From Odiellus spinosus (lineage: Eukaryota > Arthropoda > Arachnida > Opiliones > Phalangiidae), in the NCBI GenBank assembly GCA_963920705.1, contig OY987231.1, positions 20,499,024 to 20,563,023 on the forward strand: DNA of 64,000 nucleotides, given 5' to 3'. Made by a program: the position numbers and the translations under genes. Every line of letters starts with the position of its first letter. Within the stretch, counting starts at the first letter, position 1. A model generated the notes under the pieces. It worked only from the letters and a program-made list of their open reading frames with translations. It was not told the origin of the DNA and searched no databases. Shown here piece after piece: positions 1-64,000 of the stretch.

Positions 1-127
1 CAATGTCATCAAAATCTTAATTCCAGGTAAATTTTAGTGGTGATCCTAATTTTTCTAGAAAACCAGTTTAACGTGGGAATTTGCGCTATATATTATATAT
101 TTTTCAATAAGAGAAAATACCCATGAC

Positions 128-545
128 CAGAGGTATATAATAACCCCCTTCGGGGGGAAGTATGAAAGGTAGGCAAAATCGACGAACAACAAGTGCCCGG
201 CGTAAATCGCGGCGGATCGACACACCGCTTTACTCCCAAAAAATAGTTACACCATTTTGAACCTCACTAAATTTTCCCTACGCGCGCTTCCGGAACTCGC
301 GAGCTGAAGTCAACTTTCGACTCCATTTTAACAGACAGCCTGACTCCCGAGACAGGAAGTTCTAAACACAAATCGAGCCGTCTTGTTTATACAAAGACCA
401 TTTACTATAGTAGCGACATTGAGAAGTCCAGCGCGAGCTAGTGGCCTAGATAGTCAGCAGCGGGCTCTTGTTGTTCGTGATTTTTAGCATTGGTAGTATA
501 GGGGCTTTCATACTCCCCCCCGAAGGGGGTTATTATATACCTCTG
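128..545 (+). mobile_element. MITE family M7-B copy 1 (418 bp)
   Basis: Terminal inverted repeats begin CAGAGGTATATAATAAC. Each arm carries a CCCCC-TTCG-GGGGG hairpin. Flanked by the 7-bp duplication CCATGAC (121-127, 546-552). No coding capacity. The same element recurs at 37852, 55298 and 63778. Confidence 0.92.
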
Positions 546-552
546 CCATGAC

Positions 553-1752
553 ATATATTCATCCATTCTCTGCATAATGAACCAACATTTATTATCTAAT
601 ATTCACATATTCTTCTCTTCGACAAGAATATGTATATTTCTTTATGGCAGAAAAAAAAAACCTTTTGCCTCTTATCAAGGGGAGTTTTTCTTGATATTCA
701 AGATCTCTTTTCCCCCAGTATATGCTTACGTACGTCTTGGCGGGTCCTTAGGTTACCCTCCGCTTCTGGGCAATTCCCCGCGGGACAGGTTGCCCCATTT
801 CTCATCGGACGGGGACAATATAAAAACGGGGGCTAGTGCCCCACCTCGGCTCGTTCGCCGAAAGATATCTCCTTGGCTTCCGAGTATTGATTTCCCCCCC
901 TCATTAAGCGTCAGTCTTCCGTATTCGAAGCTCGGCCGATAAGGAGAGGCCGTAAGCGGTTTGACGAACCGATCGAAGCCCTCTTGACTGCGCTAAAGGT
1001 GTCTTATCAAATAACTACTTGTTGAAAGTTTTTGAAATGACCAAGCAACAGTCGATAGTGCGGCTAAACCAAATCTCCCGCCAGGGCTAAATCTTTTGTG
1101 AATTTCAAAGAGAGTTTTTGGGCTATAAAATGAAGGCCTGGCGTGGGGAGATTAGAACGGGCAATATACACCGGGACATAAAGTTTGCCATGTTGACTAC
1201 AGAAATTTCAAACACTTACTTTAATTATTTTAACAACTTTATTAAAACTTTAATAGTTCAGTTTTATGAATACGGCGCTAATGGGGTACCTTAAAAAAAT
1301 TAATTTTTAAGCCAGCATGAAAATAATTTTAAATCATTTTTAATTTTAAATTCCTCTTTCAAAAGCTTAAATTATTTTTTTCTGAAATTCTGATTAAACA
1401 ACTAAAAATGCAATGTTTTTATGATAAATACCTACTTTACCATTTGAGTTAGCATTGATATGACAAAGTGATTCAGATATCATGAAAAATTATATTAAAA
1501 TATCCTTTATTCATAACAAAATATATTATCAAAAAAAAAAAAAAAGCATTTTTTTGACTTGAGTTTCTTATAAGAACACGTCAACCCAGAGGTATAAAAT
1601 TTTGAATATGGAGTTTTAATAGTGTGATGAAACAAAAAATATAATCCGTAAGCCTTTGAAAAAAATGGTTTCAGCCTCCCTTTAAGATAGGTGTCCAATG
1701 GTTCAACTTAGTATTTCATTAACTTATGATTTGATTAATTTATCTTTCATAG
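553..1752. other. Non-coding stretch before first SerT exon
   Basis: Probably an intron of SerT, because the exon at 1753 needs an upstream partner. AT-rich, with an A run near 1531-1544. Positions 1582-1609 (CAACCCAGAGGTATAAAA...) recur at 38868-38895, so this is part of a dispersed repeat. No recognisable exon was found. Confidence 0.4.
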
Positions 1753-4700
1753 ACGTAACGTTCTACAGATTCACGAATCATCAGGAATTGGCGATATGGG
1801 TCCCATAAAATGGTCTTTGGCCTTATGTTTGTTCCTCGTCTTTTTCCTGGTGTACTTTTCGCTTTGGAAAGGAGTCAAGAGCTCTGGAAAGGTAAAACAG
1901 TGCTATTTTTTAACCGTACTACAACGAAATTTAAATAAACCTTTTCAAATTGTTAATACCATGACGATAAAGTTAATTAAGGATAAAGTTAATTAAGGAT
2001 CAATACTTCAAAGCTAAAATAATAGAACTTTTTCAGCGTTCAATTTCTAGTCGTATTCAATTAAGTCTGTACATGTAGTTATATAAAGCGGCTGAATAAT
2101 TCTTGAAATTCAGTCTCTAAATTTCTAAATGGGCACCAGGCTCTGAAATCCCAATCTTCCAGTTGCTCAACAACGAAACGGCGAAGGAATTTTCGCAAAC
2201 ACTTTCGAAAAATCCTTTCGCAGTTAATGAGAAATTTTCCGACTCCGAATGCGGGATTGCGTAGTGAGGACGGGGCCCAAGATTCTTAATATAAGACCCG
2301 AATGAGATTTACTACCAGAAAACGTTCTAAATGGGTCTTCCTGAACTATAAATTATTTCATCTGTTCGAATTTTAATTTAAGAAGCTTTTTGAAAACAAT
2401 ACGCATTTTATTCATTAGTTAACAAAATTATCGGGGCGGGCTTTTGAATTCATTAACTTCTAAGTGTAAGTCACTTCAAGCTTAAAAAAATGGGTAGGCA
2501 ACCTTCAGTATACCGGAAACGCAAAGATCCAAGATCCCATCTGCGCGTAAGTGAGGGGCGGATCACTACAAGACTGTACTAAAGTTATTATGTAACTGGT
2601 ATTTAGAATTACCAAAGGCTGTAATTAGTTCGGTATTAATCGATGTACAGATTTTACGGAAGTGGATAATACAATCCAATATATCCTTCAGGAAAGAAAT
2701 TTTTACCCCCTGGGCTGTTTCCGTTTAGTACCACTGAAGTGTCTACTATCATTATTTTTTTTAGGCGGTTTGGGTGACTGCGACACTTCCCTATGGTGTG
2801 CTCTTCATCCTACTAATCCGTGGTATAACATTAGACGGCGCCATGGATGGTATAATTTACTACTTGTATCCACAATGGAACAGACTAGGCGACAGCCAAG
2901 TAAAATAAGTCTATTCTAAAATAGCATTTATTATTTCACTGACATATCTTTGCCTCATCCGGTATAGGTATGGATAGACGCGGCGACTCAGATTTTCTTT
3001 TCGCTCGGACCCGGTTTCGGAACATTGTTAGCTCTTTCGAGTTATAACAAATTCCACAACAATTGTTACAAGTAAGTTAACCCTGAAGACGTTTAATTAC
3101 GCGAGTAATACGGCAATGCCGTTTCAATAACTTTCGCAGAGACGCGGTAATTACGAGTTCCATTAATTGCGCCACGAGTTTCTTAGCCGGATTCGTCATA
3201 TTCTCCGTTTTGGGTTACATGGCCCACGAAATGCATAAAGACGTTAGCAACGTTGTTACTGACGGTCCTGGACTGGTTTTCGTCGTTTATCCAGAAGCCA
3301 TTGCCACAATGACTGGTTCCGTTTTTTGGTCCATATTATTCTTTCTAATGCTTATAACTCTCGGACTCGACAGTACGGTAAGTTACTTTCAAATGAAAGG
3401 GTCTTTTATTTTACGCGAATGATATCTCATTTCAATTTCTGTAGTTTGGTGGGTTGGAAGCGATGATTACGGCTTTGTGCGACGAGTACCCCCACATTCT
3501 GAGGAAGAAACGCGAAATATTTGTAGCTGCCCTAGTCATTTTTATATATTTTTGCTCATTGGCCACAACAACCTACGTACGTTAATCTCGATAACGACAT
3601 AAACTATGGTTTAACTACTTGTTTAATTTTTGGGTTTTAATTGTTCCAGGGTGGGAATTATTTAGTTACTTTGCTCGATTCATACGGTACTTCGATGCCG
3701 CTACTGTTTGTGGTTTTCGTCGAGTCAGTCGCTGTTTGCTGGTGCTATGGCGCTCAACGTTTCTCCGAGCAAATTAAAGAGATGCTCGGTTTTCGACCTG
3801 GATTCTTCTGGAGAGCTTGTTGGACCTGCATCAGTCCTATCTTCATTTTCGTAAAAACAATTAAATTATTTCGCCCCGATTTGTATATAAGTTTGAAAAA
3901 GATAGCTTACTCAATTTAAAGTACAAATGAAAGATTGTGTTTTAATGCGAAATTTTCAGTGTATTAATGTTGTCCCATGTTTTCATTTAGTCTATATTCG
4001 TCGCGGCCATGGTAGAGCATAAAGACCTGATCTGGGAAGGATACGTTTACCCAAAATGGTCTATAATAGTTGGATGGACCCTAACATCTTCTGCTCTCAT
4101 CTGTATACCAGGTTATATGGTGTACAAAATCATCATTACCCCAGGAAGTTTTAAAGAGGTAAATAAATATTAACCTAGAAAAATTAACCTGTATCGTCGT
4201 ATTAGGAAGCTAGAAAACCCGTTATTTCAGATAGTTTTGTGTACTTCTAGTCAAATATATTATCTCGTTATTGGGCAACTTCGATTCGGTATTCGTACTT
4301 TGCACTTTTTCAGACATTTAAATCTCTGAATACACCCGGAATTTTCCGTTTTTTATCAGCCCATAACTTTCTTCAGCCGCTTTTTCACAAAAGACTTTTT
4401 TTGAAACCTTTTTCAAACCGTAATGAATGTTCAAATTATGTTTTAAACCTATTAATTTATTTTTTGGTCAAAGAAATGAAAGTATTTTTACAGCCGACCC
4501 TAAAATTTTAGAGCCTAAGTTATCCCATCTTTCCAAAAACGTTTTAAAGGGAGAATGAAAGGCCAAAACAACTTATTTTTAATCGATTAAGAACGCTATA
4601 ATAATGAGAAAAACAATAATATAACTGACCAAAAATATTTCGTTATTTTATAATCAATTTCCAAAGTTCCGAAACTTGCAGATCCTAAGCCTTGGCTGTC

Positions 4701-5124
4701 TAGCTCGGCAGCTGTTCTCTGTCGCCAATCACGAGCGAGTACGCGTATTTTTAAAATACGGTACTCGTTCCTGATTGGCGACAAGAACAACCGCGAACAT
4801 TAAAAAAAATACAGGTCGTGCTAGCCTAGTTCACCGAGCTAGGCAGCCTAGGCTTACCATCGGAACATTGGAAATTGATTATAAAATAACGAAATATTTT
4901 GGTGAGTTATATTATTGTTTTTCTCATATTATTTTAGCATTCTTAAGCGATTAAAAATAGGTTGTTTCGGTCTTTCATTCTCCCTTTAATGTAGTATCAA
5001 GTTTAACTTCAAAATTTCCTTATTTCAGCGTATTTTACGAAGCATGAAGCCGGAAGAAATTGCGGTTAAGAAGCCGGACAGTAAATGCAAAAGCTTGGGT
5101 GGTAACAATTTAGTTAGTGTGTGA
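1753..5124 (+). CDS. SerT: Sodium-dependent serotonin transporter, 3' eight exons (partial)
   Basis: SLC6-family plasma-membrane transporter that takes up serotonin with Na+ and Cl-. Exons read directly: 1753-1891, 2765-2899, 2968-3071, 3140-3377, 3445-3576, 3650-3850, 3991-4158, 5029-5124. All junctions are GT/AG and the phases agree across every join, giving 403 residues and a stop at 5122-5124. The protein starts just before TM4 ([17 protein letters not shown]), and runs through the TM6 unwound region ([20 protein letters not shown]), TM8 with the sodium-site motif [11 protein letters not shown]10, and TM12 (ITPGSFKE), ending in LVSV. From memory, the stretches [18 protein letters not shown] and [16 protein letters not shown] favour insect SERT over the dopamine transporter. 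The first exon begins with the third base of a codon, so at least one 5' exon is missing. A TTAA MITE fills half of the last intron. Assignment to SERT rather than another monoamine transporter is strong but not proven. Confidence 0.93.
4548..4985 (+). mobile_element. TTAA-1 MITE inside the last SerT intron (438 bp)
   Basis: Inverted ends AGGGAGAATGAAAGG...CATTCTCCCT between two TTAA copies (4544-4547, 4986-4989). TTAA target plus an AGGRR-type start fits the Kolobok-mobilised T2 MITEs known from Xenopus. The middle holds a further palindrome around 4720-4790. It occupies about half of the 870-bp intron. Confidence 0.88.
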
Positions 5125-5541
5125 ATTAACGAAACGTTTTTAAGTGGCGAATTTTTATACACGCTAATGTACCGAGTCCCGCAGTAAGTTAAATTATTTT
5201 TATGTTAAATTATTTAAAGGGTTTTTGAACGTCTTTTTCGTAAAAAAAAAGAAACATTGAAGTATTTCAAAAACCTATAAACGCGTATAAATCTACGTAA
5301 AAGGTTTGAAATCTTGCTTTACACGTACCTGACGCTTTAAACTAAAAAGAGTTTCACGCGAGAATGGTGTCGGTGTTGTTTCGTGGTTATCGTTAGAATA
5401 CGGGTTTGTTGATGGTTAAATTTATATATTTCGTAAGCCATGGAGTTAAGTTTTACCAACAATGTGATATATAACGCTTTTGAATGTAGTTTCGTTACGT
5501 GAAAGAGTTTTAGACGCCTTAATTAAACTACGCTCTCTTAT
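5125..5541 (+). other. Probable SerT 3' UTR and downstream spacer
   Basis: AT-rich sequence directly after the SerT stop. No clean AATAAA was picked out and no other feature is visible. Confidence 0.4.
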
Positions 5542-5548
5542 ATATTAC

Positions 5549-5865
5549 CAAGAATCCATTCAGGTTCCATAAGAATATGGGAGCATAGCTTTAGCCTCTG
5601 GTACCATCCTCCCAAACTTTGTAACAAAAGTTCGTCTGCAATTTTCGCAACATTTGTACGCTTAGATGTTTTTTCGGTCGGCTCCATTTTTATTACCCAA
5701 AATATTATGTCAAGGCCGTTAGTGGCGCGTGTTAATAATATATTGTCACGAGCGAATTACTTGAAAAATCGATTCGAAGCAGACGAACTTTTGCTACAAA
5801 GTTTGGGAGGATGGTTATTGAATCGCGGCCCTCCCAAATTCTTATGGAACCTGAATGGATTCTTG
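5549..5865 (+). mobile_element. MITE family M7-D copy 1 (317 bp)
   Basis: Ends CAAGAATCCATTCAGGTTCC...GGAACCTGAATGGATTCTTG, flanked by the 7-bp duplication ATATTAC (5542-5548, 5866-5872). A near-identical copy is at 56324. Confidence 0.92.
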
Positions 5866-6204
5866 ATATTACTCTTCTATAGTAATAATAAGTGCTCAAG
5901 TTGTTTTTGTTTGAAAGTAATATTCGAAACACTTTAAATTTAGTTAAAATGTTTACAAAGTTACACTCGCTGAACGAGATTCGATTGTCCCGTCCCCCAT
6001 TTCCATAAAATTCTAGATGAAAGGAAATGACCCTCGTTCAAACGACAAAACATTGGGGATTTATTTGGTTAGGTTATGTCAAGAGTTTATTAGAACCCCT
6101 TTTATACTCTTGGTTATTTTTATCGCGTTCAAGCTATTATCTTAGTTAACTAAAGGGCAGTTCCTAATGTACTCTTGTTCATATCAAGCATATTATAGAG
6201 TGTA

Positions 6205-6487
6205 CCAAGAACTCATTTATTTATCTAAGAACATGGGAAGAACAATATTCTAAATCCGATATATAGATTCTCGAAAGTTTTAAAACAAAAATAATATAAT
6301 GAAATTACACAAGAGAGTTAGCCTCATTATAAAAATGAAACGCCAAAGTACGACGTAGTACTCTTTAGAGAGGTCTGAAAGTGAATAGCGGATGAATTTT
6401 GGGTACAAAGTATCAACATTCGACATTCATGGTAACAGAGGCTAATGTTGTATTCCCAGGTTCTTGTGTACTTGAATGATTTCTTGG
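6205..6487 (+). mobile_element. Degenerate M7-D-like inverted-repeat element
   Basis: Left arm CCAAGAACTCATTTATTTAT pairs imperfectly with the right arm ending GAATGATTTCTTGG. The termini resemble M7-D and the element at 27400, but no target duplication is preserved. Flanking sequence from 5873 to 7077 shows nothing else. Confidence 0.45.
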
Positions 6488-7077
6488 TATTACATTAGGA
6501 ATGCCCGTCTCTCCATAGAACCTAGCCCCTAATTCCAGAGCCAGGGCGAAAGGAATTGGGCTTCACCCTTGATGGGTTGTTTGAGAAGTTGGCTTCAACT
6601 GCCTTGAACATTCCTAGTGAAATTATCAATCGTATTCTTAATTATACTGAAGAGGTCAGGTCAGGTTAACTTAATTAAAAAAATTGGACATTTGGAAAAC
6701 CGGTTCCTTGGTCCCTTTAAGCTACTAAATGTATCTAAAACGTTCAACAGTTTTCTTTTTTTCTATCTGCGCGAAACTTCCAAGCTCAAACTATATACTA
6801 GGTGACGTAATAAAATTGTAATGTATTTATAATGAGGTTAATGACGGTTGGCAAATGTTAAAAGTTAAAATTTTATCAATAAGTTTATTCCGAAAAACAA
6901 ATATTTAACAAGTCTGTAAAACATGTTCAGTTTGTCTGCCAAGCAATTCCTATATGAAATATAACAACCAAAAACTCGTAAAATTGTATTATCTGCTCCG
7001 AAAAAATATGATATTTTAAGGTGTTGAATGTAAAGAAACTTGAAAAAATAACTGGTTGAAAAACACTGGAAACCTTT

Positions 7078-7913
7078 TTATTGTATTGACAAATTTTTGT
7101 TAACAAATATTTCATTTAATTTATCTTCTAAATTTTTATTCGTGCCCTTCAAACCTTGACAAACTCTAGCTGACCATTGAAAATACTCTTGGACTCGTTT
7201 ATCATCCCAACCGGAAGGAGTTGACAAGTTCAAATCTCTAAGATTGTGCAACTTATCGGCTAGTTTAACCAATTTAGCTTCGTGACTGGAAGTCGGTGCG
7301 TGGATGATTTGTAGATCTTTTCTTTCTTGTTTATCTAAATTCTTGTCATCCGTAACTTCGGCAACTATGTCACGTACTTTCTTGCCAAATTCTTGCTCAA
7401 TTTCATCGAAGGTTGTGTCCGTATCTTCCACAGTGTCATGCAGAATTGCAGCCTGTTAGGTAAGGATTTTAAAGTTATACTGTATAATTATTTTTACAGA
7501 GGCAAGTGAAGGCTATAGACCCTTTGAGACTTCTAAACGCAAGATGTTCTCATGGGAAACTAAGTGGTGAGTGGAATTTAATATCCAGTGCCAGTCTTAG
7601 CTCTCTAGCTGCTGGAGAAGTGTATCCACTTCTTAACAGAACAAGCTGTACAAACTACAAAGCTCACCATTTACCTTTATTACGTCTAAGTCAGTTATTC
7701 CACCTTCTTCAGTTAAAATATTGGCAACACCTATTAGTTAAAAAAAACTCTTTTTGAATTTACCGCTCTACTCAGCTGCCTTGAGTTTGGTTTACCTATT
7801 GGATGGTTGATATAGGGCGTTTTTGCACAATCTTTCCTTCGTTGATTTTTGTGCTTGATAGCCGAAAAATTGTAACATTTTACCAAACTAACCACTGTCT
7901 CCTTATTTTCCAT
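7078..7913 (-). CDS. Mesh1: MESH1/HDDC3-type (p)ppGpp and NADPH phosphohydrolase
   Basis: Metazoan SpoT homologue, a small HD-domain Mn2+ enzyme. The family removes the 3'-pyrophosphate of ppGpp in vitro and also dephosphorylates NADPH. Three exons on the minus strand: 7913-7796 (ATG at 7913), 7730-7675 and 7452-7078, with GT/AG junctions and matching phases, giving 182 residues (human 179). Visible motifs: KHKNQRRKD near residues 20-28, YINHPI (His37), LHDTVEDTDTT (His63, Asp64) and KLVKLADKLHNLRDLN (Asp124). These match the four metal ligands known in the human enzyme. No regulatory domains follow, which fits the single-domain animal form rather than bacterial RelA/SpoT. The stop codon (7080-7078) overlaps an AATAAA at 7082-7077, so the usable poly(A) signal may lie there or further downstream. 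It is complete and looks functional. Confidence 0.93.
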
Positions 7914-8841
7914 TGATTTTTCTTGGATTAAAACCAGCGAAATAATTTGATAAACTTAATAAACAATCTTCGTCGACTGCTTCGCTATCATTACTAGTTT
8001 ACCACCAAGGACTCAGGAGTTAATACTGCTCAGGCTCAGTTCTCGGGGCAAGGTCCGTTTAGATGGGTTTAGGAGGAGCTTCAAAAATAATTCGGCTACA
8101 TAAGCGCCAAAACGGCGAATTAAACACCAGATTACCACAACAACAGCTTCAAAACGGCAGTAAAAATGGGGCTATATTCCTGGTGCTATTGTAGCTGTAA
8201 TATAATGGCAAAGCCAAATTTTGCCACATTTTTGTTTTCAGGATGTTTATTTCTGGACATGATTTCCAGTCTGCAGAAATCGAAAACGGCGTCTGCTCGC
8301 GCGCCTTCTTACCTTGTAGGTTGTTGACCTTTTGCAAAAGAGGGGTAGCTTTAGACATTTTATGTTTGAATAACTTAAATTTCTTAAGAAATTAAACTTA
8401 ATTGTAGAAAAAATATAAATGAATCATGTAAACTTTGGAAGATAGTCCTTAATATTCTAAGAAACGTCACCTTTCTCTGCTTCAAGCATCCCAAGATTCC
8501 CAACTTTCCAAGATGAATTTGGAGTTTCAAGTTAAAGGGATTCTGCGTGTTAAGGGTACAGAACCTGAGTTACTTTACTCAAGCTCAAATAAATAAATAT
8601 TTTACTCTTTTAGGTATCGTATCAATCATGGAGAAAGGGTAACTCAAGGAATGGTAAACTTTTAATTGACTGTATGAGATTTTGAAGAAGCAACGAAAAG
8701 GATTGTTAGTTACCGAAAATTATTTAAAAAAGTACCATTTTCAGAGTTAACCTGCCAGAGTTGGTTGGAAAACTAGGCTGTGTGCAAGATGATGTAGCTG
8801 GAGTTAAAAGGGAAAAACAAGGAAAGCCAACTCCGCATTAG

Positions 8842-9370
8842 AGTATCACCATTATCAGTATTTAACCTGTAAACTATGGTTACAGAGAGGTTTTTGCATT
8901 TGATACTATTTGCGTTTGTTAATCACCATCTCTTCAAATTGCGAAGCATCTAATAAACGTGATCAGCTTTCAAGAAATCAGATGAGTTGGCTATCGTTTC
9001 CCTTAATGACCCTATTTCCCAAGTTTTGTGGATAAAGGATGATTTCGATGTCTAGCTGATCTAGTCTCAAGTTAATGCACTCCTCGGAAATGCAAAGAGA
9101 AGGAGAAGAAAAAACGTGTCCAGAGAATCTTCAACGAGCTGTCCTAAAAGAGTTGTATTTTACAAAAAGAGAAGCATTACATTAAATATAATTAAACCCT
9201 ATTATCATAGTGTAAAGTCCTTATTTCCCCATTTTATTTTTGATTTTGTTGGATTTAGTTTTACTTGGTCATAAATTTGTCATTTTAGAGTCACTGAATA
9301 ATTGGACAAAACTATTATTAAAAAAAAAAAAAGGGACACAAGCAGAGGCGACGGATCCAGTTTGAAATAC
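8842..9370. other. Unassigned spacer
   Basis: No exon, RNA or repeat recognised. An A run lies at about 9320-9331. Confidence 0.3.
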
Positions 9371-9377
9371 GCGACAG

Positions 9378-9707
9378 CAGAAGCCGATGAAACCCTCCTT
9401 TGAAGTCTATTACTCCCTGGTCTTGTCTACCCCTCTCTGTATGGGCTAGTCTCAAAAATCGCGATTTGTACGCCTCCGGACGGTATATGTTTTTGGAGTC
9501 CAGCGAATATCTCTAGCAACCTTGGAGTTCGTCGACCAAATGTCGTCCTATGTGGAGAGAGAGAGAATTTCCAATTTTCCGTAGACAGGGGGGTTTGAAG
9601 TAGGACCCCTCCGATCTCGTAAAATTGGGAATTTTACACATACAGAGAGGAGCGCTATATGGAACATTAGAGTAGTAGACTTCAAAGGAGGGTTTCATCG
9701 GCTTCTG
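9378..9707 (+). mobile_element. MITE family M7-A copy 1 (330 bp)
   Basis: Ends CAGAAGCCGATGAAACCC...GGTTTCATCGGCTTCTG. Target duplication GCGACAG (9371-9377, 9708-9714). The commonest element in the window, with 11 intact copies. Short ORFs inside are shared only because the DNA is shared. Confidence 0.93.
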
Positions 9708-10552
9708 GCGACAGGGAGCTTTGATTGTGACATTGTTTGTTTCACTTTTTTTGCCCACTACTGGTTCAACTCAGTTCATCACATCATCATACGTCATATT
9801 ACACTCACAAGGGTGGGATGTTTTCCAAAACTGGGACTTCTGCCTCAGCTTGTGGTCTTTTAAATAAACACGTGTAATATATGCATGATGTATACGGAAC
9901 GCTAATGCTTCCGAAACTAGTCAAGTTTTAATTTTTTAAATAAAGAATTCTTTTTCGATTAAACTTTCTACTCTTATCATACACTGAACTTGACCAAATC
10001 GTTAATTAATATATTTTGGATTTGTTTTTGACTTTTTTCTCTCGAAAAGTTTTAATTATTAACTCATTTAATTTTGTTCCAATGATAGTTGTGAATTTTT
10101 TCATATTTATTTGATTATATTTCACTAATTTTCTTGCGTAAAAGATAGTATTTTTGTAACTTTCCAATTATCAAAGATTAATCCTTTCTCAAACTGTTTC
10201 GCTAAGTCCATAATAACCCGTTAACTAACAATCAACTCTACTCTTTTTACAGCACTAAGTTCAGGCTCTTGACTCTATTTAAAATTAGCTGGGAATATTA
10301 GAGGTTGAGGTAGATTTTTTAGCACCGTTCAACTGGTTCAAGTGTGAAGAAAATGCCATTTTATGGGCACTTTGAGGTTTAACTCTTTTGTTTCTTTCGA
10401 ATTGATAGTCTAAGGATGCTCATTTTGAACTTATCTTTCCAATAAATTTATTTTTAAAGCTTTATTGAATTTTTTTTTCTATTTTCTGTGTTTAACTCGT
10501 TTTTGAGTCATATTACCCGAGAACTTAGGAGATTTTGGCCACACTGAGATTT

Positions 10553-10752
10553 AACTACCCTTACCAAAGAAAGTTAGTCTTAAGAGGTCTTGGGGAAGTC
10601 TTTTGGGTGTCTTATGTAGTCTTGAGAGGTCCTGGGGAAGTCTTCCATTACGTCAAGAAGTCTTGGGGAGGTTTTAAAGACTTCCCCAAGACTTTTGTAG
10701 CGTTCTTGAAGACCTCTTCAGATCAGACTAACTTTTTTCCGTAAGGGTGGTT
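10553..10752. mobile_element. Foldback/inverted-repeat element, about 200 bp
   Basis: Left arm AACTACCCTTACC followed by AAGTTAGTCT and GAGGTCTTGGGGAAGTCTT. The right arm is the complement (AGACTTCCCCAAGAC, AAGACCTC, CAGACTAACTT, GTAAGGGTGGTT). Flanks show no convincing duplication. Short internal repeats of GTCTTGGGGAAGTCTT are also present. Confidence 0.6.
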
Positions 10753-13334
10753 TCAGATGAAATATCTGGTACGTAGACCGGTACTCTTCAATCTTTATGT
10801 GAAGGAGAATTTAACATTTAGGATATCACTGAAATCCGTATTAGTACAGGATTTAGCGAGAGAACTTTGGGGAGAATTTTGCTCGTCCTGAGTTTTGTAA
10901 AAGTTGCTATATTGTAACAGACATTTCTTCACTATCACTGGGTTTTCTTTCCTGAACTTAGAAATGAAGGATAATGTAACGTAATTTACATTTCATTTCT
11001 CGAAATATTCAAGTTTAATACAACTTTAATAATACAATTTTAATGATGTATTGAAATGTGTGGCTTTTTCGCGCATTTGCAGTAATATTAAATGAATTTA
11101 AAAGTGTTAAACTAATAATGTATTTCCGCGTTACGTTCCTTGTAAAATTACAGTAAAATTTTGGTCATTATCAATTGCTTTTATTACAATTAAAGGTAAT
11201 AAAATTGCATTAACCCTCCATCATAGGATTAAAATATGTTATTTCAGTTTAGAACTAGGGAGAATTTGCATACTACAGTTTTATAAGAAGTGTAGAATTT
11301 GTACGAGTGTGATTTCATTCAAATTTGTAAAAAAAATATTTTAATTTCAATAAATTTCAAATTTTTCAAGCCATTTTTTATAGATTATCATAAAAAGGAG
11401 GATATCATTTTTATTATCCAATCAGCGGCCACAAAAGTTGTGAGGGGATATAGGTTAAATGACGTTATTGTGCGTTTTGCAAGTTTAATTTCGTGATGTA
11501 ACCCTCCGCGTCGCTAATTCGACGAAACCGAATCACTCCTTTCCCGCACATTCAGCGCTTGGAGGTCTTGCAGTCAACATGTAGTGAAACTTTTTCTCGT
11601 TTTACAAATTTGCCCCCCCCCCCCCCCTCGTCTTGATTTTGAGCGTAATGCGAGGATAATAGGAGATACTTTCATGGTTTTTATTCGTCCATCGTGTGAA
11701 AGTAAGGTTTTAAATATTATTTCGGGAATAAAATGACAAACTAAAAGAAAGTGTTCGAACTTGGCCGCCACGAGGCGACCCGTGGCAAGACATTTCCGTG
11801 AATACCGAAGCCTTTGTTCAACCGAAAGTCTATCTAGAAATACTATTTCTGAAATAGTGATGTGGAGTGGACCATCGCCTAAAGTTCGTAAATTTCCCAA
11901 AACGATCGTGGGTATTTTTCAGTTTTATTTCAAGCGCGTAAATCGGTGACGTCACGCTGACGAAGAAAGAAGTTGGTCGAGGGCAAGGCCCGTTTTTGTT
12001 CTTGTGCGGAATGAACTTTTTTGCATTTTTCATGTGGATTTCTCTGGATTTCATGGCTGAAAGACAAACTTTTACAACCCAACATTTTAAATAAACTTGT
12101 GAACTTTTGTGAACTTTCGAACTTGAGGATTTGTGCTTGAAAAAGAAAACCGTGGCTTCAATTGGATTACGCTGTTCATGTACAACGAGAACTTCCTCCG
12201 AGACCTTCGTAAGGTATCGTTATCTGGTTTTGAATAATTTAACCCTAGCTAGAGTTCATTTCCTTAGAAATTTGTAAGTATTCCCCATTTTTTTAGGCTT
12301 AGTGTACCTTGGGTGAATAATTTAAGCCTAGGAGCGAGATTAAGGGAATTAAGCCTACAAGCGAGACCTATTAGTGAGAGCCGAAATTAAGATAATAATT
12401 TAATATTTTAACGGTGTATAGCACTAAATAACTTTAACAAATGTTCGTGAACATTCATCTAAAGAAGTTGTTCACCTTTTTATAAACCTGAGCAAACCAG
12501 CTTCAGCTGTGCCTCATGGATTAGTGAATATTAAACGTGATTTCACCGTTAGGCGATGGCCCAACGTGTAATAAAGTTTTTATCTCTAAAGTTTAGACAA
12601 TGTCCCACCGTGCTTTGTCATAATCTCACGAAGGTGCAAACATTTCATTAGCGTTTTTCAGACGCGTATTTAAATGTTATATCCTAAAAGCGATAGCTTC
12701 TATTATTCATCCAAGGTGTCAAGTTGTTTTAACTCGGAGTAGTTGCCGGGTCTAGCATAGCGTGTAGCTTGACAGCCCAATTATACCAAGAACTCGCGAG
12801 AATTGGGGTTTTTTTTTTAGCTTTTCTTGCCCTTCACCCACTCTAGAGTAGGCCATAATTTTTAAGTCTCGTGTCGTAAACTATATTTTAACACAATCGT
12901 CAGTAAAATAGTTTAAATTGATAAGTTTGTATTAACGTATAAACCAAACTCCCTGTATGGATTTTAAAATGATCAAAATTGTCATAGCTAAATAACCGGG
13001 ATATTTTCGGAATTTCTGCTCATGTCACAACCCGAGTAAATGTACCCTGATTGAGGGGAATTGCTGAAGGTCGATTTAGACACTCAGTTTTTTATATAAG
13101 GGGGCGTGTTTACATTATCTCAGGCATTCATCGTTTATAATGCCAATTTTTGGTGGAGAAAACACAACTACATTTTAAACTTTTAATCTTTTAATCTTAA
13201 CTCTTTAATTCTTACGGGGTAGTTTGGTTTTGAGATAATTTTTGAAATAAAATATTTTACCGATTAACGCCTTGGTTGTATAACTGTAAATATATAAATT
13301 CATGAAAATAAATAAATTATGAGACTGCTACGTA
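10753..13334. other. Unassigned AT-rich spacer
   Basis: No supported gene. Contains a run of 15 C at 11613-11627. Short overlapping frames around 11574-12054 occur on both strands with no splice or family support. Confidence 0.3.
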
Positions 13335-13566
13335 TTGCATGGAGCTTTCGAACGGACAACTGGATTTTTAATCAATGAACCGAAGACATCGAAGGTGATT
13401 CATCCAAGACATAATTATCTGCCATGGAATAATACGCTCGCTTGTGGAATATCCAGCTCGTCAAGGATCTTGGGAATTTTAAGAACGGAAGATTGGATCA
13501 GGATGCTTGAAGATTGCTCAATTATGAAATTACGTGAATTTGTGAAATGTTCCAGTTTTGAAATCC

Positions 13567-14238
13567 AGTCGACGCCTGTCCAATCTACGCCTGTCCAATC
13601 TACGCCTGTCCAATCTACGCCTGTCCAATCTACGCCTGTCCAATCTACGCCTGTCCAATCTACGCCTGTCCAATCTACGCCTGTCCGATCTACGCCTGTC
13701 CGATCTACGCCTGTCCGATCTACGCCTGTCCGATCTACGCCTGTCCGATCTACGCCTGTCCGATCTACGCCTGTCCGATCTACGCCTGTCCGATCTACGC
13801 CTGTCCGATCTACGCCTGTCCGATCTACGCCTGTCCGATCTACGCCTGTCCGATCTACGCCTGTCCGATCTACGCCTGTCCGATCTACGCCTGTCCGATC
13901 TACGCCTGTCCGATCTACGCCTGTCCGATCTACGCCTGTCCGATCTACGCCTGTCCGATCTACGCCTGTCCGATCTACGCCTGTCCGATCTACGCCTGTC
14001 CGATCTACGCCTGTCCGATCTACGCCTGTCCGATCTACGCCTGTCCGATCTACGCCTGTCCGATCTACGCCTGTCCGATCTACGCCTGTCCGATCTACGC
14101 CTGTCCGATCTACGCCTGTCCGATCTACGCCTGTCCGATCTACGCCTGTCCGATCTACGCCTGTCCGATCTACGCCTGTCCAATCTACGCCTGTCCAATC
14201 TACGCCTGTCCAATCTACGCCTGTCCAATCTACGCCTG
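13567..14238 (+). repeat. 15-bp minisatellite, 45 units
   Basis: Unit TCTACGCCTGTCC(A/G)A. The array is 8 units with the A variant, then 33 with the G variant, then 4 with the A variant; the first unit is degenerate. Because 15 is a multiple of 3 and the unit lacks stops in several frames, long frames are open on both strands. The plus frame would read (Q/R)STPV repeats within 13335-14324. Confidence 0.97.
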
Positions 14239-14242
14239 ACAA

Positions 14243-15629
14243 GTCTGCGTCATTCCCTCATCATTGTTCCCCCTTCTCCCCCAAAAACAGTGGTTATGTC
14301 GAGAGGTTTGGTTCCTTCGTCTAATTAAACGGGCGGTCTACGATGGAATAGAAACCGAGACAAACTACTCTTGCACATTTTAGTGTTAAGCATACGCCTA
14401 CTTTTTAATATTAATATTAATTTTCGCCCTAGGTGCCCCCCCCCCCCCCCCCTACTCCAGTGGATCAACCGGATAAACGTATGTACACCTTCGAACTAAC
14501 GTTTCGTAAGGTTTTCATTTTCAAGCTTTGAATTAAGTTTCCCAGACTCAATGAGGTTTTCGCCCCGCGGTTAGGTTCTCCCACCCTCAAAGAGTCTATC
14601 CTACTAGTAGTTTGGAGGAACCATAGAGGGTGTAGCCAACTGACAGTAATCTCGAACAGAGACGCCAACACGGTGTCGTATATTATCTAGGGTCAGCTCA
14701 GATCCTCAAACATTATGTTGCCTGTTGAGCAATTACGCTCCATTTAGAGCGGTTTTCGATGTCGATTTTGGTGATAAAACGTTAGACTTGAGTGATAATT
14801 TTTGGCTGCTATTAAGTTTTGAAATAAAACAATCGCCTCAAAAAAGTAAGCATTTTTTTACAGTCGAAATCTTAAATTTAAAGTATTTATGAATGCAAGG
14901 GGTATTTATCATAACCCACTTAATTTTTATGTTAGGAAAAACTCTATACTAAAGAGTATGGCTAGTTTCAATTCTAGCATAACTTAGGCAGGTTTTTCTA
15001 TGAAAAAATATTTTTTAATTAACCTGCTGAGCCAGGTCGCCACCTAATTTTGCGATTTACAATCTGGAAAGGGGATACTGGCCTTACACGATTGCGCGTA
15101 GGAATACGAATATGGTAACGTCAACGTACACTAAATACTGAAACAGTCGACTCCTCCATCTATATTTCCTCCAAGCTCATAGTTAAGTTTCGCCTTTAAA
15201 TCAATTTATTTACTTTTCTAGTCTTCGATAATTTCTTGCAATTTTTTTCTTGTAATATTTCTTTAAAAAGTATCCCAACTTTTTAAAGTTTGGGTTTATT
15301 ATGAATTAATCCGCGTATGAGATATTCTAGTACAAGCTTTTATGAGTTGTACTCGTATGTATAATTTTAGATATTCCATATTTGAATTATTCGGGTTAAA
15401 GTTATTGTCTTATGGTTCATTTCGAATTTGACTTTTTCCGTTTTCGTACCGGAGGATTATGAATTAGATAATTAGTCCAGTTTTCAGATTTTGCTAGTTA
15501 TTCCGTTGATGAATTGTTCCGTTTATGATTTCGTTGATGAGTTGTTCCATTTATGATTTCTTCCAATTGCATTTTTTTCGTGAGTTATTCCGTTTTTTTG
15601 AGTTTTTTCAGGAAAGTTTTTGACGTATT
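14243..15629. other. Unassigned spacer with 17-C run
   Basis: AT-rich. A run of 17 C lies at 14436-14452. Nothing else recognised. Confidence 0.3.
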
Positions 15630-16230
15630 CCGATTATCGTATTTTAGCTTTGATTTATTTCGATTATCGTATTTTAGCTTTGACTTATTTCGATTATCGT
15701 ATTTTAGCTTTGACTTAATTTCGATTATCGTATTTTAGCTTTGACTTAATTTCGATTATCGTATTTTAGCTTTGACTTAATTTCGATTATCGTATTTTAG
15801 CTTTGACTTAATTTCGATTATCGTATTTTAGCTTTGACTTAATTTCGATTATCGTATTTTAGCTTTGACTTAATTTCGATTATCGTATTTTAGCTTTGAC
15901 TTAATTTCGATTATCGTATTTTAGCTTTGACTTAATTTCGATTATCGTATTTTAGCTTTGACTTAATTTCGATTATCGTATTTTAGCTTTGACTTAATTT
16001 CGATTATCGTATTTTAGCTTTGACTTAATTTCGATTATCGTATTTTAGCTTTGACTTAATTTCGATTATCGTATTTTAGCTTTGACTTAATTTCGATTAT
16101 CGTATTTTAGCTTTGACTTAATTTCGATTATCGTATTTTAGCTTTGACTTAATTTCGATTATCGTATTTTAGCTTTGACTTAATTTCGATTATCGTATTT
16201 TAGCTTTGACTTATTTCGATTATCGTATTT
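15630..16230 (+). repeat. 31-bp tandem array, about 19 units
   Basis: Unit CGATTATCGTATTTTAGCTT + TGACTTAATTT. The first two units and the last full unit are 30 bp (TTATTT instead of TTAATTT), while the internal units are nearly identical 31-mers, so the edges differ from a homogenised core. Confidence 0.96.
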
Positions 16231-16865
16231 TTTGAACATTATAACAAATTACTATTATTCCAATTATGGCTTATTCCTTGTATGAATTATTCCACCTTTC
16301 ATAATAAAAATATAATAATATAATTATAAATATAATAATACAATATGACTGTATCTAAATTAGTTCATAGTGATATTAATTGAACTTTGGTTATGCGTGT
16401 GTGCTGTACAAAGAACACGTGAGATATACCTACCATCAAATTATCACCCAGATAAATCTTTCCGAAGAATAAATATTTAATTTAATTTTTTTTTTGAAAT
16501 AAAGTTGCTATCTCGTACAAAAACAAAGACTAAGTTATAAATGTCCAGAAATTTAAATTTATTATTGAAACGAAAAGTTTCGTTTCAAAGCAAACAAAGC
16601 GAGAGTTCTGGAAATAAATAATACAATTTTTTTCCTCCCTTAAAACAACGTTTTAAAATTTAAATTTTCGCTCTCCTTTTCTCCGTTTCCTCGTATCTCG
16701 TAAATTAAGCTAGCGCGAATAACTCCGAGGGAAGTTCTCCGGCAGTAATGAGATTATGGATATTAAATAGGATTGGCCGGATTAAAAGTTGGCGCTCGAG
16801 ACAGAACTGGGAGTAAAATCGAGAAGGGGGGCGATCAAAACGCGTTTTCATGATTTCTTGTAAAT

Positions 16866-17147
16866 AGTCCTGGTCGATTTGCCGGAAATTGGGCCTTGTC
16901 TCATAGCCGCGCCGCCATCTTTTTGTAGTAACAGGTTGCCAGACTATTTCTAATTTTTTTTCCCACAAACCAAATTCAAGTTGTTAGTCCAACGCTTCCT
17001 ATATGATAAAGTATAGGAGGCGTTGGTTAGTCTGTAGCTATTTTCACACTACAAAAAGATGGCGGACGATCACGTGACAAAAAGTTTTCCCCGCCAAAAT
17101 TTCCGCGAGGTTCTCTAGACTTCCGGTTTTGGAAATCGACCAGGACT
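16866..17147 (+). mobile_element. FB282 foldback element copy 1 (282 bp)
   Basis: Ends AGTCCTGGTCGATTT...AAATCGACCAGGACT. Subterminal inverted segments (GCCATCTTTTTGTAGT / ACTACAAAAAGATGGC) and a central palindrome (CCAACGC...GCGTTGG) let the whole element fold. Flanked on both sides by AT. The sequence between 16231 and 16865 shows nothing else. Confidence 0.9.
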
Positions 17148-17273
17148 ATTGTAAGTTTCTCAACTTTGACCCGCTCTTTTTGCGTTTATACCGGGGTGTT
17201 CCTTGAGCGTCCACGTACATAGATTAACAGGGCTGATGCTAATTTTCTATTTCCACTATTTTTGAAATTTAAT

Positions 17274-18163
17274 GAGCCCTATATTAAAATGTAACAAGCC
17301 ATAACTTTTCTTTCCAACCACCTAGGCATAAACCTATTGTACTATTAGAAAGTAGACATTCCGTATATTATTTGAAAATCATAAAATGTTGCTTCGCCAC
17401 TCATTAAAGTTGTTTCGCCACTCGATAAAAATAGAGCAAAAGTCCAAAAATCAGCCCTATATTAAAATGCAAAAAGCCATAACTTTTCTTTCCAACCACC
17501 TAGGCATAAACCTATTGCACTATTAGAAAGTAGACATTCCGTATATTATTTGAAAATCATAAAATGTTGCTTCGCCACTCATTAAAGTTGTTTCGCCACT
17601 CGATAAAAATAGAGCAAAAGTCCAAAAATCAGCCCTATATTAAAATGCAAAAAGCCATAACTTTTCTTTCCAACCACCTAGGCATAAACCTATTGCACTA
17701 TTAGAAAGTAGACATTCCGTATATTATTTGAAAATCATAAAATATTGCTTCGCCACTCATTAAAGTTGTTTCGCCACTCGATAAAAATAGAGCAAAAGTC
17801 CAAAAATCAGCCCTATATTAAAATGCAAAACGCCATAACTTTTCTTTCCAACCACCTAGGCATAAACCTATTGTACTATTAGAAAGTAGACATTCCGTAT
17901 ATTATTTGAAAATCATAAAATGTTGCTTCGCCACTCATTAAAGTTGTTTCGCCACTCGATAAAAATAGAGCAAAAGTCCAAAAATCAGCCCTATATTAAA
18001 ATGCAAAAAGCCATAACTTTTCTTTCCAACCACCTAGGCATAAACCTATTGTACTATTAGAAAGTAGACATTCCGTATATTATTTGAAAATCATAAAATG
18101 TTGTTTCGCCACTCTATAGAAAATTTTAAATCGAGCAAATGTCCAAAAGTCCAAAAGTGAACC
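17274..18163 (+). repeat. 178-bp satellite, five units
   Basis: Units start at 17274, 17452, 17630, 17808 and 17986, each beginning with a version of CAGCCCTATATTAAAATG. Spacing is exactly 178 bp; the outer units diverge. Each unit repeats TTTCGCCACTC or TTCGCCACTC internally. Confidence 0.96.
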
Positions 18164-18364
18164 CTATATTAAAATGCGATGTCCTAAGTACAAACCAATC
18201 GCACCATTTTTGGTTAGTCGACCAAATAAAATGAAGAAAACAGGCAATATGGAAAATTGTAACGGGACGGGGGAGAGAGAATTTTAACCCCTCAATCTAG
18301 ACGCTTATTTCGGTGACTTTAAGTAGGATAATTGCTCTTGCCCTATTATTACTATTATTATTAT

Positions 18365-18701
18365 CAGAAGCCGATGAAACCCTCCTTTGAAGTCTATTAC
18401 TCCCGGGTCTTGTCTACCCCTCTCTGTATGGGTTATTCTCAAAAGGCGCGATCCGTACGCCTCCTAACGGTAGATATTTTCGGAGCGGGAGTTCGTCGAG
18501 CGAATATCTCTAGCAGCCTCGGAGTTCGTCCAAAAAACGTCGTCGTTTGTGGAGAGAGAGAATTTCCAATTTTCCGTAGACAGGGGGGATGAAGTAGGAC
18601 CCCTTCTAACTCGTAAAATTGGGAATTTTACCCATACAGAGAGGAGCGCTATATGCAACATTGGAGTAGTAGACTTCAAAGGAGGGTTTCATCGGCTTCT
18701 G
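18365..18701 (+). mobile_element. MITE family M7-A copy 2 (337 bp)
   Basis: Family ends CAGAAGCCGATG...CATCGGCTTCTG. Target duplication TTATTAT (18358-18364, 18702-18708), inside an ATT microsatellite that makes the exact duplication length less certain here. Confidence 0.92.
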
Positions 18702-18708
18702 TTATTAT

Positions 18709-19860
18709 TATTATTTTTTGCTTTCTCAGTTTCCATTATGTATGATTAGAGACTAGGAAGGGCGCATTAAATGAAATCGCTTGATATAGCGTCGATGTTC
18801 TCAATTTTTGAATGAGGAGCGCTAGATCGTGCGATCTGATTCCAAGCTCCATACTCGAGCTCTCGGATTTTCCATCCGATGAGATGCGCGTCGATCAGGC
18901 ATGAATAATTGTAAAGCGAATTCCGGATACTTTTACATTATGTGGGCGTATTTCGTGAAAGATCGTGGAAACGCCTCTTTAACCACTCGGATGGTATGAA
19001 GGGAAAAGGAATGGATGGGCCGTTGGACGCGAAAGCTTTCCACCAGAGACTACCGACGGACCAAGAAGGGAAAGAGGGAGATGAGGATGAGAAAATGTTT
19101 TATTCCATACCCAAATAATTAAGCGAGAATTTCTGTATGGCAATAATCATAAGCGCGTGAAGCTTTGTGCCCAGAATACGACCATCAAGGCTTCGCTAAC
19201 TCGTTTATTGGATTCCAGGATAGTAAAGCAAGGAGGATTTATCGTAGGAAGTGTGAAAGATAATGTTATTTGACTTACTTTAAGTTTGATACTATGAAAC
19301 TTCGAAAGATCCATGGCCTCTTCGCGAGGGTGTCGACAGTGGTGGCGCCATGGTTTAGTAGGCTATAGCTTACGTGTAAATTTCAAAAGAGCCCGAAGGG
19401 GGCCCCAAATTCTAATCGATATGGGCCAATAAATTGATTATGGCCACTAAACGGATTAAATATCCTAGGCTTTATAGGAGCTTGGCTCAGCACCCAAAGG
19501 TTTAGCCTCTCGAGTTCGTTCACTGAGTTCAGGTTTAGCAGAGAATATAATTCGAACCCTTATCAACTCTTAAGTCAGGTTTTAGTGCCAAAAAGGGACA
19601 CAGTTTTGTCGATCAGGGTCGGGGTTAACGCGGATTCAGTTTGACCCTAACCAAACACTCTAATTTTAGCCAAATTTAACGCTCCAGATACGTTACCACT
19701 ATAATTTGTTACGCCCTCTAATCAATTTGTACACCTGAATTTTCAAGAGACCTCGGTCCTTCGATACCAAAATTGTTATTTTTATTATTTTTTATTTTGT
19801 TCGACTAATTTGATTATCTAGCTACTTCTCCACGAGTCAATGCTCCTTTTCGAAGAGTTC
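18709..19860. other. Unassigned spacer
   Basis: No exon, RNA or repeat recognised on either strand. Confidence 0.3.
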
Positions 19861-19867
19861 GTGCGAG

Positions 19868-20148
19868 CAAGGAGGATCAGAGAAGGAGAGGAAATGTGGG
19901 GACGGCGCGGTTCCTACTGCGTCGGCCTAAACTCCCACTCTGGGAGAACGGGGGTAGAGACGTTTCGTGGTAAAATGTTGTCGCGTGGGTAAAACGAATC
20001 CTTTATGAGACGCGCTAGCTAGCGACCACGTGACAATAGTTTACCTCGAGAATTTCCTATCCCCCCTTTCCACCCGAGTGGGAGGTTGGCTCTTCTCTCT
20101 CTAACTCAACGCAGCCCCACATTTCCTCTCCTTCTCTGATCCTCCTTG
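19868..20148 (+). mobile_element. MITE family M7-C copy 1 (281 bp)
   Basis: Ends CAAGGAGGATCAGAGAAGG...CTGATCCTCCTTG. Target duplication GTGCGAG (19861-19867, 20149-20155). The centre holds ...GCGCTAGCTAGCG... and inverted GTGGGAG/CTCCCAC blocks. Confidence 0.93.
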
Positions 20149-20614
20149 GTGCGAGAAAAAGGAATTAAATTTCGATTTCGATTTGTTTAATTAATGCGAT
20201 TTTGCACGCGCGTCTTCCGACGAAATTCCCCCGGAGATCGTCTATTTAATTTACAATGCTCGATGTTCTGGAAAGCGCCTTCTCCCGGGAGAGGTCCACT
20301 CGCTTCCGTTGTTTATTTAAATTAATAGTTATATTTTAAGGAAGTTCTCTGAGAATTATACGCTGAAGAATTTATGAAAATTTAGTTGTATAAACTCTAT
20401 TTTCGAAAACCAAAACAAACACAATCTTAGATTGAGTTTAAAGGGGTAAGGAAATGTTTTTTGGACACCCAAGTAGGTAAATTTATAACCAAAATTCTAG
20501 ACTAGAAACAATTCAACTTGAAATTCTCGAACCCAGGTTTCCTGCTCCCTCCTAGTCCGCAATTATAAGTCCATCTGTTGGTCAGTAAAACTATTTTCAC
20601 TATAATAGGCTTAA

Positions 20615-21047
20615 AGGGAGAATGCAACCTAATTACAAGTGACTTTTTATCGATTCCTTATCGTTTAAATAGGCCTAATCCACCGATAAAAAGTTTACAA
20701 TACAAATATTAAACTAGAAATAAATTTAAAACATACCCTGAAAATAGGCTTAGCGGGATTCATGGAGATCCTGAATTGCCCCCGTGTAAGGTCTAGTGAC
20801 CAATGAGCAAAGGCCCGTCGTTCACGCGAGATCTCCACGAGACTTACGTCGCGCGCGATTGGTCGCTAGACCTTACACGCGAGGAAATCAGGAGCTCCAT
20901 GAATCCCACTAAGCCTATTTTCAGGGTAAGTTTTAAATTTATTTCTAGTTTAATATTTGTTTGTAAATTTTTTAAATAGTGGATTAGGCCTATTTAAACA
21001 ATAAGGAATCGATAAAAAATCACTTGTTGTTAGGTTGCATCCTCCCT
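20615..21047 (+). mobile_element. TTAA-2 MITE copy (433 bp)
   Basis: Ends AGGGAGAATGCAACCTAATT...AGGTTGCATCCTCCCT between TTAA copies (20611-20614, 21048-21051). The arms extend about 170 bp and include ATCGATTCCTTAT and AGGCCTAATCCAC blocks. The centre is a palindromic block with GATTGGTCGCTAGACCTTAC. Confidence 0.92.
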
Positions 21048-21656
21048 TTAACCAAATATGACACTATTTGTGTCAAGAATAACTTCGAAACAACTTTAGA
21101 AAACTCCGAAATTTTTTTATTTCTTGCGGGAAAAGTGACATGTTGTTAAATTTTGTTTCCCATATTTAAGGACTGTCTATAAGAGAGCGAAAATAAAAAG
21201 AAAAACTTCAGACGTCAATGGTAACTTCTCACGATAAAAAAACTCGTGACACGTGGTGATTAAATGCTTCAAATCTAAAGGGTGGAAAAGATCGGACAGT
21301 ATTGGGGGGTTGTCTATAATCTTAAGTGTTGATCTGATTATTGGGCTAACATCTATGTACAAGATAAATTTTTAGCGCTGCCTTCCACTGTACAAATTTC
21401 AGGCGCCACTTAGGGACATGTCCTTTTTTTGACGCTTAAGCTTTTTACCGCGAAAGGCCGACATAAACGCGAGAACATATAGTTTATCCATCCCAATTTA
21501 ATTTTAAATTTTTAAAATAACGATGCAACTTTAAGAACTAAGATCAAGGGACTTTTGTAAAGATATTCGCCATGCTCAGTTACTTAATTACAATCAGAGC
21601 TACAAGTTAATAAGATCAGGCTTAATCAATATAACACGGGTCAATAAAAATACAAT

Positions 21657-21938
21657 AGTCCTGGTCGATTTCCAAAACCGGAAGTCTAGAGAACCTCGCG
21701 AAAATTTTGGCGGGGAAAACTTTTTGTCACGTGATCGTCCGCCATCTTTTTGTAGTGTGAAAATAGCTACGGACTAACCAACGCCTCCTATACTTTATCA
21801 TATAGGAAGCGTTGGACTAACAACTTGAATTTGGTTTGTGGGAAATAAAATTAGAAATAGTCTGGCAACCTCTTACTACAAAAAGATCGCGGCGCGGCTA
21901 TGAGACAAGGGCCCATTTCCGGCAAATCGACCAGGACT
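21657..21938 (-). mobile_element. FB282 foldback element copy 2 (282 bp)
   Basis: Same element as at 16866 in opposite orientation and at identical length. Flanked by AT on both sides. Confidence 0.9.
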
Positions 21939-23080
21939 ATACAAATAACTTAATGTTGAAGTTTTTATTGGTGTCGTGTAGCGATAAAGCAGTTTCCACC
22001 GCAAGTATCTTATTAAAATTCAAAAATTTGAAACGGACGAGAGTTGACAAGCGGAAAATAAGGCTTGTAATATGAAAGGACACCCCTTTTTCGGGTGAGA
22101 CCACGAGAATTTATCGAGCAGAGAATAGATATTTTTGGCTTTAGTTTTCGGTCCTTTTTTTAAAAATATCCTCTCGACGTCAGGCTACGCTTCGAAAGTT
22201 AGGTAAAAGTTTGATAAATTGAATTCCACGCGATCCTGTACGTTGACGATATACACTCTCGGCTCTCTGCAATAAAAAGCGATTAATCTGAAAAGCGTTG
22301 AGCGTGAGGAAAGCGGATGACCCGCGGTGAAGCGACCAGTAGTAGGGGCCGCTTACAACTACGACTCTGTACGTGGTTAGTTACTATATATTATATAACG
22401 GCTATATGTATACCGCGTAAGCTTGTACGTATCACTCCTCGCCCTTTGCCCTTCCGCGCTATCTCTTCGTAGCTCGTACTTGGCCAGCTTCTAATCTCTC
22501 TCTACACGCCTATAATAACCAACGCTACATTACGAGACGAGCTTTCTCTCGCGAGCATTGTATAACGTACGAGTACGTTCAAAATCATATTTCGGTGAAA
22601 GATAAGGCGTATATATAACCCGTATATCCGCTTTATTCTATCGTGAAGCGTTACCGTGGTTTCGGTCGTTAAGGTTCCTGTCGTACAAGACTATACTAGC
22701 GCGTTCTATTGTGTGGAAGACGTCTAACGTTTCAATCGTAGCTTTTGTTAACTAACAACGAAACCTATATTGTCAATTTATGAATGTTATAGTGTACTAC
22801 CAATATTACGAACATGGCTTTCTTTAGTACTAATAGGAAAGCGATCTATACGTTCATGTATTGTCAATTGGTGGCTAATGAGGGGGAAGACACTGTACAT
22901 ATCAGTTCAGCTTTAATTGTACAAGGAGTTTGAGCTCATATGAACTCTTTGAGTTCAGATTTGATAGTTCAAAGTTTCGTACACCCCTGTTCGCGAATGT
23001 CTATCCCCTCGGTTGGTTTTTCTCGCCCTTCGGTAAACATTTATTTAAATAAGCGACCGAAAATAAGCCTAAATTTCAGC
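21939..23080. other. Unassigned spacer with CpG-containing segment
   Basis: 22200-22750 is richer in CpG than its surroundings and contains CGTATATATAACC near 22609, a possible TATA-type core promoter, but no ORF or first exon follows it convincingly. Confidence 0.25.
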
Positions 23081-23087
23081 TTCACAC

Positions 23088-23379
23088 CAAGAAGGATCAG
23101 ATAAGGAGAGGAAAAGTGGGGCTGCGTTGAGTTAGAGAGAGAAGAGCCAACCTCCCACTCGGGTGGAAAGGGGAGATAGGAAATTCTCGAGGTAAACTGT
23201 TGTCACGTGGTCGCTAGCTAGCGCGTCTCATAAAGGATTCGTTTTACCCACGTGACAACAATTTACCACAAAGGATCTCTACCCCCGTCTGTCCCCCGTT
23301 CTCCCACGGTGGGAGTTTAGGCCGACGCAGTAGGAGCCGCGCCGTTCCCACTTTTCCTCTCCTTATCTGATCCTTCTTG
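23088..23379 (-). mobile_element. MITE family M7-C copy 2 (292 bp)
   Basis: Ends CAAGAAGGATCAG...CTGATCCTTCTTG. Target duplication TTCACAC (23081-23087, 23380-23386). Opposite orientation to the copy at 19868. Confidence 0.92.
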
Positions 23380-23386
23380 TTCACAC

Positions 23387-24470
23387 CTGCGCTTTTACAG
23401 GTGTTGCGAGAGAGTCAAGAACATTTCGCTTTATCATAAATCCCACTTAAGCTATTTCGAGGTTTTAACCACTTCGTAAAATATATTGTACACCAATTAC
23501 GCAATTACGTAACTGATTACTGCCTTGGTAATGCTAAAAATCTACTCAATTACTTAATCACTTTAGTACAGTCAAAGTTACAGGCTTGTACAACCGATTA
23601 CTTAATTGGATGGATCAGAACCTAAAACTATTTCGAATACGTGGCAAAAAAAGATGCCATATTAAATTCCATAGACGCCGTAGAATTATCAAACAATATT
23701 TTTAGTTTCTGGGCCCGAAATCTGATTAGCAAGATAGAGCGAATGGCCGTGACTGTCTATTCACTTATCAATAACAACATTCCAATCCCCGGGCGGTGTT
23801 TTTTCCTTTTTATCACATTACGACCTAGTTGCTTTAGCAAGTACATCGTAACCCCCGAATACATTTTTTATTTATTTATTGATCAAAATATTTCACATCG
23901 GACTTACGTTTGCTCTTCATCTCGTCCGTCCGAGAGTTCCAAACGATTCTGATGACTTGCCAAGTACTTGGCGCTTTCCATCTTGTTTTGATTAGAGTTC
24001 ACGACGCTTTTTAAGCCCCGAAAAGTCAAGTATTTTTCAAAACCTTAACCCTAAAACTTTCAACCACGTAAATGGGGGTACACCGCGTACTTATTATTTT
24101 TTTTTCACTCCTTCTTCTTTTTTATCTAAGGGGCGGCAGAGTCCAAATTGAATCATAATCAGTGTAGGCTTCTTGGGGAGTAGATGGGAAAAAAAATCTT
24201 TCAACCCTCTATATATTTTTACAAGAAAAACAAACTCAATTTCTGAAGCTGTAAAAAGACGTGAAAGGCTGACTATTCTCGAAAAACCCAGTTATAGGCA
24301 TCGACCAAAACATCCTAAACAAGATGGTCAAGCCCATAGGAATAGCTAGACCCATGACATTGTAAAAGAGGCTGAAAAGAATTATACTATAGTAGGGGCT
24401 TGTTATGCATGCATAAACCTCTTTGAACAATTTGAATGGCGTTTCGAGATTCCCTTAAACACGAAGTTGC
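23387..24470. other. Unassigned AT-rich spacer
   Basis: An open frame at 23641-23952 has no recognisable domain, splice context or composition shift. Nothing else supported. Confidence 0.3.
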
Positions 24471-24474
24471 GTAA

Positions 24475-24706
24475 AGTTTTTCAAATCATGTTTTTCAAAT
24501 CATGTTTTTCAAATCATGTTTTTCAAATCATGTTTTTCAAATCATGTTTTTCAAATCATGTTTTTCAAATCATGTTTTTCAAATCATGTTTTTCAAATCA
24601 TGTTTTTCAAATCATGTTTTTCAAATCATGTTTTTCAAATCATGTTTTTCAAATCATGTTTTTCAAATCATGTTTTTCAAATCATGTTTTTCAAATCATG
24701 TTTTTC
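24475..24706 (+). repeat. 14-bp tandem array, about 16 units
   Basis: Unit GTTTTTCAAATCAT, almost perfectly conserved. As 14 is not a multiple of 3 but the unit lacks stops, three frames stay open; these are not genes. Confidence 0.96.
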
Positions 24707-25245
24707 AACTTGGCTACCTGTGAACGCGTCTTCATATCTAATCTTTATTAATTTATCTTGGATACCCGTGTGAACGCGTTTATATCTAGTCATTTTTATT
24801 TATCTTGGATACCCGTGTGAAAGCGACTTTATACCTAATCGTTATTAATTTATCTTGGATACCCGTGTGTACGCGGCTTTATATCTAATCTTAGTTTTTC
24901 TTTGATACCAGTCTGAACGCGGATTTATATCTAATCTTTATTAATTTATCTTGGATGCCCGTGTGAACGCGGCTTTATATCTTATATTTATTCATTTTTA
25001 ATTTAGATACCCGTGCGAACGGGCATTTATATATTATCTTTGTCATTTTAACTTGGATACTCGTGCGAACGAGCCTTTATATCTATTCTATATTAAGTCA
25101 TTTTATCTTGGATACCCTGTGAACACGCCTTTATATCTAATCTTTATTAATTTTTAACTTGGACACTCGTGAAAACTCACCTTAATATCTAAAATTTATT
25201 AATTCATTTTATCTTGAACACCCGTGAAAACACACCTTTATCTAA
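24707..25245 (+). repeat. 50-bp tandem array, about 11 diverged units
   Basis: Unit approximately CTTGGATACCCGTGTGAACG + CGGCTTTATATCTAATCTTT + ATTAATTTAT. Units start near 24709, 24758, 24803, 24853, 24902, 24950, 25003, 25055, 25109, 25159 and 25213, with divergence increasing to the right. It begins directly at the end of the 14-bp array. Confidence 0.88.
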
Positions 25246-25584
25246 TCAACCTATAAGAAAATATTGAATATCTTCGAAAATATCTTTTATATTAAATTTA
25301 AGTTTCAGCAACATTGGTTTTTAGATTAAGTTAAACCATTTAATCAGTTTTAATTTTAATTTAATGGAATATTACGTTTCAATTCAGTAAAAGCTATAAC
25401 CTCAGAAGGCTAAAATAGACGCGAATCCAAAAGATACTATATAAGGCGTTCGTTTATCATTATAAACTAAGAAGCGAGTAACGGTTGCTGCTCTTCAATG
25501 AGCTGTAGTGGATATACGTTTATAGCAAGGTAGAAGCTAATAACAGTATATTTTAATTTTATTGGAGAATTAAGCGCCGTGGTT

Positions 25585-25750
25585 GATGACGTCACAGACA
25601 GAACCTCTCCGCGAACTAAAAGTTCAGTCGGAGAGGTAAGAAGACGAAAGTTTTTCCTATTCGATGACGTAACAGACAGAACCTCTCCGTGAACTTAAAG
25701 TTCACTCGGAGAGGTAAGAGGACGAAAGATTTTTCTATTCGATGACGTAT
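25585..25750 (+). repeat. 78-bp direct repeat, two units plus start of a third
   Basis: Each unit begins GATGACGT(C/A)ACAGACAGAA and contains an inverted pair CCTCTCCG...CGGAGAGG. Units start at 25585 and 25663; a third start lies at 25741. Confidence 0.9.
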
Positions 25751-25766
25751 TTCGTCTTGTACAACG

Positions 25767-25842
25767 CGAACGCCATCGAGAACGCGAACGCCATCGAGAA
25801 CGCCATCGAGAACGCCAACGCGAACGCCAACGCGAACGCCGC
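25767..25842 (+). repeat. Short GCGAACGCC / ATCGAGAACGCC repeats
   Basis: Interspersed 6- and 12-bp units (CGAACGCCATCGAGAACGC) follow the 78-bp repeat directly. Low complexity; no gene. Confidence 0.85.
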
Positions 25843-25869
25843 AGTGAATACAGTACCTAGACCCCACTA

Positions 25870-27392
25870 GGGTTGGGTCTAGCTAAAAAAATATTCTTAA
25901 GCCTTAAAGTGATGGAGAAATGGGCCTTTTCTACTAGTTTGTTTTTCACTAAAATTAATATAATATTCAATTTGTTTCACCAAAATTAATTTAATATTCA
26001 GTTTGTTTCATCAAAATTTATTATTAGATTTGTTTATCTTAAAATAGATTTCAATCTTTACAGAAATTACCAAATAAATTTAAATTATACCCTCAAACCT
26101 TTTAATACAATACAATGCAATGAAATTTAGTAGAGTCTTTGTATAAACAGGAATTCATAAATAAGGAGTATTTGTCAGGCTTTAGGGCGCCGCAGCGATG
26201 CCGCAGAAAATTGCGTGGATTCGCGTCCAGTAAAAACATGCCTTAGTGAAGTCCATGACCTTCTATGGGAGGTTATTGAAGAGGAGGGTGGTAACCAAGG
26301 TAACTAAACTATTTTTTTATTTCATCACTCACGTCAGCAATTAACGTCAGTTCAAGATAGCCAGTAAGATATTTCTAAAGTTTTGATTGGCTTTGAGGTT
26401 TGGAGCTCTTCACTGGGTTATGAGTAGGGATAAATAAAAAGCTATAAGTCCAATATTACTTCACTACTCAACTTTCAACCATCGTGATGGGTACGTTTCT
26501 TGAGTCAGAGTAGAAATCTGGATTGGTTAACTCTACAAGGATATTCAAAATTTCGCAAATATAACTTTTCACTACCCCTTTACACTCTTTGAGGCCCGTT
26601 AGCCCCCATGGCCATAAAATGGTATTTTCATCTTTCCCACACAAACTTGAAAAAGTCGAACTTTAGGAGTAATTTTTTCCCCCATTTCCTACCCCGGTTT
26701 AAACGCCTCGCGAGATGGAAAAAGAGGAAGCAAGCTGACGCTGTTTCATCAATTCCGCTACTCAAAACTTGGCTTTTCTTCGATCATCGGATCGTTTTGG
26801 ATCGAAGAAACCGAACGTGGGTCTTCTTGATTCCCTATTATTCTCAACTCCACCGCACCCCCTCCCCAGCATTCCCATCACCAAGCTCGGCTCAGGAATT
26901 AGAATAATGGCACCACCGAAGGAATGAGGAAAGCGATCAGTGTTAAGTCCCTTTCCTCACGTCGGTTCTCCACCCTTTCATTGTTCGTCCCATTGTTGTT
27001 CGCTCATTTAAAATCGAACGCTAAACGCCAAGCGACTTCCCGCGGTCTCGCCTCTCTTGGCATACTGATTAAGTTTTCCCTTTCAAAAATGGCCTTTCCC
27101 TCTTAGCGTTTTTCCTAATCTCATTTTTGACGCCCTGTCCTATGCCTGTCCTAAGCCATCATTGACTCATTGGGATGAAAATTTCCTTTATGACACTTGT
27201 AGATGACAAGTTCTATAAAGGTGGTTTATAATGATGGACAAAATTAAAAGTATAATAATTACGTAACTCTACAAGTATATAGATCGCGGTTCCCAGACGA
27301 TAAATCTGTGGGTAAGTATACTAATGAGGCCCCAACGTTTGCGATTGGCGTAGAACATTTGACTCGGCACAGCTTTCATCATCGATTCTTTT
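25870..27392. other. Unassigned spacer
   Basis: 26580-27100 is somewhat richer in G+C, with open frames at 26608-26907 and 26924-27106, but no domain, splice pattern or family was recognised. Confidence 0.3.
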
Positions 27393-27399
27393 CTATTTA

Positions 27400-27691
27400 C
27401 CAAGAATTAATTTACGAGACCCAAGAACACTTCATTTTAGGGAGGAGTCAAAAGCTAACTAACCATTCCTTAATTGGTTTGAAACGGTAAAATTAAACCA
27501 ATATTCAAATCTAATTAAATCGATTCGAGAAAAGACTTGTTTCCTGTTCTCACGACTCTAGCGAAACTTTTTGAAACGGTCTAAATCGATTCCAAGGCCT
27601 AGAGGAACGATGCGGATTGTAGGAACCTGACTTGACACAACAGCACATATCTATCTTCCTAGGTTCTTGGGTTTCATAAATTAGTTCTTGG
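27400..27691 (+). mobile_element. Diverged M7-D-like inverted-repeat element (292 bp)
   Basis: Ends CCAAGAATTAATTTACGAGA...TTCATAAATTAGTTCTTGG. Flanks CTATTTA (27393-27399) and CTATATA (27692-27698) look like an aged 7-bp duplication with one change. Confidence 0.65.
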
Positions 27692-27881
27692 CTATATATA
27701 CGCATAAAAGATAATGTATGGCCGTAGTTTCCTTTGGCGTCGTTCAGTTTGGATTTTCTTTTATTTGTCTGGTAGTTCTTTTTCTCAGGCCCCCTTTTTT
27801 TAGATGCTTCTTTAAGATCCTTAACTGGTAATTGGAAAATAGTCTATGGGTTATCGGATAATCTATGGATGTTTGTAGTAT

Positions 27882-28218
27882 CAGAAGCCGATGAAACCCT
27901 CCTTTGAAGTCTATTACTCCCGGGTCTTGTCTACCCCTCTCTGTATGGGTTAGTTTCAAAAAGCGCGATTCGTACGCCTCCTAACGGTAGATATTTTCAG
28001 AGCGGGAGTTCGTCGAGCGAATATCTCTAGCAGCCTTGGAGTTCGTCAAAAAAACGTCGTCGTTTGTAGAGAGAGAGAATTTCCAATTTTCCGTAGACAG
28101 GGGGCATGAAGTAGGACCCTTCCGATCTCGTAAAATCGTGAATTTTACCCATACAGAGAGGCGCGCTATATGGAACATTAGAGTAGTAGACTTCAAAGGA
28201 GGGTTTCATTGGCTTCTG
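27882..28218 (+). mobile_element. MITE family M7-A copy 3 (337 bp)
   Basis: Family ends; target duplication GTAGTAT (27875-27881, 28219-28225). The right arm has one change in its terminal CGGCTTCTG block (TGGCTTCTG). Confidence 0.93.
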
Positions 28219-28225
28219 GTAGTAT

Positions 28226-29228
28226 CTATGTTGAGTGTGGAAATTGAATTTGAAACAATGTCCTATATAGCCAGGCTAATTTAAGGTATACGATTTACAA
28301 TCCATAGAATATAAATCTAACTTACACATTTTGAATACTGACCAGTTCTCAGTATTGGTGGGAAACCAAAAAAAAATGTGGCATTGGTTTTTCGTTAATT
28401 AAGCTGCGTTTAACGAAAGTAAAACATGGTTTATACAAACCTGGAAATATTGGGGATATGAATGTGGCCAAAATTTTGTGATATATCAGGGAAACTTACG
28501 AATGTGACTTAAATCAGGGAAATTTATGAAAGTATATGAAAAACCTGTAAAAATTTAGGGAAATTAGTTTTTTAACTGTTGCAGGGCTCCCACCAGGTAA
28601 CTAAAATACCTAAAACCCCCAACTTTTTTTTGAGGTCCCTAAACCACCATGAAATCGTGATTTCTACTTCGTGGGTGCAAAAAAAAAACAGTTTATTAAA
28701 TAAACTTTTCTAAAATAAATTAAAAATATTTTTATTGGATTGTTTTTTTACGGGCTAGCTTTTAAAACTTCAGATTTTTCTATTCTTGGAATCCGTTTCC
28801 AATTAAAATAAATATGCGTATTATCTTAAGCCTATCCAATTTCGAATCGATAAACGTGACTTATTAATAGAATATAAAAAACTCACCATAAAGATTTTTC
28901 TTGGGTGATTAATACCCTGCTGAATTCGTTGATTAGAGGATCTTTTTTTTTTATCCCTTGAGCTATGATAGGATTGATGGCCGATGATTTTTTTTTTGTT
29001 CCCTAACTTTTGATTAAGAATGGTTCTAGCAGCAACCGCTTGATTACTCAATATCTTAGAAGCTCACGTATCAACTTTTTTTCGAAAGAGAATTTATTTC
29101 GGGTCACGTTAGTAATATTTGTAGGCATATTTTATATATATAATATATATAGAATATCAGAAGGAGGTAATAGGAGAAAATAAACCCTCATTTATTGGAA
29201 ATTGTAACCAGAGTTTGACCTAGGACTA
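28226..29228. other. Unassigned AT-rich spacer
   Basis: No exon or repeat family recognised. Confidence 0.3.
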
Positions 29229-29235
29229 CTAACAT

Positions 29236-29575
29236 CAGAAGCCGATGAAACCCTCCTTTGAAGTCTACTAAACTCTAATGTTCGATATAGCGCTCCTCTC
29301 TGTATGGGTAAAATTCCCAATTTTACGAGATCGGAGGGGTCCTACTTCGTACCCCCCTGTCTACGCAAAATTACAAATTCTCTCTCTCCACAAACGACGA
29401 CGTTTTTCTGACGAACTCCAAGGCTGCTAGAGATATTCGCTCGACGAACTCCCGCTCCGAAAATATCTACCGTTAGGAGGCGTACGAATTGCTCATTTTG
29501 AAACTAACCCATACAGAGAGGGGTAGACAAGACCCCGGAGTAATAGACTTCAAAGGAGGGTTTCATCGGCTTCGG
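29236..29575 (-). mobile_element. MITE family M7-A copy 4 (340 bp)
   Basis: Target duplication CTAACAT (29229-29235, 29576-29582). The right end reads CTTCGG instead of CTTCTG, a point change in the terminal repeat. Confidence 0.92.
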
Positions 29576-29591
29576 CTAACATTTATATTAA

Positions 29592-29836
29592 AGGGAGAAT
29601 GTAACTTAAAAACAAGTGATTTATCGATTCCTTATCATTTAAATAGACCTAAACCATCAGTAAAAAAAAATTATAGACAAATATTAAACTAGAAATAAAT
29701 TTAAAACTTACCATCAAAATAGGTTTAGCAGGATAAAATAACGTAATATTTTTGGTGAGTTATATTATTGTTTTTCTCATTATTTTAGCATTCTTAATCG
29801 ATTAAAAATAGGTTGTTTTGGCCTTTCATTCTCCCT
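29592..29836 (+). mobile_element. Chimeric TTAA MITE, TTAA-2 left end and TTAA-1 right end (245 bp)
   Basis: The left 130 bp follow TTAA-2 (AGGGAGAATGTAACTTAAAA, ATCGATTCCTTATC, ATTAAACTAGAAATAAAT). The right 110 bp follow TTAA-1 (GTGAGTTATATTATTG, AATCGATTAAAAATAGG, CATTCTCCCT). Flanked by TTAA (29588-29591, 29837-29840), so it appears to have moved or formed as a unit. Confidence 0.85.
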
Positions 29837-30336
29837 TTAAGATTGGAACCTTAAAAAAAAACATCGATTTGAAAATGATATAATGCGCATATAAATGAGC
29901 ATATTCTATCTTTTCGGGTCTATGAATCCTTTATTAGATATTCGCTTATATACAATTTACAAAAAGCGAATTTCCATTCTCCATCTTATATTATTCTCTG
30001 GTCTCGCGAAAACCCATTTGTAGTTTCTAGATTTTATTTTCTTCTAAAAATAGGTTTATATATCCGTAAGAATAGTATAAAAGCACTCCGGTGGCGTAGA
30101 AAAATATTTAAATTGGGTGCGAATCTTCTATTCAAATTTGGGAACCACTCGAGTATTTTTTTCGAGAGAATTGGAAGAATTCGTTTCGTTTTAATAAGCC
30201 CCCTTAAAGCGAAGGCGGTGGCCTAGCGAAGGTGCTTCTGCTAAGTTCTACGAGGGCACATTATAACTTTATTTTTGCAGTTGTTGTTGATCTTGTTGTT
30301 TTTTTGGCTGTGCTCTGAAAATGTAATGGTTCCCTA

Positions 30337-30674
30337 CAGAAGCCGATGAAACCCTCCTTTGAAGTCTATTACTCCCGGGTCTTGTCTACCCCTCTCTGTA
30401 TGGGTTAGTTTCAAAAAGCGCGATTCGTACGCCTCCTAACGGTAGATATTTTCGGAGCGGGAGTTCGTCGAGCGAATATCTCTAGCAGCCTTGGAGTTCG
30501 TCAAAAAAACGTCGTCGTTTGTGGAGAGAGAGAATTTCCAATTTTCCGTAGACAGGGGGGTATGAAGTAGGACCCCTCCGATCTCGTAAAATTGGGAATT
30601 TTACCCATACAGAGAGGAACGCTATATGGAACATTAGAGTAGTAGACTTCAAAGGAGGGTTTCATCTACTTCTG
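30337..30674 (+). mobile_element. MITE family M7-A copy 5 (338 bp)
   Basis: Target duplication TTCCCTA (30330-30336, 30675-30681). Left arm has CAGAAGCCGATG but right arm ends CATCTACTTCTG, the variant seen on both arms of the copy at 39163. Confidence 0.93.
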
Positions 30675-30681
30675 TTCCCTA

Positions 30682-31379
30682 TAATATTATTTTGCGATGA
30701 GCCCCGAGGTTTGAAATAATATTAAAATTATTAATCATGGTGAAATATAAATTTAATTAACTTATATTTAAAAGAACGGTGCTTCTAAATCGTCAAACCT
30801 TAAATTTTTGGGAAGCTTTCGAGCAAACAGGATCCTTTTCAACCCAGCTAGTACAATTGAGGTTTTAAAACCATGGATTATCGTTCTTTTAAATAAACGT
30901 TAATTATAATTTTAATTATAACATATTCAAAGTGATTGCCTAGTTGTGCGCGCAAAGTAACCATGGGGAGGAAAACTCGGGAAATATCGACCATTCATTT
31001 GTAGAATGATAGATGCATATTACAATTAATGAAAATCCTGATCATGGCGTCAGCCAACTTGTTATTTTTTCAAAATCGATCAAGTTTCAGATTTATCCGT
31101 AGGCCGAGGCTTAAATCTTCACACTCCATAAAAAATAGCTTACAACGATTGAGTTTAACTACTTAGTACTTACATTAATCCAGCCGCCCTTATTGGGTAG
31201 AGACTGATATCTTTTATCAGACTCATTTTAACACCCGATTAATAAAATTAGCGTAACCGAGAAACTGAGTTTTACTCCGTCATTGCCGTAACGAATATTA
31301 ATCTCGTAATTATATGCTAAGGTAGAACGAGCTCGGAATATTTATCTGGACCAAGGACTATTAACTGCTGGACACCTAA
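30682..31379. other. Unassigned spacer
   Basis: AT-rich; nothing recognised. Confidence 0.3.
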
Positions 31380-31610
31380 ATAGAAAAATAATAACAAAAC
31401 ATGGCGTTCAAAAGCGTGTCCTCTTACATCAAGCAGTGGCTAATGTAAAAATCACGGTCGCGGCTGCCTTTATCCATAGCAGCCACGCACGAGATTTTGT
31501 TAGTCTTACTTTAGCATCTGTTTGCCGTTAGCGGGCGCTTGTGAACGCCAAGTTTGGTTATTCATCTTTGTCTATAAAGATGGATGCCCAGTAATTAGTC
31601 CTATATAGTG
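31380..31610. repeat. Dispersed inverted-repeat element
   Basis: Left GGCGTTCAAAAGCGTGTCCTC is complementary to right GCGGGCGCTTGTGAACGCC. The right part (CTGTTTGCCGTTAGCGGGCG) recurs at 45700-45780 with its own inverted partner at 45567. A weaker relative of the GAACTGC block is near 53580. Ends not resolved. Confidence 0.5.
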
Positions 31611-34448
31611 AAACGCGCCTTAACTATCAAAAATTAGCATTCAAATAGAAAGTCTATACTTGTTATGTTGCTTATGGAGTTGCAATAATCGTCTTAGTTG
31701 TTCAAACCAATGAACGGGGCTTATTCCACCTTGAGAATCTCGCTACTATATTTACCCTGAAATATAGTCAAGATAAAAGTAATATAACTGTATTTTTGGC
31801 AGTGGGTGATGCCATGGTGACGTAACTTTAGCTATTACGTTGAACTGAAAATCACCAAAAATCATCAATAAGGTCATTAGCACCGAGATAATTAAGAGAT
31901 AGGAGGGTTTGACGTCAAATTGAGCCAACAAGTTACTCGGAAAGGAAAGACAAAATGTCGAAATAAATTAAGAGATCATGATTCCATTAGCGCTAGAAAT
32001 CTGGGACGTTGGAGGTTTATTTTCCCAAATCAACGAACAAAAACAATAGCCTGGAAAAAAACCCGTCCCGGGTAAATCGGGTTAGAACGAATGAAAAAGA
32101 AAAAGAGGAATGGGAGGTGGAATGGCCAATTTCTCTTTCTTTCTTAATTGAGAGGTAGAGAGAGAGAGAACCACGGACTAACTTTAAGTTGATTACAATC
32201 TGTTCGGGCGTCTTTGGAAAGGAACCGAAATTAAAGAAGTAAATCACCGCGCGGTTTAATCGGCCGGAATAGCAGTTATGTTTTTACCCGATCCCCGGGG
32301 ACACGTCTTAATGCTTGATCACGAAGTTAAGCTTTAATCTTCTTTCCAAGAGAAGCGATTTAGGTTTTTAGGATTTTTCCAAGAGTTTTTGTTTTGTTTT
32401 TTTTTTTAAACGGGGGGAGCATTTAAAAGGTTTAAAGTTGTTGGATAAGTTACTTTAAAAGGCAAGAGAAGTACAGAAGCTAGAATTTAAATAAAAATAC
32501 TCAAACTTATCTACTTGTTGTAAGTACTTGTCCGTGTGTTAATCATCCTATAGATCTCAGAGATCAAACTTAAAGCAACACCCGGATTGTGGACAGTATC
32601 ACTTTGCTATTTTCGTTAGAAACTCGCGGCTATTGAAAACTAGAAGTAACGGTATATTTAGAAACGTTTCGGGTCATTTACGCTCGAACTTGTATATCTC
32701 TTAACCGTCGTTTTAGAGCGACTATATAGAGTCAATAAAATAAGTCCTTCTGCAGAGAAGCTTACAGTACAGGGATCTGAAAGGGGGGGGGGGGAAGGGG
32801 TCGGTTGAAGCGTACACCGGGGACTGAATTGATTCGAAGGCAATTTCGGACCCCACCCTTTTCAAATTATTCGGCTATTTCGGGGTCGCTTTTATCTTTA
32901 CACAGAGCGCCAAAGAGTACTGTGGTAAAAAAAAGAGAAACGGTCTAATCAATAAACACCTTCGGGACGGCTTCTCGGCTCGTTGACCGTTTCAGAATGG
33001 ACCCATCTCAATCTGACCCGTCCATCTCTCGACGTATAACTTCTATCTACATTTTAAAGGGATACTAATAAAGATCAACTATTTTAAACCGATTTTTATT
33101 ATTAAAATATAGATACTTATTGAATATCAAAACTTGGCAAAGATTTTGAGGTCAGTTAGAGTTATAGTTTTCAAAGTCGCGAACTAGACTCGCCAAAAAC
33201 CTTAAAACCGTTTCGAAAGAAATAAAATTGTAGCCTCGTTTACATCGGAGACTTCGAAATAGATTTTAACGGCTTTGGAAAGGTTAAAATAAAATTTTTT
33301 TGGGGTCAACAGTACAGATACTTCGTCAAAAAATGAAATTATTTGCTTGAAAAGTCGATTTGAACCTTCGAAATGGTTTCAAATAGGATCGTGCCTGAAA
33401 CAATTTAACTCTAACTCATGACTCCCTTTTTGGTTCACTCTTCACTTCAAAGACGAACCTTCATTGGCATTTCAAGAATTCTGTTGTTTTTATTTCGACC
33501 CCAAATTTATTTGGGCCTAATTGTGAAACATTGATAATTCCCACGAAATATTTGCCAACTTTTGATAACGTTTTTACGTATATTTTGACAGACGAAATCG
33601 ATTTAAATTAACTGGTTTTCCAGAGTATCCCTTTAAAGGAAAAATAGGTGTTTATTTCATTTTCGAAATCGCCAGGCTTTAAAAACGTATTCTAGAAGTT
33701 TTTCGCAATAATTAAACACATTAGAAGTTTAAGTTTGAATGCAAGTACAAAATCAAACCAATCAGATGAAGCCAACAGCTCCTTCCTTCAAGAATACGTA
33801 TTTTTCCCAATGCTGAATGAAAATGATTGACTCTAACCCTACGCTGAAATTCAAACCTAACCCAATTTTATAATTTAATTTTACCTCTAAAGTTTCTAAT
33901 AAAAATTGTGGAAATATTCTTTAATTTAATTGAAATATTTAGCTCTTAGTTTCCCTTTAAATCTTCCATCCTTAGAGCGTCTAACTCCGTATATTAAGGT
34001 AACTATAGGTATTATATTATATGGGATCCTTCTAATATATAGTTTTATTGATATAATAACTAGATAAGAGCTCAGGAGAGCGTGCCAGATTGCCCGGGAT
34101 TCTTATTATATGATTCTTCATTTTGACCAGCAGACCGGCTCGCGGGCTTTGGACGTGCCTAGTTTTCCAAAGACCCAACTTTTCCCTCAGGCTCTTATAT
34201 CCCTTATAATTTGTTAAGAATCCTTTTGCCTATTATTTTTAGCGACCCCGGTAAATGGAAACTCTTTATACCAGTAATAAGAATCATCTACCTAAGAGAC
34301 CTTAATAAAAAAGAGTTTTAGAGTGAAAGCTAAAGCGTATAGTTTGATAAAGCCGTTCATAATTAAGGTGTCACAAACGCTCCTACGAAGACAGTTTTGT
34401 AACTTGTAAATGAAACGCGCTACAATGCTACGAGTCAGATCTTAGTCG
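31611..34448. other. Unassigned spacer
   Basis: Nearly 3 kb with no supported gene or repeat family. A run of 12 G lies at 32783-32794. Short frames at 32017-32247 and 32658-32843 have no support. Confidence 0.3.
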
Positions 34449-34452
34449 TTAA

Positions 34453-34887
34453 AGGGAGAATGCAACCTAATTACAAGTGATTTTTTTTATCGATTCCTTA
34501 TTGTTTAAATAGGCCTAATCCACTAGTGAAAAAATTTACAAACAAATATTAAACTAGAAATAAATTTAAAACTTACCCTGAAAATAGGCTTAGCGGGATT
34601 CGTGGAGATCCTGAATCGCGTCCGTGTAAGGTCTAGCGACCAATGAGCAAAGGCCCGTCGTTCACGCGAGATCTCCACGAGACTTACGTCGCGCGCGATT
34701 GGTCGCTAGACCTTACACGCGAGGAAATCAGGACCTCCATGAATTCCACTAAGCCTATTTTCAGGGTAAGTTTTAAATTTATTTCTAGTTTAATATTTGT
34801 TTGTAAATATTTTCAGTAGTGGATTAGGCCTATTTAAACGTTAAGGAATCGATAAAAAATCACTTGTAATTAGGTTGAATTCTCCCT
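34453..34887 (+). mobile_element. TTAA-2 MITE copy (435 bp)
   Basis: Full-length; TTAA at 34449-34452 and 34888-34891. Very close to the copies at 20615 and 46694, including the central GATTGGTCGCTAGACCTTAC block. Confidence 0.92.
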
Positions 34888-34912
34888 TTAAGAGTGGGAA
34901 ACTAACTAAATA

Positions 34913-35015
34913 TAAAACAACGAAATATTTTTGGTGAGTTATATTATTGTTTTCCTCATTATTTTAGCAATCTTAATCGATTAAAAATAGGTTGTTTTGC
35001 CCTTTCATTCTCCCT
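34913..35015 (+). mobile_element. Truncated TTAA-1 right end
   Basis: Matches the right arm of the element at 4548 (GTGAGTTATATTATTG...CATTCTCCCT, then TTAA). It lies about 25 bp from a complete TTAA-2 copy; the left arm is missing. Confidence 0.75.
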
Positions 35016-35019
35016 TTAA

Positions 35020-35919
35020 CTAAAAAGCAGAGGTTTTCACATATACTTGAAAGAATGACTTAAAAGCAACTTCACCGCCAACACAGTCTAAATCTTTGCA
35101 TAATTTAATTTAAAAAGTTGTTTTGTGAAGTTTCCAAAAAAGTTAATCTTTTAAATAACGCGATGTGTGTGGGTGTTACGCGTTTTTCGGCAAAGAATGA
35201 AGACACGGTGAATGTTTATTATATATACGGTAACTAAAATGAATATCTCTCCCCATATTTATAATGGTAATTGTAAGAAATATTTAATGTTCACTCTTTT
35301 GGGAACTTTAGGGCAAACTTTGCATCAGATATAGCTGACGTCAAATATAAGAAGCTTCGGAGGGCCTTGTTTGATGCATTATTCATTATTTTTTCAAAAC
35401 GGAAACTCCCCAAACCGCTCAGGGGAAACATTCAATTCTTGGCTTATTGTTTCAGTAAACATCCAGAAGCCAATATAACGTATAAGATGTACAATATTTA
35501 TGGAAAATAAATCGTACATTCCATATTTTTAAAAGACTATTATACCGAATGGGAAACATTAATCCCCTCTGAATAAACAAGAGACATTTGTCAAAATAGA
35601 GGAGCATTCGAACCTCTTTACGTAATTTAGATTTGTTCCCAATTCGAACAAGAAAAAAAAAAATAAAAATCAGCGTAATGATGATATCATTAGTTAATGT
35701 ATTTATGTAATGTATTAGGAAGACACTGAAGCCTTTAAAAGGATTATTAGCATTTTAGTGTGATTTGAGTTTCTATAACGAAATAGATTAAGACCAACTT
35801 TATTGGGCGCCCAAATTAGGGTTTATGTACATCGCTCAGAGAAAAGATTCAAAATAGAGGCTTCCACCAATTGGCAGGTCAACCCCTTCCGGCCCTAGCA
35901 ATAACTCTAAATCGAGGGT
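35020..35919. other. Unassigned AT-rich spacer
   Basis: Nothing recognised. Confidence 0.3.
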
Positions 35920-36235
35920 TTATTCCCATTTCGCCCAAATATTTCGCCCAAAATTATCTATTCCCATTTCGCCCAATCCTACTCCACCCAAACGTATTAT
36001 CATTTGGCCCAAAATTATCGATTCCCAATTCGCCCAAACCAAAATTTCCTTGTCCCAATTCGCCCAATCCCACTTCGCCCAATCGTTTTATCAGTTAGTT
36101 CGCATATGCCTTGGGTGTGGATTGGGCGAAATAAGAATAAATTGGGCTGATTGGGAATTGGGCCAGTTAGGATTGGGCCAATTGATATTGGGCGAAATGG
36201 GAATTGGGCCAAATGTTTTGGGCGAATCGGGGTAG
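35920..36235. repeat. Inverted-repeat element built from TTCGCCCAA motifs
   Basis: The left half carries many TTCGCCCAA and TTGGCCCAA words, the right half many TTGGGCGAA and TTGGGCCAA, so the region is a mirror of clustered short motifs, as in subterminal transposase-binding arrays. Example pair: CCCATTTCGCCCAAT and ATTGGGCGAAATGGG. Exact ends and target duplication were not found. Confidence 0.65.
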
Positions 36236-36636
36236 AACCAAATCGAGCAAGGAAATCGTCAAAAACAACAATTTTTTTTGGATTATTTTCAAAATCATAT
36301 TGTTGTAAAGTGAGGCTGTCAGGATTTTATTTTTAATTAATTTATAATTATTATAATAATTAAATGATTATAATATATAATTTATTCTAATTTTAAATTG
36401 GAACTTTGCGTATTCTGGCAAAGCATTCTAAAAAAAACCACCCTAAATAGAAAGCATGAAAGGAAATCCGCGTGTAATGAGGTGTTTTGCGTTAAAAAAA
36501 GTAAAAACATAAGCTCATTCCGTTCTTTTTGATTTCGTCGTGTTTTCGCACCATAAGAAATTTTTAACTAATTAGCAAGTTACTAAAAACTTTCTAGGTT
36601 CGCCTACTAGCAACCATGAATATTTATCAACATTCT

Positions 36637-36969
36637 CAGAAGCCGATGAAACCCTCCTTTGAAGTCTACTACTCTAATGTTCGATATAGCGCTCCTCTGT
36701 ATGGGTAAAATTCCTAATTTTACGAGATCGGAGGCGTCCTACTTCATACCCCCTGTCTACGGAAAATTGGAAATTTTCTCTCTGCACGAACGACGACGTT
36801 TTTTTGACGAACTCCAAGGCTGCTAGAGATATTCGCTCGACGAACTCCCGCTCCGAAAATATCTACCGTTAGGAGGCGTACGAATCGCGCTTTTTGAAAC
36901 TAACCCATACAGAGGGGTAGACAAGACCCGGGAGTAATAGACTTCAAAGGAGGGTTTCATCGGCTTCTG
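36637..36969 (-). mobile_element. MITE family M7-A copy 6 (333 bp)
   Basis: Target duplication ACATTCT (36630-36636, 36970-36976). Confidence 0.93.
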
Positions 36970-36976
36970 ACATTCT

Positions 36977-37844
36977 GTATATCAGAATTTGACTATTTGA
37001 AAAATGTCAGTCGTAAAGAATCTCCCTTATACTAAAGAGCCAAATATTCGAACTATTTGGTATTTGGGTGAAATGACGTTTTGATCGAGGGTTTAAAGTG
37101 GACCTCTTGATTTATATCTTGGCCCTCTTGCATTGAATCGACGAAAGGCCTCCGTAAAGCGAGTATTAAAAGTGGATGATGAAAACACACTGGTCGGAAA
37201 GGGCGGTGCAATTATGCTAATCACTCTCCCTTTGGACCCACTACCTAGGGCTGTAGTTGATGTCACCCTTTCTTCTCCTTGTTCTTGAGTGACATCGACC
37301 TCTAGCTTGTAGGTTGGTTTTCTGATGAACGTTTAAAATACAGAAAATAGGAAAGCGATATTTCTAGAATAAATACGAAAGAATATTCGATTTGACGCAA
37401 AATGAAATATACTTTATTTTCATTTATTGAAAAATTGTACCATTGTAGATATGTTTCGCAATGCACTCTTTCAAACAAGAAGGAAATCGAATTAAATATT
37501 ATTAAATTCATTTTGCCTTCACTTGAAATTTGATAAGCATAAGTAATGACACACGAATATCACATCCGCCCGAAGTACAAATTCCATTTTGAAAAAGGAA
37601 TTTTGTATTTTCTTCTTTTATAAATAATAATATGTATAATATATATTCTATTCCAATTTGATTTGTCAGCACGTTCATATTTATACGCTATCCATTGGAT
37701 GGTATGGTTATATCTTGGAGGAATTATAGAGGGCGTTACCTACTGTTAGTTTCACACATGGTAATCATGAATGGTTGCCAATTGAGGAGTTTCATTTCAG
37801 TTTGTGAGAAATCTTTACAATGGTCCAATTAAACAGAAAAATGG
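36977..37844. other. Unassigned spacer
   Basis: A short perfect hairpin GATGTCAC...GTGACATC lies at about 37259-37296. Nothing else recognised. Confidence 0.3.
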
Positions 37845-37851
37845 GGTATAT

Positions 37852-38269
37852 CAGAGGTATATAATAACCCCCTTCGGGGGGAAGTATGAAAGCCCCTATA
37901 CTACCAATGATAAAAATCACGAACAACAAGAGCCCGCTGCTGACTATCTAGGCCACTAGCTCGCGCTGGACTTCTCAATGTCGCTACTCTAGTAAATGGT
38001 CTTTGTATAAACAAGACGGCTCGATTTGTGTTTAGAACTTCCTGTCTCAGGAGTCAGGCTGTCTGTTAAAATGGAGTCGAAGGTTGACTTCAGCTCGCGA
38101 GTTCCGGAAGTGTGCGTAGGAAAAATTTAGTGAGGTTCAAAATGGTGTAACTATTTTTTGGGAGTAAAGCGGTGTGTCGATCCGCCGCGATTTACGCCGG
38201 GCACTTGTTGTTCGTCGATTTTGCCTACCTTTCATACTTCCCCCCGAAGGGGGTTATTATATACCTCTG
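37852..38269 (-). mobile_element. MITE family M7-B copy 2 (418 bp)
   Basis: Target duplication GGTATAT (37845-37851, 38270-38276). Same length as copy 1 and opposite orientation; both arms keep the CCCCC-TTCG-GGGGG hairpin. Confidence 0.93.
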
Positions 38270-38276
38270 GGTATAT

Positions 38277-39155
38277 GTAATATCCAAAATTTTAAACACC
38301 TCTAATTTTCCCACGATAGCTGTAATAGGTCTTGAGCTAAATTAGGCTTGAAGTTAAAATATATTTAGAACGATAACGCGGTTAGAAAAAACACTATCGA
38401 AAAGCTCAAAGACACAGTAGTTTTTCTAGAGTTCATACGGTAGATATCATTTATTTATGATGTAGATTTTAGACTAATCATATAAATGCTGTCAATTTCT
38501 TTCAATTATTCGTGTTTTCTTTAAGTATCGAGCTAACAAACGTCTAAATTCCCTTTTTTAGTTACTGAAGAGCAAAATCAAAATTTGTTTAATATAAATA
38601 TCTGCAACGTCATTTTTTTTATAATGCTATGGATGCCTGCTAGGAATCTAAACTAGAAAAATACTTATACATTAAACATAATTTAGAAACGTTATTCTAT
38701 ATCGAAATAATATACAATTGAAATTCAATATCGCGTACATGGTAGCATAGGTAACATAATCTCTATATCTTGTAAGTATGACTTAATCCAGTCATGTGAA
38801 ATTATGGTTAATTACTTTCCTGAAATAAACTTAAGTCTTATGAAAATAAAATAATTTAAGAAAGCTTCAACCCAGAGATATAAAATTTTGAATATTGCCT
38901 TAAAACTAAAAATTAAATCCATAGGCATTTATTATGATGTCATTCTAGATCATAATATTCATTGAGTTAGTTGTTCACGTGACACGATAAACCAAGCTGA
39001 GCAAATTATTTCTTCAGAATTAAACATTGACGGATGCATTTACAGTGGCATACATATGGAGATATTGCTTATGATAATACATAGCTTGTTAAAATATCCG
39101 TCGATTATTTGGGAGTCGATTAGGTAGACCCAAATTGAAAATACAAGTAACTTTT
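38277..39155. other. Unassigned spacer with dispersed-repeat match
   Basis: 38868-38895 matches 1582-1609. Otherwise AT-rich with nothing recognised. Confidence 0.3.
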
Positions 39156-39162
39156 GTTTTAT

Positions 39163-39499
39163 CAGAAGTAGATGAAACCCTCCTTTGAAGTCTACTACTC
39201 TAGTGTTCGATATAGCGCTCCTCCCTGTATAGGTAAAATTCCCAATTTTACGAGATCGGAGGGGTCCTACTTCATACCCCCTGTCCACGGAAAATTGGAA
39301 ATTCTCTCTCTCCACAAACGACGACGTTTTTTTGACGAACTCCAAGGCTGCTAGAGATATTCGCTCGACGAACTCCCGCTCTGAAAATATCTACCGTTAA
39401 GAGGCGTACGAATCGCGCTTTTTGAAACTAACCCATACAGAGAGGGGTAGACAAGACCAGGGAGTAATAGACTTCAAAAGAGGGTTTCATCTACTTCTG
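39163..39499 (-). mobile_element. MITE family M7-A copy 7, variant termini (337 bp)
   Basis: Both ends use the variant CAGAAGTAGATG...CATCTACTTCTG. Target duplication GTTTTAT/GTTTCAT with one change (39156-39162, 39500-39506). Confidence 0.91.
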
Positions 39500-39992
39500 G
39501 TTTCATCTATATTTGGCGGTGTTTCCTCGAATGATAATATTTCAAATCATTGTACGACGCTGAAACACTGAAGGTGGTTTTATTGAACGAGCTAGTTGAA
39601 GTTTACGCGTATAGTTTCTAAAATTGAATTGGAAATTTTGAAATTTCATCACGTATACCTGTATAGAATTAATTTAATATTCTGGCAAGTATGAGGAGAA
39701 ACGTAATTTGGACGTATTGATTAAGACGAATGAGCCAAGGAAGCTTATTGGGATCGCTTCTATATCATCGACGATTTAATTGCGCTTCAATAAATTTGCC
39801 TCAATCTAGTATAATTGTATTCGATTCGGTTGAATGTTTATTTGATAAATTGCGAGACTATCTTTGTTAAATGAACCTCAATAATTCTGAAACAAAACTA
39901 TATCGTTGATAGTAAACTTGTTCTAAAATACAATACAACATTTTAGAATTAACTGTGGCGCCATAGTGGCCTTTCTGAAAATTTGCCATTAA

Positions 39993-40427
39993 AGGGAGGA
40001 TGCAACCTAACAACAAGTGATTTTTTTTATCGATTCCTTATTGTTTAAATAGGCCTAATCCACTTTTTAAAAAATTTACAAACAAATATTAAACTAGAAA
40101 TAAATTTAAAACTTACCCTGAAAATAGGCTTAGTGGGATTCATGGAGCTCCCGATTTCGTCGCGTGTAAGGTCTAGCGACCAATCGCGCGCGACGTAAGT
40201 CTCGTGGAGATCTCGCGTGAACGACGGGGCTTTGCTCATTGGTCGCTAGACCTTACACGGACGCTATTCAGAATCTCCATGAACCCCGCTAAGCCTATTT
40301 TCAGGGTAAGATTTAAATTTATTTCTAGTTTAATATTTGTATTGTAATCTTTTTATCGGTGGATTAGGCCTATTTAAACGATAAGGAATCGATAAAAAAT
40401 CACTTGTAATTAGGTTGCATTCTCCCT
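39993..40427 (-). mobile_element. TTAA-2 MITE copy (435 bp)
   Basis: AGGGAGGATGCAACCTAACA at the left and AGGTTGCATTCTCCCT at the right, between TTAA copies (39989-39992, 40428-40431). Central block inverted relative to the copy at 34453. Confidence 0.92.
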
Positions 40428-40936
40428 TTAAGATGGTGTCCAAATCGAGGCTTTTTAAGAGTTTCCTGGCATATTCGTGTCTAAGAGGACTTGGCAAAAA
40501 CTACCATCTCCTTTGTTTAATTTAATATTGCGTAACAATCCGCTACAGGTTTTGCCGTTAAGCCAACACCTCTTGAATAGAATGATGTATATATAAAGTA
40601 ATATATTTTATTTCAAGATCCCCTAACCCATATTATTCTTTATGGGTAAAGAAGACATTAGCCGTTTTTATAGTTCTCAAAGATAAGACAATAAAAACTG
40701 GCCTCTAGGGAGCTAGGGTAAAACGAGTTATATAAACTAAATTAACTACTATCGACTTTCCATTATTTTTTATCGGGGAAGGCTAAATATAGTTTAAAGT
40801 GTCCCCATTATGGACGCTCGTGCTACTAAAATAATGTACATTTTTTTTTATCGTCGACCTTTTCAATTTTTTGCTTGAGTAATATTATTATTATATATGC
40901 AAGCCTATGTTCCTGATAAGCGCTGCTCCATTAAAG

Positions 40937-41275
40937 CAGAAGCCGATGAAACCCTCCTTTGAAGTCTATTACTCCCGGGTCTTGTCTACCCCTCTCTGTA
41001 TGGGTTATTCTCAAAAAGCGCGATTCGTACGCCTCCTAACGGTAGATATTTTCGGAGCGGGAGTTCGTCGAACGAATATCTCTAGCAGCCTTGGAGTTCG
41101 TCAACAAAAACGTCGTCGTTTGTGGAGAGAGAGAATTTCAAATTTTCCGTAGACAGGGGGGTATGAAGTAGGACCCCTCCGATCTCGGAAAATTGGGAAT
41201 TTTACCCATACAGAGAGGAGCGCTATATCGAACATTAGAGTAGTAGACTTCTAAGGAGGGTTTCATCGGCTTCTG
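40937..41275 (+). mobile_element. MITE family M7-A copy 8 (339 bp)
   Basis: Target duplication ATTAAAG (40930-40936, 41276-41282). Confidence 0.93.
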
Positions 41276-41662
41276 ATTAAAGTTAAAATGGTCTTTGGAA
41301 ACTATGGGGAGGACCCTTGCGTATGACGCTTGTTGGGACTAGAGGAAAAGTTTCAAAAATACCACCACTACTTCAGCCCCAAAACGGCGCGACTAACCTT
41401 AAATATATAATTATCTTGGTACGTCTGTCTATCTGTCCCTGGGAACGCTAAAATGCGCACGCGAAGCTAGATGCGCTATGATAAACTTCTTTGCAAACTC
41501 CTGTTGAATTTGAGTTTTTATTTTAAAAGCACGCCCCGAGTTTGAATTGTTTTTTTCGCGCCATTTCAGACTCAAGTCACGCTTTTAATATTAAACGACG
41601 ATTTAGCCTAACACAAAACCTATAATTCCATGTTAGCCACACCATTGTGGTGCTGTTATACC

Positions 41663-41902
41663 CATAGATATATGAAAAATGAACTAGATCCACAACCCTA
41701 CCAAAGTAACGCGCCAAAAATGTCAGGAGTAGAAAATATTTTCAAGCGCTAATGATCTCCTTTGACTGTACAAATTTTACGTGCCAGAGGGGGACATGTC
41801 CCACTCTAGCGCGTGAAATTTGTACAGTCAAGTGCAGGGAAAAAAGCTTCATCGATGTTAAAAAGAATTGTGAATTTAGTTCATTTTTCATATATCTATG
41901 GT
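41663..41902. mobile_element. Nested inverted-repeat element, about 240 bp
   Basis: Outer arms CCATAGATATATGAAAAATG and complement at 41880-41902. Inner arms TTGACTGTACAAATTT (41760s) and AAATTTGTACAGTCAA (41815-41830), with GGGGACATGTCCC at the centre. Flanks TTATAC / TTGTAC could be a 6-bp duplication with one change; weak. Confidence 0.55.
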
Positions 41903-42036
41903 TGTACACGAAATATGATGTGTTGTGGCCTATAACAATTCCTTTTATTGGCGCTGAAGTAAGGTAATTACTTCGAAGAATCTCTTCGTGTCCCAGCAGG
42001 TAGTGTAAACGGACCCTGTTCGAACATATCAAAGAC

Positions 42037-42275
42037 CAGGGACGGAAATATGAAATTTTTCTTATTGGACAAATGTCCAGTAACCCCCCTTAAAAATTCA
42101 AAAGTTATCGGACATTTAACAAAATTACCGGACAATGCTACATTTCTTGTATTGAAAAGTACTTTTTTTTTATCGGACATTTGTCCAGTGACCCCCTCTT
42201 AAAAATAAAAAGTTATCGGACAATTGGAAAATTTATCGGACAATGACCAGTGACTTGTGCTTATTTCCGTCCCTG
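42037..42275 (+). mobile_element. hAT-like MITE (239 bp)
   Basis: Ends CAGGGACGGAAATA...TATTTCCGTCCCTG, flanked by ATCAAAGAC on both sides (42028-42036, 42276-42284): 9 identical bases, compatible with an 8-bp hAT duplication plus one chance match. Internal GGACA...TGTCC words resemble those of the element at 57738. Confidence 0.85.
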
Positions 42276-42699
42276 ATCAAAGACAACGTTACACTTTAGT
42301 TTACAAGATAAATGACGACATAGGACAGGAAACAATTATAACCGAGCACTAAAATGTTTCTGGTATTGTTCAAAATTTATATTTGTTAGTCACCATTTAG
42401 TTTTAGACGGAATGACAGAATATACTAATGGTTAATAAATCCTTAATATTAAGGCTGAACTTTTCTTCTGCCTTTAGTTTTCTTCTTACGAGCTAATTTA
42501 TCTTGTGTTGACACGGACAACACAGCCTTTTGGGCTAACAAGGTAACAACGAGGAAAAAGAACATTAGTTTTCGCCACGTCAGCGATGATATAAAGCGTG
42601 ATTTCGCAAATGTTACTGTTTCTGCTGGCTATAATAAGTTAAAACCCAGACGACGTGGTAAAAGTATAATATTGTTTAAAAATAAATCGGTAATAAGAA

Positions 42700-42760
42700 G
42701 TAAATTATGCAAATATTAAACTAGAACCTGAAAATAGGCTTAGCTGGAGATATCCTGAAC
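42700..42760. mobile_element. TTAA-2 MITE remnant, left part, split by an insertion
   Basis: AATATTAAACTAGAACCTGAAAATAGGCTTAGC matches the TTAA-2 arm in pieces. The matching right part resumes at 43287-43433 after an M7-E insertion. Confidence 0.7.
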
Positions 42761-43279
42761 CTTGGATGAAATACAACTACATATGGATTCAGCACTTCAG
42801 CCTTCGGTAAGGCAATCGTCTCTCCACAACAAAACGTACTGAAATTTCTTGGGAGGGTAGGGGGAGAGGGGCCAAAAACTTTGGTGGGACAAATGTTTCG
42901 TCATAAGTCACGTGTTCGGGCATGCGCTTTTTACAGAAAAACAGACGACACAAGGGCGTCGTTATTTTCAAAAAGTTGACTTAATAAAGTCTTAATTTCT
43001 GAACTTAACGGTTACTATATAGTTTTCGTGAACGCTTTAATGGTAATTTATTTAAATTTATTTACTATTTTAGATAAACTGTTTAAAATTTATTATTTTT
43101 AAAGATGGGAAGGGTCAAACATTGTGTTTATCCCAACGCGTTCTGATTGGCTTAACATTTGTCCCACTAAAGCTGTAGTTCTCTTTAATCTCTTGTAGAT
43201 GGCGCTCCGTTTAAGGGACAAATTGTATTATCGTTTTCAGGGGAGTGCTGAATCCATATGTAGTTGTATTTCATCCAAG
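42761..43279. mobile_element. MITE family M7-E (519 bp), nested in a TTAA-2 remnant
   Basis: Ends CTTGGATGAAATACAACTAC...GTAGTTGTATTTCATCCAAG with arms of about 35 bp. Target duplication CCTGAAC (42754-42760, 43280-43286). The only copy in the window, and the only M7 family ending C...G without CA/TG. Confidence 0.88.
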
Positions 43280-43286
43280 CCTGAAC

Positions 43287-43433
43287 TCTCCGACCAATGA
43301 CATTGATCATGGAAATCCTGTATTCCCAATATAATACCTTAGTCATCTGTCATTAGTCCTTATATGCCAGAGAGGTGATCTTCGTGAATCCAGCTAAGCC
43401 TATTTTCCGGGTAAATTTTAAATTTATTTCTAG
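43287..43433. mobile_element. TTAA-2 MITE remnant, right part
   Basis: CCAGCTAAGCCTATTTTCCG, then a match to TTTTAAATTTATTTCTAGT, as in intact TTAA-2 copies. It is cut off before the terminal AGGGAG end. Confidence 0.65.
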
Positions 43434-43968
43434 TGAGGACCTCCTATTAGAGGAAGGAAAGTCGTCATTTTTTTCGATTCGCGAATAAACCGGAAATAGA
43501 TTTATATAATAAATATTTTCTCGTGACATCGAGTGTGTGAGGCAAGCCAACATTATCAATAACGATTCTAAATTTAGACTGATCCAGCTATGAAATAGGA
43601 TAAGAACCTCTGCGAAGGCTTATAGCCATACCATACCATCTAGATTTTTTAGTCTTAAAAGGCTTATCGTAGACGGAGGCAAGGTTCGGGTGAGAGAACG
43701 GAAAAGAGATATATCCTGAAGAAGCCCCATCTACAATCCCTTTTCTTTATCTCGGTTCTTACCTTAGTATCATGATTCATGGAGCGCTCCTTCGAGGTAT
43801 TTTCTCTGTAGGGAATTTACAAATCGGTCTATTCCGTCATTTTTTTGAATATGTGAGAGTTCCTGGGAAAGAGTTTAGTCACGAAAAAAAGGATAGAAAA
43901 GGAGAACCAAACGTGGGAAAATGAGGTAATTGGGAACTGCAAAATTTCTCGACCCTCTTCAATGTTAC

Positions 43969-44304
43969 CAGAAGCCGAAGAAACCCTCCTTTGAAGTCTA
44001 CTACTCTAATGTTCCATATAGCGCTCCTCTCTGTATGGGTAAAATTCCTAATTTTACGAGATCGGAGGGGTCCTACTTCATACCCCTGTCTACGGAAAAT
44101 TGGAAATTCTCTCTCTCCGCAAACGACGACATTTTTTTGACGAACTCCAAGGCTGCTAGAGATATTCGCTCGACGAACTCCCGCTCCGACAATATCTACC
44201 GTTAGGAGGCGTACGAATCGCGCTTTTTGAAACTAACCCATACAGAGAGGGGTAGACAAGACCCGGGAGTAATAGACTTCAAAGGAGGGTTTCATCGGCT
44301 TCTG
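43969..44304 (-). mobile_element. MITE family M7-A copy 9 (336 bp)
   Basis: Target duplication ATGTTAC (43962-43968, 44305-44311). Confidence 0.93.
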
Positions 44305-44357
44305 ATGTTACCCTTGCCGCTGACGTGGTAATATTTTGAATGGATTTCTAGTTGTAC

Positions 44358-44434
44358 TGGTGGATTAGGCCTATTTAAACGATAAGGAATCGATAAAAAA
44401 TCACGTATTTTTAGGTTAGATTATCCCTTTAAAA
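44358..44434 (+). mobile_element. TTAA-2 right-end fragment
   Basis: GGTGGATTAGGCCTATTTAA, then ATAAGGAATCGATAAAAAATC, ending TATCCCT before TTAA. The left remainder is absent. Confidence 0.7.
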
Positions 44435-46689
44435 TATAGAGGCATAAATTACTAGAAAAAACATCATAAATTAAATCAATGACATAACGAATTAATGAAA
44501 TCCTTTATTAAAATATAAAATTTTGCTATTGGTAATATAATATTATCGGAGATCACTTTTTGCTTTATATATAAATTGGTATTTTTTTTTTTTGCTCGAT
44601 AACAGTGTGTGGAAAAAAATTGATTTAACATCACAGAGATAAAGAGAGACGATTGGTGTTTTCGCTTAAAGAACATTCATTCGATTTTGTGAAAAATCAA
44701 TTAAGAACCGAAAAAAAAAGAGTTCATACATTAATGATCGTTCGGTAGTTGGGTTATATGGCACAGGTGGTTGTGAGTTTAGCTATTCATCGGAAAATGC
44801 CATTAAAATCGTCAAATCTCCGTTTCTCGGAACCGCCTTGTATTCGATTCAAAAGATATCTCTTGGAATGTCTCGTAATATTTAAGTTGTACCATTTGTG
44901 AATGTAATTGCATAGTAAAAACGTCTTTTTTCGACGACGTTTCACGAAATATTTCTTTGTTAAAAACATTTATAATATTTAGTACTGATTTCTGATTGTG
45001 TACTATGTGAATATATATTTTTTACGAACACTTAGGAATGTGTTTCCGAGGTTAAGATGTCTATCTTTTAAAAATTTCCATTAAATATAATTGGAATCGA
45101 ATATAAAAAGTTTTGGGGAATTTGTTTTAGTATTTCTATAAGGAATTTTTTTATTTTTAGTTTTTTCAGTGTTGGATGGATATCAAAAGGTTTCCATTCG
45201 TTTTTTTAAGTCGCAGCTATGTTGTTGGTAATTGTAATTAAATGACTATCATTTCAAAAATCTCCATAATTTTAATTTGAAATAGTTCTTAATGCACCCT
45301 TGACACGCTATCGTTCAACATAAAATGAAGATTGGGAAACCCTATTATTTAAATATAAATCAGAATTGCGTGATGTCACGCCATAATGACGTTAGCGAAA
45401 TGATAGACCTATATTTATAGGAACGACAATTAGGGCACGAATTATATTTCGACAAAAGTTCGTAACTTATTCTAAAAATGGGTTGACAACCATGAAATAC
45501 AATTTACCGCGAAAATCCCAGATAAAACCGCGAATTTGGCAACCCTGATCAACCAATTTAAACAAAACCTGACGTTCATAGACGTCCTCTAAAGGCAAAC
45601 TATGGCAATATTAAGAACTAACAAAACCAACTGCGTATCTGATATGGATAATGAATAGGCAGACGCGCGTTTGTTTGTTAGTTACTATTTTTAACCTCGC
45701 TGTTTGCCGTTAGAGGACGCTTATGAACTGCAAGGTTTGATATTGATCTTTATCTATTAAGATAGGTGTTCATTGTTGAAATAAATACCAAAGCGGCTGT
45801 CTTTGTCGTAAATATTGACTCACCAACTGACACTCTTCGGGAGAAATTGTGTGGTAGCTATTTTTTTTTCCTCTCGCGTATGTTCTACGTATTTAAGTTT
45901 GCTGGTTGCGTAAAGCCCAGTTTTCAATCAACATTTTTTGGCCTTAATTTACCTTAGTAATAACGAAAAAGTTACTTTAATTTCTAAATTGAAAACGCGC
46001 CTTTACACTTCTGGTCGTTAATTACTTCTCTGGAACCAGTTACGAACTTTTTATTTCAGATAATAATAGCGTGACCTTATTTGAACCTTAATTTTTATGT
46101 TAATAGTATGTTAATTTCACAGCATATAAAATTACATTCTAATGGGTCATTAATATTCCGGAATATGAAACTAGTTTTCATTCCCTTGAGCCACGCTTGA
46201 TAGTATCTCTATACCTGATGTATTTGCCTGGAGGCTATTTTCGGGTTTGTTCCCAGAATTCTCTATATAAAAAATATGGTCAATCCACCGGTTTTTATGA
46301 ATAGAGATATGGGTAATTAAGTCACTACAGGTAATTTTTTAACATTTATTGACGTCTAAACCCAGCGAAAGTGGTCTAAAGACTGGGCAGTGATGCCAAT
46401 TTGAACTTTAAGACATCTAACTTTAGCGTGAAACCAAATTTTCTTTGACTAATTTTGTAAGGGAGGATCCATCAACCAACCACTAGGGCCATAAATTGTA
46501 AGAACCATAGGAGGGCTTTCTAATTGTTGCTTGACTTTACTTCCTGACCAATGGCATAAACGCAACCCTGTCACCTTTTCTAGCTTTGCAATTTACACCA
46601 TGTTTCGACTTTTTAATTCCCTCCAAAAGACGGGGGCTGGGGTTTCAATAGCACTGTCATGGTTAGTGGGTTTGTATCTTCTATTTCCT
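44435..46689. other. Spacer with one dispersed inverted repeat
   Basis: 45567-45780 has arms GTTCATAGACGTCCTCTAAA and GTTAGAGGACGCTTATGAAC and matches the element at 31380-31610. No gene was recognised in the rest. Confidence 0.4.
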
Positions 46690-46693
46690 TTAA

Positions 46694-47129
46694 AGGGAGA
46701 ATGCAACCTAATTACAAGTGATTTTTTTTATCGATTCCTTATCGTTTAATTAGCCCTAATCCATCGATAAAAAGTTTACAATACAAATATTAAACTAGAA
46801 ATAAATTTTAAAACTTACCCTGAAAATAGGCTTAGCGGGATTCCTGGAGATCTTGAATCGCGTCCGTGTAAGGTCAAGCGACCAATGAGCAAAGGCCCGT
46901 CGTTCACGCGAGATCTCCACGAGACTTACGTCGCGCGCGATTGGTCGCTAGACCTTACACGCGAGGAAAACAGGAGCTCCATGAATCCCACTAAGCCTAT
47001 TTTCAGGGTAAGTTTTAAATTTATTTGTAGTTTAATATTTGTTTGTAAATATTTTCAGTAGTGGATTAGGCCTATTTAAATAATAAGGAATCGATAAAAA
47101 ATCACTTGTTGTTAGGTTGCATTCTCCCT
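46694..47129 (+). mobile_element. TTAA-2 MITE copy (436 bp)
   Basis: Full-length between TTAA copies (46690-46693, 47130-47133); same orientation and centre as the copy at 34453. Confidence 0.92.
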
Positions 47130-47760
47130 TTAAGGGGCTGAAGTTCTCAGAACCAAAGAACTAGAAACTGTCGAACTATAGGGCTTACTATTGTCTTTCA
47201 AAGCTGTATCGAAAAAAAAAAAAAAATGGAAACACTTTTCACATCCTTATATCCCATCGGGAAAAGTTGGCAGTGCGTAGTAGAATATCCCGAATCTACT
47301 CGAAAGTAGTGTCGAAAGGCTTATATGTTGGTCCAAGCTAAATCTGGCAGTGTTATTTTTTTGTTTTTCACTTTGCGCTTTTAGGATAAACTATATACGT
47401 TGTATAGAAAGCCGCGGTTTTTTGGCATGAACAAAAAAATGCAGTTGGATCGAAGCCTTGATAGCCGTTATAAGGAGAGAAATGTCTCAGCCATTCGCGT
47501 GTGTATTGTATACGCGGATGCGTATAACGTCATCCATTTCCTAAGCCATTGACGTCGTCCGACGCCAAGAAAGAGTAACAAAAGCCATAAAGGGACTTTG
47601 GTATAGAATATATTGACGAAGTTATTATAAATTCCCGTAGCGACGCTCGAACCTTGTATACGTAAGCGCGATAAAAACGGTCGATGCCTAAAAGCGAATG
47701 CCAAGCGAAAAAGAGAAAAAGAAACGTTTAATTTTTTTCGTATTCTTTCGCGCGGCGACA

Positions 47761-48237
47761 TTAGGATTGTTCGATTTTATCCGGGCAATCTTTTAACAAA
47801 GTGTCGTCGTCGAGCGATTTGGATTGGCGGTACGCTAAATGATTTCCGTTGGCCATTTTTCCGGGGGACTTGAGACGAGCGGCCGGGACGAGCTTGACCC
47901 CCGTGACGTAACGAGTCTCGACGAAATTATCCCAGTGGCGCAACGTCGTCGTGTAAACTTTATCGACTGTTTTTGGGAAAGCGTAAATAGTTTCGCTGTA
48001 GGTGCGCGCTCTTAGTCTAGGCGACAATTCCACGCACTCTCGATAAATATATTCCCGAGTCTCGGGGCAAAGACTCAAAGAGCTCTCGTAACGCTTGGTC
48101 GCGTATAACTGGTCGTATTCCACCTCCGATTTGAATTGGCGCGATCCCTCGAAAACGAACGACGTGTCGTAGGTCACTTCCAATTTGGGACCGTGTTCGG
48201 TCACTAAGATTTCTTCGTTGAACGATTTCGGAATCAT
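47761..48237 (-). CDS. Unrecognised protein, single ORF or terminal exon
   Basis: A 158-codon frame from ATG at 48237 to a stop at 47761. Its base composition and codon use are richer in G+C than the AT-rich surroundings, which suggests real coding. The protein is hydrophilic, rich in Tyr, Glu, Arg and Thr (for example TYDTSFVFEG, REYIYRECVELSPRLRARTY), has no membrane segment or signal peptide, and ends in an acidic, Lys-containing tail (KSLDDDTLLKDCPDKIEQS). I do not recognise a family. The frame stays open upstream of the ATG to a stop. A pyrimidine-rich stretch ending in TCGGTAG just upstream could be a 3' splice site, so this may be the last exon of a larger gene. Another frame overlapping its stop, down to 47468, is more likely 3' UTR. 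Confidence 0.6.
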   Translation of the reverse strand: MIPKSFNEEILVTEHGPKLEVTYDTSFVFEGSRQFKSEVEYDQLYATKRYESSLSLCPETREYIYRECVELSPRLRARTYSETIYAFPKTVDKVYTTTLRHWDNFVETRYVTGVKLVPAARLKSPGKMANGNHLAYRQSKSLDDDTLLKDCPDKIEQS

Positions 48238-48240
48238 CGT

Positions 48241-49372
48241 GTAGGAAAAAAGTTCTGACCCTAAGGAGCCTACCGAGACAAGGGGTCAGGGTGTCAAGAC
48301 GGGAAAGAGGATAAAAATACCGACCATTTAGAAAAGGGACACATTCTTCTTTTCAACGCGAGCTTCTGTCCAAGAAATCCCTATACTATAGTTAAGACGA
48401 AAGGCTTTAGTAACTCGAAGCGACGTGGCGCCAAAATATTTTTGTTTCTAAAGAGAAATTCCCGAGACAATTCTTTCCTTTCTTTAGAGATTTTTAATTG
48501 TTAAGGAAAGATAAAGGAGTTTACACGGGCTTGAACTTAATGAATGAATTAAAATAATTATAGTTGGAAATCTATTTTTAAACTGGATTTGATTGTCTAG
48601 GAAAACTTTTAGTTTCGATTGATTTTTTTTCTTTAAGGTCATCGGATTTCTTGAACAGAAATGTATTTTGCAAAAAGCCGTGCACTTAAAACCAAGCCAG
48701 CTTTTAAACGAAACAAATTGAAAAAAATAAAATTTACGTACTAATATCATCCATTCTATAGAAAATTGAAATTAAATTCAAAAACAAGTACTAATCTACA
48801 GACAGCTCTCGAGCAACAGCGCGATACTTCCCTCGTAGACTGAGATTCACGCAAAAATGGCAAAAATAAAAATCTGCAATGATGTAAGGGATTTTTACGG
48901 GATGATAAGAGTACGCGAACGTCGTTGATAGAGTTTTATTGCGCGAGTACCGAGCTTTTTTGGAATTCAAACCCACCCTCTTAAAACTCGTTCGTTCCCC
49001 CAAAACCACCCTCAATTTTTAATACGAAAAGCTTTAGAAATGAAAGTTCTAAAAGACTGAGGTGGTATTAGGGGGGGGGGGGGGGAAGGGGTTTAAGTAA
49101 ATCGCTGTGTCGCGCATCCTGTTACTAGAGAGCAGCGTGAGCGGAAAGGCAAACCAGAGCTTGAAGAGAGAGAAAAAATAATTAAAAGTTTTCCTTCTTC
49201 ATCAAATATTCAAATGGTGTCTGAGCCGGTGCTGGTATAGAAATTAGTTTTACGCGCACGTTTGAGTGGGTCGAGATGAGTTTTCTAAAAACATGTAACC
49301 ATAAGTACAATAAGGAGTTTGTACTAAGAAGCCTCTTTGTGAGAAATTCTACTGGAAACGTATTAAAAATCC
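48241..49372. other. Spacer with 15-G run
   Basis: Upstream of the unrecognised gene at 47761-48237. A run of 15 G at 49071-49085 is followed by AAGGGG. No promoter element is convincing. Confidence 0.3.
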
Positions 49373-49957
49373 CTTAAACAATCCCCTAATAAATTAATTT
49401 ACAAACCAATATTAAACTAGAAATAGTCCTGGTCGATTTGCCGGAAATGGGCCCTTGTCTCATAGCCGCGCCGCCATCTTTTTGTAGTAACAGGCTGCCA
49501 GACTATTTCTAATTTTATTTCCCACAAACCAAATTCAAGTTGTTAGTCCAACGCTTCCTATATGATAAAATATAGGAGCCGTTGGTTAGTCTGTCGCTAT
49601 TTTCACACTACAAAAAGATGGCGGACGATCACGTGACAAAAAGTTTTCCCCGCCAAAATTGTCGCGAGGGTCTCTAGACTTCCGGTTTTGGAAATCGACC
49701 AGGACTATAAATTTAAAACTTACCCGGAAAATAGGCTTAGCTGTATTCATTGGGTTCCTGAATTTCATTGGTCCATGACCTTTCAATGCGAAGGAATTCA
49801 AGATCTCTATGAATCCAGCTAGGCCTATTTTCTGGGTAAGTTTTAAATTAATTTCTATGCATAGTTCTTTGTTTTGTAATTTTTTTACTGGTGGATTAGG
49901 CATATTTAAACGATAAGGAATCGATAAAAAAATCCCTTGTTAAGTTGCATTCTGCCT
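49373..49957 (-). mobile_element. TTAA-2-type MITE interrupted by FB282
   Basis: The right end reads TAAGTTGCATTCTGCCT before TTAA. The left end is eroded. The host arm ...ATTAAACTAGAAAT is cut and resumes ATAAATTTAAAACTTACC after the FB282 insertion. Confidence 0.8.
49425..49706 (+). mobile_element. FB282 foldback element copy 3 (282 bp), nested
   Basis: Same length and ends as the copies at 16866 and 21657. Intact TTAA-2 relatives give the empty site CTAGAAATAAATTT, which shows that only the dinucleotide AT (or no bases, if AT is counted as part of the element) is duplicated. Confidence 0.92.
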
Positions 49958-51566
49958 TTAACAACGTAGTTTCGTCGTAAATCTCAACGGATTGACGCAA
50001 CACTTCATAATTCCATGAAAATACTTAGCCTACACAATAATTACGCGCCTAAAACATTTTTTTCCTACATTCGCTTTCTTCACTTACTATTTTCGGTGTT
50101 GTTTATCGGGAGACTGATTGGCTATTGACAGAAACAACAAGAGAATACGTATTGGAGTATAGAACAAGTTAGTACGTCCGCCGATAGGCTAAAGTGACCT
50201 AGTCTCAAGTTTTAACCTTGATAGTATGGGTTGTTTTACACACTTATTTCACAAAAGAGTCCTTATACACAATAAATAAACGTATAAGTTTGCCAGTTAA
50301 GCTCTATATCCGACGAGAAGTCGTCTGTTTATACTCATTTGTCTCACTAACGCGCAACTACTCCAGGCAGTTAATCTCCTAATGTATTCATAAGAATCGA
50401 ATTTAATTTAAAAATATCTACACTCTGCCAAGGAATGGAAACTGACACTAAAAACACCTTTGGGTTTAGATTGCCTCAATACATCCGGTGAAAATTAAGT
50501 GTTAGAAAGAGGCCTGTTTTTCTTTTTTCTATTTTTTGGATTTAAAAATTGACATGGTGTTGGCCCTCGGCGGGACCACTTCCAAATATTTGACGTAATC
50601 ATTCTTAATTATAGTTTTAGTTAGAGACTATAACTACAGGTATATAATTAAAAATACATTTTTTTAAGATCGAATTATAAGTTTTAGTTGTTTTACGAAA
50701 TCTACATCAAAATGGAAAAAAGTTAACCCTAATACAGCTTTAACAAAGAGTGAGAGATGATTATTTAGAACCAATAATATTACGTTATGTTCCATTTGAA
50801 ATTGCCAATCTAGAAGCTACCGGATGTAAGTCAGTAGCGCGTCTGTTTTTATCATACAAAGAAAGATATAGTTTCCATTCCTTAGCTATATTTTCTTTGG
50901 TGGAATAGTGGTTGATAGTGAAAAATATTTCTTGTCATGGGATTAAGACATACTTATATGCTAAATTTTTGTACTTATGACGCGTTTCCTTCATACCAGA
51001 CTTTTGAAAAGGGGGAAAATGGGCGAACTTTCGTGAACTTTTAAAATAGCTTTCTCCGAAATCACCTTTCAGAACGTGCGTTATATGATGAAACTAGTTT
51101 TCTCCTTACAAAGTTCTATGCTAGCGTTAATAATCCTTACATAGTTTTAGGGAACCGTCCCGAATTCTGAAGCGTGCCTAATTCGATTTACATCATGCGT
51201 GGGTTAAAATATATTATCGCGTGATGTTATATTTTAATTATCAAAAGGGATCGTGTATTCTTTTGTTTTAAATTTGACCATTAATCACGTGTACAGATGA
51301 AACTAAACCTTAAAAGAGGGCATTAAATTTTAAGATTAAGCTGTCAGAAGAGACCCGGCCGGGTGTGTTACGTCATGCTCTCGGTTATCCCGACATAATG
51401 GAAAATGTCGTTTAACCATTCCCGTAAAATCTGTACACCTACTATACGATGACGCATTCAAATCACTCCCAAAAAACAGTCTCCGAAACCTCAAAATCGC
51501 TTTAAATTCCGACAACAATAATGGCAAGTGTCTGACTCCTCGCTGTTCAAGTGTACAACGAATTAG
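49958..51566. other. Unassigned spacer
   Basis: AT-rich; no supported gene or repeat. Confidence 0.3.
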
Positions 51567-51936
51567 AATGATTTTTTATCGATTCCTTATTGTTTAAGTA
51601 GGCCTAATCCACTAGTGAAACAATTTACATATATTAAACTAGAAATAAGTTTAAAACTTACCCCCAAAATAGGCTTAGCGGGATTCATGGAGATCCTGAT
51701 TTCCTCGCGTGTAAGATATAGCGACCAATCGAATGCGATTGTAAGTCTCGTGGAGATCTCGCCTTACACGGAGGTAATTCAGGATCTCCATAAATCCCGC
51801 TAAGCCTATTTTGATGGTAAGTTTAAAATTTATTTCTACTGGTTTAATATTTGTTTTGTAAACTTTTTATAGATGGATTAGTCCTATTTAAACGACAGGG
51901 AATCGATAAAAAATCACATTAGGTTGCATTCTCCCT
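51567..51936 (-). mobile_element. TTAA-2 MITE, left end truncated
   Basis: From ATGATTTTTTATCGATTCC to AGGTTGCATTCTCCCT followed by TTAA. The terminal AGGGAG of the left arm is missing. Central block orientated as at 39993. Confidence 0.85.
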
Positions 51937-52596
51937 TTAAGTAAAATATATAATTAAATTACACGACTACGTGTTTCTATCGTTCACTGGTTACATTCCA
52001 CCAAAGTTAAAGAAAGCAAGCGTATGTAGTTCTCATAATTTAGAAAGAAGATGGGATACAAATAAGGACACAATGAACTCAATTTACTTCAAGACCACGA
52101 AGTAAACATTGAAAAGCCTGAGGTTAAATAGCGTAATAAAGGGTCCACGTATGCAGCGCTTATTAACCCGAAGAATTTCCTGCGCACTTTCCTTGAACTT
52201 TTCTTATAAATCTAATATTTCTTATCTACGTTAATACAATCTTTATTTTAATTCCCGTGATTAGGGCCCTAATACGTTTATATAGTAAGTATATAGCAAG
52301 AAAACTCTTCGTGTCCCACATACTCATCATTCGCTTTCAGTTTTATATCGAGGGGAGCTAAGACCGGTTTCCAGATTAACAAATTCCTTTCCAACCAACC
52401 GTTATAAATTCCATTTAGCCCAATTCCAAGCTCTAGAGACTAGCTATAAAATTAACATTAAGGACCTAATTGCCTCGAAAATCGCTCAGTTATAGGAGCT
52501 ACTTAGCGTATCGCGATTAACCACTCGTTGGGAAAGAGTTGATCTGGGGGATGGTTATATATATAAAATAATGAAGAGTAATAATAAATAGTATAC

Positions 52597-52871
52597 CTGC
52601 GGAAAGCGTGGAGTGTTGCCTTCTGGTGGAACGTTTCCTCTTGAGTTTGACCGGGCTAGCGGGTAACGAAGTTGATCCGGCTTTGGAAGAGGCCTCGGTG
52701 TGACGTAAAGAGTGACGTAAAGCGACATCCTCACCCGGAGAGCCGACGCTGCCTTCCATGCAGCCGAATTCCCGGCCGCTCCCGACCAACGATCTGGCTC
52801 TACTGGTTTTGTCGACCCTGAACGCCCGAATTCGGGCTTTCCCTTCTAGTTCCGATTTTCTCAAGCTCAAG
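52597..52871 (-). CDS. Probable internal exon of an unrecognised basic, Ser/Arg-rich protein
   Basis: An open stretch with coding-like, G+C-richer composition, bounded at the 3' side by a good donor (CCGCAG|GTATAC; last exon base 52597) and at the 5' side by a plausible acceptor (CTTCTGCCGAG; first exon base 52871). It has no in-frame ATG near its start, so it is probably internal. The peptide is hydrophilic, with SRARSLVGSGREFGCMEGSV in the middle and a basic cluster near the end, PVKLKRKRSTRRQHS, that could act as a nuclear-localisation or phosphorylation-rich linker. I do not recognise the protein and could not find partner exons. Confidence 0.45.
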
Positions 52872-53809
52872 CTCGGCAGAAGGGAGTTATTTCCAATTTT
52901 CGCCGTTACGCGGAGCTAGTTCTTACTGTTATTCTTTTTCACCGTTTCGCAACCTCGCTGCGAAAACGTTATAACTTAATTTCATCGAATATTTCTCGAA
53001 TAATCTCAAACCGGCGTATTGCGAAGCTATAAATATACTCAAAAGGAAAATTGTAAAGTTTTGGTCATTTTTGGGCCCCGTCCAAAAAATTCTTTGCTGA
53101 ACTGCACCATGATTGCAATCGATGGAAACATTGGTATTAAGAAATATGTTCTTAATACGAGGGACCTTTACTGGGGGCGATTTCTGGCAAAGCATTAATT
53201 GATAGGCACCTTCTACGTGATATGAGTTTGAATCCTTTACAATAATTTAATTCAAAGTTCCCGCGAAAATATTCGAGCCGTTGAACTTTGTTGAGAGTGA
53301 AAATCTCTCTTAGGGGAGGGTTTCATCCAATATTATTATCCTAACTTTCCAATATTTGATATACCGTTAGAAAGGACTAATTAGTCCCATTTAGTAAGCA
53401 GTTTTTCATAGTAATTTATTTCCATTCCAAGCTTATAACTTAAAGAATTAAGTCACGAATGAGAAATCGAACGAACTCGTTTAAAACGTTATAAGCATTT
53501 TTGTGCATTAATAAACAACGCCTCGTCATATACACACCATATTACGTCATAGCACACCCTTTCTCATTGGCTACGCGTATGAACTGCCAAATTTGGCAAT
53601 ATTATCAATCAAATTCCAAAATGTGTGGATGACCTAGCTCCATTTAGTTGAGTTCAGGGTTAAATCGGATTAAATTGGACAGAATGTGTTAGGAGTTATG
53701 GTATAGCTAATCAGCGGTTAGTGAAGAATCAGTTCATAATTTAATTTAACAAAGCTTATTGCGTTAATACAGGTTTTCTACGTTTTATATAATATAATAA
53801 TAATTTTAT
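52872..53809. other. Unassigned spacer
   Basis: A frame at 52929-53195 (minus) has no family or splice support. GGAGGGTTTCATCC at about 53317-53330 resembles a piece of an M7-A arm, probably by chance. Confidence 0.3.
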
Positions 53810-53816
53810 ATAATAT

Positions 53817-54153
53817 CAGAAGCCGATGAAGCCCTCCTTTGAAGTCTACTACTCCAATGTTCCATATAGCGCTCCTCTCTGTATGGGTAAAATTCCCAAT
53901 TTTACGAGTTAGAAGGGGTCCTACTTCATCCCCCCTGTCTACTGAAAATTGGAAATTCTCTCTCTCCACAAACGACGACGTTTTTTGGACGAACTCCAAG
54001 GCTGCTAGAGATATTCGCTCGACGAGCTTCCGCTCCGAAAACATCTACCGTTAGGAGGCGTACGGATCGCGCCTTTTGAGAATAACCCATACAGAGAGGG
54101 GTAGACAAGACCCGGGAGTAATAGACTTCAAAGGAGGGTTTCATCGGCTTCTG
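53817..54153 (-). mobile_element. MITE family M7-A copy 10 (337 bp)
   Basis: Target duplication ATAATAT (53810-53816, 54154-54160). Shares the GAGTTAGAAGGGGTCC variant with copies 2 and 11. Confidence 0.93.
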
Positions 54154-54160
54154 ATAATAT

Positions 54161-55290
54161 ATATAGTAATAGAGTGATTCCGGATGAAGTGTGTAAGGTA
54201 ATTACACGTAGATGTACGCGTTCTACGTCGATTTGAACCTCAAAACGTTTTTTTTCCTAGTTACAATTTATTTGCACTGAATGTACAACTCGTTATACGT
54301 CACCTTTATTTTATCCGGAGGCCTTTTTTATATGAAATGAAAACGAAAACACTGATGCTAGCCTGCTAGTGCTAGCCTAGAATACGGACGAATGGGCAGA
54401 GATATTTCCGTGGCTGTAGGGCTGCTATAGTATATATTGTTTCATATAGTCCCTTAAAAAAATATATGAACGTTTCGAAATACACGGGAATTTCTTATCA
54501 TTGCGGATTCTACAAAGTATGACGATATATATATTTTGCAGGGAAGTAACTCTTATAACGATAAAATATTTTTTTTTTCATTTTTACCGGCGAGATATGA
54601 GGTCTCACCTCTACTTTTTCTCGCTTAATATTTAAACGAGACCCATTTTCGCCATACGACGACGTGTTTGTTAGTAATGAAAAAATGAAAAAACTATTTA
54701 TTTTTACTGCCCTTTTACTATTTGGCCTATATTTACATTCATGCTTTATTAAGTATAATTTCTTTCAAGGGAGTGTGAATATAGACGATTGTTTTAAAGG
54801 TATATAAGACACTGATATTGAGTTAATTTTAAAATATTTATACTGATAAAATATACGTAAAACCGTATCATAACTCACCAAAGGTCTTGCGGAAAACTTC
54901 CTATTTAATTATTAAAGTCGCGAACTAAAGTAGCTAAGCCTAAATCTAGTTCGAATAAATTTTAGACTTGAAAAATTTCTCCAGAAAAGTTAGTTGCTGA
55001 TACCAATGCAATATTGCGTAAAAATGACGGTTGCAACTAATTTTACACTAAAGCCAACACTATTTCCTCTCTTTTAAATCACGCGTCATTTCAAAGACGA
55101 ACTTTTAATTGGCATCGGTACTTGACGTCCTTTTGAAATAAATCTGAAAATTCTTCGAGCCTAATTTCGTAATTTTGTCAATTAACCGCGAATTACTACG
55201 AAACCTTTGGCGAGTTTTGAGAATGGTTTTATGCATATTTTAACCGTCTACATCGATTAAAAATTACTTGTTGCCAGAGTCTAGTATTCA
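54161..55290. other. Unassigned spacer
   Basis: AT-rich; nothing recognised. Confidence 0.3.
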
Positions 55291-55297
55291 TTTAGAC

Positions 55298-55714
55298 CAG
55301 AGGTATATAATAACCCCCTTCGGGGGGAAGTATGAAAGCCCCTATACTACCAATGCTAAAAATTACGAACAACGAGAGCCCGCTGCTGACTATCTAGGCC
55401 ACTAGCTCGCGCTGGATTTCTCAATGTCGCTACTCTAGTAAATGGTCTTTGTATAAACAAGACGGCTCGATTTGTGTTTAGAACTTCCTGTCTCGGGAGT
55501 CAGGCTGTCTGTTAAAATGGAGTCGAAGGTTGACTTCAGCTCGCGAGTTCCGGAAGTGTGCGTAGGTAATATTTAGTGAGGTTCAAAATGGTGTAACTAT
55601 TTTTGGGAGTAAAGCGGTGTGTCGATCCGCCGCGATTTACGCCGGGCACTTGTTGTTTGTCGATTTTGCCTACCTTTCATACTTCCCCCCGAAGGGGGTT
55701 ATTATATACCTCTG
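55298..55714 (-). mobile_element. MITE family M7-B copy 3 (417 bp)
   Basis: Target duplication TTTAGAC (55291-55297, 55715-55721). Same orientation as copy 2. Confidence 0.93.
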
Positions 55715-56323
55715 TTTAGACTAATTATTAGACTTTGGATAATATTATAATATTCAGGAAGTATCTGTGAATCGGTTAATATAAAAATGACGCACTTCTT
55801 TTGTTGATTGTTGCCAAATCAGAATTCTTTTAGATTTTTGCACATATCAGCCACACTGGAAATAAGTCTAATTTTTAGAAGAAGAATCCATTCTTCCTTT
55901 AAGAACTGAAATCAATCAGAGAGAGTGAATATAGTCGGAAAATTTTGGAAAGATATAGTATGGGAGAAAAACTCTTCACTTTCTTTGATTTAGTGAGGTT
56001 TGCATCCGTGTTTTTTTACGTAGTAAACTTATAGTGCATGGCATAAAGTTTTTACTACAACTAGAGAGTGGTACGTTAATCCGAGGATTTTAAATTTACA
56101 GTTTCTGTATAGTCATTACTTATTCGAAGTGGAGAAAAGAGAGAGAAAAAAAAAAGTACTTTCTTTTAGCTTTTGGAAACTTTATACCAATATGCGTGAA
56201 ATATATATTTTATTTTTGGGATTTTTACGTCGAAAACCTATCGATTTTTACATCAGCTTCTACAACTATGCTTAGAATCCAAAAAAAAATCAGATTGAGA
56301 TTTCAGGATGCATTAAACTATAT

Positions 56324-56639
56324 CAAGAATCCATTCAGGTTCCATAAGAATATGGGAGCATAGCTTTAGCCTCTGGTACCATCTTCCCAAACTTTGTAAC
56401 AAAAGTTCGTCCGCAATTTTCCCAACATTTGTACGCTTAGATCTTTTTTCGGTCGGCTCCCTTTTTATTACCCAAAATATTATGTCAAGGTCGTTAGTGA
56501 CGTGGGTTAATAATAGATGTCAGGAGCGATTTACTTGAAAAATCGATTCGAAGCGGACGAACTTTTGCTACAAAGTTTGGGAGGATGGTTATTGAATCGC
56601 GGCCCTCCCATATTCTTATGGAACCTGAATGAATTCTTG
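56324..56639 (+). mobile_element. MITE family M7-D copy 2 (316 bp)
   Basis: Target duplication ACTATAT (56317-56323, 56640-56646). Nearly identical to the copy at 5549, over 50 kb away. Confidence 0.93.
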
Positions 56640-56646
56640 ACTATAT

Positions 56647-57729
56647 AGAAAGCATATTTCTGTAACTTTTCGGGTCATCGGGTCAATACTAAGCTCGTGT
56701 TACTATCGCTAGACCCAAAGGGAGGTCCCGACTGTTAGCCCAAAAAATTTACAAAGATTTTCTTCAGAAATTCACTTCAAAATGAGTGAAGGGTTATAAG
56801 GATATTTATTATATCTCATCATTTTTATCAGCTATTGATCGGGGTTTCCAATAAACTCCCTAAGGAACATAAATCATTTTAACCTTAGGTTTTTTTTTTT
56901 TTTTTATTTATTTCTATTTTATATATACTGTATAAGAATATAAGAAGGAGTTAAGTTATAGATTTGTTTTAGCTGCTGTACGTTTCACCATTGTTTTTGT
57001 CAGAGCTCTAACGTGAGCGAGTAAAAAGACACGTAAATCCCGTATATTTCTGGTTATCCGAAGACGATAGGGCTCGGAGTTGCTCGGGGATAAAAGCCCC
57101 TTTTCCCGATAAATCACTGAAAATCGAGCAGAAATACGCGAAACAAAAACAGAACGCCAAAAATACGAACCTTTCTCTATATATATTGTCAGTATTTACG
57201 CGAATGCTATTTACAGCTAGGTTTTGAGTGATAGCGCTATGCCCCTGGTCAGATTCGCGGGTCTTTATGCCGCTAGTCTAAATACGTCACGCCGATATCG
57301 AGTTTATATATTTACTCTCAGTCGTGGAGATGGCCTGCCCCCGCCCTGCCCTCTCCTCGGTTCTTGGGCGGTCACCTATTGAATAGAGCAAAAAGGTGTC
57401 TTTAATATTGATCTCTTATGCCTCCGAATATTCAATAAAGACTGGCGTCAAAAAAAAAAAAAAAGTAAGCGGAGTTCTTGGAAGCCCTTCTTCTACTAAC
57501 AAATCAATTCTCTGGCGTGTAACAGTGTTGAAGACTCTTAACAATCTAAACCTTTCGTTTCCTGTTTATCGGTTGGTTGCTCTGGTGACTACAATGTTTT
57601 GCAACTTTTTTCTTAGCTGGAAGAGATGTCTGGGTTGGATATTATTATCCTCACGTTGTCCAAACTTCGAAAGATATGACATATAAGAACAGCCTTACAA
57701 ATTTTGATTATAATAACGATTAGATTATT
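56647..57729. other. Unassigned spacer
   Basis: A GAGTTTATATATTTACTCTC stretch near 57300 is followed by C-rich sequence. The frame at 57396-57686 has no support. Nothing else recognised. Confidence 0.3.
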
Positions 57730-57737
57730 GTTTGTAG

Positions 57738-58030
57738 CAGGCTGGGAAATAAGGCGGTTTTACTGGACAAAAGTCCAGTTTAAAAATTAGCTGGGCCAGT
57801 TTAAAAATTAAATGCTAGGGGGTCTACTGGCCTTGTGGCCAGTTAATTAATTCCAAAATTTTGTTTTGTTTCTTAGCCTACGTCATAGTGACGTCATAGT
57901 CCTACGTCATAATGACAGATTGTCAAGCTCATGAAAATTGTTACTGGCCAATGTCCAGTTTTTTAATAAAACTGCTTAGGCTCTACTGGCCACAAGTCCA
58001 GTTTAAAAATAATCCTTATTTCCCAGCCTG
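57738..58030 (+). mobile_element. hAT-like MITE (293 bp)
   Basis: Ends CAGGCTGGGAAATAAGG...CCTTATTTCCCAGCCTG. Perfect 8-bp duplication GTTTGTAG (57730-57737, 58031-58038), the hAT hallmark. Internal repeated palindromes GGACAAAAGTCC and GGCC(A)...GTCCAG. Confidence 0.92.
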
Positions 58031-58140
58031 GTTTGTAGCTAAAAATGGAACAGCTTTTGAATTTATTTTCGGAATCACCGTGAAAAAAAATTTATATAAT
58101 ATAACAAAATCAAACCTCAATTTTTAGAAATTATAATTTA

Positions 58141-58488
58141 CTAAAACAGTACATACATGACCAATTGAGAAACGATAGTTATAAAAATGGCAATTTTAGC
58201 CAACCACCATCCAGTAAATGAACTCTTCCCCCATATTCCCGGGAAACCATTAACCTCGGGGCGCAGTTAAATATATTCCTCGCGAAGTACAAAGGATTCA
58301 CCAAATTAATAATGACATCAAGGGTAAAAAAAAATGCACCCCAGCTTCTTATTATAGGAGAGAGCCGCACGGTACAAAAGAAAAATCATCTAAGGAATTT
58401 TGCGAGCCAATTTTCTTAAAAGACTTACTTTTTTTTTTTGGCCTTCTTGGCTTTTGTTCTTTGCACCGGATCGTTGCGAGTTAGCCAT
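58141..58488 (-). CDS. Two-exon small single-pass membrane protein, 57 residues (model)
   Basis: Exon 1 is 58488-58429, starting ATGG: a polar, basic leader MANSQRSGAKNKSQEGQKKK ending exactly at the strong donor AAA|GTAAGT. Exon 2 is 58254-58141, after an acceptor ending CGCCCCGAG, and stays in phase 0: it starts VNGFPGIWGKSSFTGWW, continues into a hydrophobic segment of about 20 residues (LAKIAIFITIVSQLVMYVLF) and stops at 58143-58141. The intron is 174 bp. The layout, a Lys-rich cytosolic head and a C-terminal anchor, suggests a small ER or other membrane protein. I do not recognise the family. The intron phase, donor and hydrophobic tail agree, but the acceptor is only moderate and extra exons are possible. 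Confidence 0.5.
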
Positions 58489-59347
58489 CAGGTATATGAA
58501 GGTACTGCAGAGAAGAACTATACTTTTCCCGTGATTAGTTTGGGCCCTGATTCATTATAATTTTTTTTAAAGGGTGACACACGTACGGCTTCCAAAAAAA
58601 AAACCAAATATAGAAATCATGCAACGCTTAATTTACAATGTCCGTACGTACTTACAAATAGAAAGATACGGGAAATTTTGCTAGGAATGGCTCATGCTTT
58701 CCTAAAAATCAATGAAATTAAGAAATTGGCGAGCTTGGTTCGAAAGATAGGTACAATTCTAATGGGGCGATAATTTGCCACTTCTCTTTTTCTATAAAAA
58801 AATCGCTTGTTAGGTTGCATTCACCTTTTAAAGGCCCAGTTAACTCTCCTTACTTTCTTCTATACATTCATTTTAATAGGTTTGGATTAAATTTATTTTT
58901 CCGCGTGTTACCCTTTAATTTTGAGAAAGTGTATGTACCACCACTCCGAGGAAAATCGTAATCAACTCGAGAGTAGCTGTTGAAAATTTTCCAATTAAAG
59001 TAATAATATAGAACACGGAGAAAGGGAGGATTCCTCATTCCTGAACTTTAAGATTATCGACATTGTTAACAACTGAGTAGGTTTAAAAGTAAGATTTAAA
59101 AGATGAAATACGTGACTTTACAGGCAAGGTTTTATTTCATTTAAATGATCAAAATGCTTAAGTATAAGGTTAGGTTAGTTTTTAGCGCAATCATTTGAAA
59201 ATTGATCAAGCCTTGACTATCTATTTGTAGTTGACACGTCATCTTTTAAACTATATTCTTAATTTTAGAAAGATTAACTTAGGTGTGAATAAGCAGAATT
59301 AAATTAACCCTATTTATTTTCTATTAAAACATCAAAAAGACCCGTAA
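58489..59347. other. Spacer upstream of the small membrane-protein model
   Basis: 58793-58829 (AAAAAATCGCTTGTTAGGTTGCATTC in part) is an eroded TTAA-2 end. Nothing else recognised. Confidence 0.35.
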
Positions 59348-59349
59348 TA

Positions 59350-59499
59350 CCCTTTTCAGACGAGGCGTAACTAGCCGGTTTAATCAGATTTAACCATGGT
59401 TTATTCAAAATTAACCGAGGTTTATTGAACTGAAAAGGCTATGTAAACCTTGGTTAAATCTGATTAAACCACGGCTAATTACGCCTCGTCTGAAGAGGG
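59350..59499 (+). mobile_element. TA-flanked MITE (150 bp)
   Basis: Arms CCCTTTTCAGACGAGGCG and CGCCTCGTCTGAAGAGGG, continuing inward (GGTTTAATCAGATTTAACCA). Flanked by TA on both sides (59348-59349, 59500-59501), as for Tc1/mariner-type insertion. Confidence 0.8.
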
Positions 59500-60034
59500 T
59501 ATAAGTTCAAGCGAAAACTGAAAATATACTAGCAATTTAGGTTTGTTTAAATCGCACGCGTTTTATTGGAATATTTTATAAAGGGAGCGTGAAGAAAGGA
59601 AAAAAATTTAAAAATATTATCGAAAAATAAATATTTAATAATATATTCATAGAATTTTTTCAGAATTATGTATGTTGGGTTGGGTTAAAGAGAAACTTGG
59701 AGCTATATTTACTTTCATAGAAATTATACCAAACTTTAGAAATTAATTTAAATACCAAAAACCTGTCTAAAAATTGTGAAAAAATTCTCGGATACCTTTT
59801 TTTTGGCAAGGTGATTCCGAAAATAATTTCAAAAGCTGTTCCATATAATTTCCGTTTAAATTATATGTTTATTCGTAAATATTATTACGCTAATATAGAT
59901 TTCTTCGTAAATAAATTAAAAATATGCAAATTAAATGGAAAAGCAATAATTTTATTTGTAGCTAATTTCGGCCGAATTAGATTTCGGTTCCATGCACACA
60001 TTTTCCTCTTTAAATTCCCTTTAATAATAGAAAC

Positions 60035-60372
60035 CAGAAGCCGATGAAACCCTCCTTTGAAGTCTACTACTCCAATGTTCCATATAGCGCTCCTCTCTGT
60101 ATGGGTAAAATTCCCAATTTTACGAGTTAGAAGGGGTCCTACTTCATACCCTCCTGTCTACGGAAAATTGGAAATTCTCTCTCTCCACAAAGGACGACGT
60201 TTTGTGGACGAACTCCGAGGCTGCTAGAGATATTCGCTCGACGAGCTCCCGCTCCGAAAACATCTACCGTTAGGAGGCGTACGAATCGCGCCTTTTGAGA
60301 ATAACCCATACAGAGAGGGGTAGACAAGACCCGGGAGTAATAGACTTCAAAGGAGGGTTTCATCGGCTTCTG
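60035..60372 (-). mobile_element. MITE family M7-A copy 11 (338 bp)
   Basis: Target duplication TAGAAAC (60028-60034, 60373-60379). Confidence 0.93.
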
Positions 60373-60379
60373 TAGAAAC

Positions 60380-60990
60380 GTATAAATTTTGCAACAGCTG
60401 AACCACATTACACCATCACAAATCTACATCTTTCCACAAAACCACTTTAATTCTAAAAATATTTCGCAAAAGCCTCCTGAGTAACTCTTCAAAAGTTATT
60501 AAAAAAAAAAAAAAAATGAACTGGATATTTCGTATCTCCAAAGTTCTCAGACAGTAATTAGCCAGAGACTCTCGAGAAACTAGCTGTACTGGCGATACTC
60601 GAAGTTTAGTCTCCCTAGGGTTTCCATATGCTTGTACTGAGAAGCGAGTTGATAGAGAGAAACGTGCCTTCAAAACTGAACCCTTTACAAAAGTCGAAAG
60701 CGTTTGGAGAGGCATCATTTCGATGACTGCCGGGGTCTTTCAGCGAAATGAAAAGATGTCTCATTCAGCGTTCCGAACTCTATTTGACCTTTTCCGCTTA
60801 CGTTAGCTACTTTTTACCAACATCGCGCGCCAGCCATAGATGATAAAAAAAAAAGGAAAAATCTGAAAAAATAAAGGAAGGAAGTCACTATGAAAGAAGT
60901 TCTCTTGTATTCCCAATTCTGCAAGATAGTTTCTTCGATTTCTTTTTGTACCTCTAGCCATCTACTACTAGTAAACGAATCGATGTCTAG
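60380..60990. other. Unassigned spacer
   Basis: A minus-strand frame at 60416-60718 has no family support. Nothing else recognised. Confidence 0.3.
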
Positions 60991-60997
60991 ATCTGGT

Positions 60998-61278
60998 CAA
61001 GGAGGATTAGACAAGGAGAGGAAATGTGGGGCTGCGTTGAGTTAGAGAGAGAAGAGCCAACCTCCCACTCGGGTGGAAAGGGGGGATAGGAAATTCTCGA
61101 GGTAAACTGTTGTCACGTGGTCGCTAGCTAGCGCGTCTCATAAAGGATTCGTTTTACCCACGCGACAACATTTTACCACGAAACGTCTCTACCCCCGTTC
61201 TCCCAGAGTGGGAGTTTAGGCCGACGCAGTAGGAACCGCGCCGTCCCCACATTTCTTCTCCTTGTCTAATCCTCCTTG
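60998..61278 (-). mobile_element. MITE family M7-C copy 3 (281 bp)
   Basis: Ends CAAGGAGGATTAGACAAGG...CTAATCCTCCTTG. Target duplication ATCTGGT (60991-60997, 61279-61285). Confidence 0.93.
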
Positions 61279-61392
61279 ATCTGGTGGAAGTGTTGGAAGA
61301 GAAAAAAAGTAGTTTGATAAAAATCGAAATTCGCGCCTGTGGAAGAGGTTTTTTTTTTCCTTCCCCCCTTCGTCCCTATTTCCAAAGATTAA

Positions 61393-61721
61393 AGGGAGCC
61401 CAAAGGGGGTGCAAATAGAGGGGTCGACATTTTTAAAATACGTCATCATGGGAACCAATTGTGGGGTTCAAAATAGCCGCTAGAACTATCCTGGCGCTAG
61501 GTGTTTGGGCGCGTTCCCCGATATGTAGTATTCCGCGTTTCCCCGAGTCCTCCCACTCCCTACTCCAACGTGGGCCTCGTGGCTCCACCCCGGATCCGGA
61601 TGATGCCTATTTACGCCAGGGCTCTTCACGAAAAATAGTTCCCTATCACGTGATAGTGACGTTTTTTAAAAATGTCTTCCCCCCCCCCATATTTGTCTTT
61701 TGCACCCCCTTTGGGCTCCCT
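61393..61721 (+). mobile_element. TTAA-3 MITE (329 bp)
   Basis: Arms AGGGAGCCCAAAGGGGGTGC and complement, between TTAA copies (61389-61392, 61722-61725). Shares only AGGGAG and TTAA with the other TTAA families; the arms reach inward to GACATTTTTAAAA. Confidence 0.88.
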
Positions 61722-62107
61722 TTAAATGACGGATTTTCGACCGATTTTTTTCCTGTTTTCTTTTTTTTAACGGTGACTTCCTAAAGATTTTTCCTCCATT
61801 TCCCTTGGTTCGTTCAAACTCGAGCTACAGCCCTAACACCTCCACTACACACCCCATGCCACCAAGAACCAATTAAGAGTCGCTTTATATTCAGCCCTAC
61901 CCCCTTTTTCGTCCTAGTTTTTCAACGGAATACTAATTAATGAGATTCTACGTCATCGATTTTAATCGGTGCATGAGGGCTAAATATGTATACATATTTG
62001 ACTGACTTTAGGGATAAATTCGTTAACTTTTTGACTTGATGCTCGAGACTGAATTTGTTTTATGAAATTGATTTAAGTCTCTTTCACCTCGCTTTTTTTG
62101 CATGGAG

Positions 62108-62571
62108 CAGGGTGACCACTTTTCCTAAATTTCCAATTTTTTTCTATATTTTCACCTCCTTCCTATTTTCTCCTATAATTTGATGGCAATTTCTATAATC
62201 TCCTATATTTCTACTCAAAATCTCTAGTTAAGGGTAAAGTTCTAAATCATACTGTCAGCTGTGGCTGTATAAGATTATTTTAGCTTAACTGTGCATTTTC
62301 CAGTTAAAATAGTCTGTAAAATTCCATACTATTTAAGCAATTGGATCATATTAATACCATGTTTAAACCGGTGGCGAGAGTTGTGATGCAATAATAAACA
62401 TGGTTCCTACTTTTAATTAATTATTTTCCTATTTTACCATATATTTTACACTTATTTCTTCCTATTTTATCCTATATTTTACATAAAATTCTTCCTATAT
62501 TCTCCTATATTTCGCAATGAAATTTCCTATATTTCCTATATAGGATTTTCAAATTTTCAGTGGTCACCCTG
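62108..62571 (+). mobile_element. MITE with CAGGGTGACCAC ends (464 bp)
   Basis: Ends CAGGGTGACCACTTTTCC...TCAGTGGTCACCCTG, flanked by ATGGAG (62102-62107, 62572-62577). Both subterminal regions hold many TCCTATATTT and TCCTATTTT words. The termini look hAT-like but the duplication seen is 6 bp. Confidence 0.85.
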
Positions 62572-62577
62572 ATGGAG

Positions 62578-63770
62578 GAAAACAATGAGAGTCAACCTAA
62601 AAGTCAGACTTTGTAACGATTTTGTGTTTTCAAAGCTCTTTTCGGGAGTGTTTTTGGGATTTTGGCAAGTGATCGAATTGTTTTCTTCCGTGATTTTTTG
62701 TCAGGTTAGAGGTGTCGAGGTTTGAACAAGTTAATTTCTGTTTGTTTTATCTTTATTCGTAATTTGAAATTATCCACGGGAAGTCTATGATGAATGCGAT
62801 GTAATCTCGAATATTTAACTGATTAACCAAATATTTGTGGATAATCTTCTTTAAACCCTGACTTCTATCTCAGGTATATTAATGTCTTAGAAACCAAGGC
62901 TTTTTCATTTTTTAACGAGCGAATGTGGAGAAAAGATGTAGGCATATAGGATGTCTAAGAAAAAGGACCCTACAGATCTCCATTAGATATTGCCCCAACT
63001 TTTTCGCTCTGCGCGCCCCGTTTGAAGAAGCTTTTAAGAATACAACCATAGTATACAATATTATATTCGTTCCCTGAACTATATGCAGCTCAACTCTTAA
63101 TATTCCTCGTAGCGTACTTGGTGGCGTTAATTTGCAAGATTTTCCCCTCTGTAAAGCAGAGAAAAAGAAGGGACTATCTTTACACGTAAGGCGTGACATA
63201 TTACCCATTTTTAGAGTTTTGATTATGCGAGATAAGGTTTCAGCGTCCTTATCTTTGCTATAAGTACTTGAGTATCTCGACGCCTATCCGAAGGGAGCTG
63301 CTGGTCCTTATTACCTTGTCAGATGTGTCAATAAAGTTCAAGATTCCGTTAGAACTGCGAAAACTTTGGGAAAAGCTGCTTGAAAAGCTATACGGATATT
63401 ACGATAGAGAATAGGATTACCGCTATATAGGCTTACTTTAAAGGTATCATGAATTAACGAAACGGTTTGTGGGTAGGTCAGCGGTTTTTAAGAACAGCTG
63501 ATTTTTCTTTTAAAATCAAAACAAGCGAATGATTTAAGGAGAACAGTTATAATCATCTTTTCTATAGACATAATACGTCTATAGCCGCGCTCATCTAGGC
63601 CTTGGAATCGGTTTAAACGTTTCCCAGGAGTCACGTGAACGGGAAATCGTCTTTACTCGGTTCGATTTGATTGGATTTCTCGAAACTGCTTCGGGAACCA
63701 GTTTCATACAGATTCGACTTCAACACCCGTTGAAGGTTGAAATAATATGATTGGCCCGAATTTATATTAA
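62578..63770. other. Unassigned spacer
   Basis: A minus-strand frame at 62912-63208 has no recognisable domain. No repeat family recognised. Confidence 0.3.
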
Positions 63771-63777
63771 CTTTTAC

Positions 63778-64000
63778 CAGAGGTATATAATAACCCCCTT
63801 CGGGGGGAAGTATGAAAGGTAGGCAAAATCGACGAACAACCGCTTTACTCCCAAAAAATAGTTACTATTTTGAACCTGACTAAATTTTCCCTACGCGCAC
63901 TTCCGGAACTCGCGAGCTGAAGTCAACCTTCGACTCCATTTTAACAGATAGCCTGACTCCTGAGACAGGAAGTTCTAAACACAAATCGAGCCGTCTTGTT
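63778..64000 (+). mobile_element. MITE family M7-B copy 4, cut by window end
   Basis: Starts CAGAGGTATATAATAAC with the TTCG hairpin. About 35 bp present in copy 1 after CGACGAACAAC are missing. The right end lies outside the window. Confidence 0.88.

Follow-up and report, generated by a model that had tools for sequence, protein, structure and literature searches.

Five MITE families of Odiellus spinosus share a 7-bp target duplication and a palindromic target

Thousands of small elements in the genome of Odiellus spinosus, from at least five unrelated-looking families, typically duplicate 7 bases at the same palindromic target. The families were located in a window of 64,000 nt from contig OY987231.1 (the whole stretch of DNA analyzed), and further copies were taken from the rest of the same 443-Mb genome. 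The shared duplication and target point to related jumping enzymes. From comparison of the target sequences, the families may have been moved by one transposase lineage of the Ac/Tol2-type hAT group with a 7-bp stagger, a reading that we favor tentatively.

Results

The M7 Families

All five families, M7-A to M7-E, belong to the MITEs, cut-and-paste DNA transposons that do not move autonomously (Table 1). The elements are short (281–519 bp), lack a transposase, carry terminal inverted repeats (TIRs) of 28–41 bp, and are bounded by target site duplications (TSDs) of fixed length. M7-A to M7-D occur in many near-identical copies, with a mean identity within each family of 95%–98%, and M7-E, which ends CT...AG, is represented by one full copy in the sample. 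Exact 30-bp ends of M7-A number 17,113 genome-wide. When compared with one another, the family sequences show short, weak matches at most. The initial annotation had listed eleven copies of M7-A, three each of M7-B and M7-C, two of M7-D, and one of M7-E, and the same numbers were located. A fourth M7-B copy (63778) and a solo M7-D-like end (6429–6486) were absent from its list.

Table 1. M7 elements in the window
Element	Position	Strand	TSD	Remark
M7-A MITE	9378..9707	+	GCGACAG	
M7-A MITE	18365..18701	+	TTATTAT	within TTA microsatellite, length ambiguous
M7-A MITE	27882..28218	+	GTAGTAT	
M7-A MITE	29236..29575	-	CTAACAT	
M7-A MITE	30337..30674	+	TTCCCTA	
M7-A MITE	36637..36969	-	ACATTCT	
M7-A MITE	39163..39499	-	GTTTTAT/GTTTCAT	one mismatch
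M7-A MITE	40937..41275	+	ATTAAAG	
M7-A MITE	43969..44304	-	ATGTTAC	
M7-A MITE	53817..54153	-	ATAATAT	
M7-A MITE	60035..60372	-	TAGAAAC	
M7-B MITE	128..545	+	CCATGAC	TIR 41 bp with CCCCC-TTC-GGGGG hairpin
M7-B MITE	37852..38269	-	GGTATAT	
M7-B MITE	55298..55714	-	TTTAGAC	
M7-B fourth copy	63778..64000	+		runs off window end
M7-C MITE	19868..20148	+	GTGCGAG	
M7-C MITE	60998..61278	-	ATCTGGT	
M7-C MITE, CAAGAAGG variant	23088..23379	-	TTCACAC	
M7-D MITE	5549..5865	+	ATATTAC	
M7-D MITE	56324..56639	+	ACTATAT	
Solo M7-D-like end	6429..6486	-		then GTATTAC
M7-E element	42761..43279	+	CCTGAAC	ends CT...AG

Length of the Duplication

Independently of that list, the window was scanned for 14-bp inverted repeats (at most two mismatches) enclosing elements of 60–4000 bp, and the flanks were searched for identical direct repeats of 2–12 bp, with sites printed only for 5–10 bp. 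The 7-bp class contained 23 hits, 18 of them CA-initial. These 18, together with the CT-ended M7-E element, make up 19 of the 20 insertions, and the twentieth is the M7-A copy with one mismatch in its duplication. CA-initial hits at 5, 6, 8, 9, and 10 bp were few and represented other repeats or the M7-A copy at 18365. As first described, all 20 insertions of the five families carry 7-bp duplications, 19 perfect and one with a single mismatch.

Outside the window, 62 copies were sampled; 44 have a perfect 7-bp duplication, 9 have one with a mismatch, and 9 have none. The pooled sample (n = 81) comprises 62 perfect and 10 one-mismatch duplications and 9 copies without a duplication. A perfect 8-bp repeat was seen at no copy, either in the window or among the 62 outside it. 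Random flanks 280–520 bp apart shared 7 bp in 80 of 199,908 trials. Variable duplication length, which the initial annotation had named as evidence against its proposal, was not seen in the genome sample, though 9 of the 81 copies lack a duplication. In one case an M7-C copy is nested in an M7-D copy (16130–16401 of joined-C1) and exactly 7 bp of M7-D are duplicated; CCTGAAT is present once near the end of the M7-D consensus and on both flanks of the nested copy.

The Target Motif

The target is a 13-bp palindrome, T-NN-[NTNNNAN]-NN-A (duplication in brackets), and is larger than first given. The base counts originally reported within the duplication are exact, with A at position 6 in 17 of 20 insertions and T or C at position 2 in 13 and 5, respectively. 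The corresponding T2/A6 score is 30; 20,000 sets of 20 7-mers drawn at random from the window averaged 12.6, and none scored as high. Among the 40 half-sites of the window, T2 is found in 30 (P = 2e-8) and T three bases outside the duplication, T(-3), in 33 (P = 4e-11). This outer T/A, as strong as T2, had been overlooked. The motif recurs in 43 new insertions outside the window (T2 in 64 of 86 half-sites, P = 3e-15; T(-3) in 61 of 86, P = 4e-13), and the pooled 122 M7 half-sites contain T(-3) in 91, A(-3) in 18, T2 in 90, and A(-1) in 54. The bias is common to the families, as had been claimed, and holds when M7-A is set aside (16 new insertions; T2 25/32, P = 2e-7; T(-3) 20/32, P = 5e-4). 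M7-C alone, with 6 new insertions, shows a weak motif.

hAT and P Elements of the Same Genome

The genome contains 150 scored matches to the hAT dimerization domain (PF05699) and 68 to the P transposase (PF12017), one of the latter within an intact 929-aa THAP/P frame. Ten hAT loci (eight, and two more) and three P loci were opened. The five hATs with readable duplications (L030, L033, L034, L036, and L040) all have 8-bp duplications and inverted repeats of 11–15 bp, unlike M7; L032 has hAT-like ends and no TSD, and no convincing ends were seen at L031, L035, L037, and L041. In a local control of 94 distinct half-sites of CAGTRGCGCCGCCAG hAT elements, T(-3) (28%) and T2 (35%) are not enriched, and both differ from M7 (Fisher's test with control counts from rounded percentages, P = 6e-12 and P = 2e-8, respectively).

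Two P loci (L038 and L039) are copies of a dispersed family, 2498 bp long and 99.9% identical, with ends CATAGATATG and 8-bp duplications (GCTCCTAC and AATAAATA). The target logo of this family, with letters from 28 of 45 places, comprises 26 half-sites. T2 is present in 18, as in M7, and G1 is strong (19/26 versus 39/122 in M7). At -3 there is no base bias (T 8/26, A 7/26; T(-3) versus M7, P = 4e-5), so A(-3) is not universal among P elements. Because T2 is lacking in the local hAT control and present in the local P family, M7 shares this base with the local P elements and not with that hAT. The third locus, L042, is a second P element with weakly matching ends, bounded on inspection by a 9-bp repeat. 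None of the hAT and P elements with readable duplications has one of 7 bp.

Search for a Parent Element

No element combining M7 ends with a transposase was found in the sampled loci or in end-pattern searches. M7 ends are absent from the termini of the ten hAT loci opened (of 150 matches) and from those of the two P families opened, which also lack 7-bp duplications. A 14-base M7-C-like end inside a P element was taken as chance. Patterns made from the first 14–15 bases of M7-A or M7-B ends, which are blind to a parent sharing the whole TIR, located ends with foreign continuation at 28 places for M7-A and 29 for M7-B, and 19 of the latter resemble MITE copies with a shortened hairpin. By eye, no such place lies within 5 kb of the PF05699 or PF12017 matches listed.

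Three longer M7-D copies, two from the sample and one on C178 that is flanked on each side by GGCATAG, contain additional internal sequence in which an open frame of ~100 aa is found. This frame has 134 matches in the genome, no Pfam match, and a best PDB match at E = 0.95; a 311-aa frame on C8 continues into sequence read as a copia-like reverse transcriptase. The ~100-aa frame, at first read as the N terminus of a transposase, was rejected as the transposase; on C178 it stops after ~100 aa and the sequence returns to the M7-D right end. An exact 21-base M7-A end had no matches in IMG/VR, and the one match to an M7-A end in a genome-contig database, in a Solirubrobacterales MAG, showed no further similarity and was attributed to chance.

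As no parent was found, we infer the superfamily, and the service of one lineage to all families. The original proposal of one transposase superfamily agrees with the shared length and target bias, tempered by the weak motif of M7-C and the single copy of M7-E.

Discussion

Duplications in the hAT superfamily range from 5 to 8 bp. The M7 half-site, TNA[(G)T..., is the one printed for the hATs Tol2 and hATx-6, set at a spacing one base below their usual 8 bp, and for this reason we lean toward an Ac/Tol2-type hAT with a 7-bp stagger. The Tol2 target consensus is TNA(C/G)TTATAA(G/C)TNA, and hATx-6 shows target bias at duplication sites 2 and 7 and A at flank +3. In both, as in M7, the target is symmetric with T at -3, T at duplication position 2, the next-to-last A, and a weak A at -1. 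Tol2, Tgf2, and hATx-6 differ from M7 in having 8-bp duplications and a known transposase. A published description of hATs gives 8-bp duplications and TIRs of 10–25 bp, compared with 7 bp and 28–41 bp in M7, though MITEs may lengthen their TIRs. Tgf2, a Tol2-type hAT, has an 11-bp TIR and the left end CAGAGGTGTAAA, to which the M7-B end CAGAGGTATATA, the sole M7 end compared with known ends, is identical at 10 of 12 bases, the first 7 included; this likeness falls short of the Repbase rule for relating ends (same TSD length and at most one mismatch in 11). An example command in the Repbase Update paper extracts hAT families annotated "7-bp TSD," which implies hATs with the M7 duplication length. 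Such 7-bp hATs are rare. The initial annotation called 7 bp unusual for the common superfamilies; the length is rare yet documented in 1360, Galileo, and these Repbase hATs. Domains for hAT dimerization are abundant in this genome, which favors a hAT mover. Against it stand the 8-bp duplications of the five readable local hATs, a local hAT lineage that shows neither base of the motif, the lack of a transposase-bearing element with M7 ends among the loci opened, and the CT...AG ends of M7-E.

In the favored mechanism, transposases of one lineage would mobilize M7-A to M7-E in trans, with a distance of 7 bp between the cuts made by their two active sites. Both halves of the target would be gripped alike, through the T at -3 and the T at the second base within the cut, which would yield the palindrome T-NN-[N-T-NNN-A-N]-NN-A, in which A(-1) and G/A(1) are weaker. 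A fuller version is doubtful though conceivable: a hAT-like grip whose stagger shrank from 8 to 7 bp, with contacts every four bases (TNNNTNNNANNNA), would account for many thousands of insertions in at least five MITE families, while the sampled hAT and P elements keep at least 8 bp without the outer contact. If so, the spacing of the active sites would change with target recognition still anchored at the edges of the cut.

A hAT-like mover is more likely than a P-like one, yet transposases of the 1360/Galileo kind with a 7-bp stagger remain a credible second choice. 1360/Hoppel and Galileo end CA...TG, as do M7-A to M7-D. These Drosophila elements, whose transposase is known, share with M7 the 7-bp duplication and the T2/A6 palindrome, and Galileo also has long TIRs: in 1360 the modal duplication is 7 bp (274 of 279 insertions) and the motif is GTTNAAC, and Galileo has mostly 7-bp duplications (GTANTAC/GTATTAC), both fitting NTNNNAN. 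The TIRs of Anopheles P elements (27–31 bp) and of a P family of this genome (imperfect, about 30 bp) likewise resemble those of M7, T2 is about as frequent in the local 8-bp P family as in M7, and P transposases, one in an intact frame, are present in this genome. In Anopheles gambiae, several P-MITE families in one genome are tied to one transposase superfamily, a situation like that of M7, although their duplications are 8 bp and their masters are known. Against a P mover, the printed half-sites (P-group ANAGT, Galileo AANGT) have A at -3, where M7 has predominantly T; the local P family makes 8-bp duplications without bias at this position, and L042 has its 9-bp repeat and weakly matching ends. 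In sum, duplication length and TIR length fit the 1360/Galileo branch better, and the outer T matches the printed hAT targets.

It is unlikely that the mover, again with a 7-bp stagger, belongs to another or an undescribed superfamily, Dada-like or new. The five hATs and two P elements with readable duplications include none of 7 bp, T(-3) is absent from both local target logos, and the foreign-continuation places lie, by eye, more than 5 kb from the hAT and P matches listed; but this sample is small (10 of 150 hAT and 3 of 68 P matches), and the M7 motif already equals a printed hAT half-site. Dada resembles M7 in its 6–7-bp duplications. In Dada, however, insertion is reported to be into U6, U1, or tRNA genes and Dada-U6 and Dada-U1 to lack TIRs, whereas the TIRs of M7 are long and its targets scattered; the window has no Rfam match at the gathering score. 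Of the two superfamilies initially named as closest, P has 7-bp members in 1360 and Galileo, Dada fits badly, and the extended motif leans to hAT over P. Coincidence or an alignment artifact among unrelated families, suggested by their weak mutual similarity and by the M7-C motif, is very improbable given 7 bp in all five families from a scan made without a prior list, the nested M7-C insertion, and a motif that recurs when the non-A families are taken by themselves.

Orphan MITEs are classified largely from the length of their duplications and from their target motif. In M7 both are common to five or more families, one of which is present in very many copies, so that a single parent would classify much of the mobile DNA in this genome. 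The base at -3 distinguishes printed hAT from printed P-group targets, T at position 2 being found in both. Should the parent be a hAT, the M7 families would provide a natural test of a change in stagger without a change of contacts.

Seven-Base-Pair Duplications across the M7 Families

All 20 insertions assigned in the initial annotation to five MITE families (M7-A to M7-E) were located in the window, which is part of contig C7 of a 443-Mb genome (G000). Different families have only short weak matches to one another; mean identity within families A–D is 95%–98%. Before their first mismatch, the terminal inverted repeats (TIRs) extend over 32 bp in A, 41 bp in B, 34 bp in C, 28 bp in D, and 36 bp in E. 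Exact genome matches to the 30-bp M7-A end number 8,485 in forward orientation and 8,628 in reverse (control, 0).

When the window was scanned for inverted repeats bounded by direct repeats of 2–12 bp, the CA...TG element class emerged at 7 bp. The family sequences were aligned to the window and to a 200 kb genome sample (30 kb of C7, 20 kb of C5, and 150 kb of C1, the last picked for its richness in A ends), plus eight 3-kb loci around A ends. Repeated rows and copies ≤25 bases from a stretch end were left out (C: 13 to 10), and 19 of the 20 window insertions passed the full-length rule. The resulting 81 full-length insertions comprise 62 with perfect 7-bp duplications (A 36/50, B 7/8, C 9/10, D 9/12, E 1/1), 10 with one mismatch, and 9 with none. 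A perfect 8-bp repeat was found in none of the 81, and a microsatellite copy fits a length of 10 bp. One D copy failing 7 bp has a 6-bp repeat shifted by one base, which may reflect a misplaced edge.

A second scan of C1, C7, C5, and the window was independent of the family list (CA, CT, or TA starts, 13-bp TIR, one mismatch, repeats of 5–9 bp, ≤6 kb). CA...TG matches numbered 0, 3, 48, 5, and 1 at 5, 6, 7, 8, and 9 bp, respectively; by inspection, three of the five at 8 bp are palindrome artefacts, and one of the 48 covers two adjacent A copies. Two end types beyond the five families appeared at 7 bp, with one match each: CAACGCCT (298 bp) and CATGGGCC (591 bp).

Direct proof of the 7-bp duplication is provided by an M7-C copy nested in M7-D. 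CCTGAAT stands on both sides of this copy, the flanking piece aligns to D, and the D consensus has CCTGAAT once, near its end; M7-C has therefore inserted into M7-D, duplicating 7 bp. Another M7-C copy hosts a P-type element (2498 bp) flanked by an 8-bp duplication of M7-C sequence, and keeps its own 7-bp duplication, ATTTAAG.

Locations of features
Feature	Position	Detail
M7-C nested in M7-D	joined-C1 (sampled C1 stretch) 16130-16401	tcttatggaa precedes, ggattcttg follows
P-type element in M7-C	C4:8486700-8491500	locus L038
Longer M7-D copy	C1:1954450-1955155	joined-C1 98450-99155
Longer M7-D copy	C1:1965223-1965845	joined-C1 109223-109845
Longer M7-D copy	C178 ~22200-22930	
Long M7-D frame copy	C1:15566468-15566752 (-)	
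B-type end	C1:15567208-15567234 (-)	CAGAGGTATATAATA, foreign continuation
Inverted repeat around hAT	L036 1358-5009	CTTGGAGGAAGTATGTTAGATGGA, perfect; 6-bp direct repeat GGTGAT
Minisatellite	window 13429-14330	15-bp unit
Minisatellite	window 15563-16340	31-bp unit
Minisatellite	window 24420-24769	14-bp unit
Palindromic repeat	window 20644-21054	
Palindromic repeat	window 34484-34894	
Palindromic repeat	window 40024-40434	
Palindromic repeat	window 46726-47136	
CAGG-ended element	window 57738-58030	8-bp duplication GTTTGTAG
CAGG-ended element	window 42037-42275	9-bp duplication ATCAAAGAC
CAGGGTGACC...TG element	window 62108-62571	6-bp duplication ATGGAG

A Shared Target Motif

At the empty sites of the window, 33 of 40 half-sites have a T three bases outside the duplication, T(-3) (P=4e-11), and 30 of 40 have one at duplication position 2, T2 (P=2e-8); the next position reaches P=0.005. 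Beyond the window, 43 distinct perfect insertions gave T2 in 64/86 (P=3e-15) and T(-3) in 61/86 (P=4e-13); G1 is weaker (28/86, P=5e-4), as is A(-1) (42/86, P=0.001). Outside the window, both main positions are strong in family A and reach 7/8 and 7/8 in B; D has T2 in 12/12, with T(-3) not among its best seven positions, and the motif is weak in C (T(-3) 7/12). Pooling 61 insertions gives 122 half-sites, of which 91 have T(-3), 18 A(-3), 90 T2, 54 A(-1), and 39 G1; the consensus reads T-N-A-[R-T-N-N-N-A-Y]-T-N-A. By inspection, the CAACGCCT and CATGGGCC elements have three and four of the four motif bases, respectively. The 7-bp duplication and shared motif are a solid observation, and a mover lineage common to the families is likely.

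Candidate Movers

A genome search gave 150 scored matches to the hAT dimerisation domain (PF05699) among 220 candidates and 68 to the P-type transposase domain (PF12017); ten hAT and three P loci were opened. Five of the ten hATs have clear ends and 8-bp duplications (CAGTGCCGGATTA/CCGCGCAA, CAGTGGCGCCGCCAG/GGCATTCG, CAGTGGCGGATTTAC/GCCCCAGT, CAGTGTTGTGC/ATTGCCGG, CAGGGGCGCCGATC/GTATACCG). All five match the dimer domain and DUF4371, the latter under cut-off in L036. The hAT at L036, with its own 8-bp duplication, is surrounded by a perfect inverted repeat whose ends resemble M7-E (CTTGGATG). The P family is represented by C4 and C16 copies of 2498 bp, 99.92% identical, with 8-bp duplications. 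A second P element (L042) has THAP, HTH, RNaseH, and GTP-binding-insertion domains within one 929-aa frame; by inspection it is bounded by 9-bp CCAAGGCTT, and its ends match weakly.

Target sites of two local lineages served as controls. Among 94 distinct half-sites from 100 of the 159 CAGTRGCGCCGCCAG hAT ends, T(-3) (28%) and T2 (35%) show no bias; T3/A6 is weak, with small biases at -2, -1, 1, and 8. The 26 distinct half-sites from 28 of 45 P-family ends favor G1 (19), T2 (18), and C8 (19) and are unbiased at -3 (T 8, A 7). T2 is therefore common to M7 and the local P family, not the CAGTRGCGCCGCCAG hAT, and T(-3) is found in neither control, so the controls alone do not decide whether the mover is a hAT or a P element. 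What they do suggest is that it is neither the CAGTRGCGCCGCCAG hAT lineage nor the sampled P family.

On the half-site, we lean tentatively toward a hAT-like mover because the printed sites of Tol2, TNA(C/G)TTATAA(G/C)TNA around an 8-bp duplication (PMC2753552), and of hATx-6, whose bias lies at bases 2 and 7 of the duplication and favors A at flank +3 (PMC8721813), match. A mover outside both groups is the least likely, and a P-like mover is less likely than a hAT-like one: duplication length, TIR, and T2 agree with it, but at position -3 M7 resembles these printed hAT sites, unlike the P group, where reported targets tend to ANAGT/ACTNT for P and 1360 (PMC3276498) and AANGT/ACNTT for Galileo (PMC4168063). 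The clear precedents for 7 bp among the published descriptions are 1360, with 274 of 279 insertions (PMC3276498), and Galileo, and the hAT duplication is described as normally 8 bp (PMC3942097; PMC10368747). An example command in the Repbase Update paper requests hAT entries with '7-bp TSD', implying such entries without displaying them (PMC4455052). The M7-B end and the printed Tgf2 left end (PMC4890040) agree at 10 of their first 12 bases.

Longer M7-D Copies and Other Repeats

Longer M7-D copies have roughly 400 bp of added interior with an open frame of ∼100 aa, which has 134 genome matches, many without stops, and no Pfam family. One copy of this frame lies ∼0.5 kb from an upstream B-type end, a proximity with a chance of ∼1% by rough estimate from 29 and 134 places; the arrangement may reflect nesting or a chimera of B and D.

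Four of ten window open frames have Pfam matches: two SLC6-type symporter pieces, an HD domain, and FAM101, which marks the host as an animal. Several frames of the first minisatellite contain long reading frames that are spurious. The palindromic repeat of ∼400 bp, which ends in CTCCCTTTAA or a similar sequence, is probably another MITE family, and the CAGG-ended MITE-like elements are likely ordinary hAT MITEs. Each of the four T/A contacts in the M7 motif recurs in the flanks of the CAGGGTGACC...TG element, at 6-bp spacing.

Among the paper listings obtained from an open-access library, searched without the motif as a text string and without Repbase entries, no description of MITEs with this duplication length and motif was found. 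As orphan MITEs of a known kind, the M7 elements form a well-documented group.
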